A stretch of 64,000 nucleotides of DNA from Olivibacter jilunii. Lineage in GTDB: Bacteria > Bacteroidota > Bacteroidia > Sphingobacteriales > Sphingobacteriaceae. Position numbers and translations under genes: made by a program. This document shows, piece by piece, positions 1 to 64,000 of the stretch (within the stretch, counting starts at the first letter, position 1; each line of letters opens with the position of its first letter). The notes under the pieces were generated by a model, which had not been told where the DNA came from, ran no database searches, and was given only the letters and a program-made list of their open reading frames with translations. The DNA lies in the NCBI RefSeq assembly GCF_900607235.1, contig NZ_LR027854.1:124001-188000 (forward strand). The letters run 5' to 3'.

Positions 1-335
1 GAAGATCCGGTAGTGCCATAGTTCTTTCCTGTTTCCGGATTAAGTTTGGCAGCAAAATTATCGTAGGTCAACAAGGTCTTATGAGGATCTTCTCCCAATA
101 ATTTGACACGCCGCTTTGAGGACTTTAAAAGGAGACGTTCTTTGTAGACACCGGGTCTTATCAAAATAGTGGTAACATTTTTGCTGTAATCCGGAACAGC
201 ATTGAAAGCCTCCTGAATGCTTTTAAAGTCTCCCGAACCATCCTCTGCTACAACGATTGTCGATTGCTTTACCGATGCTAACCCATAAGCCATACTGATA
301 ATTAAGAAAACAATACTGCTTAAAGCTCTTCCCAT
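1..335 (-). CDS. Pectinesterase (CE8), N-terminal part only
   Basis: Reading the minus strand from an ATG at 335 gives an open frame to the window edge, so only about 111 N-terminal residues are seen. They form a signal peptide (MGRALSSIVFLIISMAYG) followed by the typical start of a pectin methylesterase beta-helix: VVAEDGSGDFKSIQEAFNAV, then IRPGVYKERL. The family removes methyl esters from homogalacturonan in the periplasm or outside the cell. The catalytic Asp residues lie in the missing part. The CE12 esterase gene upstream ends 8 bp before this start, so both are probably co-transcribed as a pectin de-esterification pair. Family assignment rests on the N-terminal motif alone but is characteristic. 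Confidence 0.8.
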   Translation of the reverse strand, partial: MGRALSSIVFLIISMAYGLASVKQSTIVVAEDGSGDFKSIQEAFNAVPDYSKNVTTILIRPGVYKERLLLKSSKRRVKLLGEDPHKTLLTYDNFAAKLNPETGKNYGTTGS

Positions 336-343
336 GATGTATC

Positions 344-1078
344 TTATTTAAACTCTTTGACAAGGCTGAGCTTTAGCTCTTTTATCCCCTCCACAGCTAA
401 TTTGGCAACAGTCATCGCTCCTTCCTTATTCAAATGTGTATTATCGACAACCCCTTCCGGATAGTTTTTATGTCCCGGTTTTAAGTGGAGGAAGAGTTTT
501 TCGGACTTCCGTTCACCCAATTTAGTTAACAAGCGATTTGTTTTCTCGGTAAGATCAATTAGGGGCACTTGTAAACTATCCGCCACCTCCCGAGTTGCCG
601 CCGGATAACCTTTATGTGTATCAACCAAAACTCCCTGTTCAAAATTGCGTCGTGCAATAGAAGTCAACAACACCGGCTCAGCCCCTTTTTCGCGGGCTTT
701 TTCGACAAACATACTTAGGTTGGCTTTAAATGTGGCTATATCCGTACCTACCTTTGGCTTATTCACCTTTTCGTCGTTATGTCCGAATTGAATAAAAAGA
801 TAATCGCCCGATTTGAGTTGATTGTAGATTTCCTGCCACCGACCTTCATCAATAAACGAGCGCGTGCTTCTCCCATTTTTTGCCATATTTCTCACCCGCA
901 CGCTTGGTTTAAATAGAGTGGCAAAAGGGACGCCCCAGCCCGTCTCAGGGTACTTATCGGCATCTTTTATAGCCATCGTTGAATCGCCCATCATCCATAG
1001 GGTAGTAGGTTGTCTTTTGGTGAAAGCGTACAACAACAGGCTACAAAACAGCAGAAGCAGTAATTTTTTCTTTTCCAT
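344..1078 (-). CDS. Rhamnogalacturonan acetylesterase-like SGNH hydrolase (CE12)
   Basis: A 244-residue protein with an N-terminal hydrophobic signal (LLLLLFCSLLLYAF). SGNH blocks are visible: MMGDSTM (Ser33 nucleophile), NMAKNGRST (block II Gly), FGHND (Asn101) and VVDNTHLN (Asp212, His215). GDST together with FGHND and the C-terminal DxxH is the pattern of CE12 enzymes that remove acetyl groups from rhamnogalacturonan I. It is the first gene of a minus-strand pair with the CE8 pectinesterase, divergent from a LacI gene. The palindrome at 1182-1205 lies about 100 bp upstream and is the obvious candidate operator. Pectin or another acetylated polysaccharide is the likely substrate; the exact acetyl ester is inferred. 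Confidence 0.85.
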   Translation of the reverse strand: MEKKKLLLLLFCSLLLYAFTKRQPTTLWMMGDSTMAIKDADKYPETGWGVPFATLFKPSVRVRNMAKNGRSTRSFIDEGRWQEIYNQLKSGDYLFIQFGHNDEKVNKPKVGTDIATFKANLSMFVEKAREKGAEPVLLTSIARRNFEQGVLVDTHKGYPAATREVADSLQVPLIDLTEKTNRLLTKLGERKSEKLFLHLKPGHKNYPEGVVDNTHLNKEGAMTVAKLAVEGIKELKLSLVKEFK

Positions 1079-1181
1079 TTCTCAGTTGGTACGTTAAGAT
1101 TTCTAATTTGGTTGTAAGCGTTTACCGGCAAGTTTACATAATTGTTAAACAAAGATGGAAAAGCCAAACAAGAAAATTAGC

Positions 1182-1205
1182 GCAAACGATACCGGTATCG
1201 TTTGC
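1182..1205. promoter_or_regulatory. Perfect 24-bp palindrome, probable LacI-family operator
   Basis: The half-site GCAAACGATACC is followed directly by its exact reverse complement, giving a perfect 24-bp inverted repeat with a central CCGG. LacI-family operators are typically perfect or near-perfect palindromes centred on CG. It lies in the 236-bp divergent gap between the CE12/CE8 operon and the LacI gene, about 100 bp from each start, so it could control both directions. That the neighbouring LacI protein binds it is inference. Confidence 0.8.
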
Positions 1206-1264
1206 ACCTAACCGTCACGATATCTTCCAATTAACAAAAATCGCGACCAAGCTATTGGAAATCG

Positions 1265-1295
1265 TTGCATTTAAAGTCATTTTTAGCTAAGTTTG
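1265..1295 (+). promoter_or_regulatory. Candidate Bacteroidota-type promoter of the LacI gene
   Basis: TTG at 1265-1267 is followed after 20 bp by TAAGTTTG at 1288-1295, matching the Bacteroidota primary-sigma consensus TTTG-N19-TAnnTTTG. The GTG start of the LacI gene is 20 bp further on, giving a very short leader. The palindrome at 1182-1205 is about 60 bp upstream, a position compatible with autoregulation. Seen by eye only. Confidence 0.45.
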
Positions 1296-1314
1296 ATATT
1301 CAAAAAAGCTAAAT

Positions 1315-2340
1315 GTGTTTAAACCAATAACAATAAAAGACATTGCTCAAGCACTCAATCTATCCGCTTCTACCGTTTCCCGGGCTTTAAGTGATAGTTA
1401 TGAGATCAATCCGGAAACAAAAAAGAGGGTATTGGCCTATGCCGAACAAAACAACTATAAACGAAATCCGATTGCTTTAAGCTTAAAACAACGTAAGAGT
1501 TATTCCATCGGGGTGGTGGTTTGCGAGGTAGCAAACAGCTTTTTTTCGCAGGCAATTGACGGTATCGAATCCATTGCGTATAAAAATGGCTATAATATCA
1601 TTATTACGCAAACGCATGACTCGTACGACCGAGAAGTGATGAATATCAAACATTTAGCAAACCGATCAGTAGATGGTATTCTCATCTCTCTATCCGCTGA
1701 AACGACCAATTTTGATCATATTAAGAAACTCCATGATGCCGGTTTACCAATTGTCTTTTTTGATCGCATCTATGATGGGCTAGCCACGCACAAAGTGTCT
1801 TCCGATAATCGAAATGGTGCAAAAATGGCGACTCAACACCTGATAGAAAAAGGTTACAGAAAGATCGCTCATTTAGCGAATGCACCCCATCTTTCTATTA
1901 CAAAGGAACGGTTAGCGGGATATAGAGAGGCGCTAACAGAAAATGGTATTCCTATTGAGGAGGCTAACATTACGTATTGTCATCATGGAGGCAGTAATCA
2001 AAAAGAGGTGGATGCTGCCGTTCAATATTTTTTATCGATGGATGAAAAACCCGATTCGATTTTCGTGGCGAGCGATCGCCTCAGTATTGGTTGCTTAACG
2101 GCAATCAAAAAATATGGCGACAAGGCTTATATGCCAGCTATAGCCGGTTTTTCAAACAGTGACGTACTGGATTTATTCAGCACCGATTTCTCGAGTATAC
2201 GCCAACCTGCCTTTGAAATGGGCAGGGTGGCGACTGATCGTTTAATTCAGCTCATTGAAAGTAAATATCCCGTCTATGAGCACGAATCCATCGTATTAGG
2301 AACGGAGTTGATCGAACGGATTCCGGGTAAACTACTGTAG
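1315..2340 (+). CDS. LacI-family transcriptional regulator
   Basis: A 341-residue regulator starting at GTG. The LacI helix-turn-helix is at residues 5-30 (ITIKDIAQALNLSASTVSRA) followed by the hinge helix region ending YKRNPIALSL. The effector domain from about residue 62 (SIGVVVCEVANSFFSQAIDG) is of the periplasmic-binding-protein type, including VDGILISLS and the VASDRLSIG segment. It is divergent from the CE12/CE8 pectin esterase genes, and the perfect palindrome between them is its likely operator. It therefore probably represses pectin de-esterification genes until a sugar ligand is present. The ligand is unknown. No in-frame ATG close to GTG 1315 offers a better start. Confidence 0.9.
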   Translation: MFKPITIKDIAQALNLSASTVSRALSDSYEINPETKKRVLAYAEQNNYKRNPIALSLKQRKSYSIGVVVCEVANSFFSQAIDGIESIAYKNGYNIIITQTHDSYDREVMNIKHLANRSVDGILISLSAETTNFDHIKKLHDAGLPIVFFDRIYDGLATHKVSSDNRNGAKMATQHLIEKGYRKIAHLANAPHLSITKERLAGYREALTENGIPIEEANITYCHHGGSNQKEVDAAVQYFLSMDEKPDSIFVASDRLSIGCLTAIKKYGDKAYMPAIAGFSNSDVLDLFSTDFSSIRQPAFEMGRVATDRLIQLIESKYPVYEHESIVLGTELIERIPGKLL

Positions 2341-2454
2341 GCTTTAGACAATCGGAAATCAGCTGTCAGCCTCATTTATATCACTTAGCAAAGTTATAGT
2401 TGGTGCTACGGCTCCTACTACTTTTCTATTATTTATTGCCGAATCACTAAACAG

Positions 2455-2510
2455 CTCTACTACTTTACCACTTAACGACTCAACTACTCTACCACTCAAC
2501 TATTTAACTA
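2455..2510. repeat. Octamer repeat array 1 (7 units) ending on a stop codon
   Basis: Seven contiguous 8-bp units such as CTCAACTA, CTCTACCA and TTTAACTA, consensus YTYAACYA on the plus strand. The final unit's CTA (2508-2510) is the TAG stop of the minus-strand TIM-barrel gene. The array lies in the convergent gap after the LacI gene. The same repeat occurs at three other minus-strand stop codons in the window. Confidence 0.85.
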
Positions 2511-3494
2511 TTTCCCAATCAAATTATCTTTAATATAATTAAAACTCAATCGGATGCTTTCAAAATGGTTCTCCATGTAAATACCATCCTGCTCAACGAA
2601 GAAGTGTTTTAAACCTGCTTCCTCCGACTTTTTGAAGATCGCCTTGTAATCTACTGCTCCTGTTCCAACTTCTGCAAATTTGATGTCCTTTAAGATATCC
2701 ATTGAAGGGAGTGAGTCTTTTCCCTCGCCAACAATAACATCCGGTTTTGATTTATCGATATCCTTTACATGCCACATTTCAAAACGCTTAGGATACTTGG
2801 CAAATAGTTCTATTGGATGAGCGCCGGACTTTATTGCCCAAAACATATCCAATTCAAAAGCAACCAAGTCAGGTTGCGTTTCGCTAACAAGTACGTCATA
2901 TCCTGTTCTTTTGTCTGGTCCATAGCTTCTAAATTCCCAAAAATGATTATGGTATCCAATTTTAAGTCCCAAGCTTTTACAATATTCACCACCTTTATTC
3001 AGCTGTTCTGCCATAAATTTAAAGTCTTCAAGCGTTAACTTATCGATAAGATTAAAGGGTGGTACCGGAACAATTAGATAACGTTGACCAAGCTTAACGG
3101 CAATATCTGCTTGTGCTTTCAACTCGTCCTCTTGCCCCTTCCCCATTGTTAGAAAATTATTCAGCTGATAGTGCCCGCTATAGGTCTGCAGATTATTGTC
3201 TGCCAACACATTTTTTAGCTCTTCGGTACTTAAGCCCCAATATTTGCCGGAGCCTTTTTCTGTACCGTAATCATAAAAAGTTTCGACATGTCCATAACCG
3301 ATATTAGCTATTTTCATGATCGTTTGCTTCGCGTCTTTCGCAAGCTCATCACGCATTGTGTATAATTGCAAGCCTATTTCCGCTTCCTGAGGACGCTTGT
3401 TACCACATGCGGCTAATACCTGGCTACTTACCATAGCAGAAGCAACGGCTAGGCCGGATTGCTTTATAAATTTTCTTCTAGATACCATATTCAA
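2508..3494 (-). CDS. Exported xylose-isomerase-like TIM-barrel protein (sugar isomerase/epimerase fold)
   Basis: A 328-residue protein with an N-terminal twin-arginine motif (SRRKFIKQ) and a following lipobox-like LAAC, so it is probably Tat-exported and perhaps lipid-anchored in the periplasm. The body matches the AP-endonuclease-2 / xylose-isomerase TIM-barrel family: IGLQLYTMRD near residue 40, GYHNHFWEF near 200, FELDMFWAIK, MWHVKD and FFVEQDG, which together supply the usual metal-binding His, Glu and Asp residues. Cytoplasmic relatives are sugar isomerases or epimerases. Exported members may act on oxidized (3-keto) glycosides; that is inference. It stands alone, divergent from the RidA operon. 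Its stop codon is the first triplet of an octamer repeat array. Confidence 0.8.
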   Translation of the reverse strand: MNMVSRRKFIKQSGLAVASAMVSSQVLAACGNKRPQEAEIGLQLYTMRDELAKDAKQTIMKIANIGYGHVETFYDYGTEKGSGKYWGLSTEELKNVLADNNLQTYSGHYQLNNFLTMGKGQEDELKAQADIAVKLGQRYLIVPVPPFNLIDKLTLEDFKFMAEQLNKGGEYCKSLGLKIGYHNHFWEFRSYGPDKRTGYDVLVSETQPDLVAFELDMFWAIKSGAHPIELFAKYPKRFEMWHVKDIDKSKPDVIVGEGKDSLPSMDILKDIKFAEVGTGAVDYKAIFKKSEEAGLKHFFVEQDGIYMENHFESIRLSFNYIKDNLIGK

Positions 3495-3717
3495 GTGTTA
3501 TAGGATAATTTAGCTCGTCTAATTTACACTTATTTATGGTAAAATCAAGTTGATGTTGGCGGTAAGCAACTGGCAGTAAGCACTAAGCTTTTATGACGAA
3601 GTTGTCATTTACTTGAAAAAAGTTCATATGGAATCGTACGCGACACGTATTTTTATTCTTATTTTGCTATTTAAGAGGCATATGGCTTACGGCTTAGAGC
3701 ATATCGCTTTGAAAGGT

Positions 3718-3748
3718 TTTGCCAAATAGAAACAATATCCTACATTTA
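3718..3748 (+). promoter_or_regulatory. Candidate promoter of the RidA operon
   Basis: TTTG (3718-3721), 19 bp, then TACATTTA (3741-3748) fits TTTG-N19-TAnnTTTG except for the last base. It ends 31 bp before the ridA-like ATG. It lies in the 285-bp divergent gap 3495-3779, which otherwise holds only short GTAAGC-type repeats (3558-3590 and 3681-3703). Confidence 0.5.
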
Positions 3749-3779
3749 TAGACGTACTAAATAACAAAAGAATAAAAAC

Positions 3780-4250
3780 ATGGAATTTATAGACGCTGAT
3801 AAGAATTTTGAAGCACTTGGGTTAAGTTTACCTCCTGCACCGGCACCTTTAGGTGTATATAAGCCTTATTTAATTGATGGAAAGTATCTTTATCTTTCGG
3901 GACATGGCCCTGTCCGAGACGATAAAAGTCTCATTATAGGCCGCATCGGGGAAACCATCAATATGGAAGACGGTAAACTGGCGGCGCGACAGGTAGGGTT
4001 AACGATGCTCTCGACGATCAAAACGAACTTAGGAAGCCTTAATAAAGTAAAACGTGTTATTAAAGTATTGGGCATGGTAAACTGTACCGGTAATTTTGAG
4101 AAACATCCTTATATTATTAACGGTTGCAGTGAATTATTTGCAAAAGTATGGGGCGAAGAAAACGGTATCGGCGTACGGAGTGCCGTCGGTATGGGAAGTT
4201 TACCCGACAATATTCCGGTGGAAGTAGAAGCACTGTTTGAAATAGAATAA
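3780..4250 (+). CDS. RidA (YjgF/UK114) family imine deaminase
   Basis: A 156-residue RidA-fold protein. The family hydrolyses reactive enamines and imines such as 2-aminoacrylate to keto acids plus ammonia. The C-terminal signature GVRSAVGMGSLPDNIPVEVE carries the active-site Arg133 and Glu148 with the same 15-residue spacing as Arg105/Glu120 of E. coli RidA. It is somewhat longer than classical RidA (about 130 residues) and matches the 150-160-residue subgroup. It is the first of three tightly spaced genes; a fold-III PLP enzyme and an M19 dipeptidase follow after 28 and 9 bp. A dehydratase in the operon that forms 2-aminoacrylate would explain its presence. The leader is AT-rich with no Shine-Dalgarno motif. 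Confidence 0.9.
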   Translation: MEFIDADKNFEALGLSLPPAPAPLGVYKPYLIDGKYLYLSGHGPVRDDKSLIIGRIGETINMEDGKLAARQVGLTMLSTIKTNLGSLNKVKRVIKVLGMVNCTGNFEKHPYIINGCSELFAKVWGEENGIGVRSAVGMGSLPDNIPVEVEALFEIE

Positions 4251-4278
4251 GAATCGGCCAATCTACTAATCTGATAAT

Positions 4279-5403
4279 ATGGAAACTGAAATAGCCTCTA
4301 CATATAGAATTAGCAATGTAGAAGATATATCGACACCTGCACTTGTTGTTTTCCCGGAGCTTGTAAAAAATAATATTCAGCTGCTGATGTCGATGGTTAA
4401 ATCAGTCGACAAGCTTCGCCCGCATATCAAAACATCCAAATCGGCTGACGCCATACAGCTTTTGCAACTAGCAGGTATCAACAAATTCAAATGCGCCACA
4501 ATTGCGGAAGCAGAGCTGTTAGGCGATTGTGGCGTTCAGGATGTATTACTGGCATACCAACCTGTCGGACCTAATATTAATCGCTTTATCGCGCTTGTAA
4601 AGCGATTTCCCAATACGTCTTTCGCCTGCCTGGTTGATCAATTTGATATTGCCAGCCAATTAAATCAGGTGGCCTTTGCTGAAAGCTTCAACCTAAATAT
4701 TTATTTCGACATCAATGTAGGCATGAACCGTACCGGTATTAAAACCGATAAAGTTTCTGCTCTTGCCGAACAATGTTCATCGCTATCGAATTTAATACTT
4801 TTAGGTTTACACTGTTATGATGGCCATATTCATGAAGCATCACTAGAGGCACGTCAAAATCAATGCCATCGCTACTTCACGGAAATCGAGCAACTTATTG
4901 TACAATTAAATGCGCTTTACCAACGGCGTCTCATCATTGTTGCAGGCGGGACACCAACCTTTCCGATTCATGCTGCGAGCGAGCGAGACGACGTAGAATG
5001 TAGTCCCGGAACCTTTATCTTTTGGGATAAGGGTTATCAAAATCTCTTCACGGAGCAACCCTTTCAAATAGCAGCCCTTGTCCTTAGTAGGGTTATCTCA
5101 ATTATAGATGATAAAAGGCTCTGTTTAGACTTAGGGCATAAAGCTATTGCTTCCGAAAATGAGTTGGGTAAACGAGTGTTTTTTATAAACGCGCCGGAGG
5201 CCCGTGCTATATCGCATAGTGAGGAACATCTTGTTATAGAAGTTTCCGATACCGGCGATTATACAGTTGGCGATGTTCTGTACGGAATACCGTATCACAT
5301 TTGTCCGACAGTTGCTTTATACGATACCGCATTTGCGGTTACAGATAATCAGTGGAACGGCGAGTGGCAGATCATTGCCAGGAAACGAAAACTTACAATT
5401 TAA
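4279..5403 (+). CDS. Fold-III PLP enzyme: D-threonine aldolase / D-serine dehydratase family
   Basis: A 374-residue alanine-racemase-fold enzyme. DISTPALVVF opens the barrel and RPHIKTSKS carries the probable PLP lysine, Lys51, as in the RPHxKT motif of D-threonine aldolases. The C-terminal HICPT motif (His340, Cys342) matches the metal-binding His-x-Cys pair of eukaryotic-type D-serine dehydratases and D-threonine aldolases. The reaction is therefore cleavage of D-threonine-like beta-hydroxy amino acids or deamination of D-serine; sequence alone does not separate them. Neighbouring RidA favours a dehydratase releasing 2-aminoacrylate (inference). No signal peptide, so cytoplasmic. The dipeptidase follows after 9 bp. 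Confidence 0.8.
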   Translation: METEIASTYRISNVEDISTPALVVFPELVKNNIQLLMSMVKSVDKLRPHIKTSKSADAIQLLQLAGINKFKCATIAEAELLGDCGVQDVLLAYQPVGPNINRFIALVKRFPNTSFACLVDQFDIASQLNQVAFAESFNLNIYFDINVGMNRTGIKTDKVSALAEQCSSLSNLILLGLHCYDGHIHEASLEARQNQCHRYFTEIEQLIVQLNALYQRRLIIVAGGTPTFPIHAASERDDVECSPGTFIFWDKGYQNLFTEQPFQIAALVLSRVISIIDDKRLCLDLGHKAIASENELGKRVFFINAPEARAISHSEEHLVIEVSDTGDYTVGDVLYGIPYHICPTVALYDTAFAVTDNQWNGEWQIIARKRKLTI

Positions 5404-5412
5404 AGACATACT

Positions 5413-6492
5413 ATGTTTATTATAGATGCCCATCTTGATTTGAGCATGAATGCCTTGGAATGGAACCGAGATTTAACCAAATCTGTTAAGGAAATCAACC
5501 AACGAGAAGAAGGGTTGACTGATAAACCCGACCGCGGGAAGGCGGTGGTATCTTTACCCGAATTGCGGAAAGGCCATATAGGCCTTGTAGTAGCCACTCA
5601 AATTGCCCGATATGTTGCACCCGATAATCCATTACCCGGATGGCATTCGCCTGAACAGGCCTGGGCACAAACGCAAGGGCAATTGGCGTGGTACAAGGCC
5701 ATGGAGGCCAAAGGTGAGATGCGTCAAATAAACAATTTAACGTCATTGGAAGCGCATGTCACTTTATGGAAGGATGAAGGCACTCCATCCGAAAAGAAAG
5801 TGATTGGCTACATCTTAAGTTTAGAGGGAGCGGACTCTCTAATCACCACTGAGCATTTGCACCTAGCTTGGCAAAGTGGGCTTCGTGCGGTAGGCCCGGC
5901 ACATTACGGACCTGGTCGTTATGCCCAAGGGACGGATGCAACAGGCTTTATGGGACCCGAAGGGCGTAAATTATTGGAAGAAATGGAGAAGCTCAACATC
6001 ATATTGGACGCAACACACCTTTGTGATGATAGCTTTTGGGAGGCATTGGATCATTTCAATGGACCTGTTTGGGCGAGCCATAATAATTGCCGAGCGTTGG
6101 TTAATCACAATCGGCAATTTAGCGATGAACAAATAAAAGTGCTGATTGAACGAGGGGCCGTTATAGGTGGCGCTTTAGATGCTTGGATGATGGTTCCCAA
6201 TTGGCAGCGTGGCATTTCCACACCGAAAGAGATGCAGTGCAATCTGGACGTATTGATAGATCATCTCGATCACATTTGTCAAATAGCCGGAAATTGCAAC
6301 CACGTCGGTATTGGATCAGATTTGGATGGTGCCTTTGGGAAAGAGCAATGCCCGTATGATTTGGAGACGATTGCCGACCTACAATCATTCAATGAAAAGC
6401 TGGCTGACCGGGGCTATACAGCCGACGATATTGTGAAGATATGTCATGGCAATTGGCTACGGTTCTTAAGGAAGGCATGGCAAAACAATTAA
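5413..6492 (+). CDS. Membrane dipeptidase-like metallopeptidase (M19)
   Basis: A 359-residue protein with the complete renal-dipeptidase binuclear zinc set: DAHLD (His7, Asp9), LSLEGAD (Glu138), DATHLCDD (His202), ASHNNCRA (His223) and GIGSDLDGAFG (Asp303). M19 enzymes cleave dipeptides and tolerate a C-terminal D-residue. There is no signal peptide, so the protein is probably cytoplasmic. As last gene of the RidA / PLP-enzyme operon it could release D-amino acids from dipeptides, which the upstream enzymes then process (inference). It converges with the minus-strand gene ending at 6494, leaving 1 bp between stop codons. Confidence 0.88.
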   Translation: MFIIDAHLDLSMNALEWNRDLTKSVKEINQREEGLTDKPDRGKAVVSLPELRKGHIGLVVATQIARYVAPDNPLPGWHSPEQAWAQTQGQLAWYKAMEAKGEMRQINNLTSLEAHVTLWKDEGTPSEKKVIGYILSLEGADSLITTEHLHLAWQSGLRAVGPAHYGPGRYAQGTDATGFMGPEGRKLLEEMEKLNIILDATHLCDDSFWEALDHFNGPVWASHNNCRALVNHNRQFSDEQIKVLIERGAVIGGALDAWMMVPNWQRGISTPKEMQCNLDVLIDHLDHICQIAGNCNHVGIGSDLDGAFGKEQCPYDLETIADLQSFNEKLADRGYTADDIVKICHGNWLRFLRKAWQNN

Positions 6493-6493
6493 T

Positions 6494-7135
6494 TTAGGTT
6501 TGAGCAGGTAGATCGATGTCGTTTGTCACCTGCTCATCCTTTTGCTTTGAAAGTCTTTTTCCTATTTGAATTAAGCCAATTACCAGTAATATCATCAAGA
6601 AAATATGCAGTTTTCCCCAAACAAAGGCCAGCGTAAGGGCATAGATAGCAAATCCTATCCAATCACGTTTATACTGTAATAATTTCTTTCCGTAAATCAG
6701 GTAAAGTCCAATGGGAATTGCCATTAACGTAAAAATCACGAAAGAATGATTTAAATAGGCTGACAATAAATCCCATCGCTTCGACTGTATAAGCGTACCA
6801 TCAGTTAATTCAAGCCCATAAAAACGATCCCCTCCATTCCTCGATATGTAAGTTACCAGTTGCGATTGCTCTTTAATTTCACTCACTTGCGGGCTTGGAA
6901 GATAGTCTTTATTTACATAGCTATGTTTAAGCAGTGGTTGTTGTTTAAATGAAATTAGGATTAACTTTTTATCTCCCTCAGCACTATACTTTTGCTGTAT
7001 TTCTTGTACCGTCCCGGTCACTTTTTTTAGAAAGGCAGCCGGTATCAAAGCCTTCAGCACCCCTAAACCCAATATACCGATAAGTAAGAATAGGCCTATA
7101 TGGAGCCACTTTTTTTCGTGGATTATTACGTTCAT
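6494..7135 (-). CDS. Membrane protein of unknown function
   Basis: A 213-residue protein not recognised as a named family. Membrane segments visible: one N-terminal (IGLFLLIGILGLGVL, about residues 14-30) and a C-terminal group (FVIFTLMAIPIGLYLIYG; IGFAIYALTLAFVWG; IFLMILLVIGLIQIG). The stretch between them, about residues 35-125, is soluble and includes KLILISFKQQPLL and LELTDGTLI, suggesting a small beta-rich extracytoplasmic domain. The layout resembles DUF3592-like proteins, but no diagnostic motif supports that name. It is monocistronic, convergent with the dipeptidase gene and divergent from the small gene at 7245. Confidence 0.7.
   Translation of the reverse strand: MNVIIHEKKWLHIGLFLLIGILGLGVLKALIPAAFLKKVTGTVQEIQQKYSAEGDKKLILISFKQQPLLKHSYVNKDYLPSPQVSEIKEQSQLVTYISRNGGDRFYGLELTDGTLIQSKRWDLLSAYLNHSFVIFTLMAIPIGLYLIYGKKLLQYKRDWIGFAIYALTLAFVWGKLHIFLMILLVIGLIQIGKRLSKQKDEQVTNDIDLPAQT
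6501..6536 (+). terminator. Hairpin downstream of the dipeptidase, inside the convergent gene
   Basis: TGAGCAGGT (6501-6509) pairs perfectly with ACCTGCTCA (6528-6536) across an 18-nt loop, followed by TCCTTTTG. It starts 9 bp after the dipeptidase stop and lies within the last codons of the opposing gene, so it may end the plus-strand operon. The T-tract is weak. Confidence 0.4.
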
Positions 7136-7244
7136 GCAAATTAGTATATCATGTTTGGTCTTTCAAATCCGCAGCACGGTTATACTAATATACAAACAAT
7201 ATAATATATTAACTGTTTTTCAAATAGGATAGAAAACGATTGTT

Positions 7245-7496
7245 ATGGCAGATACAGCGGACATCTCCTTTAATATAAAGGCTCATATTCAAGGAACGGA
7301 AAAAACACTACGCGTGGATCAACTGGAAACAAGTGATGGCGCACCTTATTATAGCTGTTTTGATAAAGACAAGCAGCTAGCAGAAATTCGAAAGGAAGAA
7401 AGCAACGAGTGGGTACAGCTTTGGGGTGAACTGGACCAAGCCAGTCTAACTTCGATTGGAAAAGCTATTGAGCAGAAGGAACTAGCTGGTAATTAG
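7245..7496 (+). CDS. Small soluble protein of unknown function
   Basis: An 83-residue acidic protein, MADTADISFNIKAHIQGTEK at the start, without signal peptide or membrane segment. It is not recognised. Predicted short beta strands and a C-terminal helix (LTSIGKAIEQKEL) suggest a compact cytoplasmic domain. It has a normal ATG, sensible composition and its own upstream gap after the divergent membrane protein, which supports it being real. GTAAGC-type short repeats begin at its 3' end (7483-7513). Confidence 0.6.
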   Translation: MADTADISFNIKAHIQGTEKTLRVDQLETSDGAPYYSCFDKDKQLAEIRKEESNEWVQLWGELDQASLTSIGKAIEQKELAGN

Positions 7497-7613
7497 CTGT
7501 AAGCCGTAGGCTTTGTAGGACTTTCATAAAGATGGGTTGGGCGTGTTATTGCCTAATTGACAAAAGACTATAATCTTCGTATTTTCGTTAGTAATGAGGA
7601 ACGGAGAACAAAT

Positions 7614-8531
7614 ATGATCAATAAAGCAGAGAGCTTACAAGACTTTTATAATAGAAACCCACGGGCTAATCCATTTGGCCTTTCAACCAATAATGCCAAT
7701 GGTTTGGGCCACTTTAATGTATTTACACGGGAGAATTGTTTTCGATCTACACCATACAATCGGCGGGACTTTTATAAAATCTCACTAATCATTGGTTCCG
7801 GACGACTTTACTATGCAGATAAGTGGGTAGATATCGATCGCCCTGCCTTGCTGTTTTCAAATCCTACCGTTCCCTATTCATGGGAAGCAATCAGTGATAA
7901 ACAGGAAGGTTATTTTTGCCTCTTTACGGCGTCTTTTTTACAAACTGACAGCCCACATTTTCTTTTAAATCAGCTCTCGCTGTTTAAGGTGGGTGGCGAC
8001 TTCGTTTTCTTTGTAAACGAGGCACAATGTCGGGCTGTGAGTGAGCTTTTCGAAAAGATGATGGAGGAGATTACCACTAACTACGTGCATAAATACGATC
8101 TGCTGCGTAATTATCTCCAATTGATTATTCATGAAGCGATGAAAATGCAACCTGTACGAAGTTACTTACCACATTCTTCCGCTTCACGCGTATGCGATTT
8201 ATTTTTGGATCTTTTAGAACGGCAGTTTCCAATCGATAGTCAAGAAAGGACATTGGGGCTCCGCTCTGCACAAGATTACGCGAACATTCTTTCGGTGCAT
8301 GTAAATCACTTAAATCGTTCAGTGAAAGAAATCACCGGCAAAACAACCACGCAGCATATTGCCGAACGGTTAGTTAAAGAAGCAAAGGCACTTCTCATTC
8401 ATTCAGATTGGACCATTTCGGAAATCGCCTATAGTTTAGGTTTTTCCTATCCACCGTACTTCAACAACTTTTTCAGAAAACAAACGCGGATGACACCGGG
8501 CATTTTCAGAGAACAGTATGTGCATGTGTGA
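7614..8531 (+). CDS. AraC-family transcriptional regulator
   Basis: A 305-residue protein. ATG 7614 (MINKAESLQD) is preferred over TTG 7557, which adds 19 residues unlike the family. The N-terminal half (FYKISLIIGSGRLYYADKWV, SNPTVPYSW) is a cupin-type sensor domain. The C-terminal 100 residues hold the two AraC helix-turn-helix motifs, the second being WTISEIAYSLGFSYPPYFNN followed by FFRKQTRMTPGIFR. This sensor layout with an adjacent oxidoreductase is common in Bacteroidota. The aldo/keto reductase gene starts 76 bp downstream and is the probable target. Ligand unknown. Confidence 0.88.
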   Translation: MINKAESLQDFYNRNPRANPFGLSTNNANGLGHFNVFTRENCFRSTPYNRRDFYKISLIIGSGRLYYADKWVDIDRPALLFSNPTVPYSWEAISDKQEGYFCLFTASFLQTDSPHFLLNQLSLFKVGGDFVFFVNEAQCRAVSELFEKMMEEITTNYVHKYDLLRNYLQLIIHEAMKMQPVRSYLPHSSASRVCDLFLDLLERQFPIDSQERTLGLRSAQDYANILSVHVNHLNRSVKEITGKTTTQHIAERLVKEAKALLIHSDWTISEIAYSLGFSYPPYFNNFFRKQTRMTPGIFREQYVHV

Positions 8532-8607
8532 ATTTTATAATAAGTCGTTTGATTAGTATAGGACAGCCTATCTTATTCATCCTAAATTTGTTAAAAAAAC
8601 ATAACAT

Positions 8608-9609
8608 ATGGAATACAGAAATTTAAGTAACACAACAGCCCAATTATCTGCTATAGGACTTGGTTGCATGGGGATGAGTTTTGCTTATGGCCCAACCGAC
8701 GATAACGAAAGTATAGCAACCTTACATAAAGCGCTTGATTTAGGTATCAACTTCTGGGATACAGCTGATATGTATGGAAACGGCGCAAACGAAGAGCTTA
8801 TTTCAAAGGTGCTTGTTCCAAATCGCGATAAAGTTTTTATCGCTACCAAGTTTGGTTTCCGCTTTAAAGATGGTAAAGCAGGCCCTAGCGCCGCCTCGGG
8901 CACCTATTTTGACGGCTCTCCAGCTTGGTTAAAAGTAGCAGTAGAAAATAGTCTTCGTAGGCTTAAGATCGATACCATCGATCTCTATTACGCGCATCGT
9001 GTCGATCCAAACATTCCCGTAGAGGAAACCGTCGGCGCCATGGCTGAATTGGTGAAAGAAGGAAAGGTACGCTACCTTGGCTTAAGCGAGGCTTCGGCAA
9101 GTTCCTTGAAAAAAGCCCATGCTGTACACCCGATCGCGGCTTTACAGAGTGAGTACTCGCTATTGACCAGGGATGTAGAAGGTGAAATTTTAGACACAGC
9201 ACGCGCACTGAATATCAGTTTGATTCCCTATTCACCGCTCGCCAGAGGCTTGGTAACCAACACACTGGATGTCAACAGTTTAGACGAAAGCGATTTCAGA
9301 AAAACCTTACCTAGATACAGCGGTGAAAACCTCGCCAATAATCAGTCGTTAGCAGCCGAATTTGCTGCAATGGCCAACGACAAGCAAATTACACCTGCTC
9401 AATTGGCTTTAGCTTGGGTGCTTGCACAAGGAAAAGACATGATCCCTATTCCAGGCACCAAAAAAAGAAAGTACTTGGAAGAGAATGCAAAAGCCGTAGA
9501 CGTTCATCTTAGTCAGTCTGATTTAGACGAGATACAGAAACTCATGGATAAATATCCAAATACGGGCCAACGTTACAGTGAAGGGGCTTTAAAGTTAGTA
9601 AATAACTAA
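8608..9609 (+). CDS. Aldo/keto reductase (AKR)
   Basis: A 333-residue (alpha/beta)8 NADPH-dependent aldehyde/ketone reductase. The catalytic tetrad is visible: Asp51 and Tyr56 in WDTADMYG, Lys81 in ATKFGF, His130 in YYAHRVD. The C-terminal [16 protein letters not shown] is the usual NADP-binding motif of the AKR11/AKR13-like groups. No signal peptide, so cytoplasmic. TAAATTTG at 8583-8590 matches the Bacteroidota -7 element and could lie just upstream of the start. The preceding AraC gene is probably its regulator. Substrate unknown. Confidence 0.92.
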
Positions 9610-9625
9610 ATTGATCAGATGAAGA

Positions 9626-9674
9626 TGTAAGGTGTTCGGGAAAGTCTAATAACTTGCTTATAGAACACCTTACA
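9626..9674. terminator. Inverted repeat between convergent genes, possible terminator
   Basis: TGTAAGGTGTTC (9626-9637) pairs perfectly over 12 bp with GAACACCTTACA (9663-9674), loop 25 nt. It sits between the AKR stop (9609) and the stop of the hybrid regulator (9676). No clear T-tract follows on either strand, so intrinsic termination is uncertain; it could instead stabilise 3' ends. Confidence 0.45.
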
Positions 9675-9675
9675 T

Positions 9676-12600
9676 TTAGATCATGTTTAGTTTGCTCTTT
9701 TGTTCCATCACGTCTTCTATATACCTTTTTGGCGATTTATGATAAAAAGCTTTAAACGATTTACTGAAATATTTCGGATCAGAAAATCCGACTTTATAGG
9801 CGATCTCACTAATAGTTAACCCGCTATTCGTCTCAAGCAACTGTGCTGCTTTCTTAAGACGTACAACCTTAATAAATTCCACTAAATTCAAGCCCGATAG
9901 TTGCCTTATTTTACGATACAGCACCGTGCGGCTGACTCCCACTTCGCTTGCCAATGCGTGCACACTGAAGTTATCATCGTTTAAATTCTCCTCTACAATT
10001 GTGATCACATCGTCCATAAAGCTATTTGTTTCCACAACATCAGTCTTATGTGGTTGCAATAAATACTCCTGAACAAACTTCTCTTTAAGTCGTTTTCTGC
10101 TTTCCAACATATTGGCAATTTTCCACGCCAACAATTTAAAGCTAAAAGGCTTCGTAATGTAATCATCTCCACCTTCCTTGAAAGCCTCCATCATATAGGG
10201 GTCTGCGGTTCTCGCCGTTAATAAGATGACGGGAATATGATTCGTATTTTTTTCTCCTTTGATCTTACGAAGTAAGCTGATTCCATCGCATGTAGGCATC
10301 ATTACATCTGTTACCACAATATCCGGCTGTATTGATTCAACAATCGGCCAAGCTTCCAAGCCATCTCCAGCTTCGAGTACTTTAAATTTATCCTGCAAGC
10401 TTCCCACAATAAATCGTCGCAATTCTACATTATCTTCTACAATCAGCACGACCGACTGGTTAGTTGAGTTATCAACTACTTCCTCCTCTTTTGCGTCGCA
10501 AGAGAGCGCATCGTTTAAATCGTTCACCTTGTGTAGCTCCATTTTGTTTTCATTTGCTAATAATTGCGTTGCTTTGAAGTGTGATTTCCCTAGCGGCAAT
10601 TCAATTCGGAATACCGTGTTAAAATCATTCAACTCCTTTGCGAGATTACTTCGCACGGAAAGATTTCCATGATGCATTTTCACCAAACCCTGAGCCAATG
10701 CTAAACCTACTCCAGAACCGGTGTGGGTTTGATCCTCATAGGATTTCGACTGATAAAATTGAGCAAATATATAAGGAAGATGTTTTTCCGGAATACCGCA
10801 ACCGGTATCCCAAACCTCGATAATACAGTTTCCGGATGGGTATATCGGCGTTTCTATTTTTTTTTCGATCTGTACCTTGATCCGCCCTTCACTATCGGTA
10901 AACTTAAAGGCGTTATAAAGTAAATTGGTGAGCACCTTCTCCATCTGCTCATGATCTATCCAAACATCGACGCCATCATTTATTTTATTTTCAATAGTAA
11001 TCTGAACATTTTTTTTTGCCGCAAGGAATAGAAAATTACTTACAATTTCTTCCACAAACCGCACAAGGTTTGTTTTCTGTATCTGTAAATCAAGATGGCC
11101 ACTCTCCTGCTTTCTAAAATCGAGTAATTGATTTACTAAATTCAGCAATCTATTTGCATTCTTATAAGCATTATGCAAAAGCGGCTTCGCATTTGTTGGC
11201 AAATCTTCTTCCTGCAAACGCTCAATAGGCCCTACAATTAAAGAAAGCGGCGTTCTAAATTCATGCGATATGTTCGTGAAAAAGTTAAGCTTTGCCTCGT
11301 GTATCTCTTTCTGTTTTTCCAAAGCGAGGTGCTCCAGTAGTAATTCGTGTTTTAATTGATTTCTTCCTTTAAGGAACTGGATTACAAAATAGGCGACTAT
11401 ACTTACGAGTAATAGGTATAGACCATAGGCCCACCAAGTTTTCCAAGGTGGCGGCAAAATATGAATTATAAGGCTTGTTGGTTTGCTCCAAATCCCATCA
11501 TTATTGGTTCCTTTAACCATCAATTCGTAAGTCCCGGGATCTAAATTAGTATAGGTGGCAATGGGTGTATTTACAAAGTTCCAGTCATTATCAAATCCTT
11601 TTAACAAATAAGCATATTTATTTTTATCAGCATGTATATAATTCAAAACACTAAATTCAACGCTGAAGACATATTGCTTGTGATTAAGGACCAACTCATC
11701 CAATAAAGAAATATCTTTGTCGATGACACTTTGGCTTTCCGGCACTATTTTCTTATTAAACAGGCGTAAATCCGTAAAAACTACAGGCGGTTCAAAATAA
11801 TTGATACTGATACTGTCCGGATCGAACAATGTAAACCCTGCCGAACTTCCGAAAGCTAAGGTACCATTGGCCAGCTTATGATACGCCCCGTAAATAAATT
11901 CATCACCAATTAATCCGTCGATGGTATTGTAATTTCGAACGCTCTCTGTATTCGGATTAAAACAAGATATGCCCGCATTGGTGCTTAACCATAAATTGTG
12001 ATGGTCATCACTCAAGATTCCGAAAATATTATTTCCGGGCAGTCCCATATTTGCATTAAAGTGCGTAAAGTTGTTATCATTGGGATGGTATAAATTCAGT
12101 CCATTCATATAAGTTCCTACCCAAATGCGATGCAAGCCGTCTTCGTGTATACTGATGATGTCGTTTCCGCTAATAGACTTAGGATTATTGGGATCGCAAA
12201 CAAAAGTCTGAAAATAGTCACTGCCTCGTCGTTTTAGATTTAATCCGTTTTGTGTTCCTACCCATAGATTTCCCTGTGAGTCTTCATAAATGGATCGAAC
12301 CATGTTAGAGGAGAGCTTTTTATTTTCTAGATTATATTTGTCAAAAGAAAGCGTTCGGTCACCTCTACGCTTAACGTTTAAACCGCCACCGTAAGTCCCT
12401 ACCCATAAGTCTCCTTTACTATCTTCAGCTAAAGCATATATATTGTCATTGGAAAGTGAACGATCATTGTTTGGGTTATGCTTAATATGTTCAAAATTCG
12501 TTGCACCCTTCCGCTTTAAGTTGAGGCCTCCATCGTATGTTCCAATCCATAAGTTACCTTCACGATCAATACATAGCGATTTCACGTTATTGTGACTCAG

Positions 12601-13860
12601 GCTTCCCGCTTCCCCTGCTTGGTATTTAGCATGTTTGAATTTAAGTTGACGATTATCTAAGTAATTTATCCCGCCACCTTCCGTTCCGATTATTAGGTTG
12701 CCCATACCATCTTCGGCGAAAGAGCTTACTACATTATAACTTAGGCTATTGTTATGAGGTTGATGGGCAAAATTTTTAAAAGCCGGTATATCATTATCAA
12801 TCACATTCAGGCCACCAAAGTAAGTTCCAATCCATATGGATCCCCTTTTATCCTGATATATCGGCCTGATAGAATTGTTGCTTAAGCTGTACTCGTCATT
12901 GTCATTAGCGTGAAAACTCTTAAACCGTCCGTGTTCATATAAGCTTAAGCCATTAAATGTTCCTATCCACAGTCTTCCCTTCCGATCTTTGGTAATAGAT
13001 CGGATATCATTGCTAGGCAGACTGTATGGATCGCCTTCGATATGTTTGTGGTAGCTAATCTCGCCTGTTTTTTCATTCAGCACAGCTATACCGTTGGTTT
13101 TTGTTGCAATCCAGAAAACATGAGGACTTATTTCCAAAATGGCTACGGCACGCTGGTCACGCGCTTCCGTTAACCTTGCATAAGTTGGATAAGCGCGGTT
13201 AATCCTAAGCTTCTTATAAGGGGGCACATAGCTTGTGGAAACTACACCTTCATCAGTACAAAACCATAGTTTATGTTCACTATCTTCATAAATTGATCGA
13301 ATATTCTTAAAATATCTTTTTTCGTCACCGATGTCTACAGAGATATTATTAAAAACCAGTTCCGCAACAATTTGCGTATCCTCCTTAATCCGGTAGAGCC
13401 CTTGATTGGTTCCCACCCACACCTGATGGTCGTGATCTTCCATAATAAAATGGACCGCGGGTTCGCTTGGAGAACTTGCTGTTTCAACATTAGCTAAGGG
13501 AATCCTTCTGAAATTATCAAGTGCACGATCGTACAGATTAAGGCCATTTCCTGTACCGATCCACAATCGTTTCTTGCTATCTTCTGCAATCGACTGGATG
13601 AAATTATCACCTAATGAAGTAGTATCTTTTGGATTGTTTCTATAAACAATAAATTTGCGTGCATTATATTTATTCAAACCATCTCGTGTACCGATCCATA
13701 TGAAACCCTTGTAGTCTTGTACGATCGCAAATACACTTCCTTGAGATAACCCTTCAGTTACGTCGAGATGTAAAAATCGGATATCTTTTGCCTCCAAAAT
13801 ATAGAAGCTTGTTAAAAGACTAATCACTACCAACAAAGGCTTCGCAAAAAAACATTTCAT
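9676..13860 (-). CDS. Hybrid two-component system regulator (HTCS) of the PUL
   Basis: A 1394-residue one-protein two-component system. After a signal peptide come about 14 periplasmic propeller repeats (such as FIWIGTRDGLNKY, LWIGTGNGLN, IWIGTYFGGLN) to about residue 690. A Y_Y_Y domain follows near 740-800 (LLKGFDNDW, YELMVKG), then a membrane helix near 807-830 (WWAYGLYLLLVSIVAYFV), HisKA with phospho-acceptor His near 866 (NISHEFRTPL), HATPase (NLLYNAFKF, DTGCGIP), a receiver domain with Asp near 1183 (VVTDVMMP) and a C-terminal AraC DNA-binding domain (LTISEIAYKVGFSDPKYFSK). HTCS proteins sense released oligosaccharides in the periplasm and activate their PUL. It ends the run of minus-strand PUL genes, 105 bp after the GH88 gene, and is probably the PUL activator. 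Confidence 0.95.
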   Translation of the reverse strand: MKCFFAKPLLVVISLLTSFYILEAKDIRFLHLDVTEGLSQGSVFAIVQDYKGFIWIGTRDGLNKYNARKFIVYRNNPKDTTSLGDNFIQSIAEDSKKRLWIGTGNGLNLYDRALDNFRRIPLANVETASSPSEPAVHFIMEDHDHQVWVGTNQGLYRIKEDTQIVAELVFNNISVDIGDEKRYFKNIRSIYEDSEHKLWFCTDEGVVSTSYVPPYKKLRINRAYPTYARLTEARDQRAVAILEISPHVFWIATKTNGIAVLNEKTGEISYHKHIEGDPYSLPSNDIRSITKDRKGRLWIGTFNGLSLYEHGRFKSFHANDNDEYSLSNNSIRPIYQDKRGSIWIGTYFGGLNVIDNDIPAFKNFAHQPHNNSLSYNVVSSFAEDGMGNLIIGTEGGGINYLDNRQLKFKHAKYQAGEAGSLSHNNVKSLCIDREGNLWIGTYDGGLNLKRKGATNFEHIKHNPNNDRSLSNDNIYALAEDSKGDLWVGTYGGGLNVKRRGDRTLSFDKYNLENKKLSSNMVRSIYEDSQGNLWVGTQNGLNLKRRGSDYFQTFVCDPNNPKSISGNDIISIHEDGLHRIWVGTYMNGLNLYHPNDNNFTHFNANMGLPGNNIFGILSDDHHNLWLSTNAGISCFNPNTESVRNYNTIDGLIGDEFIYGAYHKLANGTLAFGSSAGFTLFDPDSISINYFEPPVVFTDLRLFNKKIVPESQSVIDKDISLLDELVLNHKQYVFSVEFSVLNYIHADKNKYAYLLKGFDNDWNFVNTPIATYTNLDPGTYELMVKGTNNDGIWSKPTSLIIHILPPPWKTWWAYGLYLLLVSIVAYFVIQFLKGRNQLKHELLLEHLALEKQKEIHEAKLNFFTNISHEFRTPLSLIVGPIERLQEEDLPTNAKPLLHNAYKNANRLLNLVNQLLDFRKQESGHLDLQIQKTNLVRFVEEIVSNFLFLAAKKNVQITIENKINDGVDVWIDHEQMEKVLTNLLYNAFKFTDSEGRIKVQIEKKIETPIYPSGNCIIEVWDTGCGIPEKHLPYIFAQFYQSKSYEDQTHTGSGVGLALAQGLVKMHHGNLSVRSNLAKELNDFNTVFRIELPLGKSHFKATQLLANENKMELHKVNDLNDALSCDAKEEEVVDNSTNQSVVLIVEDNVELRRFIVGSLQDKFKVLEAGDGLEAWPIVESIQPDIVVTDVMMPTCDGISLLRKIKGEKNTNHIPVILLTARTADPYMMEAFKEGGDDYITKPFSFKLLAWKIANMLESRKRLKEKFVQEYLLQPHKTDVVETNSFMDDVITIVEENLNDDNFSVHALASEVGVSRTVLYRKIRQLSGLNLVEFIKVVRLKKAAQLLETNSGLTISEIAYKVGFSDPKYFSKSFKAFYHKSPKRYIEDVMEQKSKLNMI

Positions 13861-13965
13861 TGATTGAATACTAGGTTAACACTATTTGGTTAGCGTAAAA
13901 GTACGGAATATATTAGAAACAATGAGCTTGTTTTGTGATCTGGCCAAAACAAATTGGATGCGTTA

Positions 13966-15222
13966 TTACTTTAGCTTTCTCGCTCTTAATAGCGCTTCCA
14001 AAAAATAGTAATCGGCATAGCTTAAAGGCTTATCCACCTCCATTCCTGCCGGTTTAGAACCCGTGCTATGCATGAGAATAAAGCCGCGGTTCCTACCTAT
14101 GTTAGTGGTATAGTGGTCTATCAAACTGTTTAGAAGGCGTGTAGCTTTTTCTCGGTATGCATTGCGTTCCTTACTAAAACCACTTAGTTCCAATAATGCA
14201 GAAGCCATAACTGCAGCGGCTGACACATCTCTGGATTCATTTGGTATTTGTGGAGCGTTGAAGTCCCAATAGGGTACCAAATCATTTGGCATATTAGGCT
14301 GGCTGAAAAGCCATTTAGCTATATGATCAGCTTGTTTCAAATAACGGCGATCTCTTGTTTCGCGGTAACACATTGTATATCCATACAAAGCCCAAGCCTG
14401 ACCTCTTGCCCAAGTCGATTCATCGCGATATCCCTGATGGGTATTCTTTTTTCGCACATTACCCGTTTCAGGATTGTAATCAACAACATGGTAGGTGCTA
14501 TAGTCGGCGCGAAAATGGTTCTTCATGGTTGTATTTGCATGGCTGACCGCAATTTTATAAAAAGAAGAATCGCCCGTGAGCTTGGTAGCTGCAAACAGCA
14601 ACTCTAGGTTGAGCATATTGTCAATAATAACAGGAAAATCCCACTTATCGTTGTTATGATCCCAAGAGCGTATACAACCCACTTTTGGATTAAAACGGGT
14701 TGCCAAGGTTTTTGCGGCTTGAATAAGTACTTCCCGATCATGCGGATCATCTGTTAAGCGATAACCATTACCGACGCTACAATAGATTTTAAAGCCCATA
14801 TCGTGCGTTCTGCCATTGTATTGTTCGTCTTCTATCATAGTCGTAAGCCTACGGGCTTCCCGTTTCCAATCTTGGTTACCCGTATACTCGTAAAGATACC
14901 ATAACACACCCGGGAAAAAACCGCTTGTCCAATCGCTTCGCTTTACCACAATTAAATCCCCCTTTTCTGACAGCGACCGGGGAGAAACCAAGGAGGTATC
15001 TGATTGGTGAACAGTCGCTAACTCCTTGATCATTAATTTGGATTGTCTTTCAGCCAATTGCCACATTTCTTTTTCTTTTGGGATTACTTGGCTATAAGAC
15101 AAGTGCGGAAGGAACAAATAGTAAAACAATAGTTGGCATGCAATTGCAACACTGCATTGGGATGCAATTCGCTTCGGTTGTTTCAGGTCTGACTGACGGG
15201 TATTGACGAATATAAAAATCAT
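13966..15222 (-). CDS. Unsaturated glucuronyl hydrolase (GH88)
   Basis: A 418-residue (alpha/alpha)6-barrel enzyme. After an N-terminal extension and signal (CQLLFYYLFLPHLSYSQ) come RSDWTSGFFPGVLWYLYE, RTHDMGFKIYCSVGNGYR (Asp near residue 140) and VIIDNMLNLELL (Asp near 198), the two catalytic Asp positions of GH88. The family hydrates the 4,5-double bond left by polysaccharide lyases on a terminal uronic acid and so removes it. It lies 10 bp downstream of a GH29 gene and two genes from an alginate-lyase-fold protein, which probably produces its unsaturated substrate. GH105 is a related alternative, but the motif set fits GH88 better. Confidence 0.88.
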   Translation of the reverse strand: MIFIFVNTRQSDLKQPKRIASQCSVAIACQLLFYYLFLPHLSYSQVIPKEKEMWQLAERQSKLMIKELATVHQSDTSLVSPRSLSEKGDLIVVKRSDWTSGFFPGVLWYLYEYTGNQDWKREARRLTTMIEDEQYNGRTHDMGFKIYCSVGNGYRLTDDPHDREVLIQAAKTLATRFNPKVGCIRSWDHNNDKWDFPVIIDNMLNLELLFAATKLTGDSSFYKIAVSHANTTMKNHFRADYSTYHVVDYNPETGNVRKKNTHQGYRDESTWARGQAWALYGYTMCYRETRDRRYLKQADHIAKWLFSQPNMPNDLVPYWDFNAPQIPNESRDVSAAAVMASALLELSGFSKERNAYREKATRLLNSLIDHYTTNIGRNRGFILMHSTGSKPAGMEVDKPLSYADYYFLEALLRARKLK

Positions 15223-15232
15223 AACTAGTTTT

Positions 15233-17119
15233 TTAAGGATTAATAGGTATTAACTGAATTTCAAACAGTTTCATAAGTTCATCTCCCACTATTCGATCAG
15301 CTTTGAGCTCAAGCATAGACCGTGAATCAGTAAGTGCGATTTCCCCTAAGTCATCTATTACAAAATCTTCGTTCGGTTTATTCTTTTTGGTTTCGCCTTT
15401 TAACATCTTTTCACCTATACTGATCTCGTATAAACTACCTAGGGTGTTAGCACTATATTTTATCCTTAACCGGTAAGGTGCAGGTTTGATGACACGAATT
15501 GGCCAGTACATTTTTTGTTTGCAAGTTTTCCATCCATCAACATAGTATCGGTTCGACTTCCCATCGCCATACTTAAATTCCTTACCGATCAATATAGCAT
15601 CAAAGGCAAGTAAACGATTTGGAATATGATCATTCAAAAGTCGGGCGTTATCTACCGACAACACCTTATTTTTCAATTCAATAACGATTACACTATTAAC
15701 TGGATCCGGCGCCTGAGCAGGAAGCTCAATAGCGAGATCTTCTAAGGTGATCCGCGCTGTAGCGAAGTTTTTTTTCTGATTATTTAAGCAATATGCTCGC
15801 CGGATTTCGTTTTTCAGACCTCCAACCAGTAACCTTCCGTCCTTTGGCCAATTGAACACATGTAAGTATAATTTATCTTCGCGCTGCGTAACTACGCCCC
15901 AGGATTGAACAGGTAGAGTTGTGGGAGTTGATCCATAGATACTTTCTTTATTCTTGTTAATCCAAATTCCAATGCTATCCAATATCCGCGTATCCTTTGG
16001 ATCAAAGGCTCCGTCCCCCATTGGTCCGACGTTCATGAGTAGGTTACCTCCTCTTGAAGCGGCTTTTGCCAATAAACGGATAAAGAACGAGGCGGGTTTA
16101 TGACTATGATCATATTTGGAGTATCCGTAGGATTCATTGGTAGTAGGAATGGCCTCCCAGTCGCCCTTTACCGGATAAAATTCCGCGGGTCTGTCGGCCG
16201 TGTTCAAGTAATCGCCAAAATTTCCGCCCGTACTACGCGCGAGGCGGCCGTTAACGACGACCTCAGGATCAGTTTCTCGTATTGCTTTCAAAATACGCAG
16301 ATTTTCCGAGAAAGGTAATTTGTGCGGCGTATCGAACCATAATATATCCGGGTGGTAATTAAGCAATAGCTCCCGAATTTGTGGAATGGCCTTTTCATTT
16401 ACATATCGTTGGGCTTTCGGAAGCCATCCCGGATGCTTATCATACCAATCGGCACCTCCGATCAATTTATCACCACCGGGATTATGGTACTCCCAATCAT
16501 TACCGGGCGCATCCGGATGTTCCCAATCAAAAGCGTGCGAATAGTAAAAGCCGAATTTCATACCATATTTGCGGCAAGCCTGTGCTATTTCGGCCATGGG
16601 GTCACGATGAAAAGGCGTTTGCTTTATACTATTAAAATCGGAATATTGCGTATTATACATTGCAAAGCCGTCATGATGCTTGGCTGTAACGATAAAGTAG
16701 TTCATCCCGGCTTTTTTTGCTGCCAGTACCCACTGTTCTGCATTAAAATGTACCGGATTGAATTGCTTTGCCAAAGCTAAGTAATCACGTCGACTGATCT
16801 TCTCCTTACGCATCAAATGCTCCGCATAACCGCCCACTTCCTTGCCTTTCCATTCGCCACCTGCATGCGAATAAACTCCCCAATGAATAAACATACCAAA
16901 TTTGGCTTCCCGCCACCAAGCAATCCGTTGGTTGTGTTTACGCATGGCGGCGGTCCACCACCCCGCTTTCGCCTCTTCAATAGCTGTGATATCCCGCATC
17001 TTTGGATCATTGTACATTTTTGTTCCCTCGTCACCCACGTCCTGTGCATACAGCGCAGTGTTCAGCATACAAGCAATACTAAAGACTTGAAAGTATAAAA
17101 GGTAATTTCGTTTTCTCAT
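15233..17119 (-). CDS. Alpha-L-fucosidase-like GH29 with C-terminal extension
   Basis: ATG 17119 (MRKRNYLLYFQVFSIACMLN) gives a clear signal peptide and about 628 residues; an upstream start at 17164 adds 15 residues before it and is less likely. GH29 motifs: FGMFIHWGVYSHAGGEW, YFIVTAKHHDGFAMY, FGFYYSHAFDW and ILWFDTP with the nucleophile Asp near residue 262. The tail beyond about residue 390 (LLVGGLKNEIRRAYCL and a jelly-roll-like region) is an accessory beta domain of unknown binding role. It releases terminal alpha-L-fucose in the periplasm. It is one of three GH29 paralogues in this PUL, and octamer array 2 lies in the gap just upstream. Confidence 0.9.
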   Translation of the reverse strand: MRKRNYLLYFQVFSIACMLNTALYAQDVGDEGTKMYNDPKMRDITAIEEAKAGWWTAAMRKHNQRIAWWREAKFGMFIHWGVYSHAGGEWKGKEVGGYAEHLMRKEKISRRDYLALAKQFNPVHFNAEQWVLAAKKAGMNYFIVTAKHHDGFAMYNTQYSDFNSIKQTPFHRDPMAEIAQACRKYGMKFGFYYSHAFDWEHPDAPGNDWEYHNPGGDKLIGGADWYDKHPGWLPKAQRYVNEKAIPQIRELLLNYHPDILWFDTPHKLPFSENLRILKAIRETDPEVVVNGRLARSTGGNFGDYLNTADRPAEFYPVKGDWEAIPTTNESYGYSKYDHSHKPASFFIRLLAKAASRGGNLLMNVGPMGDGAFDPKDTRILDSIGIWINKNKESIYGSTPTTLPVQSWGVVTQREDKLYLHVFNWPKDGRLLVGGLKNEIRRAYCLNNQKKNFATARITLEDLAIELPAQAPDPVNSVIVIELKNKVLSVDNARLLNDHIPNRLLAFDAILIGKEFKYGDGKSNRYYVDGWKTCKQKMYWPIRVIKPAPYRLRIKYSANTLGSLYEISIGEKMLKGETKKNKPNEDFVIDDLGEIALTDSRSMLELKADRIVGDELMKLFEIQLIPINP

Positions 17120-17162
17120 TATTTTATCCGTTATCAGATTTCTGCAATCGTCTTCGACCCAC

Positions 17163-17249
17163 ACTAACTATTTTACTATTCTACCATTTAACAACCCAAC
17201 TATTTAACCACTCAACTATTCAACTATTAACCAGTTAACGACTCAACTA
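17163..17249. repeat. Octamer repeat array 2 (11 units) ending on a stop codon
   Basis: Eleven units of YTYAACYA type (for example TTTAACCA, CTCAACTA), one of them 7 bp long. The last three bases CTA (17247-17249) are the TAG stop of the alginate-lyase-fold gene. The array fills most of the 127-bp gap to the downstream GH29 gene. Confidence 0.85.
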
Positions 17250-18431
17250 CCTAAACCAAATAATAGGGTTTCGAATTGGTAGATTTCGAATTACTTCTTC
17301 TACCTTTGGCTCATGATCGAGCTTTTTCCACGTGGCTAACCAAAGCTTCTCGTCGAAGGCTTTCGCACCGAACAATAAAGCGGGCTGTGCAACCGGCCAA
17401 TAATCCCAATACATCACATCTTTTGCATAGGGCCAAGTGTCCTTTTCTTTTATGTATGGAAACATGAAGGTCATTCCCTTTTTTATCGAACGCCCATCTG
17501 CCAATTGAAAATCCCATAAATTATCCGTCGGTATGGAAGCTATTTGACATAACATAACCATGGCGTCCAGATTGAAAAGCGAATAACCATAAGGTTTGGT
17601 ACGTTTAAGTTCACGTGGAAAGCTACCATCCTGTGCCATTTGATTAGGTAACAAAACCGTCTTGTATCGTTTGCGACAAAAATCCAGCAATTGCTCATCA
17701 CCCACGAGCTTCGCAAAGGAAGCCACTTGCATTGTCCAACAGGTCCCATGGTTATTCTCTGCACTCATTTCATCCTTACCATAGGGATGATTGATCAGCC
17801 ACGCTAAATAAGCCGAAAACCATGCTTTAAATTGTTTTAGCCGTCCATTAGAAAAAACCGCAGCATCCTTCATGACTAAAATTCCCTGTGCAACTTCCAT
17901 GAGATGAATGGTATCAATGATACCAATGCCCCTCCCGGTAAAGCGTCCTTTAATTGCCTGTGCGTACAAAAGATTAGGATTCATCCGCGTTTCAGGATTC
18001 ACAAACCATGCTTCCAGATGCTTCAAGGCATGCATAACATATTTTTCGTCATTAGTTAGCCGATAAGCGGAAGCCAAGGCACCTACTATCTGACTAAAGC
18101 GGATCATTGCCTTGCGGTGAGCGACAAAGTTATCCGGATTTGTCATACCATCACGTTGTATATAAGGACCATTTGGATCCGCGGGATTAGGCCACCAATA
18201 ATCACCTTCAGAAAAGAAATCGTGCTTTCCCCCGCTGCTTCTTGACGATTGCTCCGCTGTAATCGTTACCGGTTGCTGTTGCATAGCCCATGCTGCTCGC
18301 CGTAAAATCTGCTTGCCTAGAATTTGTTCCGCCTCTTTTTCATAAGACGTATCGATCGCCAGGTCTACCCACGATACGCACAAGCTACCCACCAGCAAGC
18401 ATACATAGATCATGTAGTCTAAATACCTCAT
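17247..18431 (-). CDS. Alginate-lyase-fold polysaccharide lyase, possibly PL38-like
   Basis: A 394-residue protein with signal peptide (YMIYVCLLVGSLCVSW). SEGDYWWPNPADPNGPYI, RFTGRGIGIIDTIHL, AENNHGTCWTMQVASF and QDGSFPRELKRTKPYGYSLF match the alginate_lyase (PF05426) (alpha/alpha)-toroid family; NNHG and the Arg/Tyr-rich segment are likely active-site regions. Related Bacteroidota enzymes of about 400 residues cleave polyglucuronate or alginate (PL38); assignment to that family is from memory and needs a search. A lyase is consistent with GH88 nearby, which removes the unsaturated uronate. The gene overlaps the GH31 stop by 4 bp (ATGA), so the two are translationally coupled. Its own stop is the first triplet of octamer array 2. 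Confidence 0.75.
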   Translation of the reverse strand: MRYLDYMIYVCLLVGSLCVSWVDLAIDTSYEKEAEQILGKQILRRAAWAMQQQPVTITAEQSSRSSGGKHDFFSEGDYWWPNPADPNGPYIQRDGMTNPDNFVAHRKAMIRFSQIVGALASAYRLTNDEKYVMHALKHLEAWFVNPETRMNPNLLYAQAIKGRFTGRGIGIIDTIHLMEVAQGILVMKDAAVFSNGRLKQFKAWFSAYLAWLINHPYGKDEMSAENNHGTCWTMQVASFAKLVGDEQLLDFCRKRYKTVLLPNQMAQDGSFPRELKRTKPYGYSLFNLDAMVMLCQIASIPTDNLWDFQLADGRSIKKGMTFMFPYIKEKDTWPYAKDVMYWDYWPVAQPALLFGAKAFDEKLWLATWKKLDHEPKVEEVIRNLPIRNPIIWFR

Positions 18432-20575
18432 GGCGTCATGAATTTAAACGTTACCTTTTCGATCGTATTTGGCTTCCCTTTTTCGGGCGGTGCTATCCAA
18501 CCCTCCCAATTGCCCTCCTTCCCACGTTCAACCTTTATCTTTCTAAAACTATATTCTCCATTTTCATAATCATAACTTTCGCCGTCATCCTCGTATAAAT
18601 CATATTCACCGTTTTTTTTACCATAGTGCCTAACCTCAATAGCGACTTGTTCACCAGCTTTAGGTGCATGTAGCAAAGGAGGCATGAATGGTATTATTCC
18701 TCCATCTTTCACATATACCGGTATTTTATCTAAGCCCGGTGTGGCGGTGATGGTTTCGCCATTGCCTACATATGCCCCCGTGTAAAAGTCGTACCAGTTG
18801 CCTTTCGGCAATAGCACTTCTCTGCTCGTCTGCCCCGTAAACATGGGTGCCACCAGAAGATATTCACCCGCCATATATTGATCCTTAATTTCTCGATGAT
18901 ATGCTTCTGCGTAAGGATTCTTTTCCAGATCGTTTGTCACTACCTTTTTTGATTCCCCTAGCGTAAAACCCTCTTCTAAATTCATAGCGCGAAATGGCGG
19001 CGTTCCTTCAAAATGATATTTAGCAAATTCGCTGTACCAATAAGGCATCATGCGCATTCTCAAAAGTGCTGCTTCTTTTACGTGCGCCTCCACATCGGGA
19101 AAAGACCAGGGTTTTGTGCCGCTTGCCCAGGCATTAATCATGGCCATCGGAGAAAAAATAGTCGACTGGAAACGCCGTAACCATTCCTCTTCACTCTTGG
19201 AAGCACGAACTTCCGGTGTCCACAGCACGCCGGCGAAACCACTATTTACCAATGCGGTAATAAAATCTTCATGCTTGTAATAGTCGTTATAAATAACATA
19301 AGGGAATGATACCGCACCCGCATTGGATCCTCGTATTAAACCATAAGTGCGCTTATTCTCCTTTCTATATAAGCCCGTACTATATCGCTGCATAAGCACG
19401 CCATAGGTCTGCCGCATCTGTTCGGCAGCATAACCGGAAGGAAAGGATGCCACATCAGGCCACAAATAGTGATCGCCTCCATCAACTTCATCTATCTTAT
19501 AACCGCTAATGCCAATATCGACTTGGCTTCGTTGCCATTGAGAAAAGAGGGTGTTTCTAGCTTGCGCCATCATTAAGTCGGGCACCAAGCCTACCCATAC
19601 CGTATGGGAGGAGGTAAAAGGTTTAATTTCTTTAAAAATCGGCGACGCGGGAGAAACATAGGGGTTCGTCCACAAATTAATTCGGACACCTTTTTTTAGC
19701 AATCTTTGCACCAAAGCTTCTGGATTGGGAAAGCGCTTTGGATCCCATTCAAAAGTACAAGGGTATGATTTGCTTTGCCATCCGGGCTCCAAGCCTACAA
19801 AATCCAAAGGATATCCCCTTTGTTCAAAAGCTTTCACCTCCTCTTCCACCTCTTCAGCATTGTACAGTCGTTGGACGCGCTGGGTAAAACCTAATCCCCA
19901 GCGAGGCGGCAATACACCACCCCCATTAAATAAATTGAATCGACGAACGGCATCCAAGGGTGTCGGTCCACCGAAGACATAAAACTCCACACCCGCAGCA
20001 GGGACCAATATTTCAACCGCATCGCTATAAGGTCGTGCTGTCCAGGTTTTATCAACGTTGCGATCCTTTGCTTGAGGGGGGTGTTTACTATCCTTTCGCA
20101 CTGCAGAACCAGCGTATACATCCAAGTAACGTGCGCTATTGATAAAAACGCCATAACCATTTGAAGAAACATAAAAAGGGGTAGGTGCATGTGTTCGGCC
20201 ATTATCTACCCCTCCATAATGGTCGACATGTAATCGCAAAATTTTCCCTCGCTGATGCACGGACTGAAAGTGAAGACCGAAACCAAATAGTTGTTCCAAC
20301 GAATCCAAAGGAAAACGCAGGTAGGTTTTTCCATCCACCGTACCTCCATAAACATCAGCCATTACGAACGGAAATGAAGTATTACTCAACTTTCGAATTG
20401 CTTCCGACCGGGGCGTCACACCAGCGGCAGTTAATAAGTTATAAGATTCAGGCTTCCCTACGACGCCTTTCCAAACACCTGGCAATACTTCCGTCCAATT
20501 AATTTCCTGCCCGTAACTTTTAAAGCATGTTATGAGCAGAAAAAATAAAAGTTTATAATAACGTATATTATTCAT
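18428..20575 (-). CDS. GH31 alpha-glycosidase
   Basis: A 715-residue secreted enzyme. An N-terminal beta domain (FGFGLHFQSVHQRG, PTPFYVSSNGYGVFIN) precedes the GH31 barrel with LPPRWGLGFTQRVQ, GLEPGWQ, GVRINLWTNPY and GYKIDEVDGGD, where the Asp near residue 359 is the nucleophile. The C-terminal beta domains carry PMFTGQTSREVLLPKGNWYD and VKDGGIIPFMPP. GH31 includes alpha-glucosidases, alpha-xylosidases and alpha-galactosidases; KIDEVDG differs from the classical WxDxxE motif, so specificity is open. In this PUL, alpha-galactose or alpha-xylose side-chain removal is plausible. It lies 11 bp after GH95 and overlaps the lyase gene. Confidence 0.88.
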   Translation of the reverse strand: MNNIRYYKLLFFLLITCFKSYGQEINWTEVLPGVWKGVVGKPESYNLLTAAGVTPRSEAIRKLSNTSFPFVMADVYGGTVDGKTYLRFPLDSLEQLFGFGLHFQSVHQRGKILRLHVDHYGGVDNGRTHAPTPFYVSSNGYGVFINSARYLDVYAGSAVRKDSKHPPQAKDRNVDKTWTARPYSDAVEILVPAAGVEFYVFGGPTPLDAVRRFNLFNGGGVLPPRWGLGFTQRVQRLYNAEEVEEEVKAFEQRGYPLDFVGLEPGWQSKSYPCTFEWDPKRFPNPEALVQRLLKKGVRINLWTNPYVSPASPIFKEIKPFTSSHTVWVGLVPDLMMAQARNTLFSQWQRSQVDIGISGYKIDEVDGGDHYLWPDVASFPSGYAAEQMRQTYGVLMQRYSTGLYRKENKRTYGLIRGSNAGAVSFPYVIYNDYYKHEDFITALVNSGFAGVLWTPEVRASKSEEEWLRRFQSTIFSPMAMINAWASGTKPWSFPDVEAHVKEAALLRMRMMPYWYSEFAKYHFEGTPPFRAMNLEEGFTLGESKKVVTNDLEKNPYAEAYHREIKDQYMAGEYLLVAPMFTGQTSREVLLPKGNWYDFYTGAYVGNGETITATPGLDKIPVYVKDGGIIPFMPPLLHAPKAGEQVAIEVRHYGKKNGEYDLYEDDGESYDYENGEYSFRKIKVERGKEGNWEGWIAPPEKGKPNTIEKVTFKFMTP

Positions 20576-20586
20576 TCAAATGAGTT

Positions 20587-23154
20587 TTACAAGGGCACAA
20601 TCGTATATATTCGCCCTTTTTCCGTTGGAAAATCTATTACATAGGTTTCTTTTAAGTTCAGGGATTGCAAAGAAGCCTGCCCATTTTGCTCAAAGCGTGG
20701 TTTTTCAGGCTTCATTAATAATTCATTTTGAGAAGCATTTCTCAAAGATTGACCGGTAGTTTCCAACACTTTAACCGGAATAGGTGTTCTTAATCTACAA
20801 TTCCCCCCCAATTCCGAACGAATAAGCGCACGTGTTAAATTTCTATTTGCCCAATTGATTTCAACTGTAAAATTTCCGCGTGCCTTTATGCCCTTAATAC
20901 TGCCTGCTGGCCAAGCGTCTGGCAAGGCAGGCAGCAATTGAACTTCTCCGGCATGGCTTTGCAATAACATCTCGGTCATGCCGGCGGTTGCGCCAAAATT
21001 CCCGTCAATTTGAAACGGTGGATGTGCATCGAAGAGGTTCGGATATGCACCACCTCCGCTCATCTGTTCCTTTTCTTCATTCGGGTCGATATAACGCAAC
21101 GCATCCTTCAAAATCTTGTAAGCATGATTTCCGTCCTGTAAGCGAGCCCACCAGTTGGTTTTCCAAGCCATTGACCAGCCAGTACTCACATCGCCTCGGT
21201 GAATCAACGACTGTTTGGTTGCTGCTGCCAATTCCGGAGAGCCGAGTACGGTTATTTGATTACCTGGATAAAGACCAAATAGATGAGAGATATGCCGATG
21301 TTTATCTGCTGGATCATCCCAATCTTGGTACCACTCCTGTAATTGTCCGTATTGGCCGATATGATACGGATAAAGCTTTGCTTTAGCCATTATCAATTTT
21401 TCTTTAAAATCTTTATCACTTCCCAAAATATCGGCAGAACGAATACAGGCATTAAACAATTCCCTTATGATTGCCATATCCATGGTAGAAGCCATTGACA
21501 ACTGATGCTCCTTTCCAGCGATTTTAACCGTATTTTCAGGTGAAGTTGACGGGTTAGTAATAAGATAATGGCTACCGGGATCTTCAATAAGCCAATGTAG
21601 CATAAAAGAAGCGGCTCCCTTCATCAAAGGATAAGCTTCCTCTTTGAGAAACTTTTTATCGCCGGTATAGAGATAATGTTCCCACAAATGCGTACAAAAC
21701 CAAGCACCTGCCATAGGCCATGCCGACCACCGAGGCATGCCTTTGGGGTCCCAGTCGTAACCGCCGGGAGGCGATGTTTTTGCCCATAAATCGGAGTTAT
21801 GATGTGTCACCCATCCATCGTCAATGTTATAATTCACTTTAGCTGTCACCGCTCCATTAACTGCCAATTCTTTCATAAAATCAAACAAGGGTTGATGACA
21901 TTCGGAGAGATTGGTATTTTCTGCTAACCAATAATTCATTTCGGTGTTGATATTGGTGGTATAATTACTCCCCCAAGGCGGTTGAACCATATCATTCCAT
22001 ATTCCCTGTAAGTTTGCCGGCCTCCCTCCCGGCCTAGAACTAGCGATCAATAGATAGCGGCCATACTGATAATATAAAGCCTGTAGCGCATTATCCGATT
22101 TCCCTTCTGCTAAACGTAACATTCTTTCATCAATGGGTAATCGCACAGCTTCCGGATCTTTCCCTAAGTCGATAGACACTCGGCGAAAGAGTGCCGCATG
22201 GTCCGCTATATGCCGCGACTTCACTTCCTGATAGCTTGATTTTGAAGCTCGTTCCATACAAGCTGCCGCTTCTACGGCGGGGTCCTTCCCGTTCAAACCC
22301 GGCGATTTATCAAAACCGTTAAAGCTCGTTGCTTCTGTTAGCCAAAGTATTACCGAATCGGCTCCTGAAACACACAATCTATTGTCGTCCGTTTTTACTT
22401 CACCGCCTATTGCTTGCACTTTCACATGTATTTCGAAGTTCATACCTTCGCCATCCCTGTCGTCATAAACAATCTGTTGTGGCTCATATTCACGGTTTGC
22501 GACAAATTTGGGCGCTTTCCCTTGAAGTATCAAATAATCATGACGAGTGGCCTTTGTTTGATGTTTCAATTTACTTGTTAACGCGACATCAAAGGCGACT
22601 GCACCCGGTTTATTCGCTGTTATTCGTATAGCCATCGTCTTATCAGGTCGGCTGATGAAGGTCTCACGTGTATACATTACCCCACGATAAGTATATTTTA
22701 TCGTAGACAGGGCCTTATCAAGATCCAAATCGCGTTGATACGAAGTAGTCAATGAATCGGGACGATGAAAATCGAGTAATAAGTCGCCAAGCGGTAAATA
22801 GCGAGCCGAGTAGGGACCCTGCATTTGCTTCCATAAACTTGCCGCTTTTTCATAGTCGCCGTCAAAAATGGCCCTTCGTACCCGTGGGAGTATTTTGGGG
22901 CCATTTGGATTATTCCCTGGATTAGGAAAGCCCGACCAAAGGGTATTGTCGTTCAGTTGATAGCGTTCTACTTGAACACCCCCAAATACCATGGCCCCTG
23001 TTTTGGCGTTGCCCAACGGCAAGGCCTCTTCCCAAACCGATGCCGGTTTCGTATACCATAATTTTAGTAACTTTTCTTGCTCTTGCGTATTACCCATTAA
23101 TGTGGCAAAGACACAGCTTGCGAACACAAAAAGAGAGATCTTAGGTTTATTCAT
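20587..23154 (-). CDS. GH95 alpha-L-fucosidase / alpha-L-galactosidase
   Basis: An 855-residue secreted enzyme with the GH95 pattern throughout. [20 protein letters not shown] near the mature N-terminus opens the N domain, followed by [17 protein letters not shown], the central [11 protein letters not shown] and [19 protein letters not shown] (catalytic Asn near residue 403), [13 protein letters not shown] and [22 protein letters not shown]95 enzymes invert and release alpha-1,2-linked L-fucose or L-galactose. Signal peptide [16 protein letters not shown]. Together with three GH29 enzymes it implies a heavily fucosylated substrate. Octamer array 3 fills part of the 188-bp gap upstream. Confidence 0.93.
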
Positions 23155-23257
23155 TTTCTATTTGGTTATTATCCCACGCTCAAATTTGGATTCAAATCGT
23201 CATCGACCTTCCTTTGTATTTATTAAGTGTTCGATCGCGCCATGCTAAAATGTAGAC

Positions 23258-23345
23258 ACCCACTATTCAACTACTAAACTACTCAACCATTTAACTACTC
23301 TACTACTCAAGCATTTAACGACCCTACTCCTTTACGATTTAACTA
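23258..23345. repeat. Octamer repeat array 3 (11 units, 88 bp) ending on a stop codon
   Basis: Exactly eleven contiguous 8-bp units, for example TTCAACTA, CTCAACCA, TTTAACGA, CTTTACGA, TTTAACTA. The final CTA (23343-23345) is the TAG stop of the GH2 gene. It lies between GH2 and GH95. Confidence 0.88.
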
Positions 23346-25811
23346 TTGCAAGTTCACAAAAGTCGTTTCCATCCCCTCCGACTGCACGCTAGCTACGCAT
23401 TTCCCCTTTGCTAGGCGCACTTTAATCATCGCCCGACCATTGTAAGCCTGCACCTTCCGCGAGCCATCGGAGGTTCCCTGATTGTCGATCAAACTTCCAT
23501 CACCCACAGCTGAAAAGTGTAACCAATTTTGGGCATCCAAACACAGGACACCTTTCGCATCCAGCAAATCAGCCTGAAGGGTGACAATGTCGCCCTCACG
23601 GTCGACTTCCTGTAGGTTCATTCGTACGGGTTTATCCCATTTTGCTGTTAGATAGTTTTGCCTAAGTTCATCGCTCACCATCTCTTTTCCATTTTTTGCT
23701 ACGGCTTTAAAATGGTTTTCACCTTCACGAAGCCGCACCATCCATCGTAAACCAGCGGCAGGAAAATCTTGTACATTTCTTTTTTTAATTCCCATACTTT
23801 TTCCATTAACAAAAAGCTCCACCTCTTCTGCATTGGAATAGACCTTGATCATTTTTTCTTCATTCGGTTCACCCCAGCGCGTTGGCCAAGTGTGCCCGTA
23901 AATATGTACCATTGGCTTTTTAACCCAATAAGATTGGAACACATAATAGGCTTCCTTTTTATTTAAATTACGTTCTACAACACCCTTTTGATTCACATAC
24001 GGTACTGGATTATCCGGCCTCACCGGTGTAGAAAAGTCCTTAAAAGGCCAATAAGCTGTTCCCGTTAACCAAGGCATATTTTCCTGTTCTTTCAAGTGCC
24101 AATCAATCAGATTGCAGATATAACTTTCACTCCAGTCACCATCTTTTGAAACCCTCGCTGCCCCACCATACAGCGACGCATCCCCCGCTCTTTCATCCAC
24201 CCCATCTCCTGTTGTAATCTTCGCTAAGGCTTTGTCCGGATTTTCGGCATGTCGGCGTGCATGACTATCACCTCCCCATTCGACATGAAGGAAATGGTTG
24301 ACTTTTTTCATTTCCTCTTCCGAAGCCTGTTTATAATCAGTGTACAAACCTCGGTACCAACCAGCCCAGATAGACGGCGAGTAAACATCTACGATATCTT
24401 TACAAAAGTCGCAGCGCCGAATAGCTGTTTTTCTTGATGGATCTAAGCGGTGAGACAGATCGTTCAGCTCCTTCATAAAGGCTCTAATTTTCTCCTTATC
24501 AAATACTGAGAAATCGCCTGGCCAGTCATTTTCATTTCCCAATCCCCAGATAATAATGGACGGATGATTATAATGCTGCTCGATCATATTAGTCAACATT
24601 TGTCGCGCTTGCGCTTGATACTGTTCTCCTCCCAGGCCACCCCTGCACCATGGAATTTCTTCCCAAACCAGCATACCGAGGCTATCGCAGGCATTCAGAA
24701 CAACCCTCGACTGTTGATAATGTCCCAATCGGATGAAGTTAACCCCCATCTCTTTCATGAGTTGCATTTCTTTAAGGATCATGGAATCCGTCATGGCTGC
24801 CCCAACACTGGCATGATCTTCATGCCGATGGGTACCGCGTAGTAACAAACGCTCTCCATTCAGATAAAATGGCCCCTTCTTTTTAAACTCGAAATGTCGA
24901 AATCCTATTTTTTCTTCTACCGTACAGCTATCCATTCCTGTTTTTGCAGTCACGATTAACTTGTATAATGACGGCTGGGCAGGACTCCATAAAATCGGCT
25001 TCTTAACGTTCAGGCAAGCTAAATCAATTTCTTTTATTTGTGTCGATACCTCTTTTTCAAATTGTGCCACCTGTTCCCCTTGTGGATCTAAAAGACGGAT
25101 ATCTACTTTTAAATTTCGGCTGCCGTCATCACGCAAGAACCGTGCGCTGATGTGCAACGAACCCTCCTTACCTTGAGGATCCACACTCACTTTAGTAAAA
25201 ACCCTATCAATGGAAGCTTGTGGTATATATTGCAGGTTAAGATGCCGATAGATACCCCCATATAGATTAAAATCGGATAGATCGGAGGGAATCATTTCCA
25301 GGTCACGGGAATTATCTGCTCGAACAATGATAGGAACCTGTCCGTGAAATTGTTTTTCACAGATGGGGTTTGCGGTAAAGGTTTTTACCGCATCCGTAAT
25401 ATCCACCACCCATTCGTCGTAGCCACCGATATGTTCAGCTACCTTTGTTGTATAAACATAAACCTCCGTTTTTTGTCCGACGCCTTCAAAATGCAAACGC
25501 GTCCGCCCATTTTGATAAGGGTTATCAACCTTTATGTTTTTCCGATACCATCCAGGACCTTGGTAATAATTTACATCCGGATCGACCCCGTCAGTTGCAT
25601 TGAAGCAGTGCGGTAAGTCAACCTGCTGCCAAATCGGCACCGCTTCCGGATTGCCTTTCCCAACGGGTCTTACGGCTTCCCAAATACCGCCTAAATCACT
25701 TTTTAGAAACTCCCAACTTTTATCGATACGACGGGTTTCTTGACTACGAGCGGTTAAAAAGAAACTTATAAAAAAATGTGTATATAATAAACAATATTTT
25801 AACCTAAACAT
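23343..25811 (-). CDS. GH2 beta-glycosidase
   Basis: An 822-residue secreted enzyme. N-terminal sugar-binding domain (PHCFNATDGVDPD, YYQGPGWYRK), immunoglobulin-like domain, then the barrel with RGTHRHEDHASVG, NFIRLGHYQQS, WGLGNENDW (acid/base Glu near residue 425) and LHVEWGGDSH (probable nucleophile Glu near 509). C-terminal segments (VYSNAEEVELFVNGKSMG; GEGENHFKA-like region) fit a DUF4982-type domain plus an invasin-like domain. GH2 members include beta-galactosidases, beta-glucuronidases and beta-mannosidases; none can be chosen from the motifs alone. It stands apart in the PUL, with octamer arrays on both sides. Confidence 0.9.
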   Translation of the reverse strand: MFRLKYCLLYTHFFISFFLTARSQETRRIDKSWEFLKSDLGGIWEAVRPVGKGNPEAVPIWQQVDLPHCFNATDGVDPDVNYYQGPGWYRKNIKVDNPYQNGRTRLHFEGVGQKTEVYVYTTKVAEHIGGYDEWVVDITDAVKTFTANPICEKQFHGQVPIIVRADNSRDLEMIPSDLSDFNLYGGIYRHLNLQYIPQASIDRVFTKVSVDPQGKEGSLHISARFLRDDGSRNLKVDIRLLDPQGEQVAQFEKEVSTQIKEIDLACLNVKKPILWSPAQPSLYKLIVTAKTGMDSCTVEEKIGFRHFEFKKKGPFYLNGERLLLRGTHRHEDHASVGAAMTDSMILKEMQLMKEMGVNFIRLGHYQQSRVVLNACDSLGMLVWEEIPWCRGGLGGEQYQAQARQMLTNMIEQHYNHPSIIIWGLGNENDWPGDFSVFDKEKIRAFMKELNDLSHRLDPSRKTAIRRCDFCKDIVDVYSPSIWAGWYRGLYTDYKQASEEEMKKVNHFLHVEWGGDSHARRHAENPDKALAKITTGDGVDERAGDASLYGGAARVSKDGDWSESYICNLIDWHLKEQENMPWLTGTAYWPFKDFSTPVRPDNPVPYVNQKGVVERNLNKKEAYYVFQSYWVKKPMVHIYGHTWPTRWGEPNEEKMIKVYSNAEEVELFVNGKSMGIKKRNVQDFPAAGLRWMVRLREGENHFKAVAKNGKEMVSDELRQNYLTAKWDKPVRMNLQEVDREGDIVTLQADLLDAKGVLCLDAQNWLHFSAVGDGSLIDNQGTSDGSRKVQAYNGRAMIKVRLAKGKCVASVQSEGMETTFVNLQ

Positions 25812-25816
25812 AATGT

Positions 25817-26034
25817 ATTAACTACTCAACCATTTAACTACTTAACTACTCGACCATTTAACTACTTAACTACTCAACCATTTAACCACTTAACTACTCA
25901 ACCATTTAACCACTTAACTACTCAACCATTTAACCACTTAACTACTCAACCATTTACCACTTAACCACTTAACTACTCAACCATTTAACCACTTAACTAC
26001 TCAACCATTTCACTACTCAACGATCAACCACTTA
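25817..26034. repeat. Octamer repeat array 4 (27 units) filling a whole intergenic gap
   Basis: About 27 units of YTYAACYA run without a break from 6 bp before the GH2 start codon to the stop of the upstream GH29 gene. Much of it is a higher-order 24-bp repeat made of CTCAACCA, TTTAACCA and CTTAACTA. Two units are 7 bp long. The TTA at 26032-26034 gives the TAA stop of GH29. Such homogeneity suggests recent tandem expansion. Confidence 0.9.
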
Positions 26035-27486
26035 ATCCAATGCACCACTTTTCATCATTTTTGCAGGTAATCCGTGTTTTACAGCCTCCACATGACCTTT
26101 TAGCTCCAGTTTAACAACAGTCGCCACCTTATCAGGTGCTTCTAAAGGAAGAGCTATTGAGACCGTATCCCCTTTGTTACCCGCCTTTATGATTTGCCCG
26201 TTGGCCAAAAGCATCGCAGATAGCACCTTGTTTCTCAATTTAGGGACAACCAATTTCCCGTCCGAGGGCCAGTCAAATACAGATAAATAAAGAATGGTGT
26301 TATTTCCGGTCTCTTTCATGGTGCATCTACCCCAATTCAATGGAGCAAGTGGACTAGCCTTAGTTGCGTAAATAGCTTCCCCATTTACTTTCATCCAATC
26401 ACCGATTGCTTTCAACCGATCGATGCTTTCTTTGGGGAAAGTACCGTCGGGCTTAGGGCCGATATTCAGCAAGTAGTTTCCTCCCTTAGAGGCAATATCG
26501 ATTAAGTTTTGGATAAGGGTTTCGCTTGATTTCCAGTTATTGTCAGAAGTTCGATATCCCCAAGTCCCATTCATGGTCATACAAGTTTCCCAATACTTTC
26601 CATCCAGTTCACTGAAGTCCGGAATCTTTTGCTCGGGGGTTTTCGTATCTCCCGGAAAGTTGGGTCTTTTCAACCGATCGTTCGTGATAATATGGGGTTG
26701 CAGTTTAAGTTGTTCCTGTAATTTAAGCGCCGCTTCATCCGTCATATTCGTTGGTGTATCCCACCACAGTATCGCAATATCGCCGTAATTACTAAGCAGT
26801 TCTTTTACCTGCGGCACAGAAACCTTATTGATATACTCATCAAACGAAACCGTTTCCTGAGCAGGATCCCAATGCCCTTTATGAGTTAAGGTATATGCAT
26901 CTATCCGAGCCGAATCAGGGTTTGGCCATCCTTCTCGCATTAATTTTCTGGCTGCCGATCCGCCGGGATTATTCCAATCTTGGGCCTGGGAATAATAAAA
27001 GCCTAACTTAATCCCATATTTTCTACAGGCCTCTGCCAAAGGCTTTAACAGATCGCGGCCATAAGGGCTTGCATCCACTACATTCCATTTACTGGCAGCA
27101 GTTCTAAATAAGGCAAATCCATCATGGTGTTTAGCGGTAATAATCAAATATTTCATACCGGCTTCTTTCGCCATTCTTACCCATTCATCCGGGTTGTAGT
27201 GCACCGGATTGAACTTTTTAGCAGCAGCCTGGTATTCGGCTACCGGAATTTTACAACGGTTCATAATCCACTCAGCGCCACCTCTTGCCTGTTCGTGGCC
27301 TTTATAAACACCAGCAAATTGGGCATACACGCCCCAATGGATAAACATGCCAAATCGGGCTTCTGTCCACCATTTCATTCGCTCTTTACCCTTCTCAACC
27401 GGTATTTGTGCATTTAAAAGCTGTAGTGGAAGTACCAAGCTCATGGAGAGTAAAATTATCCGTGCCAATTGTCCGAACTTGTTCAT
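26032..27486 (-). CDS. Alpha-L-fucosidase-like GH29, compact form
   Basis: A 484-residue secreted GH29 with a signal peptide ending LQLLNAQ. FGMFIHWGVYAQFAGVYKG, YLIITAKHHDGFALF, LGFYYSQAQDWNNPGG and AILWWDTPTN (nucleophile Asp near residue 242) are present. It lacks the long C-terminal jelly-roll tail of the other two GH29 proteins and ends with a short beta domain. It follows the SusD gene by 18 bp. The Trp-Trp-Asp in place of Trp-Phe-Asp, and its insertion around GHWDPAQETVSF, suggest a different linkage preference from its paralogues (inference). Confidence 0.9.
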   Translation of the reverse strand: MNKFGQLARIILLSMSLVLPLQLLNAQIPVEKGKERMKWWTEARFGMFIHWGVYAQFAGVYKGHEQARGGAEWIMNRCKIPVAEYQAAAKKFNPVHYNPDEWVRMAKEAGMKYLIITAKHHDGFALFRTAASKWNVVDASPYGRDLLKPLAEACRKYGIKLGFYYSQAQDWNNPGGSAARKLMREGWPNPDSARIDAYTLTHKGHWDPAQETVSFDEYINKVSVPQVKELLSNYGDIAILWWDTPTNMTDEAALKLQEQLKLQPHIITNDRLKRPNFPGDTKTPEQKIPDFSELDGKYWETCMTMNGTWGYRTSDNNWKSSETLIQNLIDIASKGGNYLLNIGPKPDGTFPKESIDRLKAIGDWMKVNGEAIYATKASPLAPLNWGRCTMKETGNNTILYLSVFDWPSDGKLVVPKLRNKVLSAMLLANGQIIKAGNKGDTVSIALPLEAPDKVATVVKLELKGHVEAVKHGLPAKMMKSGALD

Positions 27487-27504
27487 CTTACATAAGGTTA
27501 ACAG

Positions 27505-29073
27505 TTAAAAACCGGGTGTTTGCTTATAGCCCTCGTTCCCTAAACTTCGGGCGATATCGACCTCAGACTGCGGAACCGGCCATAACGTGTCACGCGCTTG
27601 GAATAATCTTGCGGCACCATCGGGATCTTGGATCGTATCCATAACTTCTTTGATAACCCCCCAACGTTTTAAATCGAAATAACGTTGCCCCTCTAAAGCA
27701 AGTTCAACCCGCCGTTCCTGCCTGATTACTTCTCGAAGTTCTTCCCGACTATAACTATCATTGAGGTTAAACAAGGGCATGTTCACATCGGAACGAGAAC
27801 GGACCTGATTCAGTGCGTCGATAATCGTCTGATCGGGTCCACTGCTTTCATTTTTCGCCTCAGCGTACATAAGCAATACATCGGCATAACGTAAAAATAC
27901 CCAATCTTGATCACTTTGCGTAGCATAGCTGGTTGGCCATTTTGATTCGTTAATATATTTACGCGGCAGGTAACCGCCCAACACATTCTCAAAGACGGGA
28001 TCAAAGGCCGAGGAAGCATCTGTCCCGCGCCAAACGCCTTCATAAATAATGGATGCTTTCAAACGCGGATCTCGATTTTCATAAGGATTACTCGGATCAT
28101 ACAAAGGAGATTCCGTAATAGGCTTACCGTCCGTGCATGTGTAACTGTCTACCAAATAGTATAAAGGTTGCACGGCCTTCAAGTAAGAATACATCATGTC
28201 AGCAGGACTGTACATATTAGGTGGCAGAAACTTTGCTGAAAACATAATCTCGGGATTATTATTTTGGCCGGGTTTTCTAAAGAGATTCCGATAACCTCCC
28301 TGATAAATAGAAAATACTTTTTCGTCGATAATTATTTGCGCCGTGTTGGCAGCAGCGTCCCATTGTTTATTGGTGAGCAGTACTTTGACCTTATACCCTA
28401 AAGCAGATCCCCGCACCGCATGTCCACTATAAGAAGTGTTAGGTAGGTGTTCAATCGCAAAATCAAGGTCTTCCAAAATGGCAGAAATGATCGCTGCTTT
28501 TGGCGTTCGAGCCAACATAGCACTTGCTTCATCTAATCCTAATGGTTGCAGCGTTAAAGGAACGTCGCCATACAAACGAGTAAGTAAAAAATAGTAGTGC
28601 GCTCTGATAAACCTTGCTTCGCCTTTATATATATTGCGTTGCTCTTCACTCAGTGTAGCGATCTTATCGATATTGGCAAGTAAGCGGTTACAAGCACCGA
28701 TCGCTTGATAGGATATCTCATACCCTTCCGTTTGCATCCCGCCGGTTGTAGGCGTTATTCCCGACCGGGAAATCACATTAAAGCTATTGGAACTGCTGGG
28801 GACGAAGGCATCGTCAGAAAGCCCATCCCAGAGCATGGAAGCGCCACCCCAACCACCACGAGCTGCAGTGGAGGATGTTGCATTGTATCCTCTACTGAGG
28901 AACTCATAACAACCTGCCAACGCTAAATCCGCATCGCTTTTTGTTTTCCAAAAATTCTGCTCCGAAATCTTATCGGTTGGATCCTTCTCCAACAAGTCTT
29001 TTGTACAACTATTTAGACTAAGTGCTGCAAGCGTAACCAAAGTAATATATATTGTTTTTAATGTAAGCTTCAT
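27505..29073 (-). CDS. SusD-family glycan-binding lipoprotein (PUL)
   Basis: A 522-residue outer-membrane lipoprotein. Its signal peptide ends in a lipobox (LNSC) and is followed by the RagB/SusD start KDLLEKDPTDKISEQNF. Family hallmarks include helical TPR-like stretches (ARFIRAHYYFLLTRLYGDVP), FLRYADVLLMYAEAKNE, RRVELALEGQRYFDLKRWG and a C-terminal LWPVPQSEVD. It caps the partner SusC transporter, whose gene ends 11 bp upstream, and binds oligosaccharides at the cell surface. Confidence 0.95.
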   Translation of the reverse strand: MKLTLKTIYITLVTLAALSLNSCTKDLLEKDPTDKISEQNFWKTKSDADLALAGCYEFLSRGYNATSSTAARGGWGGASMLWDGLSDDAFVPSSSNSFNVISRSGITPTTGGMQTEGYEISYQAIGACNRLLANIDKIATLSEEQRNIYKGEARFIRAHYYFLLTRLYGDVPLTLQPLGLDEASAMLARTPKAAIISAILEDLDFAIEHLPNTSYSGHAVRGSALGYKVKVLLTNKQWDAAANTAQIIIDEKVFSIYQGGYRNLFRKPGQNNNPEIMFSAKFLPPNMYSPADMMYSYLKAVQPLYYLVDSYTCTDGKPITESPLYDPSNPYENRDPRLKASIIYEGVWRGTDASSAFDPVFENVLGGYLPRKYINESKWPTSYATQSDQDWVFLRYADVLLMYAEAKNESSGPDQTIIDALNQVRSRSDVNMPLFNLNDSYSREELREVIRQERRVELALEGQRYFDLKRWGVIKEVMDTIQDPDGAARLFQARDTLWPVPQSEVDIARSLGNEGYKQTPGF

Positions 29074-29084
29074 AACATCAGGTT

Positions 29085-32000
29085 TTAAAAGGTTATACTA
29101 GTACCGAATGCAAATACTTTATTCTGCGGGTGCGTTACATATCTTCCTGAAGTAGCTCCCCCGCCGGAAGATACACCACGCTCAGGATCCAAACCAGGGA
29201 ATTTTGAAAAAGTCAACAAATTATCTCCTGCAAAATAGATTCGTAGACCACTGATTCCGATTTTACTTAGCATGCTTGCCGGTAAGTTGTATCCGAGCTG
29301 GACATTCTTCAATCGTAAGAAAGATGCATCCTTAAGAAAAAAGGTCGAAGCAGTTCTAACATTATTGGCGGCTGGCGTGCCCTCGGCTCCCACTATTGGT
29401 AAGCTTGCATTCGGGTTTTCAGGCGTCCAGGAATCCTCCATCCAATCGCGGGTGAATACACCGCCTTGCCGAAATGGAACAATCCCCCACTCACTTACGA
29501 ATATCTTCTGTCCTTGTGACCCAAAAAGAAACACGGTCAAATCAAAATTTTTCCAGGTAGCCGAGGCGTTAAAAGAATAGTCAAAATTTGGAAACGCACC
29601 TGGAACCACTACCCGATCATTATTATCCACTTGATGATCACCATTGACATCAGCAAATTGCAAGTAGCCTGGTTTTGCAGGAATTTGTTGAACAGGAGCA
29701 TTAGTAATATCATCCTGCGAGCGAAAGATACCGATGTTTTGCAGCAAGTAGAAGCTTCCATAGGGCAACCCTTCACGGATAATCGTGTTTCCCTGAATGC
29801 GCTCGGCCCCATATTTAATCACTTTATTACGATTGGCTTGAATATTTCCACTCAAGCTCAACGCAACTTCTCCAAAGGTCTCCCTATATTGTAAACCAAG
29901 CTCTACGCCTCGGTTCCTCAATTCTCCGTAATTAACCGTTGGCGCCGCCAAGCCAATATAAGCGGGGAAAGCGGTTGAAGAAGATAAGATATCAGAAGTA
30001 ACCTTATTGTACCAATCAAAATTGGCAATTAATTTATTGTTAAAGAAACCAAGGTCAACACCGAAATCGACAACAGTGGTGCTTTCCCACTTAATGCGAT
30101 TATTTGCCATGGCTTCCTGACGAGCAGCCTGCTGTAACGATTCTTCAAATGGATAAGCGTAAGACGAATTCAACACCGTTTGATAAGGATAATTACCGAT
30201 GTTCTGATTCCCCAAGGTACCAATAGATGCCCGCAACTTGAGGTCACTCATAACAGCTTTTAATCCATCTCCGTAAAAAGCCTCTTCAGCTATACGCCAA
30301 CCTCCTGATACAGAAGGAAAAAACGCCCACTTCAAATCTTTAGGGAAGCGGGAAGAAGCATCGTAACGCGCATTTCCTTCTAATAAATACTTCCCTTTGT
30401 AATCGTAATTTATTCTTCCATAATAAGATCTGAGCGACCATTCTTCTGTGACACCTTCATTTGTTTGCTGTCCTGCACCACCGGCATTTAGCTCAGGTAC
30501 TTCATTGCTAGGGAATTGCAAACGACTACCTAAAAGCATCTGGGTTTTATTATATTCTACTTGCGTGCCGGCTAGCACTTTTAAATGATGATTACCAAAC
30601 GATTTATCATAAGTAAGTTGGGTATAACCTACGGGATATACATTATTATCGTCCGTAACCGTCAGACCTTGTCCGCCAACATCGAGAAGTCTACTTGATG
30701 CATCATTCGGCCCCGCAAACCAGAGATATTGTTCAACGACCGGCTTAAAAGTATAGTTTTTAGAAAAGCTATAATTCAAGCCACCACTTGTTCTCCACTC
30801 TAATCCTTCCAGCAATTTAACATTCAGAAAAAGATTGCCCTGCATATAATAGTTGTTTAACTTGGTTAAGGCATTTTCCGCCACAGCTACCGGATTTTTG
30901 TTAGGTGACTGGAAAGGATAGGCTCGGGAGGTATAACGACCACTGCCATCCGGCAGGTAAGGGCCATAGAGTGGTGACTGACTAATGGTGGATAGAAATT
31001 GATCTTCGCTCCCATTCCTCGGATATTTTCGGTCTCCATAGTTCAAGGTGATGCTGGATCCGAAATTAATTCGTTCATTGATCTTCGCGTTCAGGTTTAT
31101 CTGTAAATTGTACTTTTTGAAAGAAGTCCCAACCATAATATCCGGTTGATCAACGTAGCCAAGAATAACGTTATAAGTTGTTCCACTTCCTCCCCCACTA
31201 AGTGATAGGTTATGCGTTTGTACCGGTACTGTTTTAAACACCGCATCTAACCAGTTAAAATCAGGATATAAATTTTTATCCGTGGCATTTGCATAAGCGT
31301 CAATCATTTCCTGACTGAACATCGCATTGGAATTCGTGATGCCCGAGTTTATAGCAGCCTGATTATATAACTTCATGTAATCGACTGAATTATATACAAA
31401 ATCCGGCAGCGACGACGCCTTGGTAATGCCGATATTGTAATCGTAGGTCAGCTTGGCTTTACCTGCCTTCCCCTGCTTAGTAGTAACCAGTATCACCCCA
31501 TTTGCGGCCCTAGCTCCGTAAATAGCAGCTGAAGCCGCATCTTTTAGTACCGTAACATTTTCGATGGCCTGCGGGTTCAGATTTGTTAGGCTTCCCGGAA
31601 TACCATCTACAATAATCAGTGGCGAAGCGGAGGCCCCATAGGAACCCAAGCCTCTCACTTGCAGATTCACGTTCTCATTTCCAGCTTCGCCGGAGGCTTG
31701 CGTAACGCGCAAACCGGGCATTCGGCCTTGAAGCAACTGTGTCGGATTAGTAGCAATTCGCTTATTCACCACATCGCCATCTACAGAAGCAATGGCACCT
31801 GTTAAGTTTACCTTCTTTTGCGTTCCATAACCCACAACGACTACCTCGTCCATTTGATTGCTGAGCTCCTGTAATATAATATTAACTTGCTTTTGTCCGT
31901 TGACGGTCGCCTCCTTCGTTGCCATACCAACCTGACTAAAAATCAGCACATCTTGAGACTCCACCTGTAATTGGTAAAGCCCGTTAGCATCTGTTGTTGT

Positions 32001-32174
32001 ACCTTTATTTTTTCCTTTAACCCTGACACTTACTCCCGGAGCAGTTTGTCCATCAGGCGTTGTCACTTTACCAGATACGGTGCTATTTCCCTGTGCCAGC
32101 GCACAGAAGCTCAAAGCACAAGTTTGAAATAATAATAGTACTATAAATAGTCCTCTTGTAAATTTACCCTTCAT
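29085..32174 (-). CDS. SusC-family TonB-dependent oligosaccharide transporter (PUL)
   Basis: A 1029-residue outer-membrane transporter. Signal peptide, then a carboxypeptidase-D-like domain (SVSGKVTTPDGQTAPGVSVR), the TonB-box region DEVVVVGYGTQKK, a plug domain (LLQGRMPGLRVTQASGE, VLKDAASAAIYGARAANGVI) and a long beta-barrel ending in the hydrophobic aromatic FAFGTSITF. It imports oligosaccharides generated by surface enzymes, powered by TonB. It pairs with the adjacent SusD. A GH29 gene lies upstream in the same orientation with a 120-bp gap, for which no clear promoter was seen. Confidence 0.96.
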   Translation of the reverse strand: MKGKFTRGLFIVLLLFQTCALSFCALAQGNSTVSGKVTTPDGQTAPGVSVRVKGKNKGTTTDANGLYQLQVESQDVLIFSQVGMATKEATVNGQKQVNIILQELSNQMDEVVVVGYGTQKKVNLTGAIASVDGDVVNKRIATNPTQLLQGRMPGLRVTQASGEAGNENVNLQVRGLGSYGASASPLIIVDGIPGSLTNLNPQAIENVTVLKDAASAAIYGARAANGVILVTTKQGKAGKAKLTYDYNIGITKASSLPDFVYNSVDYMKLYNQAAINSGITNSNAMFSQEMIDAYANATDKNLYPDFNWLDAVFKTVPVQTHNLSLSGGGSGTTYNVILGYVDQPDIMVGTSFKKYNLQINLNAKINERINFGSSITLNYGDRKYPRNGSEDQFLSTISQSPLYGPYLPDGSGRYTSRAYPFQSPNKNPVAVAENALTKLNNYYMQGNLFLNVKLLEGLEWRTSGGLNYSFSKNYTFKPVVEQYLWFAGPNDASSRLLDVGGQGLTVTDDNNVYPVGYTQLTYDKSFGNHHLKVLAGTQVEYNKTQMLLGSRLQFPSNEVPELNAGGAGQQTNEGVTEEWSLRSYYGRINYDYKGKYLLEGNARYDASSRFPKDLKWAFFPSVSGGWRIAEEAFYGDGLKAVMSDLKLRASIGTLGNQNIGNYPYQTVLNSSYAYPFEESLQQAARQEAMANNRIKWESTTVVDFGVDLGFFNNKLIANFDWYNKVTSDILSSSTAFPAYIGLAAPTVNYGELRNRGVELGLQYRETFGEVALSLSGNIQANRNKVIKYGAERIQGNTIIREGLPYGSFYLLQNIGIFRSQDDITNAPVQQIPAKPGYLQFADVNGDHQVDNNDRVVVPGAFPNFDYSFNASATWKNFDLTVFLFGSQGQKIFVSEWGIVPFRQGGVFTRDWMEDSWTPENPNASLPIVGAEGTPAANNVRTASTFFLKDASFLRLKNVQLGYNLPASMLSKIGISGLRIYFAGDNLLTFSKFPGLDPERGVSSGGGATSGRYVTHPQNKVFAFGTSITF

Positions 32175-32294
32175 CTTTTTTAGTTTATGCGGTTAGCCAT
32201 CATTAGGTTTGTGCACAAAAGTCTCAATTCGCTCCAATCTCTAAGGGTAATTTTCGTTCTATTTAGGGGTACAAAATGGTTTTTGTCATCTTCT

Positions 32295-34109
32295 TTAATC
32301 TATCGGTTTTATTATCACAGCCTTTAGTTTAAATAATTCGCTTTTACCGCTTAAGGGCCTTATATCCAAAGTATACCGTCCCGGTTTATTTATTGAAATC
32401 GTTGCCACGTCATGCCGAACGAAGAGCAATGGTGCTTTTTTATCAAAACTACCCGTGTGTAAAGTTCTAAAGTAAAAGTTTTGTCCATTGATTGATAATG
32501 TTCCCTCCTGATTAGCGCTTTCGGGCTCACAGGCATATTCGAGCGTAATCCGGTAGTTGCCGGATTCCATTAATTGCGTGTCAAATTCGATTATATCTTT
32601 TTCCCTATCAGCCATTCCGACCACACAGTTGGTATGTTTCCAATCACCATAGTAATGACTGTAGGTTAAGCTTTCGATACGGGCATTGCCCGTCGTTTTT
32701 GCAAAGGCTGCTTTTATCTCATTTTCGTCAAACTGGTTGGAAATGGTGATGGGCGCGTTCTTGTTATAGGTAGGCGCTTCTCCCGCATATTCCAATACAA
32801 ATACAGTATTTTTCGCATCAGATAAAGTTATGGGTAAGTCGATCCAAATAGCGTCTCCCCTTTTATGCCATTTTACAGGCTGCCCATCAGCCAAAGCGTA
32901 TACCTTTTGCACCTGCATATTGGCATTTGGAATCAGCAGCTTCCCGCTACGGGGTCGGGTCCAAACATGTAAGTATTGCTTTCCTGGTTTTGATGTCGTT
33001 ACACCCCAGGGTTGTTGAGGAATCAAGCCCTGTGTAGTGCCATAAATACTTTCGCCATTAACCTGTAACCATCGCCCTGTTTCCCGTAAAAACTGAGCTG
33101 AATAAGCTGGAATACGACCTGAACCATCAGGACCCACGTTCAGCATGAGATTCCCCCCTTTAGATGCAGCTTCGGCCAATAATCGAATAATCGTTTCGGG
33201 TGTCTTAAAATTCATATCATGCTTCATGTAACCCCAGGAGTCGTTATGGGTATAAATTGATTCCCAAGCACCATTAATGGGCATGGCAGGCATTTCAGAG
33301 TCGCCATAATCCCGATAATCACCCAAACCATGTCCGACTCGGCTACTGAATAAACTTTTCGGTTGCAGCAACCGTAAACTATCGATAAACTGCTGCGTTT
33401 GCTCTTTACTCAAACCACCAGGCGTGTCAAACCAAACGATACTTAAATCCCCATAATTAGACATCAGCTCTTTTAGCTGCGGAATCGCCTTTTGCCGATA
33501 ATACTTTTGGTAGTCCTTTTTAGATTCATCAAAATCCCAGGTATTTTTACCCCCATTTGGATTATGCCAATCCTGAAATTGCGAGTAGTAAAAGCCAAAA
33601 TGCATGCCCCGTTTACGAACCGCATCAGCCAATAATTTCATTGGATCTTGTTTAAAAGGCGTTGCATCTACAATATCAAAGGTACTGACCTTAGAATCAT
33701 ACATGGCAAAGCCTTCATGGTGTTTTGCCGTAATAACCACATATTTGATTCCTGCATCTTTAGCTAGTTGTGCCCACTCATCCGCATTAAATCGGGAGGG
33801 ATTAAAAGTTGCAGCAGTGGCTTCATACTCCCTCACAGGAATCTTTGCTTGATTCATAATCCACTCGCCACTCCCATAATATCGTTTCCCTTTCCACTCT
33901 CCTCCTAAATGCGAGTAAAGCCCCCAATGGATAAATAAACCGAATTTAGCATCTTTAAACCACTGGATGTTGGCGTGCTCTTTACCGCTCGAACGGCTTT
34001 CCCACATTTCATCCATGGTTTGTGCATGTGCGGTCATTCCGAACAGAAATACACAAATTACTATACACCGTTGATATTTGCGACTATATAGTGTAGTCCA
34101 ATTTTTCAT
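32295..34109 (-). CDS. Alpha-L-fucosidase-like GH29 with C-terminal domain
   Basis: A 604-residue secreted GH29 with signal peptide RCIVICVFLFGMTAHAQ. FGLFIHWGLYSHLGGEW, YVVITAKHHEGFAMY, FGFYYSQFQDWHNP and SIVWFDTPGG (nucleophile near residue 227) are clear. The region from about 460 on (SLTYSHYYGDWKHTNCVVGM, YRITLEYACEPES) is a C-terminal beta domain also found, in divergent form, in the GH29 at 15233. It is the first gene of the PUL transcription unit, ahead of SusC/SusD. The 85-bp AT-rich leader has no Shine-Dalgarno motif. Confidence 0.9.
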   Translation of the reverse strand: MKNWTTLYSRKYQRCIVICVFLFGMTAHAQTMDEMWESRSSGKEHANIQWFKDAKFGLFIHWGLYSHLGGEWKGKRYYGSGEWIMNQAKIPVREYEATAATFNPSRFNADEWAQLAKDAGIKYVVITAKHHEGFAMYDSKVSTFDIVDATPFKQDPMKLLADAVRKRGMHFGFYYSQFQDWHNPNGGKNTWDFDESKKDYQKYYRQKAIPQLKELMSNYGDLSIVWFDTPGGLSKEQTQQFIDSLRLLQPKSLFSSRVGHGLGDYRDYGDSEMPAMPINGAWESIYTHNDSWGYMKHDMNFKTPETIIRLLAEAASKGGNLMLNVGPDGSGRIPAYSAQFLRETGRWLQVNGESIYGTTQGLIPQQPWGVTTSKPGKQYLHVWTRPRSGKLLIPNANMQVQKVYALADGQPVKWHKRGDAIWIDLPITLSDAKNTVFVLEYAGEAPTYNKNAPITISNQFDENEIKAAFAKTTGNARIESLTYSHYYGDWKHTNCVVGMADREKDIIEFDTQLMESGNYRITLEYACEPESANQEGTLSINGQNFYFRTLHTGSFDKKAPLLFVRHDVATISINKPGRYTLDIRPLSGKSELFKLKAVIIKPID

Positions 34110-34194
34110 TTTTAAATGAATTTATTAACTTATAATTTATAATTTCTCATTCAAATACGAATCTTTCGTAAATAAATGTAAATAAAGCAACCGG

Positions 34195-34436
34195 CTATTC
34201 AGTTGGCCACTTCTTCGCGTTAAATAATGTGGGATTCGTACCATCTTTGACCATAACAATCCAGTCATCTTTTTCAGCAGCAAAAATCAATAAATCGCCC
34301 CGTTTAATTTTTTCCTTTTTACCATTTCGATAGATAACAATCGCCTGTCCCGGCCAGGGGGGGACTGCGCTTTCACTAAATCCGTATGAACGAACAAAAC
34401 AAACCAAATGTGAGCCGCAACAATCCTATTTATCAT
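34195..34436 (-). pseudogene. Small secreted protein gene interrupted by a one-base frameshift in a C7 tract
   Basis: From ATG 34436 the minus strand encodes a signal peptide (MINRIVAAHIWFVLFVHTD then LVKAQS) and then enters a run of seven C at 34357-34363. After the run this frame soon stops. One extra C would join it to the downstream frame, PPWPGQAIVIYRNGKKEKIK, ending AKKWPTE at 34195. The repaired product would be 80 residues, a secreted or periplasmic protein of unknown function. The downstream frame alone opens only with TTG at 34407 and has no signal peptide, so a broken, phase-variable or mis-sequenced gene is more likely than a short intact one. Family not recognised. Confidence 0.55.
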
Positions 34437-34687
34437 GTTTATTTACTTTAAAAATAAAGGACACCTCTTCCAATTAATACCGCTTCAATATTTTGTTCAA
34501 CCGGTCTGCCAAAGCGGAGTCTAACAAACTGATATGTTCGCTATTAAAATGGAATCAAAAGCCTTTAAAGATGTTTAATAGGGGATTAAAAGTTTACAAT
34601 TGAAGCAAATAAACACTTAAAAAAAGAAAAAAAAGAGGAATTTATGATCGATTATGGGGTAAAAATTGGTTAAATACCACAAGGTAT

Positions 34688-34710
34688 AAAAAAGCCACCT
34701 GTCGGTGGCT
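34688..34710 (-). terminator. Rho-independent terminator of the hsp20 gene
   Basis: On the minus strand AGCCACC pairs with GGTGGCT around a 4-nt GACA loop, followed directly by six T. It lies 8 bp after the Hsp20 stop codon. The remaining sequence between here and 34437 (about 250 bp) is AT-rich and shows no gene; it should hold the promoter of the frameshifted small gene and perhaps of the PUL. Confidence 0.88.
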
Positions 34711-34717
34711 ATAGAAA

Positions 34718-35158
34718 TCAAGAAATATTAATTAATCTGGGTCCCTTTCGTTTAGCCTCCTCTTTTTTGGGAATCGTTAATTTCAATAGGCCATTTTCGT
34801 ATTTTGCTTCAATTTTATCTTCATCCACTACATCTTTAGGAAAATTGAAGCTCCGTTGAAACGATCGATAACTAAACTCTTTACGCGCATATCCGTCATC
34901 CCTTTTTTCATCTTCATATTCCTTGCTTGAAGAGATGGTTAACAGATTACCGTCGAGCTCAATTTTAAAATCATCCTTATTCATTCCCGGCGCTGCCATT
35001 TCCACCTCATAATTGTCCGCCGTTTCTTTGATATTTACCGAAGGGACGGTAGCGTTCGGTGAAAAATTGCCGCTGTCCCAATTCATTAAATCCCTGTTAA
35101 AAAAGTCGTCAAACAGGGAAGGAAAACCACTTCTACTTCTTCTAATAAGTGACATCAC
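34718..35158 (-). CDS. Small heat shock protein (Hsp20 / alpha-crystallin family)
   Basis: A 146-residue chaperone. The alpha-crystallin domain covers about residues 40-130 (VNIKETADNYEVEMAAPGMN, FKIELDGNLLTISSS, KYENGLLKLTIPKKE), and the C-terminal LINIS supplies the I-x-I motif that docks into neighbouring subunits. It holds unfolding proteins in the cytoplasm. Unusually for this window it has a strong Shine-Dalgarno sequence, AAAGGAGG, 5 nt before the ATG. It is monocistronic with its own terminator and appears unrelated to the sugar genes. Confidence 0.95.
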   Translation of the reverse strand: MMSLIRRSRSGFPSLFDDFFNRDLMNWDSGNFSPNATVPSVNIKETADNYEVEMAAPGMNKDDFKIELDGNLLTISSSKEYEDEKRDDGYARKEFSYRSFQRSFNFPKDVVDEDKIEAKYENGLLKLTIPKKEEAKRKGPRLINIS

Positions 35159-35355
35159 AACCTCCTTTTTTATAGTTTACTCGTTAACCTTATGCAAGTC
35201 AATAAAAAAACAAGTAGAAAAATGGAAAGTTTCAAAGAATTCTATTCTAAATAGATTATTGTAGACCGACTCCGTAAAGTATCAGTTATCCTCTGAGCTT
35301 TGTTACTTTAAAAATTTACAAAATATTTGATAAGTAAATTTTAAATTTCTATCTT

Positions 35356-35380
35356 CGGGTACGTAACCGAAATTATAAAC
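35356..35380 (+). promoter_or_regulatory. Distal shared operator element (site b) of the plus operon
   Basis: A near-palindrome CGGGTACGTAACCG with a central CG is followed by the AT-rich tail ATTATAAAC. Of these 25 bp, 21 are identical to the element at 61191-61215, read in the direction of its own operon. The longer frame TTCGG..CCGAA around TACGTA is also symmetric here except for one base pair. It lies 88 bp upstream of site a. Confidence 0.7.
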
Positions 35381-35443
35381 TCTTTCTGCGGGACTATATT
35401 GCTCATTAGACTATTACTTATGAATAATTGCTTGCGATATTAA

Positions 35444-35457
35444 CGTGTACGTACACA
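35444..35457. promoter_or_regulatory. Proximal shared operator (site a) of the plus operon
   Basis: CGTGTACGTACACA contains the perfect 12-bp palindrome GTGTACGTACAC (35445-35456). The same core occurs at 61107-61120 before the other operon. It ends 57 bp upstream of the SusC start. Symmetry and central CG fit a LacI-type operator; the LacI protein at 61270 is the natural candidate. Confidence 0.75.
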
Positions 35458-35514
35458 TTACAGATTTAAACCTGTAGGTGTAGGTCGAAAGTGGTGCTTA
35501 TTAAAACTTAAATT

Positions 35515-38500
35515 ATGGAGAAAAAGACAAATCACCTAACATCAAAAATCTTGGCTTTTTTGTTAATGGCCTGTTCCACCATCGGCGAACTGGCTGCCCA
35601 GACCATTCGTATGCAGGGAAAAGTAGTCGATGAAAAAAATGCACCCTTGGCCGGTGTATCCGTTCGGGACACCGTTAACCGTACGGGCGTTACTACCGAC
35701 CTTGACGGCCATTTCAGTATCATGACGAATAGTGGATCTACGTTAACCTTCTCGTTGATAGGTTACCTCAGTCAAAACCATAAAGTGAATGGAAGGCAAC
35801 ACTTAACCATTACGTTAAAAGAAGACATTTCCGCATTGGACGAAGTGGTGGTTATCGGTTACGGAACAATGAAAAAATCCTCGGTCACAGCGGCCGTGTC
35901 AAAACTGGAAAATAAAAATCTCGACCAGATTCCCTTAGCTAGACCCGAAGCCGCTCTCCAGGGTAGGCTAGCGGGCGTTAACGTATCGCAAACGCGCAGT
36001 GCTCCCGGTTCGGCGCCGCTGATACGTATCCGTGGTGGTTCAGGGTCCATTGATGCAGGCAATAGTCCTTTAGTGGTAGTCGACGGTTTCCCCGGCGGCT
36101 CGTTTGCCAATGTCAATATGAATGATGTGGAGTCGATCGAAGTACTTAAAGATGCTTCTTCTGCTGCCATTTATGGATCGAGAGGTGCGGGAGGAGTAAT
36201 TATTATTACTACGAAACGTGGAAAAACGGGAAAGCCGGTGCTTAACATCAATGCAAATGGCGGTGTTTCGACAGCCATGGGACACGATGATTGGCTGGAT
36301 AAAGATGAATATTACGCTTACGCTGTTAGATACCAAAACCGGGAATTTAATTATGTTGGTGGAGATACCAGTATTCCCGTTTGGGGAGACAATCGACGCC
36401 CTCCTCAATATCAGGTTAGCGATGCGCTAAGAAACAATGCCAATACCAATTGGCAAGATGCCCTCTTATCCCCTGCCCCTTTCCAGAACTACGATCTATC
36501 AGTAAGTGGTGGTACCGAAAACGTAAAATACTATGCATCAGCCATTATAAAAGATGTGCAAGGAACATTGAAAAACACCTGGTTTAAAAGTTACGGTGCG
36601 CGAGCAAATGTGGATGTAAAGGTAAACGATCGCGTGAATATGGGGCTGATGCTTAATCCCAATTATACACGTAATCGCTTATCCCCCCATGCGATGATCG
36701 ACTTGGTCAAATATCCGCCATTTGTGCCAGTTCAAAACCCAGATGGCTCCTATCCAAAAGCGCGTGATTATTGGGGGCTCGTCGTATCCGGCCAAACGAA
36801 TCCCATGGCATTTATGGAAGGTTCTTTCTACTTTGACGATGCCATGACCACCATAGGCGAAATGTATGCCAGTATCGATCTTGCCAAAGGGCTCAAAATA
36901 AAATCTTCCATAGGAACCACCATAAGTTATTCTTCTTCCGATCGGTTCCGAAGCACTTGGGGTTCAACCAATGGCATATCCATTGGTACAGCTAGTGACT
37001 CCAGAACCATTAACTTACTGAATGAAAACGTATTAAGTTATAATAAGGATTTTAATAATCATCACTTCGATGCGATTCTGGGAGCATCTTATCAAAGAGC
37101 AACCTCCAGATCATCGGCTATGGGGGCCGTACCCGGGTCATTCAATAATGACATTATCCATACCTTAAATAATGCGATTATCGATCCCGCCCAAACCAGG
37201 ACGTCTAAAACAGAATGGGGACTCGTTTCCTATTTCTCTCGCGTTCATTATGCTTATAAAGACAAATACCTATTATCCGCTTCCATGCGAACGGACGCTT
37301 CATCGCGTTTTGGACCAAATAATAAATGGGGATGGTTTCCTTCGGCATCCCTTGCTTGGCGAGTTTCGCAAGAGGAATTTATGAAAAGTCTCTCTGCCAT
37401 AAGTGATTTAAAGCTACGTGCAAGTTACGGTTCGACCGGAAATTTTAATATTGGCAATTTTGACTATCTAGGCCAAATCGGGAACACTTATTATTCGCCA
37501 AACAATGAGCTTTCCAATGCACAGGTACAAACTACCCTGGGTAATCCGTCACTCAGCTGGGAGAAAACGCAGGAATATGATTTCGGTATTGATTTGGGCT
37601 TATGGGCAAACCGACTTAATCTTACCGTGGATTATTACCAAAAAACCACCTCTAATTTGTTGTACAATGTATCTATTCCTGCGATTACCGGCTTTACAAG
37701 CTGGCTTACGAATATTGGAAAAATCCGCAATCAAGGGATCGAACTGGAATTGACTTCTCGAAATTTTCAAGGAGGATCTTTTTCGTGGTCGACCTCCTTC
37801 AATCTTGCTCATAATAAGAACAAGGTTATTGATCTGGGTGGGCTTTCCGAGCGCTTATATACGGATCGTTTTGGTATGAGCTGGCTGCTGCGACTGGGAG
37901 AACCCATGTTTTCTTATTATGGTTATCAAGCCATAGGTGTTTTACAAAATCAGGAAGAAGTAGCTAATACCCCCGTTCTTTCAGGATCCAAACCCGGAAA
38001 TCCGAAATATCAAGATGTCAATGATGACGGGCGCATTAACCCCGAAGACCGGGTGATATTAGGTAGTTATATGCCGAAAACTATTTTGGGTTTGGTGAAC
38101 GATTTCTCATGGAAAAATTTTGATCTCAGCATTGCCATTCAAGCTTCATTGGGTGCTAAGATCTATAACTTCGAGAACCAATATTACCAAGGCAATGTCT
38201 TAGGTGCAATGCGCCGCTCCTTAGTAGAAGGGCAGTGGTGGTCGGAACAGGAGCCGGGCGACGGAAAGATGCCTGCAGCGGCGTTAAGTCAATTGGAATT
38301 TCAGGCGAATTCCAGTATCTATATCGAAAATGCCTCTTTTCTTGCCGTTCGCAACGTAAACTTCGGTTATACTTTTTCCGAACACCTTGCGAACAAACTA
38401 AAAATGAAAAAATTTCGGCTCTACACTTCCATCAACAACCTTTTTATGATTACCGATAAAAATTTTCACGGCTATAACCCGGAAGGTTATACAGCTGGGG

Positions 38501-38592
38501 AAATCGACGGAATCAATAGTACTCCTGGTTATAATAGTGGTTCAGAACCTGTTAATCGAATTTTCACATTAGGCCTAAATGTTAATTTCTAG
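35515..38592 (+). CDS. SusC-family TonB-dependent transporter (plus operon)
   Basis: A 1025-residue outer-membrane transporter and first gene of a ten-gene operon. Signal peptide (LAFLLMACSTIGELAAQ), carboxypeptidase-D-like domain (MQGKVVDEKNAPLAGVSVRD), DEVVVIGYGTMKKSS, plug (EAALQGRLAGVNVSQTRS, VLKDASSAAIYGSRGAGGVI), then a beta-barrel ending in FTLGLNVNF. It imports a glycan or glycoside across the outer membrane with the downstream SusD. Two operator-like elements precede it. Confidence 0.95.
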   Translation: MEKKTNHLTSKILAFLLMACSTIGELAAQTIRMQGKVVDEKNAPLAGVSVRDTVNRTGVTTDLDGHFSIMTNSGSTLTFSLIGYLSQNHKVNGRQHLTITLKEDISALDEVVVIGYGTMKKSSVTAAVSKLENKNLDQIPLARPEAALQGRLAGVNVSQTRSAPGSAPLIRIRGGSGSIDAGNSPLVVVDGFPGGSFANVNMNDVESIEVLKDASSAAIYGSRGAGGVIIITTKRGKTGKPVLNINANGGVSTAMGHDDWLDKDEYYAYAVRYQNREFNYVGGDTSIPVWGDNRRPPQYQVSDALRNNANTNWQDALLSPAPFQNYDLSVSGGTENVKYYASAIIKDVQGTLKNTWFKSYGARANVDVKVNDRVNMGLMLNPNYTRNRLSPHAMIDLVKYPPFVPVQNPDGSYPKARDYWGLVVSGQTNPMAFMEGSFYFDDAMTTIGEMYASIDLAKGLKIKSSIGTTISYSSSDRFRSTWGSTNGISIGTASDSRTINLLNENVLSYNKDFNNHHFDAILGASYQRATSRSSAMGAVPGSFNNDIIHTLNNAIIDPAQTRTSKTEWGLVSYFSRVHYAYKDKYLLSASMRTDASSRFGPNNKWGWFPSASLAWRVSQEEFMKSLSAISDLKLRASYGSTGNFNIGNFDYLGQIGNTYYSPNNELSNAQVQTTLGNPSLSWEKTQEYDFGIDLGLWANRLNLTVDYYQKTTSNLLYNVSIPAITGFTSWLTNIGKIRNQGIELELTSRNFQGGSFSWSTSFNLAHNKNKVIDLGGLSERLYTDRFGMSWLLRLGEPMFSYYGYQAIGVLQNQEEVANTPVLSGSKPGNPKYQDVNDDGRINPEDRVILGSYMPKTILGLVNDFSWKNFDLSIAIQASLGAKIYNFENQYYQGNVLGAMRRSLVEGQWWSEQEPGDGKMPAAALSQLEFQANSSIYIENASFLAVRNVNFGYTFSEHLANKLKMKKFRLYTSINNLFMITDKNFHGYNPEGYTAGEIDGINSTPGYNSGSEPVNRIFTLGLNVNF

Positions 38593-38596
38593 TCAC

Positions 38597-40069
38597 ATGA
38601 AGAAGATTTTCTATACGCTATGTTCTCTTGCATTTTTGCTAAGCGGATGCCACGACAGTCTACTAAACCCTGTTCCTGAATCGGTGTTAACTGAAAAAAA
38701 CTATTACAATACCGCCAATGATATTGATCTAGCTGTATTAGGTATCTATAATAGATTACAAACAAGAAAACCAACCGATTATCAAATTTTAGAAGTACCA
38801 ACTGATAACTTATATCTATCGGCGAATACCTTAATCGAAGGGACTCCCGAAATGGATATGTTATCTGTGAATGCTACGAATCCTTTAATCGCTGCTTTTT
38901 GGGAAACAACCTATAACGGTATTTTCCGTACAAATGCAGTACTAACTAACTTGGATAAACCGACAGACTATGCTTCAGGTGAAAAAGAACAATTTGAAGG
39001 AGAAGCCAAATTTATGCGTGCGCTATTTTATTTTGATCTGGTTAGGCTATTTGGCGACGTGCCCAAAGTTACCGGCATACTGTCTGTTGAAGAAGCAGCT
39101 AGTATCGGTAGAAGTGCCGAAGACGAAATTTTCGCCTTGATTATAGAAGACCTTGAACGAGCGATTGAAATACTTCCCCTGAAAAACGCTATTGAGAATG
39201 GAAGAGCAAATAAAGCGGCGGCCATCGCTTTACTGATAAAGGTTCATGTTTACCAACAAAATTGGGATCTTGCTAAAGCGCAATTGGATCGTTTCTTTAA
39301 GGAAGCAGGCTCTTCTTTTAGCTTGGTAAGTGATTTTAGCTCCTTATGGAAGATTGCATCAGAAAACAATACGGAAGTACTATTTTCATTGAACTACATT
39401 GACGGCTCGAATGGCCATAATTTATCCACGGCATTTCTGCCGAATTCAGGCGTTATTGGCATTGCCTCGCGCGGAAATGAAATTGCATTGCCTTCCTGGA
39501 GCCTACACAAGAATTATGTGGAGGGCGATAGGCGCAAAAGCCCAACCATTACGGAATGGTGGATTCCGCCAAACACACCTAATGTACCTCCTATTTGGTA
39601 TCCCTATGTCAATAAATACGCCGTGCCACATACCCAAGGGCAATCAGGACTCGATTTACCGATTTTGCGTTATGCCGATATTCTACTCCTGCAGGCCGAA
39701 GTGCTATATCATCTTGGGCAACAACAAGAAGCATTGAATGCACTTAATAAAATACGAGAACGGGCCTTTGGAAATAGCGATCACAACTACACAACTGCAT
39801 CAATTACAAATGAGCAAGACTTTTTCCATGTGTTATTTCTGGAACGGCAGCTCGAATTTGCGTACGAAAATGAGCGATGGTTTGACCTGGTTCGATCTGG
39901 AAAATTTGAAGAAGTTATGAAACAAGAAGAGCGATTATTTAATCACGCAAACCAAACACCCGTAAAAGTTACACTTAAGCCACAAGCCTATATGAAGCGT
40001 TTTCCCATTCCTCAACGTCAGATTGATCAATCGGCAGCAGGTATTTTGGTACAAAACGAAGGATATTAA
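38597..40069 (+). CDS. SusD-family lipoprotein (plus operon)
   Basis: ATG 38597 (MKKIFYTLCSLAFLLSGC) gives a good lipoprotein signal, 4 bp after the SusC stop; an upstream start at 38579 would overlap SusC and spoil the signal. About 490 residues. RagB/SusD features: FEGEAKFMRALFYFDLVRLF, LPILRYADILLLQAEVLYHL, LERQLEFAYENERWFDLVR and the C-terminal RFPIPQRQID. It binds the ligand at the cell surface and closes over SusC. Confidence 0.94.
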   Translation: MKKIFYTLCSLAFLLSGCHDSLLNPVPESVLTEKNYYNTANDIDLAVLGIYNRLQTRKPTDYQILEVPTDNLYLSANTLIEGTPEMDMLSVNATNPLIAAFWETTYNGIFRTNAVLTNLDKPTDYASGEKEQFEGEAKFMRALFYFDLVRLFGDVPKVTGILSVEEAASIGRSAEDEIFALIIEDLERAIEILPLKNAIENGRANKAAAIALLIKVHVYQQNWDLAKAQLDRFFKEAGSSFSLVSDFSSLWKIASENNTEVLFSLNYIDGSNGHNLSTAFLPNSGVIGIASRGNEIALPSWSLHKNYVEGDRRKSPTITEWWIPPNTPNVPPIWYPYVNKYAVPHTQGQSGLDLPILRYADILLLQAEVLYHLGQQQEALNALNKIRERAFGNSDHNYTTASITNEQDFFHVLFLERQLEFAYENERWFDLVRSGKFEEVMKQEERLFNHANQTPVKVTLKPQAYMKRFPIPQRQIDQSAAGILVQNEGY

Positions 40070-40085
40070 TTATAGACATAATAAA

Positions 40086-41339
40086 ATGCCAAATCAAGAA
40101 ATAATCTCCAATTCTACATCTTACCACAAGCCACGTACCCAATATTTCAAGCATTGGTTTGCCTCTTTAGGTCCCGGAGTTATTACAGCAGCGCTTGTAT
40201 TCGGTCCGAGCAAAATGACAATTACCTCTAAACTAGGTGCAGATTATGGTTTCTCTTTATTATGGATTGTGGTTTTAGCCATTTTTTTTATGGCGATCTT
40301 CACTCATATGGGTGCGCGGATCGGCATCGCTGCACAGGAATCGCTATTGGGTGTGATCCGTAAAAAATGGGGTAAAATTTCCGCTATAATTATCGGTTTA
40401 GGGCTATTTTTAGTAGCGACGTCCTTCCAAGCCGGAAATGCCATCGGCGTAGGGATTTCCATTGCTGAAATCAATAATAGTTCTATTCCTATATGGATTA
40501 TACTTTTTAACATCATTGGAATCGTGCTGTTATTTTTTCGCGGTTTTTATAAAATATTGGAAAGGTTGATGATTCTATTGATTGCGTTAATGCTCTTTTC
40601 GTTTATCGTCACTTTGTTCTTTGTTAAGCCTTCTGTTGAGGACATTATTACGGGATTCGTTCCTTCCCTCCCCGCGGGATCAATCGGTCTCGTTATCGCA
40701 TTTTTTGCTTCGTGCTTCTCTATTGTTGGTGCATTTTACCAATCTTATTTAGTGCAGGAACGTAAAAAAAACACATTGGCTACGGACGGCCATCGAAATG
40801 GAAGTATGACAGGCATTATTATGCTGGGACTAATGAGCGCTATGGTCATGATCTGTGCAGCGGCCGTTTTGCATGCGGAAAAATTACCCGTGAATAATGC
40901 TTCGGACATGGCGCGGGCACTTGAGCCGTTATTTGGAAGATACGCATCCAGCTTATTTTTGATGGGACTTTTTGGCGCTTCCTTCTCCTCCTTAATTGGA
41001 AACGCGACGCTTGGTGGCACTCTGATAGCAGACGCATTTGGCTTTGATTATCAGTTGGATGCCAAAGCAGTACGTTTTTTTATCGCCTTGGTTATGCTTT
41101 TTGGAAGTGCCATTGCCATTGTTTTTGGGAAGCTTCCTTTGGAGCTTATTGTATTTGCTCAAAGTGTAACCATATTCCTCGTGCCCTTCATTGGCATCGC
41201 TATGTTTGTTATATCGAATGATACCCACATTATGGGGACGCTTGTCAATACAAAACCTACCAATTTTTTCGCCTCTATAGGTTTGATTGTCTTAATTATG
41301 CTGGCTATCAGCAATGCCAATGAATTATTCTTAAAATAA
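40086..41339 (+). CDS. NRAMP-fold transporter lacking the canonical metal-binding motifs
   Basis: ATG 40086 (MPNQEIISN) is chosen over TTG 40023, which overlaps SusD. About 417 residues with eleven or so membrane segments and clear NRAMP-type alignment (SLGPGVITAALVF, LGADYGFSLLW). However, where NRAMP metal transporters have DPGN in helix 1 this protein has GPSK (residues 40-43). In helix 6, where they have MPH, it has VGAFYQSYL (214-222). The Asp, Asn and Met ligands for Mn/Fe are therefore missing. Placed between SusCD and sugar-acid-type enzymes, it more likely carries an organic substrate across the inner membrane (inference). It sits 16 bp after SusD and 1 bp before the epimerase gene. 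Confidence 0.85.
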   Translation: MPNQEIISNSTSYHKPRTQYFKHWFASLGPGVITAALVFGPSKMTITSKLGADYGFSLLWIVVLAIFFMAIFTHMGARIGIAAQESLLGVIRKKWGKISAIIIGLGLFLVATSFQAGNAIGVGISIAEINNSSIPIWIILFNIIGIVLLFFRGFYKILERLMILLIALMLFSFIVTLFFVKPSVEDIITGFVPSLPAGSIGLVIAFFASCFSIVGAFYQSYLVQERKKNTLATDGHRNGSMTGIIMLGLMSAMVMICAAAVLHAEKLPVNNASDMARALEPLFGRYASSLFLMGLFGASFSSLIGNATLGGTLIADAFGFDYQLDAKAVRFFIALVMLFGSAIAIVFGKLPLELIVFAQSVTIFLVPFIGIAMFVISNDTHIMGTLVNTKPTNFFASIGLIVLIMLAISNANELFLK

Positions 41340-41340
41340 A

Positions 41341-42363
41341 ATGATGATGCAGAATTTAGAATTATTAGAACAAAAGCTATACGAGCCTTCAGCTTCCTTA
41401 ATCGCAGATATGTCTCAAATAGATGGTGACATTATGATCTTGGGTGCTGGTGGAAAAATGGGACCAAGTATGGCAAAAGCGGCGCATGTAGCCTCCAAAC
41501 TTGCCGGTAAAGACCGACGAGTGATTGCAGTATCCCGATTTTCAGATGGGGAAAGCAGGGATTTGCTTCAAGCAAGCGGCGTCGAAACCATTACGGCGGA
41601 CCTCTTAAACGAAGATCACTTACAGTCACTTCCGGACGTTGAGCATATTATTTACCTCGTAGGACAGAAATTCGGAACGACGGGCAAAGAACCGTTTACC
41701 TGGATCATGAACACCTATTTACCAGGTAGAATAGCCGAGCGCTTCAAAAATTCGCGTATGGTTATATTCTCTACCGGAAATGTCTACCCCTTATCATTGG
41801 TAACTGCAGGAGGATGCTCAGAAGAGCAAAGTCCGGAACCTATTGGGGAATATGGACAATCGTGCCTCGGACGGGAGCGGATCTTCCAATTCTTTGCTGA
41901 GAAATATCAAATTCCCACCTTGATTTATCGCCTCAATTATGCTATTGATTTACGATACGGTGTTCTACTGGAAATTGCCAAAGCAGTGATGGAAGACAAA
42001 CCTATTGATCTTCGTATGGGGAATGTAAATGTCATCTGGCAAGGAGATGCCAATGAGATTGCGTTGAGATCTTTGCTCCACTGTACCGTACCCGCTAAAA
42101 TTTTAAACGTCACGGGGCCGGAAACTGTTTCTATTCAATGGTTAGCGAACCAATTCGGTAATTTATTAAACAAAACTCCCCGTTTTATTAACGAAACTCA
42201 GCCAACTGCCCTTCTTAGCAATGCATCAGCGGCCCATCAGTTATTCGGTTATCCGAAAGTAACCTTAAGGCAAATGATCGAGATCACCGCTAATTGGTTA
42301 AATCATGGCGGAAAAACCATCGAAAAGCCGACGCATTTTCAAGAAAGACAAGGCCGATTTTAA
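41341..42363 (+). CDS. Atypical NAD-dependent epimerase/dehydratase (extended SDR fold)
   Basis: A 340-residue extended-SDR protein; three consecutive ATG codons open it. The Rossmann motif is ILGAGGKMG (about 34-41). The SDR Ser/Thr is in FSTGNVYP, but where the active site should read Tyr-x-x-x-Lys the sequence is YGQSC (Tyr171, Cys175), so the catalytic lysine is replaced. Later motifs (RLNYAIDLRYGVL, VNVIWQGDANEIA, NVTGPETVS) resemble UDP-sugar epimerases. The substrate may be a free or acidic sugar rather than a nucleotide sugar. No signal peptide; cytoplasmic, next to the NRAMP-like transporter and DHDPS-family aldolase. Confidence 0.8.
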   Translation: MMMQNLELLEQKLYEPSASLIADMSQIDGDIMILGAGGKMGPSMAKAAHVASKLAGKDRRVIAVSRFSDGESRDLLQASGVETITADLLNEDHLQSLPDVEHIIYLVGQKFGTTGKEPFTWIMNTYLPGRIAERFKNSRMVIFSTGNVYPLSLVTAGGCSEEQSPEPIGEYGQSCLGRERIFQFFAEKYQIPTLIYRLNYAIDLRYGVLLEIAKAVMEDKPIDLRMGNVNVIWQGDANEIALRSLLHCTVPAKILNVTGPETVSIQWLANQFGNLLNKTPRFINETQPTALLSNASAAHQLFGYPKVTLRQMIEITANWLNHGGKTIEKPTHFQERQGRF

Positions 42364-42382
42364 GACCAAACAACATTATCAC

Positions 42383-43462
42383 ATGAGCTTTCAATATTTA
42401 TCAGCTGAGAAGAAATCGCTTTTACAAACGGGTACCGTTATTCCTGCGCATCCACTAGCGCTGAACGCCGATAGGACTCTAAATGAATTCTATCAACGTC
42501 AATTGACGCGCTATTATATAGCATCCGGCGCAGGTGGAATAGCCATAGGCGTCCATAGCACGCAATTTGCAATACGATCACCCCATGTCAATTTATATGA
42601 AAAAGTGCTAGCTATTGCTGCGGACGAAATTGAGCGTAATCGTCCCCCTTATCCTTTTTTAAAAATTGCCGGGATCTGTGGCCGCACCGAACAGGCCATT
42701 AAAGAAGCGCAGTTAGCCAATAAATATGGTTACGATTTAGGCTTATTGAGTCTTGGCGGACTAAACGAATGGAGTGAAGATCAAATCCTGTTGCATGCAA
42801 AAGAGGTGGCGGAAATAATTCCTATTATCGGCTTTTATTTGCAACCAAGCGTGGGTGGCCGCATATTTAGCTATGATTTTTGGGCAAAATTTGCCGAAAT
42901 AAAGCATCTCGAGGCCATTAAGGTTGCCCCATTCAATCGTTATCAAACCCTGGATGTCGTGCGCGCGCTATGTCATTCAAGCCGTAAAGATGACATTGCG
43001 TTATACACGGGTAACGACGATAATATTGTCGCCGATTTATTAACCACCTACGCTTTTCCCATCAATGGCAAGCTAGTTACCAAAGAATTTGTTGGCGGAT
43101 TGCTGGGACACTGGGCCGTTTTTACAAGCAAAGCGGTGGCTCTACTGGAAGAAATAAAAACGTGTAAACGAACCAACTTTACCGGTGTTCAGGCATTACT
43201 TACCAAAGGTGTGCAAGTAACAGACATGAATGCGGTAATATTCGATTCAGCCCATCAATTTAAAGGTTGTATCCCGGGAATACACGAAGTACTACGAAGA
43301 CAGGGCCTTTTACCCGGTCGTTGGTGCTTGGATCCTGAAGAAGACCTTTCAGCCGGACAAATGGAAGAAATTGATCGCATTTTTAATGCCTATCCGGATT
43401 TAGTGGATCACACATTTCTCCAAGATTTCTTAATTAAAGATTTGTCAAATGGAAAAAGATAG
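42383..43462 (+). CDS. DHDPS/N-acetylneuraminate lyase-family aldolase or dehydratase
   Basis: ATG 42383 (MSFQYLSAEK) lies 19 bp after the epimerase stop; an earlier in-frame ATG at 42305 would overlap that gene by about 60 bp and adds a basic tail unlike the family. About 359 residues, longer than the usual 300. The TIM-barrel class I aldolase residues are present: Tyr152 in GFYLQPSVGG and the probable Schiff-base Lys180 in LEAIKVAPFNRY. SGAGGIAIGVHS occupies the place of the usual GTTGE loop. Members cleave or dehydrate 2-keto-3-deoxy sugar acids. The next gene starts 14 bp before this stop codon, so translation is coupled. Likely the carbon-cleaving step of the operon (inference). Confidence 0.82.
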   Translation: MSFQYLSAEKKSLLQTGTVIPAHPLALNADRTLNEFYQRQLTRYYIASGAGGIAIGVHSTQFAIRSPHVNLYEKVLAIAADEIERNRPPYPFLKIAGICGRTEQAIKEAQLANKYGYDLGLLSLGGLNEWSEDQILLHAKEVAEIIPIIGFYLQPSVGGRIFSYDFWAKFAEIKHLEAIKVAPFNRYQTLDVVRALCHSSRKDDIALYTGNDDNIVADLLTTYAFPINGKLVTKEFVGGLLGHWAVFTSKAVALLEEIKTCKRTNFTGVQALLTKGVQVTDMNAVIFDSAHQFKGCIPGIHEVLRRQGLLPGRWCLDPEEDLSAGQMEEIDRIFNAYPDLVDHTFLQDFLIKDLSNGKR

Positions 43463-44738
43463 AACGATACAAATTATTGAAACCGATAGTGCTTTTGAAA
43501 TTGAGAAGCTGATTCGTCCCTTTGGCTTTAAGGGGGCTTACCTCACCGAATTATGGCAAATTGTCACCAAACTAAGAGCTTCTTCCAGTTTAGAAAGTAT
43601 CGGCCTGTCTAATCAAAGTATTTTATATGGAGACGCCGATTTATTTGTTAAGTATGGCGAAACAAAAGGTAATGCTTTGATGTATGCATTGACTAATAGC
43701 ACTTTAAATCTGATTAAGGAAACGCCTTTTACTCATCCCATTTCTTTACAGGAGAAAATATTCCCTGATTTGATTTCAAATGGAAAATCCATCACGAACA
43801 AAGCCGATCTGCATATTAATTTTATACTAAACTCTTATGTGGGCATTGACCATGCAGCTTGGCTATTATTTGCTGCCGAACATGGTCTAGAAACTTTCGA
43901 TGCGCTTATTCCGGCACCGTATCAGTCGGCACTATCCAGTAAAAGTGATCGGCTGGCAGTCATGTTCCAAATTCCTTATGGTATGCCCTTGGAACAGATT
44001 AAAGAAGCCGCCCAATCGGGTTATTTTGTTTTCAAAATCAAAACCGGTTATCCAGGCGATCAACAAACGATGTTACAACATGATCAAGAACGGTTAACAC
44101 AAATTCATCAGGCACTTCAAGCTTATCGAACTCCCCATACCAAGGACGGTAAAGTACTTTATACCATGGATGCCAATGGACGATACGAAAAAAAAGAAAC
44201 GTTTTTAAAGTATTTGCAACATGCTGAATCTATTGGCGCTGCCAAGCAAATATTATTGTACGAAGAACCGCTTATGGAATCAAATGAAGAAGACATTTCC
44301 GATGTGCCCATACGGATTGGTGCTGACGAAAGCGTTCATGATGAACAGGGGGCAATTGTTGCTATACAGAAAGGATATCGGGCTATTATACTAAAAGGAA
44401 TTGCAAAAACGCTTAGCATGTCGATAAAAATCGCAAAAGCTGCTTGGGAAAAAGGAATCCCCTGTGCTTGTTCTGATTTAACGGTTAATCCTATTCTGGT
44501 AGACTGGCATAAAAATCTAGCGTGTAGGGTGCTTCCTTTCCCTGATATCGGCATGGGGCTGATCGAGACCAATGGTGATGTGAATTATATTAATTGGGAA
44601 AAGATGTGCACTTATCATCCTAAGAATAACGCGAACTGGACGAAAATCAAGCAGGGCGTGTTTTATTTAAATGAAGATTTCTATGCAACAAGTGGTGGTA
44701 TTTTTGAAAGCGCTGAACATTATAGTTCTCTGCTTTAA
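43449..44738 (+). CDS. Enolase-superfamily enzyme (mandelate racemase / muconate lactonizing type)
   Basis: A 429-residue protein. The superfamily residues can be read: Lys196 and Lys198 in FKIKTG, metal ligands Asp241 (MDANGRY), Glu272 or Glu273 (YEEPL) and Asp293 or Glu294 (GADES), and Lys316 in IILKGIAK. A Lys on each side of the active site is the arrangement of the muconate-lactonizing/epimerase subgroup rather than the His-Asp pair of typical sugar-acid dehydratases. The reaction is abstraction of a proton alpha to a carboxylate; the substrate is unknown. It overlaps the upstream aldolase gene by 14 bp. No signal peptide. Confidence 0.82.
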   Translation: MEKDRTIQIIETDSAFEIEKLIRPFGFKGAYLTELWQIVTKLRASSSLESIGLSNQSILYGDADLFVKYGETKGNALMYALTNSTLNLIKETPFTHPISLQEKIFPDLISNGKSITNKADLHINFILNSYVGIDHAAWLLFAAEHGLETFDALIPAPYQSALSSKSDRLAVMFQIPYGMPLEQIKEAAQSGYFVFKIKTGYPGDQQTMLQHDQERLTQIHQALQAYRTPHTKDGKVLYTMDANGRYEKKETFLKYLQHAESIGAAKQILLYEEPLMESNEEDISDVPIRIGADESVHDEQGAIVAIQKGYRAIILKGIAKTLSMSIKIAKAAWEKGIPCACSDLTVNPILVDWHKNLACRVLPFPDIGMGLIETNGDVNYINWEKMCTYHPKNNANWTKIKQGVFYLNEDFYATSGGIFESAEHYSSLL

Positions 44739-44790
44739 ACGCACGCTTTATGTATACATCTCATTAAACGTTCAAATAACAACTTGACAT

Positions 44791-46170
44791 ATGGAAAAGC
44801 AAACATCCAGAAGATCTTTCCTAAAAGACACAGCTACCTTAGCAACCGTAGCCGGGTTGATGAATCTATCAATCCCCTCGCTGGCTAATACCAAAAAAGT
44901 AAAAATGGGCTTTATTGGCGTTGGAAATAGAGGGACACAATTACTGCGTAGCTTTATGAAGCAAGCAAATTGTGAAGTTGTAGCCCTGTGCGATATTTAT
45001 GAACCCTACTTAACCCGAGATGATAGTCGAGTTAATCAGCGATTTAAAGAAGAGAATGGGGCAAGAATACCGCAAATGGGCGAACAATTCCCTATGCAGG
45101 TGAAACGCTATAAAAATTATAAGGATCTATTGGCAGACAAAAATGTGGATGCTGTATGTATTGCTACACCGGATCATTGGCATGCCCTGCAAACCATCGA
45201 CGCGATCAAAGCAGGAAAAGATGTTTATATTGAAAAGCCCTTAGGTATGACGGTTTATGAAGGACAGAAAATGCTGGAGGCCCAAAGGCAGAGCGATCGT
45301 ATTGTCAGTGTTGGTCTGCATCGGAGAGCCTCTATCGTACATCAAAAAGCGGCTGAGATTGTGCAATCGGGTCGCTTGGGAAAAATTACCTTAACACGTT
45401 CCTACACCTTTAATAATTTATTCCCCCGAGGCATCGGGAAGCAAAAACCGGAAATCCCACCATCCGATTTTGACTGGGATTTATGGCTTGGTCCCCGGGC
45501 CTATCGGCCCTACCAATATAATATTGCACCCTATAAATTTAGGTGGTGGAGCGACTATTCGAGTCAAATGGCCAATTGGGGTGTGCATTATGCAGACTTG
45601 ATGCGTTGGATGTTAGGGGAAACCGCCCCCATCGCCGTCTCAGCCATGGGAGGTAATTTTGTTGTTGATGACGACCGTACCATTCCGGATACCATGCAAA
45701 TCTGCTTTGAGTTATCAAAAGGCACATTAGCTGTCTTAGGTATTTACGAAGGATCAAGTGGCAAACCTTTTCCTTATGGCGAACTGGAATTCAGAGGTAC
45801 GAATGGAACGATGTACGTTAGTGATCGGGGTTATCGAATTTACCATACTACCGAAGGACAATTTCAGAAATGGGATCATTACCTAGAAGATGAGTCATTT
45901 GACTTAACACAAGCAAATCTTCCGAAAGGGTATTCATTAGATATTACCGAAAACATGGTAAGCGATTTTCTACATAGTGTACAAACAAGAAAGGAGCCTT
46001 GTTGTCCACTACAGGAAGGGCATTACTCTACGGTATTTGCACATTTGGCTAATATCGCATTGGAAAAGAAGCAACAATTAACCTGGGATCCGCAAAAGGA
46101 AGTCTTCACGAATCACGAAGAAGCGAATAAATACCTGCACTACGCTTATAGGAAACCCTATCATCTTTAA
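44791..46170 (+). CDS. Tat-exported Gfo/Idh/MocA oxidoreductase
   Basis: A 459-residue protein with an N-terminal twin-arginine signal (SRRSFLKDTATLATVAG). The Rossmann motif GFIGVGNRGTQ, ATPDHWHALQ and YIEKPLGMTVYEG are diagnostic of Gfo/Idh/MocA NAD(P)-dependent sugar oxidoreductases; the EKP lysine and a downstream HYADLMRWM histidine are the usual catalytic residues. Tat export allows folding with NAD(P) bound, so it probably works in the periplasm, oxidizing or reducing a glycoside hydroxyl. It follows the enolase-type gene by 52 bp. Confidence 0.9.
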   Translation: MEKQTSRRSFLKDTATLATVAGLMNLSIPSLANTKKVKMGFIGVGNRGTQLLRSFMKQANCEVVALCDIYEPYLTRDDSRVNQRFKEENGARIPQMGEQFPMQVKRYKNYKDLLADKNVDAVCIATPDHWHALQTIDAIKAGKDVYIEKPLGMTVYEGQKMLEAQRQSDRIVSVGLHRRASIVHQKAAEIVQSGRLGKITLTRSYTFNNLFPRGIGKQKPEIPPSDFDWDLWLGPRAYRPYQYNIAPYKFRWWSDYSSQMANWGVHYADLMRWMLGETAPIAVSAMGGNFVVDDDRTIPDTMQICFELSKGTLAVLGIYEGSSGKPFPYGELEFRGTNGTMYVSDRGYRIYHTTEGQFQKWDHYLEDESFDLTQANLPKGYSLDITENMVSDFLHSVQTRKEPCCPLQEGHYSTVFAHLANIALEKKQQLTWDPQKEVFTNHEEANKYLHYAYRKPYHL

Positions 46171-46196
46171 GTTTATACTCATCAACCATCGCGATC

Positions 46197-46970
46197 ATGA
46201 AAAAAGAAATTACAGCTTCCCGACGTTCATTCCTAAAGAAAGCATCACTTAGTTTACTTACGACACTGCCGATAGCCGATGCCTTATGCAAAGCTAACCA
46301 ATTAATCGATAATTCCTCCAGCATTCAGCTTCAAAGAGATGATATCATACTTTTTCAGGGAGATTCGATTACCGATGCCGGAAGAAAAAGAAATGATCAT
46401 TCGATGAATAATCCCCTGGCACTCGGTTCGGGATATGCATTCTTGGTTACTTCTCAACTTCAATTTGATCATCCTGATAAACCAATGGTCTTTTACAACC
46501 GCGGTATAAGTGGCAATAAGGTGTATCAGTTAGCTGAAAGGTGGGAAGAAGACTGCCTAAAATTAAAACCAAACGTATTAAGCATATTGGTTGGTGTTAA
46601 TGATTTCTGGCATACAAAAACCAAAGGCTACCAAGGAACCACTCGCGACTTCCGCCAATCCTATGAGCAACTTTTGAAAGCAACTAAAGCCCGCTTACCG
46701 CAAGTCAAGTTAATTATCGGCGAGCCATGGTATCAGCCTGGCTTCAAAGGAAGTCCGTATGAGGCACTGCATCCTGAGTTTGCCAGCTACCAATCAATTG
46801 TCAAAGAATTAGCACAACAATTTAAGGCTGCTTTTATACCCTATCAAGCGATATTTAATGAGGCGCGTAAGATTGCTCCTGATAATCATTGGTCATGGGA
46901 TGGTGTTCATCCGACGGTAGCAGGTGCCTGGCTAATTGCGCATTCCTGGCAAAAAGCTATCGAAATTTAA
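46197..46970 (+). CDS. Tat-type SGNH/GDSL esterase
   Basis: A 257-residue protein with twin arginines in the signal (SRRSFLKKASLSLLTTLP). SGNH blocks: ILFQGDSITDAG (Ser near residue 56), NRGISGNKVY (Gly), LVGVNDFW (Asn) and WDGVHPT (Asp, His). Such enzymes remove acetyl or other acyl groups; in this operon a lactone or ester of an oxidized sugar is also possible (inference). It lies 26 bp after the Gfo/Idh gene and 16 bp before the PQQ dehydrogenase gene. Confidence 0.87.
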   Translation: MKKEITASRRSFLKKASLSLLTTLPIADALCKANQLIDNSSSIQLQRDDIILFQGDSITDAGRKRNDHSMNNPLALGSGYAFLVTSQLQFDHPDKPMVFYNRGISGNKVYQLAERWEEDCLKLKPNVLSILVGVNDFWHTKTKGYQGTTRDFRQSYEQLLKATKARLPQVKLIIGEPWYQPGFKGSPYEALHPEFASYQSIVKELAQQFKAAFIPYQAIFNEARKIAPDNHWSWDGVHPTVAGAWLIAHSWQKAIEI

Positions 46971-46986
46971 ATTATGAACAGATAAG

Positions 46987-48489
46987 ATGAAAAAAAAATG
47001 CATTGCGTGGCTACTCATTATTTACGGTATATTTCTTTTTTTTACCTGTAAGCATACAGATAAACAAGAGGAAGAAGCACCTATTTTCCTGCTGGATTCA
47101 ACCTATGTAAGTGTAAATATTGTAGCGAGTCACTTAGATGTACCGTGGGAAATTACCAGCGGACCCGACGATGAAATTTGGTTTACAGAGCAATCAGGAA
47201 AAGTTAACAAGATAGATGCTAAATCAGGTCATATCAAAACACTTCTTACGCTACCGAACCTTTACCGTGAACGGACCGCTGGATTATTGGGAATGGTAAC
47301 ACATCCAAATATGTCCGAAACTCCTTATGTTTTTATTGCCTATTCTGCGCGTAAAAGTGATCAAGTTCATGTTTCAAGGGTGGTTCGCTACACCTATGAA
47401 ACAGATACATTGGTTCACCCCTTAACGATATTGGAATATCCGGCATGGAAAGGCCATTTTGGGGCCCGAGTAGCTATAGCTCCGGACGGTAAATTGATCA
47501 TAGCCACGGGCGACGGCGCACAAAATGAGAATGCGCAAAATTTAGCCTCTCCAAATGGGAAGATACTGCGCTTTAATATAGATGGAAGCATTCCTTCAGA
47601 TAACCCGTTTCCAAACAACGCAGTATGGGCTTGGGGTTTACGAAACCCACAGGGACTTGTTTTTAGTCCCAAGGGGATCTTATATAATTCCGACCATGGT
47701 GATGCCACAGACGATGAGGTCAATATTATCCAAAGGGGTGGCAACTATGGCTGGCCTAAAATAGCCGGATACGTCGACAGCCAAGAAGAACGATTATTTG
47801 CCCAGGATTCTATATTAGCACCGCCCTTACATGCTTGGACACCGACCATCGCACCCGCAGGTTTAGCTTATTACGCATCAGCTGAAATTCCCGAATGGAA
47901 AAATACATTGCTATTGGCAACCCTAAAGGGTAATAGCCTATATGCGCTTCCGTTAAACAAAGAAGGGACGAAGGCCGATACGGTTTATCATTTTTTTGAA
48001 CGCACCTTCGGTCGCATCCGCGCCGTATACGCGTCCCCTGACGGAACAGTGTATATGGCCACCAGTAATCGTGATTGGAATCCCAATGGATTTGCAGAAG
48101 AAAATGATGATCGCATTTTACAAATCAAGAAAGTAGACAAAAGCATATCAACTGCCAACCTTGTATTAAAAGCAAAAATCGCAAGTAATACTAAAGAGAT
48201 GCGAAGTGAGGGAGAAATACTCTATACGAATTACTGCGCCTCATGCCATAAACCCAATGGTCGTGGTCTTACGGGGACCTACCCTTCGCTTCTGCATAAC
48301 AAAGTAGTTGAAGGAGAAACAGCCGAATTCATTCGCTTGATATTACACGGAAAAAATGAAATGCCGAGCTTTTCCTTTCTTAATGACAAGGATTTAGCGA
48401 TTGTATTAAGTTATGTACGAAAGAAGTTTGCGTCTAAAGGAAAGCAAATAAGCAAAGACGATATTAAAAAGGAGAGAGTGAACCATTAA
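46987..48489 (+). CDS. PQQ-dependent sugar dehydrogenase fused to cytochrome c
   Basis: A 500-residue exported protein. The signal region LLIIYGIFLFFTCKH could be a lipoprotein signal, although FFTC is a poor lipobox. The six-bladed propeller of the glucose/sorbosone dehydrogenase family follows: VPWEITSGPDDEIWF, GHFGARVAIAPDGKLII, WAWGLRNPQGLVF, YNSDHGDATDDEVN and RGGNYGWP. From about residue 405 comes a class I cytochrome c domain with CASCH (near 417) and an axial Met in EMPSF (near 458). It should oxidize an aldose in the periplasm and pass electrons through its own heme to the respiratory chain. It is 1 bp from the GMC gene. Confidence 0.9.
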   Translation: MKKKCIAWLLIIYGIFLFFTCKHTDKQEEEAPIFLLDSTYVSVNIVASHLDVPWEITSGPDDEIWFTEQSGKVNKIDAKSGHIKTLLTLPNLYRERTAGLLGMVTHPNMSETPYVFIAYSARKSDQVHVSRVVRYTYETDTLVHPLTILEYPAWKGHFGARVAIAPDGKLIIATGDGAQNENAQNLASPNGKILRFNIDGSIPSDNPFPNNAVWAWGLRNPQGLVFSPKGILYNSDHGDATDDEVNIIQRGGNYGWPKIAGYVDSQEERLFAQDSILAPPLHAWTPTIAPAGLAYYASAEIPEWKNTLLLATLKGNSLYALPLNKEGTKADTVYHFFERTFGRIRAVYASPDGTVYMATSNRDWNPNGFAEENDDRILQIKKVDKSISTANLVLKAKIASNTKEMRSEGEILYTNYCASCHKPNGRGLTGTYPSLLHNKVVEGETAEFIRLILHGKNEMPSFSFLNDKDLAIVLSYVRKKFASKGKQISKDDIKKERVNH

Positions 48490-48490
48490 C

Positions 48491-50206
48491 ATGGATACAC
48501 GTATGGATACAGGAGAATACACATTCGATGCCATCGTAATAGGCTCCGGTATAAGCGGAGGCTGGGCAGCCAAGGAACTTTGTGAAAAAGGACTAAAGAC
48601 ATTGGTAATAGAAAGGGGGCGGATGGTTAAACACGTAAAGGATTATCCAACGGCTATGCTGGATCCGTGGCAATTTAAGCACCATAATAACAAGACGCGA
48701 CAAATGGTTGAAGATAATCCGATTATCAGCAAACATTATGCTTTTGATGAGTCGACCGAACATTTTTACATTCGTGACGACCTCCACCCTTACATTCAAG
48801 AAAAGCCATTTGATTGGATTAGAGGTTATCAGGTGGGCGGTAAATCTTTGTTATGGGCAAGGCAAACGCAGCGCTGGAGCGATTACGAATTTGAGGCGCC
48901 CAAACGGGATGGTTTTGCAACGGATTGGCCTATTCGGTACGCTGACCTTGCGCCTTGGTACAGTTATGTCGAAAAATTTATTGGCGTTTCGGGCAATAGA
49001 GACGGCTTGGAGAACTTGCCTGACAGCGAGGTCCTTCCGCCTTTCGAAATGAATGCAGTGGAACTGCATATTAAGGATAAAATTAAACAAGAATTTCCGG
49101 ATCGACCCGTAATTATAGGACGATGTGCCCATATTACAAAACCGGAAGACATCCATCTACGACAGGGAAGAGCAACCTGTATGGCCCGATCACTTTGTCA
49201 AAGGGGGTGTCCATTCGGTGCCTATTTCAGCTCCAATGCCTCTACCCTTCCCTGGGCTGAGAAAACGGGAAATTTGACCATCCAGCCAAATACCGTTGTC
49301 CATTCCATTATTTACGACGAAAAGTTGGGAAGAGCTACCGGCGTAAGAACCGTTGATACGATTACGAAGAAGGAAACGATCTATAATGCCCATATAATAT
49401 TTGTGAATGGATCTACCTTGAACAGCAATCTTATTTTATTGAATTCCAAATCAAGTAAATTCCCGAAAGGTTTAGGAAATCTTAATAGTCTCATGGGTAG
49501 GTATATCGCCTTCCATAACTACCGAGGAAGAATAACGGCGACGATGGAGGGCTTTGAAGACCGTTATTATTATGGTAGAAGGCCAACACAGGTTTTTATG
49601 CCCTCTTTTAGAAACGTTTACCAACAGGAAACTGATTTTTTAAGAGGCTATATGATTGCCTTCAATGCCAGTCGATCAAGTTGGAATAAGTCGGCAAATG
49701 GGATTGGTCAGCACTTAAAAGATAGCCTCACCGAAGCTGGCCAATGGACGATATCTATGATGATGCAGGGAGAAACGGTGCCGATTTACGACAATCATAT
49801 TCGATTAAGTACAACAACGAAAGATCAGTGGGGTGTACCATTGTTAATCACTTCCATTGATTATACAGAAAATGATGAAAAGTTGATGCGCGACTTTCTG
49901 CGAGAGGGTGCTGCTATGTTAGAAAAAGCTGGCTGTAAAAATATAAAGACAGCAGACCAAAAAGAGGTTGGTAATCGCAATCCGGGACTTGAAGTGCATG
50001 AAATGGGAGGTGTACGCATGGGGAACGACCCGGACACATCCTTGTTAAATAAATGGAATCAATTACATCATTGCAAAAACGTATTCGTTACGGACGGTGC
50101 CTGTATGACTTCCACAGGCAATCAAAATCCATCATTGACTTATATGGCGCTTACCGCACGTGCCGCTAATTATGCTGTTGAAGAATGGCAAAAAGGCAAT
50201 CTTTGA
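48491..50206 (+). CDS. GMC-family FAD oxidoreductase
   Basis: A 571-residue flavoprotein, last gene of the plus operon. The FAD-binding motif VIGSGISGGWAA (Gly18, Gly20, Gly23), VGGKSLLWARQTQRW, a Cys-rich segment (TCMARSLCQRGCPFGAY) and the C-terminal active site HEMGGVRMG (His503) with TGNQNPSLTYMALTA (Asn544) are clear. GMC enzymes of this type oxidize a sugar hydroxyl, for example at C2 or C3. Relatives are often exported with a Tat-bearing small subunit (gluconate-2-dehydrogenase subunit 3). No such gene is next to it and the protein has no signal of its own, so its location is uncertain. Confidence 0.9.
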   Translation: MDTRMDTGEYTFDAIVIGSGISGGWAAKELCEKGLKTLVIERGRMVKHVKDYPTAMLDPWQFKHHNNKTRQMVEDNPIISKHYAFDESTEHFYIRDDLHPYIQEKPFDWIRGYQVGGKSLLWARQTQRWSDYEFEAPKRDGFATDWPIRYADLAPWYSYVEKFIGVSGNRDGLENLPDSEVLPPFEMNAVELHIKDKIKQEFPDRPVIIGRCAHITKPEDIHLRQGRATCMARSLCQRGCPFGAYFSSNASTLPWAEKTGNLTIQPNTVVHSIIYDEKLGRATGVRTVDTITKKETIYNAHIIFVNGSTLNSNLILLNSKSSKFPKGLGNLNSLMGRYIAFHNYRGRITATMEGFEDRYYYGRRPTQVFMPSFRNVYQQETDFLRGYMIAFNASRSSWNKSANGIGQHLKDSLTEAGQWTISMMMQGETVPIYDNHIRLSTTTKDQWGVPLLITSIDYTENDEKLMRDFLREGAAMLEKAGCKNIKTADQKEVGNRNPGLEVHEMGGVRMGNDPDTSLLNKWNQLHHCKNVFVTDGACMTSTGNQNPSLTYMALTARAANYAVEEWQKGNL

Positions 50207-50217
50207 TCGCCTTTTTG
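50189..50217. terminator. Bidirectional terminator shared by the two convergent operons
   Basis: CAAAAAGGC (50189-50197) and GCCTTTTTG (50209-50217) form a perfect 9-bp stem with an 11-nt loop that contains the GMC stop codon. A-tract and T-tract flank it symmetrically, so it can act in both directions. The NagA stop codon is 14 bp away on the other strand. Confidence 0.8.
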
Positions 50218-50231
50218 TTAAACAAGATAGA

Positions 50232-51422
50232 TTAGGTTCTTTCGTAAAGAACCACGCCGTTAACAAGGGTATAATGAATATTAAAATCGGCATCAAAAAT
50301 TACCAGGTCTGCATCTTTCCCTACGCTGATCGACCCCTTTCGATCCAACACATTCATAATGCGTGCAGGTGTATAGCTTAACATTTTTACCGCTTCCACT
50401 AAAGGTACCTCCGCTACGTTCACCATGGTTCGGAGTAAACGATCAGCAGTTGCGACGCTACCTGCGAATGAACTTCTATCCGGCAACTTAGCCACATCAT
50501 CTTCAACAATAACCGCTAAACCATTTTCTTTACTACCTAAAATACTAGGGCCGGGAGGCATAGCAGCTCCACGCATTGCATCCGTGATCAAAGCAATCCT
50601 GTCGGGACCCTTAATCTTGTAAACTAATTTCAACAAAGGTGCGGGAAGATGTACACCGTCGGCGATGATCTCGACATCCATTTCATCAATCAGAAAGGCA
50701 GCTTCTATTACACCTGCATAGCGAAAGGCATTCTTCCGTGTCACACTTGACATTGCAGAGTATAGATGGGTCGCCAAGGTGTATCCATTTTCAAAGGCTT
50801 CCACTACCTCTTCATAAATCGCATCTGTATGGGCAACCGATGGAATAATATTATGTTGCCGAAGATAACGGCCGAATTCGATGGCTCCTTTTCTTTCAGG
50901 TGCGGCACTCCAGCGGACGATCGCATTAGATGATTGCACAATTTCGCGATACTCATCGGGATCAGGATCTCGAATGTACCGCGGATCTTGGGCTCCCCGC
51001 TGATTCATCGAAAAATAAGGGCCTTCAATATGTAAACCTAAAAATGCCGCACCACGTTTATTTTTGAGATGTGCTTCTTCATAAACCTTCAATGTATTCA
51101 GGAGATTTGCCTTATCACTTGTCAAGCTTGTCGCAACCATCGCCGTCGTACCAAATTTCACGTGCGTTTCTGCTACTTTGAGAAAGGCTTCTACTTCACC
51201 GTCCATAAAATCTGCACCACCACCACCATGAATATGCAAGTCGATAAACCCTGGCGAAAGATATTTGCCTTTTGCATCTATATGAATCGCATTCGGTATT
51301 TCTATATCTTCCTCCAATATATCCGCAATTTTCCCATTTTTAATAAGCACAATCGCTTGGTCTATCACTCGTTGCGGGCTAATCAATTTTGCACTATAAA
51401 TTTTTATTGTTTTTTCTGTCAT
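50232..51422 (-). CDS. nagA: N-acetylglucosamine-6-phosphate deacetylase (NagA family)
   Basis: A 396-residue amidohydrolase. The metal and catalytic residues are DLHIHGG (His63, His65), LHIEGPYF (Glu133), SVAHTDA, LATHLYSAM and the catalytic Asp in LITDAMRG. These fit NagA, which converts GlcNAc-6-phosphate to glucosamine-6-phosphate in the cytoplasm. It is the last gene of the minus operon, 31 bp after the MFS permease. Neither NagB nor an amino-sugar kinase is in the window, so either these are elsewhere or the enzyme acts on a related N-acyl sugar. Confidence 0.88.
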   Translation of the reverse strand: MTEKTIKIYSAKLISPQRVIDQAIVLIKNGKIADILEEDIEIPNAIHIDAKGKYLSPGFIDLHIHGGGGADFMDGEVEAFLKVAETHVKFGTTAMVATSLTSDKANLLNTLKVYEEAHLKNKRGAAFLGLHIEGPYFSMNQRGAQDPRYIRDPDPDEYREIVQSSNAIVRWSAAPERKGAIEFGRYLRQHNIIPSVAHTDAIYEEVVEAFENGYTLATHLYSAMSSVTRKNAFRYAGVIEAAFLIDEMDVEIIADGVHLPAPLLKLVYKIKGPDRIALITDAMRGAAMPPGPSILGSKENGLAVIVEDDVAKLPDRSSFAGSVATADRLLRTMVNVAEVPLVEAVKMLSYTPARIMNVLDRKGSISVGKDADLVIFDADFNIHYTLVNGVVLYERT

Positions 51423-51453
51423 ATAAAATTATGCCGATACACCGGCCTTTAAG

Positions 51454-52761
51454 TTAAAACCACTTTCTAATTTTATGTCCATATGCTGCGTAATAAATAA
51501 GATATAAATAACAAGGAAATAAGACCCAATAAGCCATTCGAAGATTAAAAGCATCGGCAAAATAACCGTAAGCTAAGGGCAAAATAGCGTTACCACAGAG
51601 GCCCATAATCAATAAAGAACCGCCTAATTTAGTGAATCGCCCTAATCCATCGAGTGCCAATGGCCATATCCCGGCCCATATCAAGGAATTGCCGAAGCCT
51701 AATAGCACGACAAACCATATCGATATGTCGGTATGATGGCCTAATATAGACACATTTCCCCGAGCAAAAATTATTAAGAGTGTTAAGGCAGCTCCAAGAA
51801 GGGTGCAAATGCGTAATGCATTCACCTGGCTGATCCACCGGGGAATACAGATAATGCCTAAGCAATAACCACAGATGGTGACAAATAAGGTATAAGATGG
51901 GAAAACTTTCGCCTCCAACAAGGGAATATCCATAGAGCCTGCATAATTAATGATCGTATCTATTGCAATTACCTGCGTGCCGACATGGATAAATATAGCC
52001 ACAGCGCCCAAAATTAGATGCGGAAATTGAAAAATGCTATGTTTATCACTATTCGCCGCTGCTACCTGCTCATCCTCTTCTTCCGTATTGATTTCAGGAA
52101 GTGGCGAGTACCGCACGCCCAAACCAATTAAAACAAGCGTTATTCCAAGAACCGTGTACGGGGCAATAACCCTTCGTATCAGCTCATCCAGCTCTTGCGC
52201 TCGTTCGGCAACTCCCATATGTGTTAACTGTTCAAATAAGGCCTGATCTGTTGGTTTCAAAATAACGGCAGCAAATAAAATCGGCGCTAATATTCCGGCG
52301 CCTTTGTTACAAATCCCCATGATACTGATGCGTTGAGCGGCCCGTTCTTTTGGCCCCAAGATCGTGATGTAAGGATTCGCTGCCGTTTGCAAAATGGCCA
52401 GGCCGATACCGATCGTAAATAAGCCTAACAAGAAGATGCCATAGGTTCTACTGAGGGCTGCAGGCACAAATATCAGCGCTCCCAAAGCCATCGCAAAAAA
52501 GCCGACCATCATGCCTTTTTTGAAACCCAGGGCTTTCAATAAATAGGAAGCGGGTACCGACATGACAAAATAGGCGATGTAAAACGCGAAGGCTACTAAA
52601 TATGATTGAAAATGCGTAAGCTCGCAGGCAATCTTAAAATAAGGAATAAGGATCGCATTTACCCAGGAAACGAAACCAAATATAAAAAACATTAAACCAA
52701 TAATCAGAATGGAAATCGTGGTATCTTTCTTGGTCAACGTACTTACAGTTACTGTTTTCAT
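51454..52761 (-). CDS. MFS sugar permease of the FucP/NagP type
   Basis: A 435-residue protein with 12 membrane segments. MFFIFGFVSWVNAILIPYFK in helix 1 and LQTAANPYITILGPKERAAQ after helix 4 are hallmarks of the fucose/glucose/GlcNAc proton symporter group (FucP, GlcP, NagP). The central cytoplasmic loop is around INTEEEDEQVAAANSDK. It imports a free monosaccharide across the inner membrane. Being next to nagA favours GlcNAc or a related amino sugar; fucose is the other family substrate. Confidence 0.88.
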   Translation of the reverse strand: MKTVTVSTLTKKDTTISILIIGLMFFIFGFVSWVNAILIPYFKIACELTHFQSYLVAFAFYIAYFVMSVPASYLLKALGFKKGMMVGFFAMALGALIFVPAALSRTYGIFLLGLFTIGIGLAILQTAANPYITILGPKERAAQRISIMGICNKGAGILAPILFAAVILKPTDQALFEQLTHMGVAERAQELDELIRRVIAPYTVLGITLVLIGLGVRYSPLPEINTEEEDEQVAAANSDKHSIFQFPHLILGAVAIFIHVGTQVIAIDTIINYAGSMDIPLLEAKVFPSYTLFVTICGYCLGIICIPRWISQVNALRICTLLGAALTLLIIFARGNVSILGHHTDISIWFVVLLGFGNSLIWAGIWPLALDGLGRFTKLGGSLLIMGLCGNAILPLAYGYFADAFNLRMAYWVLFPCYLYLIYYAAYGHKIRKWF

Positions 52762-52817
52762 TGTTTGTCTTTATAATCTTTCTGCAATAGGCAATATATC
52801 TGCCGGTCCTTAAATAT

Positions 52818-54176
52818 TTAATCCAGCGTAGGCTCCCAGCCTGCTTCATAGCTTCGTTTCCAGAATTGAAGCGCTTCTTCATTCGCTAAAATATGCCCAT
52901 TGGTAGGGTCCGTTTTTAACAGGCCACCTGCACGCTGCGCGATATTTCCCAGTTGCACCAGCAGGGTACTTTTGTGTCCACTTACTATATCTGCATTTAA
53001 ATCCGTTCCCTTCTTTATTGCATCAAAAAAATTCTGAATGTGCAGTGCATCGAGAGCCTGCGAAGGATTTGTAAGATTTCTCGTATCGATTTCCTTGCTG
53101 TTTTTTACTTCCTTTACTAACTTATTCTGAAGATCATAAACGGCATAACCATTATCACCATTGATTTGTAAAGCACCATTTTCACCATAAAAAATGACAC
53201 CCACGCTTGCTCCTTCTATGGTGCGTCCATTACAGCTCCTTCCCTCCCATGTAATGGTACCTTGTTCGCCAAATTCCAAGGCTATCACTTGCGTGTCAGG
53301 CGTTTCCCAATCGTCTTGATAACGATATCTTCCTCCAGCGGAAGTCACTTTGGTTGGATAATCAACTTTCAGTCCCCAACGCGCCAAATCAACCATATGC
53401 GTACCATTATTTAGTGCTTCTCCGGTACCCCAGTGCCAAAACCAATGCCAATTATAGTGCAATATATTGTCCTTATATTCTTTCCGAGGTGCCGGGCCCT
53501 GCCAAAGATCAAAATTCAGCCATTCGGGTACGGCAACTTTCTTACCGATACCAATCGAGGGTCGATTATTGGTATACCAAGTTTTTGCAAAATAAGGTTT
53601 TCCGATAATGCCGTTATGTAAGTCTGAAATTCCCGCAGCTACATTTGGCCACGATCGGCGTTGATTCCCCATCTGAACCACATTTTTATACTTTTCCGCA
53701 ACTTTCACCAATAATTCACCCTCGTATGGATTATGGCTACATGGCTTTTCCAAATACACATGTTTTCCTGCTTTAGAAGCTAAAATAGCAGCAGGCGCAT
53801 GCCAATGATCGGGTGTTGCAATGACCATCGCATCTACCTCTTTCCGATCTAAAACCTTTCGGAAATCTCCTTGACTTTTCGGCTCTCGGGATTGGTTTTT
53901 AGCTACTTGACTGATACACTTAGCCGCTGCCCTTCGATCAACATCGCAGATGTAAACTACTTCACAATTTGGTTGACTAGAAAAATTGTTTGCTAATGCC
54001 AGCCCTCTTGCATTTACCCCCATCATCGCGACATGGACCTTCTCATTTGCACCTACGATATTCGCATAACTCTTCGCAGAAAAGCCTGGCAAGATGCCGC
54101 CAAAGGTAATAGCCGAGGTTCCGATTGCGGCCGACTTCAGGAAAGATCGGCGGGATTTGTTGAATTGATTCATCAT
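52818..54176 (-). CDS. Tat-exported Gfo/Idh/MocA oxidoreductase
   Basis: A 452-residue protein starting MMNQFNKSRRSFLKSAAIG, a twin-arginine signal. Rossmann segment VAMMGVNARGLALAN, CDVDRRAAAKC, ATPDHWHAPA, YLEKPCSHNPYEGE and NNGTHMVDLARWGL show the Gfo/Idh/MocA family, with the EKP lysine and a histidine in the HMVDLARWG position. Probably periplasmic with bound NAD(P). Related Tat-type proteins include glycoside 3-dehydrogenases and the NAD-dependent GH109 glycosidases; the residues seen do not decide between these. It lies between SusD and the MFS permease gene. Confidence 0.88.
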   Translation of the reverse strand: MMNQFNKSRRSFLKSAAIGTSAITFGGILPGFSAKSYANIVGANEKVHVAMMGVNARGLALANNFSSQPNCEVVYICDVDRRAAAKCISQVAKNQSREPKSQGDFRKVLDRKEVDAMVIATPDHWHAPAAILASKAGKHVYLEKPCSHNPYEGELLVKVAEKYKNVVQMGNQRRSWPNVAAGISDLHNGIIGKPYFAKTWYTNNRPSIGIGKKVAVPEWLNFDLWQGPAPRKEYKDNILHYNWHWFWHWGTGEALNNGTHMVDLARWGLKVDYPTKVTSAGGRYRYQDDWETPDTQVIALEFGEQGTITWEGRSCNGRTIEGASVGVIFYGENGALQINGDNGYAVYDLQNKLVKEVKNSKEIDTRNLTNPSQALDALHIQNFFDAIKKGTDLNADIVSGHKSTLLVQLGNIAQRAGGLLKTDPTNGHILANEEALQFWKRSYEAGWEPTLD

Positions 54177-54202
54177 AATTTCGCTCTCCGTTATTGATTA
54201 AC

Positions 54203-55717
54203 TCAAAATGTATAATTTGGGTTTTGTTCTAATGCTTTATTGCGATCCCATGCTTCTCTTGGAATCGGGAATACAATGGGTCGGGTATGTAACCAAGGTT
54301 TCTGATCAACATTTAAGTCGTTAATATTCGGTCTTTCCTTCCTTATAAAGTCGATGAAACGACCTCTTCGATTGAGATCTGAAAATCCACCCGTCGGTTC
54401 CCATATAAATTCCACCCGTCTTTCTTTAAAGATTGCATCTAGGGTTTCTTCCTTTCCTAGACCAGCCGAAAGCTGGTCCAACCCGGCTCGTTCGCGGACT
54501 TTATTAATTTGTACTATGGCATCCGACGTTCTTCCAATTTCGTTGAGAGCCTCGGCATAATTCAATAAAGCTTCCGAAAAACGCATGATCGGTGCGTTAA
54601 TCCCCGAATTGTTGATAGTAGGTTTTTCCCAATACTTCGTTACAATATATCCCGTTTTCGACCAACCTGTCGGCACTTCATTTGGCATCACAAAAGCAGG
54701 CATATTTTGATGAGGTTCTCCCGGACCGATAATTACGTCCCAATACCGTTTATCTTTTATCTTGCCTTGATCATCCTTTTCAAATGTATTTACCCAGTGT
54801 TGCTGTGGTACAAAATTGCTCCAGGCAGCTCCTCCGGTAAATTCAGAAGGCGCACCGCGGGGTGCTGTTCTCTTCACTAAATTGTTCCCTTCACTATCTT
54901 GCGAAGGTCTGAACTGCGTAGAAAATAGGATCTCTTCATTATTTTCGTTTTCCTCGCTGAATACATCTCTAAACTTGGGTACCAAGCCGTGAACACCTAA
55001 CTGTATCAGCTCTTCCCCATAGCCAACCACATCTTCATACTTTTCTTGCCACAAAGCGGCTTTAATAAGCAAAGCCAGGGCCGATCCTGTTGTTGCTTTT
55101 CCAACATTATTACCTGTCCAGGTCTTCGGCAAAGCGGTCTTTGCCGCCAAAAGATCCGATTCAATTAATGCCCAAACCTCTTCGGCACTTGCACGAGATA
55201 CTTCCAAATTAGAAGAAGCATCTAGGATTTCAGTAATTAGCGGTACACCTCCCCAATAAGTAACCAGCCGATAATAAAATAAAGCTCGTAAAAACTTTGC
55301 TTGCCCCAAGATAAGTTGTTTGGACTCTTCAGCGATATTTTCCATAGCGCTAACCTTATTAATTACTATATTTGCTCTACTTACACCAAGGTAAGCTCCC
55401 ATATACATATCTCTTAGAATTGTATTGGTTGCGGGAAAAGCCAAGGTGTGTAGTTCGATTCGGTTAGCACTTCCATCCATCTCGTACATATCACCTGCAA
55501 TTGCCCATTCAACATCCGCTGCATCTCTTACATTGCTAAAGGTTTCCTCTCGCTGTAACATACCATATGCGCCATTTAAACCGGCCTGTGCATCCGATTC
55601 GTTAAGGTAAAAGTTTTCCTCTGTTAATGTATCTTTTGGTGATAGGGATAGAAATTTATCGCCACAAGACATCAAAATGAAAAAGGTTAAAAAACCGAGT
55701 ATATAGGTTGTTTTCAT
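54203..55717 (-). CDS. SusD-family lipoprotein (minus operon)
   Basis: ATG 55717 (MKTTYILGFLTFFILMSC) gives a proper lipoprotein signal; a start at 55753 would add 12 charged residues and overlap the SusC stop. About 504 residues. RagB/SusD features: LGQAKFLRALFYYRLVTYWG, IMRFSEALLNYAEALNEIG, FKERRVEFIWEPTGGFSDLN and PIVFPIPREAWD. Partner of the SusC just upstream. Confidence 0.94.
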   Translation of the reverse strand: MKTTYILGFLTFFILMSCGDKFLSLSPKDTLTEENFYLNESDAQAGLNGAYGMLQREETFSNVRDAADVEWAIAGDMYEMDGSANRIELHTLAFPATNTILRDMYMGAYLGVSRANIVINKVSAMENIAEESKQLILGQAKFLRALFYYRLVTYWGGVPLITEILDASSNLEVSRASAEEVWALIESDLLAAKTALPKTWTGNNVGKATTGSALALLIKAALWQEKYEDVVGYGEELIQLGVHGLVPKFRDVFSEENENNEEILFSTQFRPSQDSEGNNLVKRTAPRGAPSEFTGGAAWSNFVPQQHWVNTFEKDDQGKIKDKRYWDVIIGPGEPHQNMPAFVMPNEVPTGWSKTGYIVTKYWEKPTINNSGINAPIMRFSEALLNYAEALNEIGRTSDAIVQINKVRERAGLDQLSAGLGKEETLDAIFKERRVEFIWEPTGGFSDLNRRGRFIDFIRKERPNINDLNVDQKPWLHTRPIVFPIPREAWDRNKALEQNPNYTF

Positions 55718-55752
55718 TTTTTTATTTTTAGTATGTAACTCCATGTCATTCA

Positions 55753-58700
55753 TTAAAGTCCGACTCTTAGTCCTAACATATACGTTCTTGGTATAGGATA
55801 TACCCCGTCGTCAACACCCGAAGCCAATGGACTCGTACTACCGATTTCCGGGTCGAAGCCGGAATATTGTGTAAAGGTTAGTAGGTTTTGAGCGCTCACA
55901 TAAACGCGAATCCGTTTGATCAAACCCTCATCGGCGAATAAACCGCTAGGCAAGCTGTAACCCAAGGTCACATTGCGTAGGCGAAGAAAATCTCCTTTTT
56001 CAATGTAAAAAGAAGAAACATTGGCATAATTTCCGTTGGCATCGGTATAAGTCAATCTTGGAACCGTATTACCGCCATTCTCGGGTGTCCATCGATTTAG
56101 AACCTCCGCCGATGCATTAATGACACCACTCCCTCCAAAGTATTTAATCGGGTAGGTCGAAAATTTGTTTACATGAAAAATCTCATTCCCTGCAACTCCC
56201 TGTAACAAAATATTCAAATCGAATCCTTTATAAGAAAAATCCATATTTGCACCATATGTTAACGACGGCCAAGGACTTCCAAGCTTGACACGATCCGCAT
56301 CAGACAATACACCATCCCCATTTACATCTCTAAATCTAAAATCGCCTGCCTGTGCATTCGGCTGCAGTGCTTTATTCACTTCCTCATCCTGTTGATAGAT
56401 TCCATCTACTATATATCCTCTAAAATATCCGATAGGCTCGCCAACTTCGGTGTATGATGAGCTCATACTCGTAAAACCGACTGTTGGTCCAGTGATAGGA
56501 CGACCCGTCCCCAATGATAATACTTCATTTTTCAGTGTTGCCAAATTGAAGCTCACATCGTATTTAAATTCGCCGCTGTTACCATTATATCCCAGTAGTA
56601 ATTCCAATCCCTTATTCCTAACCTTTCCACCATTTACGGATGGTGCGCTCTCAAAACCTGCCTCCATCGACACCGGTAAACTTACCAACATATCCTTCGT
56701 ATCTTTAATATAATACTCTGCGGTCAGATACGCGTGATCATTTAAAAAGGAGGCATCAAGTCCGATATTAATCTGCTCACTCGTTTCCCATTTTAGGTTT
56801 TGATTTCCCGGGCGGATCATACTTGCGCCAATCGCTAAGCCTTGATCCGGACCTAGCACATAATTATCGCCCACTCTTCCCAATCCGATTGTACTCGCAT
56901 AGCTAAAGGCGCCAATAGCGTCGTTTCCTAACTGTCCCCAACTGGCCCTTAATTTCAATGAGTTGATCGCTTTGATCTGCTTAAAGAACGTTTCTTCCGA
57001 AATATTCCATCCTGCCGAGAAAGAAGGAAAGTTTCCCCATTTATGATTCGGACCAAAATTAGAAGAGCCATCCCGGCGAATACTTGCCGAGAAGAGATAT
57101 TTATTTCGGTAAGTATAATTAATGCGGCCCAGGTAAGAGGCCAAGGAATATACGGATCCCGTGCCATTGGCTCTGCGTTCTAATTCGGCACTACCATTGA
57201 TAATCTGAAGATTCTCGTTCTGGAAATCTCTAGCCGTTACACCGATCCAATCGTTCGTGTTTTTTTGTGCCGTTTGACCAATAACCGCTGAAATATTATG
57301 CTCATTAAAGGCCTTATTAAATGACAAGGTATTTTCTATCAACCAATTCAATCCCTGCGTATACGTCTCTCCCAAAATAGCTTGTAAGTTGCGATAATGA
57401 CCTCTTTCAACTTTAGGTTCCCAAGTGGTGCTTCTATTATTATTGGCGTCAATGCCAATGCTCGTCCGCCATTTCAGGCCATTGACGATTTCATATTCTC
57501 CATAGGCATTTCCATACATCCGCATATTTTTCAGAAAGTTTTCCATCGACTCTGCGCGGAGAATGGGGTTGTCACCTTGGGTAGAATAATAGGCTGAAGA
57601 ACCGTTAACGACGTCTCTTAAACCCAGTGTGGGGTAAAATTGTTGTGCAAGGTTAAAGATACCCAGCCGAAAATCTTCATTGCGCTGCCCTTTACTATGG
57701 GTATAAGCAAAAGCCAAGGTTCCTCCAAATTTTAGTTTATTGCTCACATTGACATCCACATTGGCTCTACCCGTATATCGCTTACTCCATGTTTCGATTA
57801 AAGTCCCTTGTTGATCCCGATAGCCTAAAGAAAGAGCCGCCTGCACTTTTTGAGATCCGCCACTTACATTCACATCGTAGTTCTGTAAAGGAGCAGTGCG
57901 GAACACCTCTTCAATCCAATCGGTTCCCTTACCGAACGAAGCAGGATTAGCCCATTCGGGATTAGGGGTCATATTCGAGTTACTATATAATTCGTTAGCC
58001 AAGGTGGCAAATTCTTCCGCATTTAAAAACCGTGGCTTCTTCCACAGTTGCTGCAAACCACCATATGCATTTAGTTCAGCTGTCGTTACCCCTTCCTTTC
58101 CTCTTTTGGTCGTAATTAATATTACTCCATTTGCCGCTCTAGCGCCATATATAGAAGCAGCCGCCGCGTCTTTTAAAATCTCAATCGATTCGATATCGTT
58201 TGGATTTACGATTGACATTCCATCAACTCGATCGGTACTTCCACCGACGGTCATACCGCCACCGCCAACTGGGAATCCATCAATTACGTATAAAGGTTCA
58301 TTCCCACCAGTCGTACCAACACCACGAATGCGGACGGAAGTTGCACCACCCGGGGCACCCGTTGTTTGACTAATCGTAACCCCGGGGACTTTGCCTTGGA
58401 TAGCGCCTGTAAAAGAAGCAGATGCCACTTTCTGCAATTCAGTAGCCTTAACAGAAGATACGGAACCGGTAAGTTCTTTCCGCGATTGCGTACCATAACC
58501 AATCACTACGATCTCCTCTAAGCTGGTAAAGTCCTCTTCCAAACGAACTTGTAAAGATCGCCGTCCCAGCAAACTAACTTCTTGTGGCTTATATCCTACA
58601 AAAGTAAATAGGAGTGTCTCCTTCCCTGTCAAACGCCTGAGTTGGAATTTGCCGTCTAAATCGGTTGAAGTACCTGCCACCCCACCTTTAACCTTGACAC

Positions 58701-58866
58701 TGACCCCGGGTAGCGGAGATCCATCGGAAGCGGTTACGTTACCGACTACATCAATAAAATCTTGCCTATTCAACCTGTTGGTTTGCTGAGTACGTGCCAT
58801 TACTTCTTCTCCAAGAAGTAACATCCATACTACGCTAAGAAAGAGAGCGTAATTTTTTCTTCTCAT
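55753..58866 (-). CDS. SusC-family TonB-dependent transporter (minus operon)
   Basis: A 1037-residue outer-membrane transporter. N-terminal signal, carboxypeptidase-D-like domain (VVGNVTASDGSPLPGVSVKV), EEIVVIGYGTQSRKEL, plug (FTGAIQGKVPGVTISQTTGA, ILKDAAAASIYGARAANGVI), then a beta-barrel ending MLGLRVGL. It forms the import pair with the SusD gene 35 bp downstream. It is distinct in sequence from the SusC at 35515, so the regulon contains two different import pairs. Confidence 0.95.
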   Translation of the reverse strand: MRRKNYALFLSVVWMLLLGEEVMARTQQTNRLNRQDFIDVVGNVTASDGSPLPGVSVKVKGGVAGTSTDLDGKFQLRRLTGKETLLFTFVGYKPQEVSLLGRRSLQVRLEEDFTSLEEIVVIGYGTQSRKELTGSVSSVKATELQKVASASFTGAIQGKVPGVTISQTTGAPGGATSVRIRGVGTTGGNEPLYVIDGFPVGGGGMTVGGSTDRVDGMSIVNPNDIESIEILKDAAAASIYGARAANGVILITTKRGKEGVTTAELNAYGGLQQLWKKPRFLNAEEFATLANELYSNSNMTPNPEWANPASFGKGTDWIEEVFRTAPLQNYDVNVSGGSQKVQAALSLGYRDQQGTLIETWSKRYTGRANVDVNVSNKLKFGGTLAFAYTHSKGQRNEDFRLGIFNLAQQFYPTLGLRDVVNGSSAYYSTQGDNPILRAESMENFLKNMRMYGNAYGEYEIVNGLKWRTSIGIDANNNRSTTWEPKVERGHYRNLQAILGETYTQGLNWLIENTLSFNKAFNEHNISAVIGQTAQKNTNDWIGVTARDFQNENLQIINGSAELERRANGTGSVYSLASYLGRINYTYRNKYLFSASIRRDGSSNFGPNHKWGNFPSFSAGWNISEETFFKQIKAINSLKLRASWGQLGNDAIGAFSYASTIGLGRVGDNYVLGPDQGLAIGASMIRPGNQNLKWETSEQINIGLDASFLNDHAYLTAEYYIKDTKDMLVSLPVSMEAGFESAPSVNGGKVRNKGLELLLGYNGNSGEFKYDVSFNLATLKNEVLSLGTGRPITGPTVGFTSMSSSYTEVGEPIGYFRGYIVDGIYQQDEEVNKALQPNAQAGDFRFRDVNGDGVLSDADRVKLGSPWPSLTYGANMDFSYKGFDLNILLQGVAGNEIFHVNKFSTYPIKYFGGSGVINASAEVLNRWTPENGGNTVPRLTYTDANGNYANVSSFYIEKGDFLRLRNVTLGYSLPSGLFADEGLIKRIRVYVSAQNLLTFTQYSGFDPEIGSTSPLASGVDDGVYPIPRTYMLGLRVGL

Positions 58867-58916
58867 AAGTTTTAAGGTTAAGTTTCTGAGTTTGTGGTTT
58901 ACATATAAGATTTTAT

Positions 58917-60077
58917 TTATTTCAAGAAATATTCAAAGAACAAGTAAGCAATTTCATTTGCCTCGTTATTCGGCTCATGTGTAGGCCTATTGTGCATAGC
59001 GACACGATTATCATAGCCAAACCTGTGGTTTAGTGCTATGATCCGATTTAATGTGTGCCATCGGTCCGGCGGATCCTCGGCACCTCCTAGCACTAAGAAA
59101 GGTCTCGGTACCATAAGTGCATGCAACTCATGCAGATTATATCCATTCTTAATAAGCCAGGGATATAATCCAAAAGCCGGATTTTCCTTACTTATCAAGC
59201 CGCGTTTTCGCCATGGTTTTGGATGATAACCCAGGTACCACGGCTCCCAATAATTGATCGATTCACGATCATGCTGAAATAAAATTCCCGGATCTGACCA
59301 TACGGCGCAAGCAAAACGATCGAACAAGCAAGAAGCGAACATGGCCCATTTACCACCAAAGGAATGTCCCATAATACCTATCTTATCGGATGAAACCTCC
59401 GGAAAGTTTGCCAATGCATAATAGGCATTAGCGGCTGCGTAAGCCAACATGGATAAAGGTTGTACCTGCGCATGCTTTATATTCGGATAAAACAGGGAAA
59501 ATTCTTTTCTTTCTGAAGTGGCTGAAGTTCCAATAGATAACGTTATAAAGCCTCTTTTTGTTAACTGCAGAGCGAAATCACGATTTGGTTTTCCTTTACC
59601 TATAGCCGTTTCCGGTTCATAAAATACGGTGATAACTGCCGGCTTCTTTCCCTTGGTTTTTGGCACCAATAAATAGCCGGTTGTTTCCTCCGTTGGCGTC
59701 CAGTAAAATTTCACTTCACACTCAAAGTAGCTTTCTTTTTCATTGGTATCGATAATTGACAGTTGTTGCTTCTTGAGTAAGGCCGGCCAATTTCCCATCA
59801 GACTATCCCAGCGCTTTTTTATTTCCAGTTGGCGCTTTGAGAAGTCTTGCACGGTGGATACACTATCGCCATTGTAAAAGATGTTGAGTGGTCGAAGTGA
59901 ATCTTGTTTATCCTTAAACTCTTGTGGTGGGCTAAAATAGGGAGCAATTTTTTTCCATATCTTTTCTTTTTGGCTATTAAACAATGTTGTTTCCTGCGCA
60001 TTTAACGAAAATGCGAAGCCTAGATATAGTCCCACCAGTATCCATCTCTTATAGTCACGTTTTACCATTGCCTTCAT
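58917..60077 (-). CDS. Secreted alpha/beta-hydrolase esterase
   Basis: The start is ambiguous: ATG 60095, 60077 or 60068; 60077 places the start just after the preceding stop and keeps a signal peptide (RWILVGLYLGFAFSLNAQ). About 386 residues. The alpha/beta-hydrolase triad is probably Ser in GHSFGG, Asp in GGAEDPPD and His in NRPTHEPN. The fold resembles dienelactone-hydrolase/acetylxylan-esterase-type carbohydrate esterases; the CE15 GCSRxGKG motif is absent. It probably removes an ester from the imported glycan in the periplasm. It lies between the Gfo/Idh gene and SusC in the minus operon. Confidence 0.8.
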   Translation of the reverse strand: MKAMVKRDYKRWILVGLYLGFAFSLNAQETTLFNSQKEKIWKKIAPYFSPPQEFKDKQDSLRPLNIFYNGDSVSTVQDFSKRQLEIKKRWDSLMGNWPALLKKQQLSIIDTNEKESYFECEVKFYWTPTEETTGYLLVPKTKGKKPAVITVFYEPETAIGKGKPNRDFALQLTKRGFITLSIGTSATSERKEFSLFYPNIKHAQVQPLSMLAYAAANAYYALANFPEVSSDKIGIMGHSFGGKWAMFASCLFDRFACAVWSDPGILFQHDRESINYWEPWYLGYHPKPWRKRGLISKENPAFGLYPWLIKNGYNLHELHALMVPRPFLVLGGAEDPPDRWHTLNRIIALNHRFGYDNRVAMHNRPTHEPNNEANEIAYLFFEYFLK

Positions 60078-60078
60078 T

Positions 60079-61089
60079 TTATTGCATAATCTCATGCAGA
60101 AAGACGGCGGCCCCTGCCCTGCTTTTACTTAGATCAGCAGCTTCCATAAAGGCCAATATTTCCAGTGTCTCTTCTTCTTGAACAGGGGGCCGTTTTGTTT
60201 CAAAGAACTGCACGATTTCTTCCAATAAGGGTTGATAACCTTTGTATGGGCCAATTAACTGGATTCCGGTTGTGCCAAAAGCAGTCCCCCCAAAATCACG
60301 TTTTCCCTTTCGGATCCCTCTGAAAGTTCCCAAACGTCCATCGCTCCAAGTACCTACCACGATGTCAGTGTCCGGTGTAGAAGTTCTGGTAACTGATTTA
60401 CATCCCCTTCCCATCACGGCATAAAGCGTTTCCACGCCATGTATGCCATACCAAAACAGGTCAGGATGTGTGGCTTCCAAGGTAGCAGGGCTATAGGTAT
60501 CTGCGCCCGTGACATCGCCAATCGACTTCACTTCCGTTATTTCTTTAATATGCTCGGCATAACGCAAAGAAGAAGCGGAAAATACCGGAATTCGCTTTTT
60601 CCTCGCGTATTCGAATATTTTCTTTGCATCGCGATAGGAAGCGGCCATGGGTTTATCAATAAAAAGAGTTTTTCCGGCATCGATGACGGGAATAGCTTGC
60701 TCGAGATGCAGGCGACCATCATTAGTTTCCAATAATACGTGGTCAACCTTCTTCAATAAATCAGCAATAGAATCTACAATTTCTATTCCTAATGTGCTGA
60801 TCTCTTGCGTATAACCGGCTATTCTTTTGGCGCTACTTTCAATATCTCTACTACCATAAGGATAGGCAGCAATAATTCGATAGCCCTTTAATGCTGCATC
60901 CGGTGTAGCCGCATTTAAGGCTTTGGCAAAGGCAATACTATGCGATGTATCTAAACCAATGATTCCTACCCGTTTTCCATTCACATTTTTGAAACTTGCT
61001 TTGCCAGTCAGCGGAAGATTGAGCAGGCTGATTGACAAGCTCGAAATAGCTGCCTTTTTGATAAAGTCTCTTCTTGGAATACTATTCAT
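60079..61089 (-). CDS. Tat-type Gfo/Idh/MocA-related protein, first gene of the minus operon
   Basis: A 336-residue protein with a Tat-like signal (PRRDFIKKAAISSLSISLL). It is Gfo/Idh-like, but its dinucleotide motif is unusual: GIIGLDTSHS instead of GxGxxG, and DKPMAASYRDAK replaces the common EKP motif. LFWYGIHGVETLYAVMGRG carries a conserved histidine in the second domain. Cofactor binding may differ from the other two Gfo/Idh proteins of the regulon. It is preceded by the two shared operator elements and by the LacI gene. Confidence 0.82.
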   Translation of the reverse strand: MNSIPRRDFIKKAAISSLSISLLNLPLTGKASFKNVNGKRVGIIGLDTSHSIAFAKALNAATPDAALKGYRIIAAYPYGSRDIESSAKRIAGYTQEISTLGIEIVDSIADLLKKVDHVLLETNDGRLHLEQAIPVIDAGKTLFIDKPMAASYRDAKKIFEYARKKRIPVFSASSLRYAEHIKEITEVKSIGDVTGADTYSPATLEATHPDLFWYGIHGVETLYAVMGRGCKSVTRTSTPDTDIVVGTWSDGRLGTFRGIRKGKRDFGGTAFGTTGIQLIGPYKGYQPLLEEIVQFFETKRPPVQEEETLEILAFMEAADLSKSRAGAAVFLHEIMQ

Positions 61090-61106
61090 AATTTATTTTT
61101 ATACAA

Positions 61107-61120
61107 CGTGTACGTACACG
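61107..61120. promoter_or_regulatory. Proximal shared operator (site a) of the minus operon
   Basis: CGTGTACGTACACG is a perfect 14-bp palindrome with a central CG, ending 17 bp upstream of the Gfo/Idh start codon. Thirteen of its 14 bp recur at 35444-35457 before the plus operon. Binding so close to the start is compatible with repression. Confidence 0.8.
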
Positions 61121-61190
61121 AATACTTTTAATGATAAAATAAGCTGTCTTATAACTTCTATTCTATTCCCAATAAATATACTCAGCTAAT

Positions 61191-61215
61191 GTTTATAATA
61201 ACGGTTACGTTACCG
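61191..61215 (-). promoter_or_regulatory. Distal shared operator element (site b) of the minus operon
   Basis: On the minus strand CGGTAACGTAACCG is followed by the tail ATTATAAAC, with 21 of 25 bp identical to 35356-35380. It lies 95 bp upstream of site a (88 bp in the other operon), again on the far side from the gene. The core is a near-palindrome. Confidence 0.7.
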
Positions 61216-61269
61216 CAATTTACGAAAAGATATTTCAAATGCAAATTGTTTTTAAAAATTTCAAGGTTA

Positions 61270-62328
61270 TTAATTATGGTAGAAGCGATAATTCTCTTTG
61301 GTTACAATATCAATGGGCATAAATTGATCTTCAATTCGCCGTTCGTGCAGATCTGTATAGCGATGGAGTGTCATAATACCTCTATAACCTTGTTCCTCAG
61401 GCTTCTGACAGATTAAAAATTGAATGATACCTAATTCGAGGTATTTAATATTTTCTTTTAAGAAATCATATCCGATGAGCACCTTAACAATGCTCTTCCG
61501 TTCGAAATAATGGGCAACAGCAGAGACTCTGGAGTTTGTTACAAAAACGCCTTCTATCCCCTTCTGCTCGCTAAAAACTTTATCTAAAGCATCTTCTATG
61601 GAAGAAGAATCTGTTTGTTTAATATCCAGCTTTAAGATTTGAAGCTTTTTGTTATTTTTTTCAAAATAAGCGCGGAATCCCTCCTCTTTCCGAAGGAGGT
61701 GGTGGTATTGATCGAGTTCCTTTGATACGTTTATCAATAATACTTTGCCCGTTTTGACGGCAAAATCCATCAATTGCGCTGCCTGATAGCCACTACAAAA
61801 GAGATGCGGCCCGATATAACAGACACTGTTCTGCCCGGGTACATCCGAATTGATAAAAACATAGGGAATTTTGCGTTCATTGCAGCGTGTGGTTAATTGT
61901 ATTGCTTCTTCGACAAATGATGGTGCCACTAATAGCCCGTCGACAGCTTCCTCGAGAATTAAATCGACCTGCTTTAGGAACGATTGTTTATCATTAAGGT
62001 CAAAAAAAAATTTCAATACCACAATGCCGTATTGTTTTAATGCTTTGGCGGCTCTATCAATACCGGATAGCGGAGCCTCCCAGAAATCCGTTTCTGTAGA
62101 ACTAGGAATTAACACGGCATATTTTGAAACTTTCTTTGATGCTAATCGACTTGCAATAATATTTGGCTTATAATCGAACTCTTTAATGATATCGTTTATC
62201 CGCTTCTTGGTTGCTTCCGATACACCCTTGCGATTGTGCAAAACACGATCAACAGTAGCGATTGAAACATTAGCCAAACGTGCAATCTGCTTGACACCAA
62301 ATTCTTTATTTTCTAACGATTTGCTCAT
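61270..62328 (-). CDS. LacI-family regulator, probable regulator of both sugar operons
   Basis: A 352-residue regulator. Helix-turn-helix at about residues 13-35 (VKQIARLANVSIATVDRVLH) and hinge region ending NIIASRLASKK. The effector domain (YAVLIPSSTETDFWEAPLSG, VDGLLVAPSFVEEAI, VFINSDVPGQNSVCYIG) is of the ribose-binding-protein type, suggesting a free sugar ligand. It lies immediately upstream of the minus operon, separated by the gap containing both operator elements. The gene itself has no such element upstream, so autoregulation is not evident. Confidence 0.92.
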   Translation of the reverse strand: MSKSLENKEFGVKQIARLANVSIATVDRVLHNRKGVSEATKKRINDIIKEFDYKPNIIASRLASKKVSKYAVLIPSSTETDFWEAPLSGIDRAAKALKQYGIVVLKFFFDLNDKQSFLKQVDLILEEAVDGLLVAPSFVEEAIQLTTRCNERKIPYVFINSDVPGQNSVCYIGPHLFCSGYQAAQLMDFAVKTGKVLLINVSKELDQYHHLLRKEEGFRAYFEKNNKKLQILKLDIKQTDSSSIEDALDKVFSEQKGIEGVFVTNSRVSAVAHYFERKSIVKVLIGYDFLKENIKYLELGIIQFLICQKPEEQGYRGIMTLHRYTDLHERRIEDQFMPIDIVTKENYRFYHN

Positions 62329-62452
62329 AGTATCAACGAAAGTATCTTTTTATTAAAATTAAAACAAATTATCTGGCTGTATTTAATAAAGAAATGCCGG
62401 CGCCACTTACGTTGTATCGTCTAAAAGCAACCTATCCCATACTAACTTTTAT

Positions 62453-64000
62453 TTAAAGTGTTTCAATCTCCTTCTCTGCCAGTTGCTGATAGATAGCCTC
62501 ACTGATCGTACTCTTGGGAGCGTCTGTATTATTGAGATTACACCAAAAGAATATTTTGACTGTTGACCATTTTCCATTCAACGGATTAATAATAACGCTC
62601 GGTGCTTTCCGCTTAAACACGTGTTCATTATCCAGAATGATGGTTTTGATCATCTCTACAATTTCCTCTTTATTAAATGGTTTGGCAATAGTTACCGTTA
62701 GGCTAACGCGAATATTATTATTACTTAGGGTCCAGTTGATGATATTATTAGAAAGTATATCACCGTTTGGTATGATAATTTCGGCGCCATCATCGCTTAA
62801 CAAAGTGCTTGAACGAATACCTATTTCTTTTACCTTTCCTTTTCGATTTCCTAATTCAACAACGTCGCCAATGCGGATCGTACGATCAAAAATCAAAATA
62901 ATCCCGGAAACAAAATTGCTTACTATGCTCTGTAAGCCTAAGCCGATACCCACACCTAAAGCACCTAACACTACGGTGATTTTATCGACTGGCAAACCCG
63001 ATGCTGCAACTGCTAATAAAAAACCGGCAATAAGCAATACCAATCTGGTAATCAGCAACCTGGAGTGTTCTGCGTTGGCATTTTCGATGGTATCATCCCC
63101 TGTTTCGCCAAAAAAGTAGGCAACATATTTCTGCAAAAAGTTAGCCGTCCAAATAATTCCAAGAAATAGTAAAACACCGCCAAAGGTAAAAGAGAAGCTC
63201 CCTATTTTGCGTGGTGTGCTTAAAAACGAACCAATAACTTCGCTAAAGAATTCCAGAATATCTAAGTGAGCTGTCAGCAATACAAACCAAATGAAAACCG
63301 CAAGGTAAGATATAATGGTTGAAAACTCTTTGGCAATCCCCTCCCATTCGAAGTGATCGGCGTAACGTTTACGCATCCTACTGGCTTTAATTTGCAAAAG
63401 AAAGGCTTCGGTAATTAGACGTACGACTACAATGAGGGCAACCGTATGTAATAGCGCATATACACCGGTTGTATAAAAAATCTGCATAAGGGTGGTTCTT
63501 CCGAACATATTGGCTATAATAGCTAAGCCATTAAATAGCATATACAATGTTCCAGCTATAACCAATATGCGATAATTCCCCGCAATAGGCTTTAATTTAC
63601 GCAACGCTATCACACCAAAGGCAGTAGACATTAAGTTGATCAATAAAATCATCCATCGTTGTGCCTGAGAAGAAACACCCAATAACCTCACTAAAGACAG
63701 CGCAATGAACAAGATGACAAATATGCCCCATGATAGCAAAGTCTCTCGAGGTAATCTTTTTAAAAATACTGTTGTAAGTATAATCAGTAATAAAAATTGG
63801 GTAAATTCTAAATACAAGGCCGGTGCCTGTAAATCAAAAATAGGTGCAAGGGCAAATATTAAGGTAAAGGCAGACAATATAGGAATTGGGGTTAATAACC
63901 TTAAATTAAGATCTTCCAAAATATCCATTTTCCCATGATTCTTAACGCTTTTGAAGTTATAAAACACCCATACAAAGAATAATAAACCCGTAAAGAGTAG
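62453..64000 (-). CDS. MscS-family mechanosensitive channel (5' end outside window)
   Basis: The frame stays open to the window edge; residues before the GTG at 63967 read LLFTGLLFFVWVFYNF, a membrane-like segment, so the true start lies beyond 64000. Several membrane helices precede the conserved pore helix (GALGVGIGLGLQSIVSNFVS) and the MscS beta domain (IRIGDVVELGNRKGKVKEIG, IIIPNGDILSNNIINWTL). It is a large multi-helix MscS relative that opens under hypo-osmotic stress in the inner membrane. Its 124-bp downstream gap to LacI has no clear terminator. Probably unrelated to the sugar system. Confidence 0.92.
   Translation of the reverse strand, partial: LLFTGLLFFVWVFYNFKSVKNHGKMDILEDLNLRLLTPIPILSAFTLIFALAPIFDLQAPALYLEFTQFLLLIILTTVFLKRLPRETLLSWGIFVILFIALSLVRLLGVSSQAQRWMILLINLMSTAFGVIALRKLKPIAGNYRILVIAGTLYMLFNGLAIIANMFGRTTLMQIFYTTGVYALLHTVALIVVVRLITEAFLLQIKASRMRKRYADHFEWEGIAKEFSTIISYLAVFIWFVLLTAHLDILEFFSEVIGSFLSTPRKIGSFSFTFGGVLLFLGIIWTANFLQKYVAYFFGETGDDTIENANAEHSRLLITRLVLLIAGFLLAVAASGLPVDKITVVLGALGVGIGLGLQSIVSNFVSGIILIFDRTIRIGDVVELGNRKGKVKEIGIRSSTLLSDDGAEIIIPNGDILSNNIINWTLSNNNIRVSLTVTIAKPFNKEEIVEMIKTIILDNEHVFKRKAPSVIINPLNGKWSTVKIFFWCNLNNTDAPKSTISEAIYQQLAEKEIETL

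Follow-up and report, generated by a model that had tools for sequence, protein, structure and literature searches.

One LacI-type repressor very probably controls two neighbouring, convergent sugar-utilization operons of Olivibacter jilunii jointly, with a site at each predicted start point and a second site approximately 90 bases into each transcript. Overall, one LacI-family repressor acting through one operator type on both operons is the best explanation of the sequence comparisons, and we hold it with high confidence.

Operons, operator sites and regulator

The window, a stretch of 64,000 nucleotides of contig NZ_LR027854.1, carries the following features.

35326..35357, + strand: predicted promoter of operon 1 (-33 element TTTG at 35326-35329, 20-nt spacer, -7 element TATCTTCG at 35350-35357, predicted +1 at ~35362)
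35356..35369, + strand: predicted operator b of operon 1, CGGGTACGTAACCG; overlaps the -7 element and the predicted start; PWM score 25.8, second in the window
35445..35456, + strand: predicted operator a of operon 1, reading GTGTACGTACAC; lies within the 5' leader at ~+84 to +95, with 58 nt between it and the SusC ATG; PWM score 22.6
35515..50206, + strand: operon 1, 10 genes (ORF calls with domain and profile matches)
50232..61089, - strand: operon 2, 7 genes (ORF calls with domain and profile matches)
58732..58743, - strand: candidate fifth operator, GGTAACGTAACC; inside the second SusC gene (codons GNVT, gene nt 124-135); PWM score 19.6
61108..61119, - strand: predicted operator a of operon 2, reading GTGTACGTACAC; lies within the 5' leader at ~+92 to +103, with 18 nt between it and the Gfo/Idh ATG; PWM score 27.0
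61202..61215, - strand: predicted operator b of operon 2 (minus-strand reading CGGTAACGTAACCG); located at the predicted start; PWM score 19.1
61215..61245, - strand: predicted promoter of operon 2 (-33 element TTTG at 61245-61242, 19-nt spacer, -7 element TAAATTGC at 61222-61215, predicted +1 at ~61210)
61270..62328, - strand: LacI-family regulator P0001, 352 aa, with a LacI HTH and a Peripla_BP_4 sensor

The earlier note had described about 17 genes in two convergent operons, and the ORFs bear this out (10 + 7 = 17). Operon 1 encodes SusC, SusD, an Nramp-like transporter, an epimerase-like SDR, a DHDPS-like protein, an enolase-superfamily (MR_MLE)-like protein, a Gfo/Idh protein, a GDSL esterase, a GSDH with cytochrome c and a GMC oxidoreductase. 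Operon 2 encodes, from 5' to 3', a Gfo/Idh protein, an alpha/beta hydrolase, SusC, SusD, a second Gfo/Idh protein, a NagP-like MFS transporter that falls below the NCBIfam NagP cut-off and a NagA-like deacetylase that lies above the NCBIfam nagA cut-off. Intergenic gaps inside the operons are at most 56 bp, and the convergent operon ends are separated by 25 bp, with no terminator between them in a simple scan of 50000-50450. PDB sequence searches with the DHDPS-like and MR_MLE-like proteins gave no matches up to E 0.001.

P0001 has an N-terminal LacI HTH (PF00356, E 2.2e-16, 59.8 bits against a cut-off of 27) and a sensor domain of the periplasmic-binding type (PF13407, E 9.7e-37), and its closest solved structure is the LacI-family chain 3gbv (E 1.5e-37). 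The recognition helix reads VSIATVDR and the hinge ASRLASKK; among the 13 LacI HTHs of this genome, TVDR is unique to P0001. Aligned with 3gbv, P0001 is matched through its own last residue (residue 296 of the 304 in the chain), which leaves no sign of an additional tetramer helix at the C-terminus. Upstream of lacI itself, the PWM finds no site scoring at least 6 before 62328, and, of the 98 genes that come first downstream of sites elsewhere, 5 are lacI-type. Autoregulation is described for over three-fourths of local LacI regulators in PMC4052901.

Elements a and b precede both operons in the same order, at 35356-35456 and 61108-61215, as had been noted. The noted likeness and distances were likewise reproduced exactly: the site b 25-mers, including the AT-rich tail, agree between the operons at 21 of 25 positions, and b, distal in both, lies 88 bp (operon 1) and 95 bp (operon 2) from a, start to start. 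All four sites are of the even palindromic type with a central ACGT (CG centre), as expected of LacI-family operators. Exact site a occurs twice in the 6,704,054-base genome, once per operon, and its reversed control does not occur. The pattern GKKWACGTWMMC, which covers both a and b, has five matches in the window against 0.10 expected, a number that none of 100 shuffles reaches; the fifth, at 58732-58743, adds to the four sites of the earlier note.

That the likeness arose by chance, or through relatedness without function, could be argued from site a alone, since 15 of 100 window shuffles contain at least two copies once two mismatches are allowed, which is not significant. It could also be argued from the genome, in which the a+b pattern has fewer matches than its reversed control (13 vs 31), as it has in the relatives G052 (16 vs 27) and G063 (20 vs 34); because of this shortfall, only position and linkage count as evidence. 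Both the genome-wide placement and the counts across genomes contradict the chance reading, which is vanishingly improbable. Specifically, 4 of the 13 genomic matches are intergenic, and these are exactly the four a/b sites; in the whole-genome scan proposed earlier, the pattern is not widespread before unrelated genes.

A symmetrised PWM, trained on 112 sites from outside the genus, scores the four sites and the one at 58732 at 19.1-27.0, whereas the next best score in the window is 12.6 and the maximum of the reversed window is 9.3. One operator type for a and b is the best explanation, with a predicted consensus of C-G[T/G][G/T]TAC joined to GTA[C/A][A/C]C-G. The letters at 58732-58743 are unchanged in Olivibacter domesticus (G063), whereas flanking synonymous positions differ, and site b of operon 2 has identical letters at the equivalent position in G052 and G063.

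Sites a and b most likely represent a single operator type, rather than b belonging to another regulator, because hybrids occur in close relatives and the scores are high under a matrix trained outside the genus. The hybrid a/b site GTGTACGTAACC occupies the position of a in G063 and that of b in G052. The option of two regulators per promoter, left open by the earlier note, is therefore disfavoured, since a and b appear to be variants of one operator that interconvert in close relatives. A division of labour, with LacI on a and a different factor, LacI-type or otherwise, on b, would fit the degeneracy of b (GGTTAC half-sites) beside the perfect palindrome of a, the 13 LacI HTHs in the genome, and the extra TTATA-type tail that follows b at 4 nt in five of six same-genus promoters. 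However, the hybrids led us to demote this model, the b-type half-sites GGTTAC, GGTAAC and GGGTAC also appear in single sites within other neighbourhoods chosen by their LacI, and TVDR is absent from all 12 other LacI HTHs here; we consider it quite unlikely.

Linkage of operator and LacI across relatives

Neighbourhoods chosen by their LacI (at least 50% identity to P0001) comprise 23 of the 27 non-own matches at this identity, and all 23 hold a site, which in 20 lies within 3 kb of the lacI middle. The pattern has 70 matches in these 0.88 Mb, against 4 of the reversed control. Its presence in 23 of 23 neighbourhoods and this excess argue that site a is the probable operator of this LacI. The four LacI matches outside that count (G045, G052, G077 and the main locus of G063) also have sites.

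In a reverse test, 15 genomes were chosen by site a alone, before the lacI positions were known; a LacI of P0001 type lay in the fetched stretch in 11 of them and, after the stretches were extended, in 14. In line with this, exact site a occurs in 13 of 26 genomes with a close LacI (E below 1e-100) and in 4 of 65 genomes without one (Fisher 6.5e-6; G000-G090), a close LacI being present in 26 of the 91 family genomes checked, about a quarter. A separate search for the LacI in 33 genomes from the same set gave no match, and a contig search with a single protein returned only four loci.

Several loci depart from simple one-to-one linkage. The closest relative, G063, has no exact a site; the LacIs at G016:C1:2.99 Mb and G064:C1:2.27 Mb, 41-44% identical and with near-identical recognition helices, have no site within ~20 kb; three exact a sites in G092 come without a P0001-type LacI in the stretches fetched; in G039 and G042 the exact a site is distant from lacI; and G052 has five intergenic pattern matches outside the two operons. 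Comparison of the outer flanks inside and outside genes in relatives gave no contrast (25/30 vs 230/260 letters), perhaps from ORF starts called too early, and is given no weight here.

Most of both operons, together with the LacI and the paired sites, is conserved in two further same-genus genomes. The single local LacI regulon of two operons that had been proposed gains support from the intergenic-only placement and from the family-wide operator-LacI linkage. The regulon is solid and conserved but fairly ordinary.

Promoter register and paired spacing

Both predicted promoters are of the Bacteroidetes type, TTTG-N19/20-TAnnTT, with site b on the promoter and centred on the predicted start; the numbering of the -7 element (T-12...G-5) follows the accessible text of PMC6847099. 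This refines the earlier reading: distal site b would lie on the predicted promoter start rather than serve as an upstream auxiliary, and site a would lie in the transcribed leader. Among 125 oriented intergenic sites, which are mutually related and include our own four, the TA of TTTG-N18-21-TAnnTT sits 7 or 8 nt before the site in 24, a minority with a full core promoter at -7/-8. Each remaining 13-nt bin contains 0-4 sites, apart from the neighbouring bin with 10, and the antisense control has 0. Site a as the operator of a second promoter was rejected, neither a site having a full core promoter at -7/-8, and Rfam gave no match for a structured RNA leader at the gathering threshold within the window.

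From 61270-62328, P0001 would control both operons via one operator type. A P0001 dimer on site b would cover the transcription start and overlap or abut the -7 element, and we propose that RNA polymerase and repressor would consequently be mutually exclusive. A second dimer, bound at site a in the leader 88-95 bp further downstream, would stop escaped polymerase or stabilise the first via a flexible loop. Most likely, one repressor would occlude the start and add a roadblock or loop. Action as an activator or dual regulator is very unlikely: some LacI members act as activators and the sign is unreadable from sequence, but site b lies over the predicted start and reaches the -7 element, a position expected to exclude polymerase. 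Whereas comparison supports the operator identity, the link to a P0001-type LacI, the promoter register and the conserved pairing, we infer the sign of repression, the dimers, the ligand and the choice of roadblock or loop.

Paired sites 82-101 bp apart mark one group of the LacI tree (10 of 12 rows), and this retention of two operators per promoter would suit a lac-type DNA loop needed for repression. Such a need is doubtful, however, since the 14 spacings (82-101 bp) do not support helical phasing of the pair (R 0.29, Rayleigh p ~0.32, with related rows), the distance is 136 bp at one G063 promoter and 19 bp in G086, and P0001 lacks an apparent tetramer helix in the alignment to 3gbv. In the E. 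coli lac operon, O1 lies over the start and an auxiliary operator lies ~90 bp off, upstream near -82. An operator over the start and a second one ~90 bp away are thus common to both systems; unlike in lac, the second operator here is in the leader, and no tetramer helix is apparent in P0001.

Probable sugar signal and related regulators

Matches to nagA and/or nagP occur in 31 of 43 LacI neighbourhoods, our own included, and both are missing from the other 12; the G365 neighbourhood has a GH20 and a nagB-like gene. In relatives, this linkage to nagA, nagP, nagB-like and GH20 genes suggests a signal of the N-acetylglucosamine type. A sugar ligand, probably of GlcNAc type, e.g., GlcNAc-6-phosphate, would release both dimers, and with both freed the 17 genes would, we propose, rise together.

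NagI of Stenotrophomonas maltophilia, whose inducer is GlcNAc-6P, is likewise LacI-type and linked to nagP and nagA (PMC13055268). It is likened to P0001 by gene linkage only and belongs to another phylum, and the operons here have no nagB but carry, in addition, oxidoreductases, two pairs of SusCD and genes of the Gfo/Idh type. Local LacI regulons reconstructed through comparative genomics (PMC4052901), a dataset in which Bacteroides makes up only 1-2%, share with ours the HTH with a periplasmic-binding-type sensor, the even CG-centred palindrome and a regulator beside sugar operons; more than one site is present in about 20% of operons there, with inter-site peaks at 13, 22 and 32 bp, against 82-101 bp in one group here. 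Bacteroides KdgR, UxaR, UxmR and UxuR (LacI) and NanR (ROK), predicted via palindromic motifs (PMC3878776), and Algoriphagus UxuR2, a LacI protein with two loci reportedly under its control (PMC5507952), are likewise Bacteroidota sugar regulators from palindromic motifs, likened by description only. The regulator table of PMC3878776, as far as accessible, has no LacI regulator of GlcNAc. The exact operator strings GTGTACGTACAC and GGTTACGTAACC retrieved unrelated papers only, and a literature search mostly confined to non-subscription papers found no description of this LacI/twin-operator regulon.

As a tentative and possible reading, a two-checkpoint promoter may characterise this Bacteroidota LacI group, with a dimer at the start/-7 element, an unphased leader roadblock ~90 bp in and possibly a third site within the downstream SusC gene, built on an ancestral GlcNAc regulator that in Olivibacter would have come to serve an oxidative pathway for amino sugars or glycosides. 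The regulon would bring several enzymes not yet placed in a pathway (DHDPS-like, MR_MLE-like, Gfo/Idh and GMC) under a single signal. With its conserved yet unphased 82-101 bp pair, one LacI group allows roadblock and looping to be distinguished by direct test. For the LacI of about a quarter of the checked family genomes, the comparisons offer a sequence-level operator code tied to the Bacteroidetes promoter register, so that regulons and transcription starts may become predictable in many species.

Probable operator pair of the two convergent operons

The SusC-led operon 1 and the Gfo/Idh-led operon 2, both with intergenic gaps of at most 56 bp, converge to within 25 bp of each other, and each is preceded by a distal site b and a gene-proximal site a. 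The two site b 25-mers are identical at 21 of 25 positions, including the AT tail.

Operons and candidate operators in the window
35356-35369, + strand: site b of operon 1, 88 bp further from the genes than site a
35445-35456, + strand: site a of operon 1, sequence match
35515-50206, + strand: operon 1, 10 genes from ORF calls
61202-61215, - strand: site b of operon 2, 95 bp further from the genes than site a
61108-61119, - strand: site a of operon 2, sequence match
61089-50232, - strand: operon 2, 7 genes from ORF calls

Exact site a occurs twice in the 6,704,054-base genome, both times in the window. The pattern GKKWACGTWMMC, which covers sites a and b, is itself not enriched genome-wide (13 matches versus 31 for the reversed control); 5 of the 13 fall in the window versus 0.10 expected, namely the four intergenic sites and one inside the second SusC gene, and the 8 outside all lie within mechanically called ORFs. 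The earlier note had proposed a single regulon and had named widespread sites before unrelated genes as a finding against it; such spread is absent in this genome, where only the four sites are intergenic. The fifth operator-like site (58732-58743) also has the outer C/G flank and sits 124 nt inside the second SusC gene, and its letters are unchanged in Olivibacter domesticus DSM 18733 (G063) while adjacent synonymous positions differ.

With a matrix derived from 112 intergenic sites outside the genus, the scores were 27.0 at 61108, 25.8 at 35357, 22.6 at 35445, 19.6 at 58732 and 19.1 at 61203, against a next-best score of 12.6 in the window and a maximum of 9.3 in the reversed window; the letters that flank the search pattern, C on the 5' side and G on the 3' side, are kept in 87% of the training half-sites. 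In G063, the closest relative (LacI 86% identical), GTGTACGTAACC, which joins half of a to half of b, stands at the site a place before Gfo/Idh, and in the next relative, G052 (LacI 77%), it stands at the site b place before SusC. Among all 13 LacI helix-turn-helices of the genome, TVDR is found only in the regulator P0001. Sites a and b are thus most likely one operator in two versions, as judged from sequence.

The neighbouring locus (20587-34109) encodes two alpha-L-fucosidase-family proteins, GH95, GH2 and a SusC-like protein, and beyond it lies a hybrid two-component regulator (9676-13860); pattern and matrix scans of the window found no operator of this type in 20587-34109. An HSP20 gene (34718-35158) adjoins operon 1. 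Its G052 homologue (74%) precedes the SusC of operon 1 by approximately 11 kb, a stretch that includes another SusC/SusD pair, and this comparison suggests that the boundary was rearranged.

Co-occurrence of the operator with P0001-type LacI

Exact site a was found in 72 of the family's 399 genomes, the window's own being one of them, and the reversed control in 33; by our own count from the 399-genome table, 25 genomes hold at least two copies, and just one does for the control. In 15 genomes chosen by site (14 of the 24 non-own genomes that are multi-copy for site a, and one single-copy) before lacI positions were known, a P0001-type LacI lay within the fetched stretches of 11, and of 14 once extension had added G045, G077 and G263; none was found in the stretches fetched around the site a copies of G092. 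Conversely, the LacI-chosen set comprised 23 of the 27 non-own matches of at least 50% identity, the middle piece of G003 coming from the site-a fetch. These 23 neighbourhoods hold 70 pattern sites versus 4 reversed-pattern matches, with at least one site in every neighbourhood and within 3 kb of the lacI middle in 20; the four omitted (G045, G052, G077 and the G063 main locus) also carry sites. Among genomes G000-G090, exact site a occurs in 13 of 26 with a close LacI versus 4 of 65 without. Four of five LacIs of 40-46% identity have no site nearby, and two of these four lack one despite a recognition helix nearly the same as that of P0001. All neighbourhoods pooled, a set partly chosen by site a, give 145 sites versus 7 controls in 1.72 Mb, 130 of the sites being intergenic.

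Within the genus, G063 and G052 each retain the LacI, the greater part of the two operons and a site pair per promoter, spaced 136 and 91 bp in G063 and 87 and 96 bp in G052; at a paralogous locus of G063 the pair is 98 bp apart. Neither the GDSL gene nor the second SusCD pair of operon 2 is present in G052. Of the 20 pattern matches in G063, 8 are intergenic, six at the two LacI loci and two with GGGAACGTTCCC, the latter looking like another motif. In G052, 9 of 16 are intergenic: the four promoter sites and five elsewhere, two of which precede another Gfo/Idh of the 60079 type and a SusC-like gene, respectively. Because five intergenic matches fall outside the operons, the regulon of G052 appears to extend past two operons. 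A SusC-containing G052 locus (C1:2548000-2566000), headed by a 60079 Gfo/Idh paralogue, has a single intergenic operator approximately 119 bp upstream of that paralogue. Near G063:C12 521000 (stretches L110 and L170), the MR_MLE-like gene is duplicated in tandem, with 66% and 47% identity of the two copies to the one in the window.

Promoter register, spacing and proposed mode of action

Bacteroidetes promoters are described as carrying TTTG near -33 and TAnnTTTG at -7 (PMC7366714); for F. johnsoniae, the -7 letters are given as T-12, A-11, T-8, T-7, T-6 and G-5, with a much less evident -33 element (PMC6847099).

Predicted promoters
5' of site b, + strand: operon 1, TTTG-N20-TATCTTCG
5' of site b, - strand: operon 2, TTTG-N19-TAAATTGC

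Taking all neighbourhoods together, 24 of the 125 oriented intergenic sites are preceded by the promoter TA at a distance of 7 or 8 nt; the remaining 13-nt bins contain 0-4 sites each, apart from the adjoining bin with 10, and the same place on the antisense strand has none. By the PMC6847099 numbering, site b of operon 1 would span approximately -5 to +7 of the predicted start, its first G being the G of the -7 element, and that of operon 2 starts one base further on. Site a would fall in the predicted leader, for operon 1 at approximately +84 to +95 and for operon 2 at approximately +92 to +103. Closely 3' of site b, both promoters carry ATTATAAAC (35372-35380 and 61191-61199). Five of the six same-genus promoters have a TTATA-type tail beginning 4 nt past site b; in G003, G077, G028_21119 and G045_24446 its distance from the site is 8-10 nt.

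Among 39 successive spacings below 260 bp, 14 are 82-101 bp and 8 are 19 or 21 bp. One LacI-tree group (support 97/58), which contains an inner 10-row group (support 100/99), has the 82-101 bp pair in 10 of its 12 rows (exceptions G032 and G086); within the stretches fetched, none of the 31 other rows has it. Since no helical phase was seen in the 14 spacings (R 0.29, p about 0.32), and since the alignment of P0001 to the LacI-family chain 3gbv reaches the last residue of P0001 with no lac-type tetramer helix apparent, we favour a model in which bound LacI would occlude the predicted start at b and would act at a, in the leader, as a roadblock or through a loosely geared loop. In a single-molecule study, polymerase that meets bound E. 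coli LacI is reported to stall for minutes (PMC5477534). A 21-bp spacing between two sites recurs in one LacI subgroup, in five neighbourhoods (L062, L066, L069, L070 and L072, from G365, G272, G388, G212 and G269), close to the 22-bp spacing read as cooperative dimers in PMC4052901.

Candidate ligand and the regulon as a whole

A NagA relative is present in 29 of the 43 LacI neighbourhoods (the window's counted), NagP in 26 and either in 31; the G365 neighbourhood also has two GH20 proteins, an HGSNAT-like acetyltransferase and a nagB-like protein whose score falls short of the NCBIfam cut-off. These Nag-type genes near LacI point to a GlcNAc-type ligand. S. maltophilia NagI is reported as a LacI-type GlcNAc repressor freed by GlcNAc-6P (PMC13055268). 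The window's operons include nagA- and nagP-like genes; nagB was not found among their genes, the genome's three PF01182 proteins all lie outside them, and so does a second nagA (C2:712875). By sequence, the nearest solved structures to the two larger Gfo/Idh proteins are the dehydrogenases 8tdf/8tdh, and the GMC protein is nearest to fructose dehydrogenase.

Taken together, the genomic comparisons indicate with high probability that the regulon is real, with two operons under this LacI. The regulon is of an already known kind; the part meriting experiment is the pairing of a start operator with a leader operator, specific to one LacI group.
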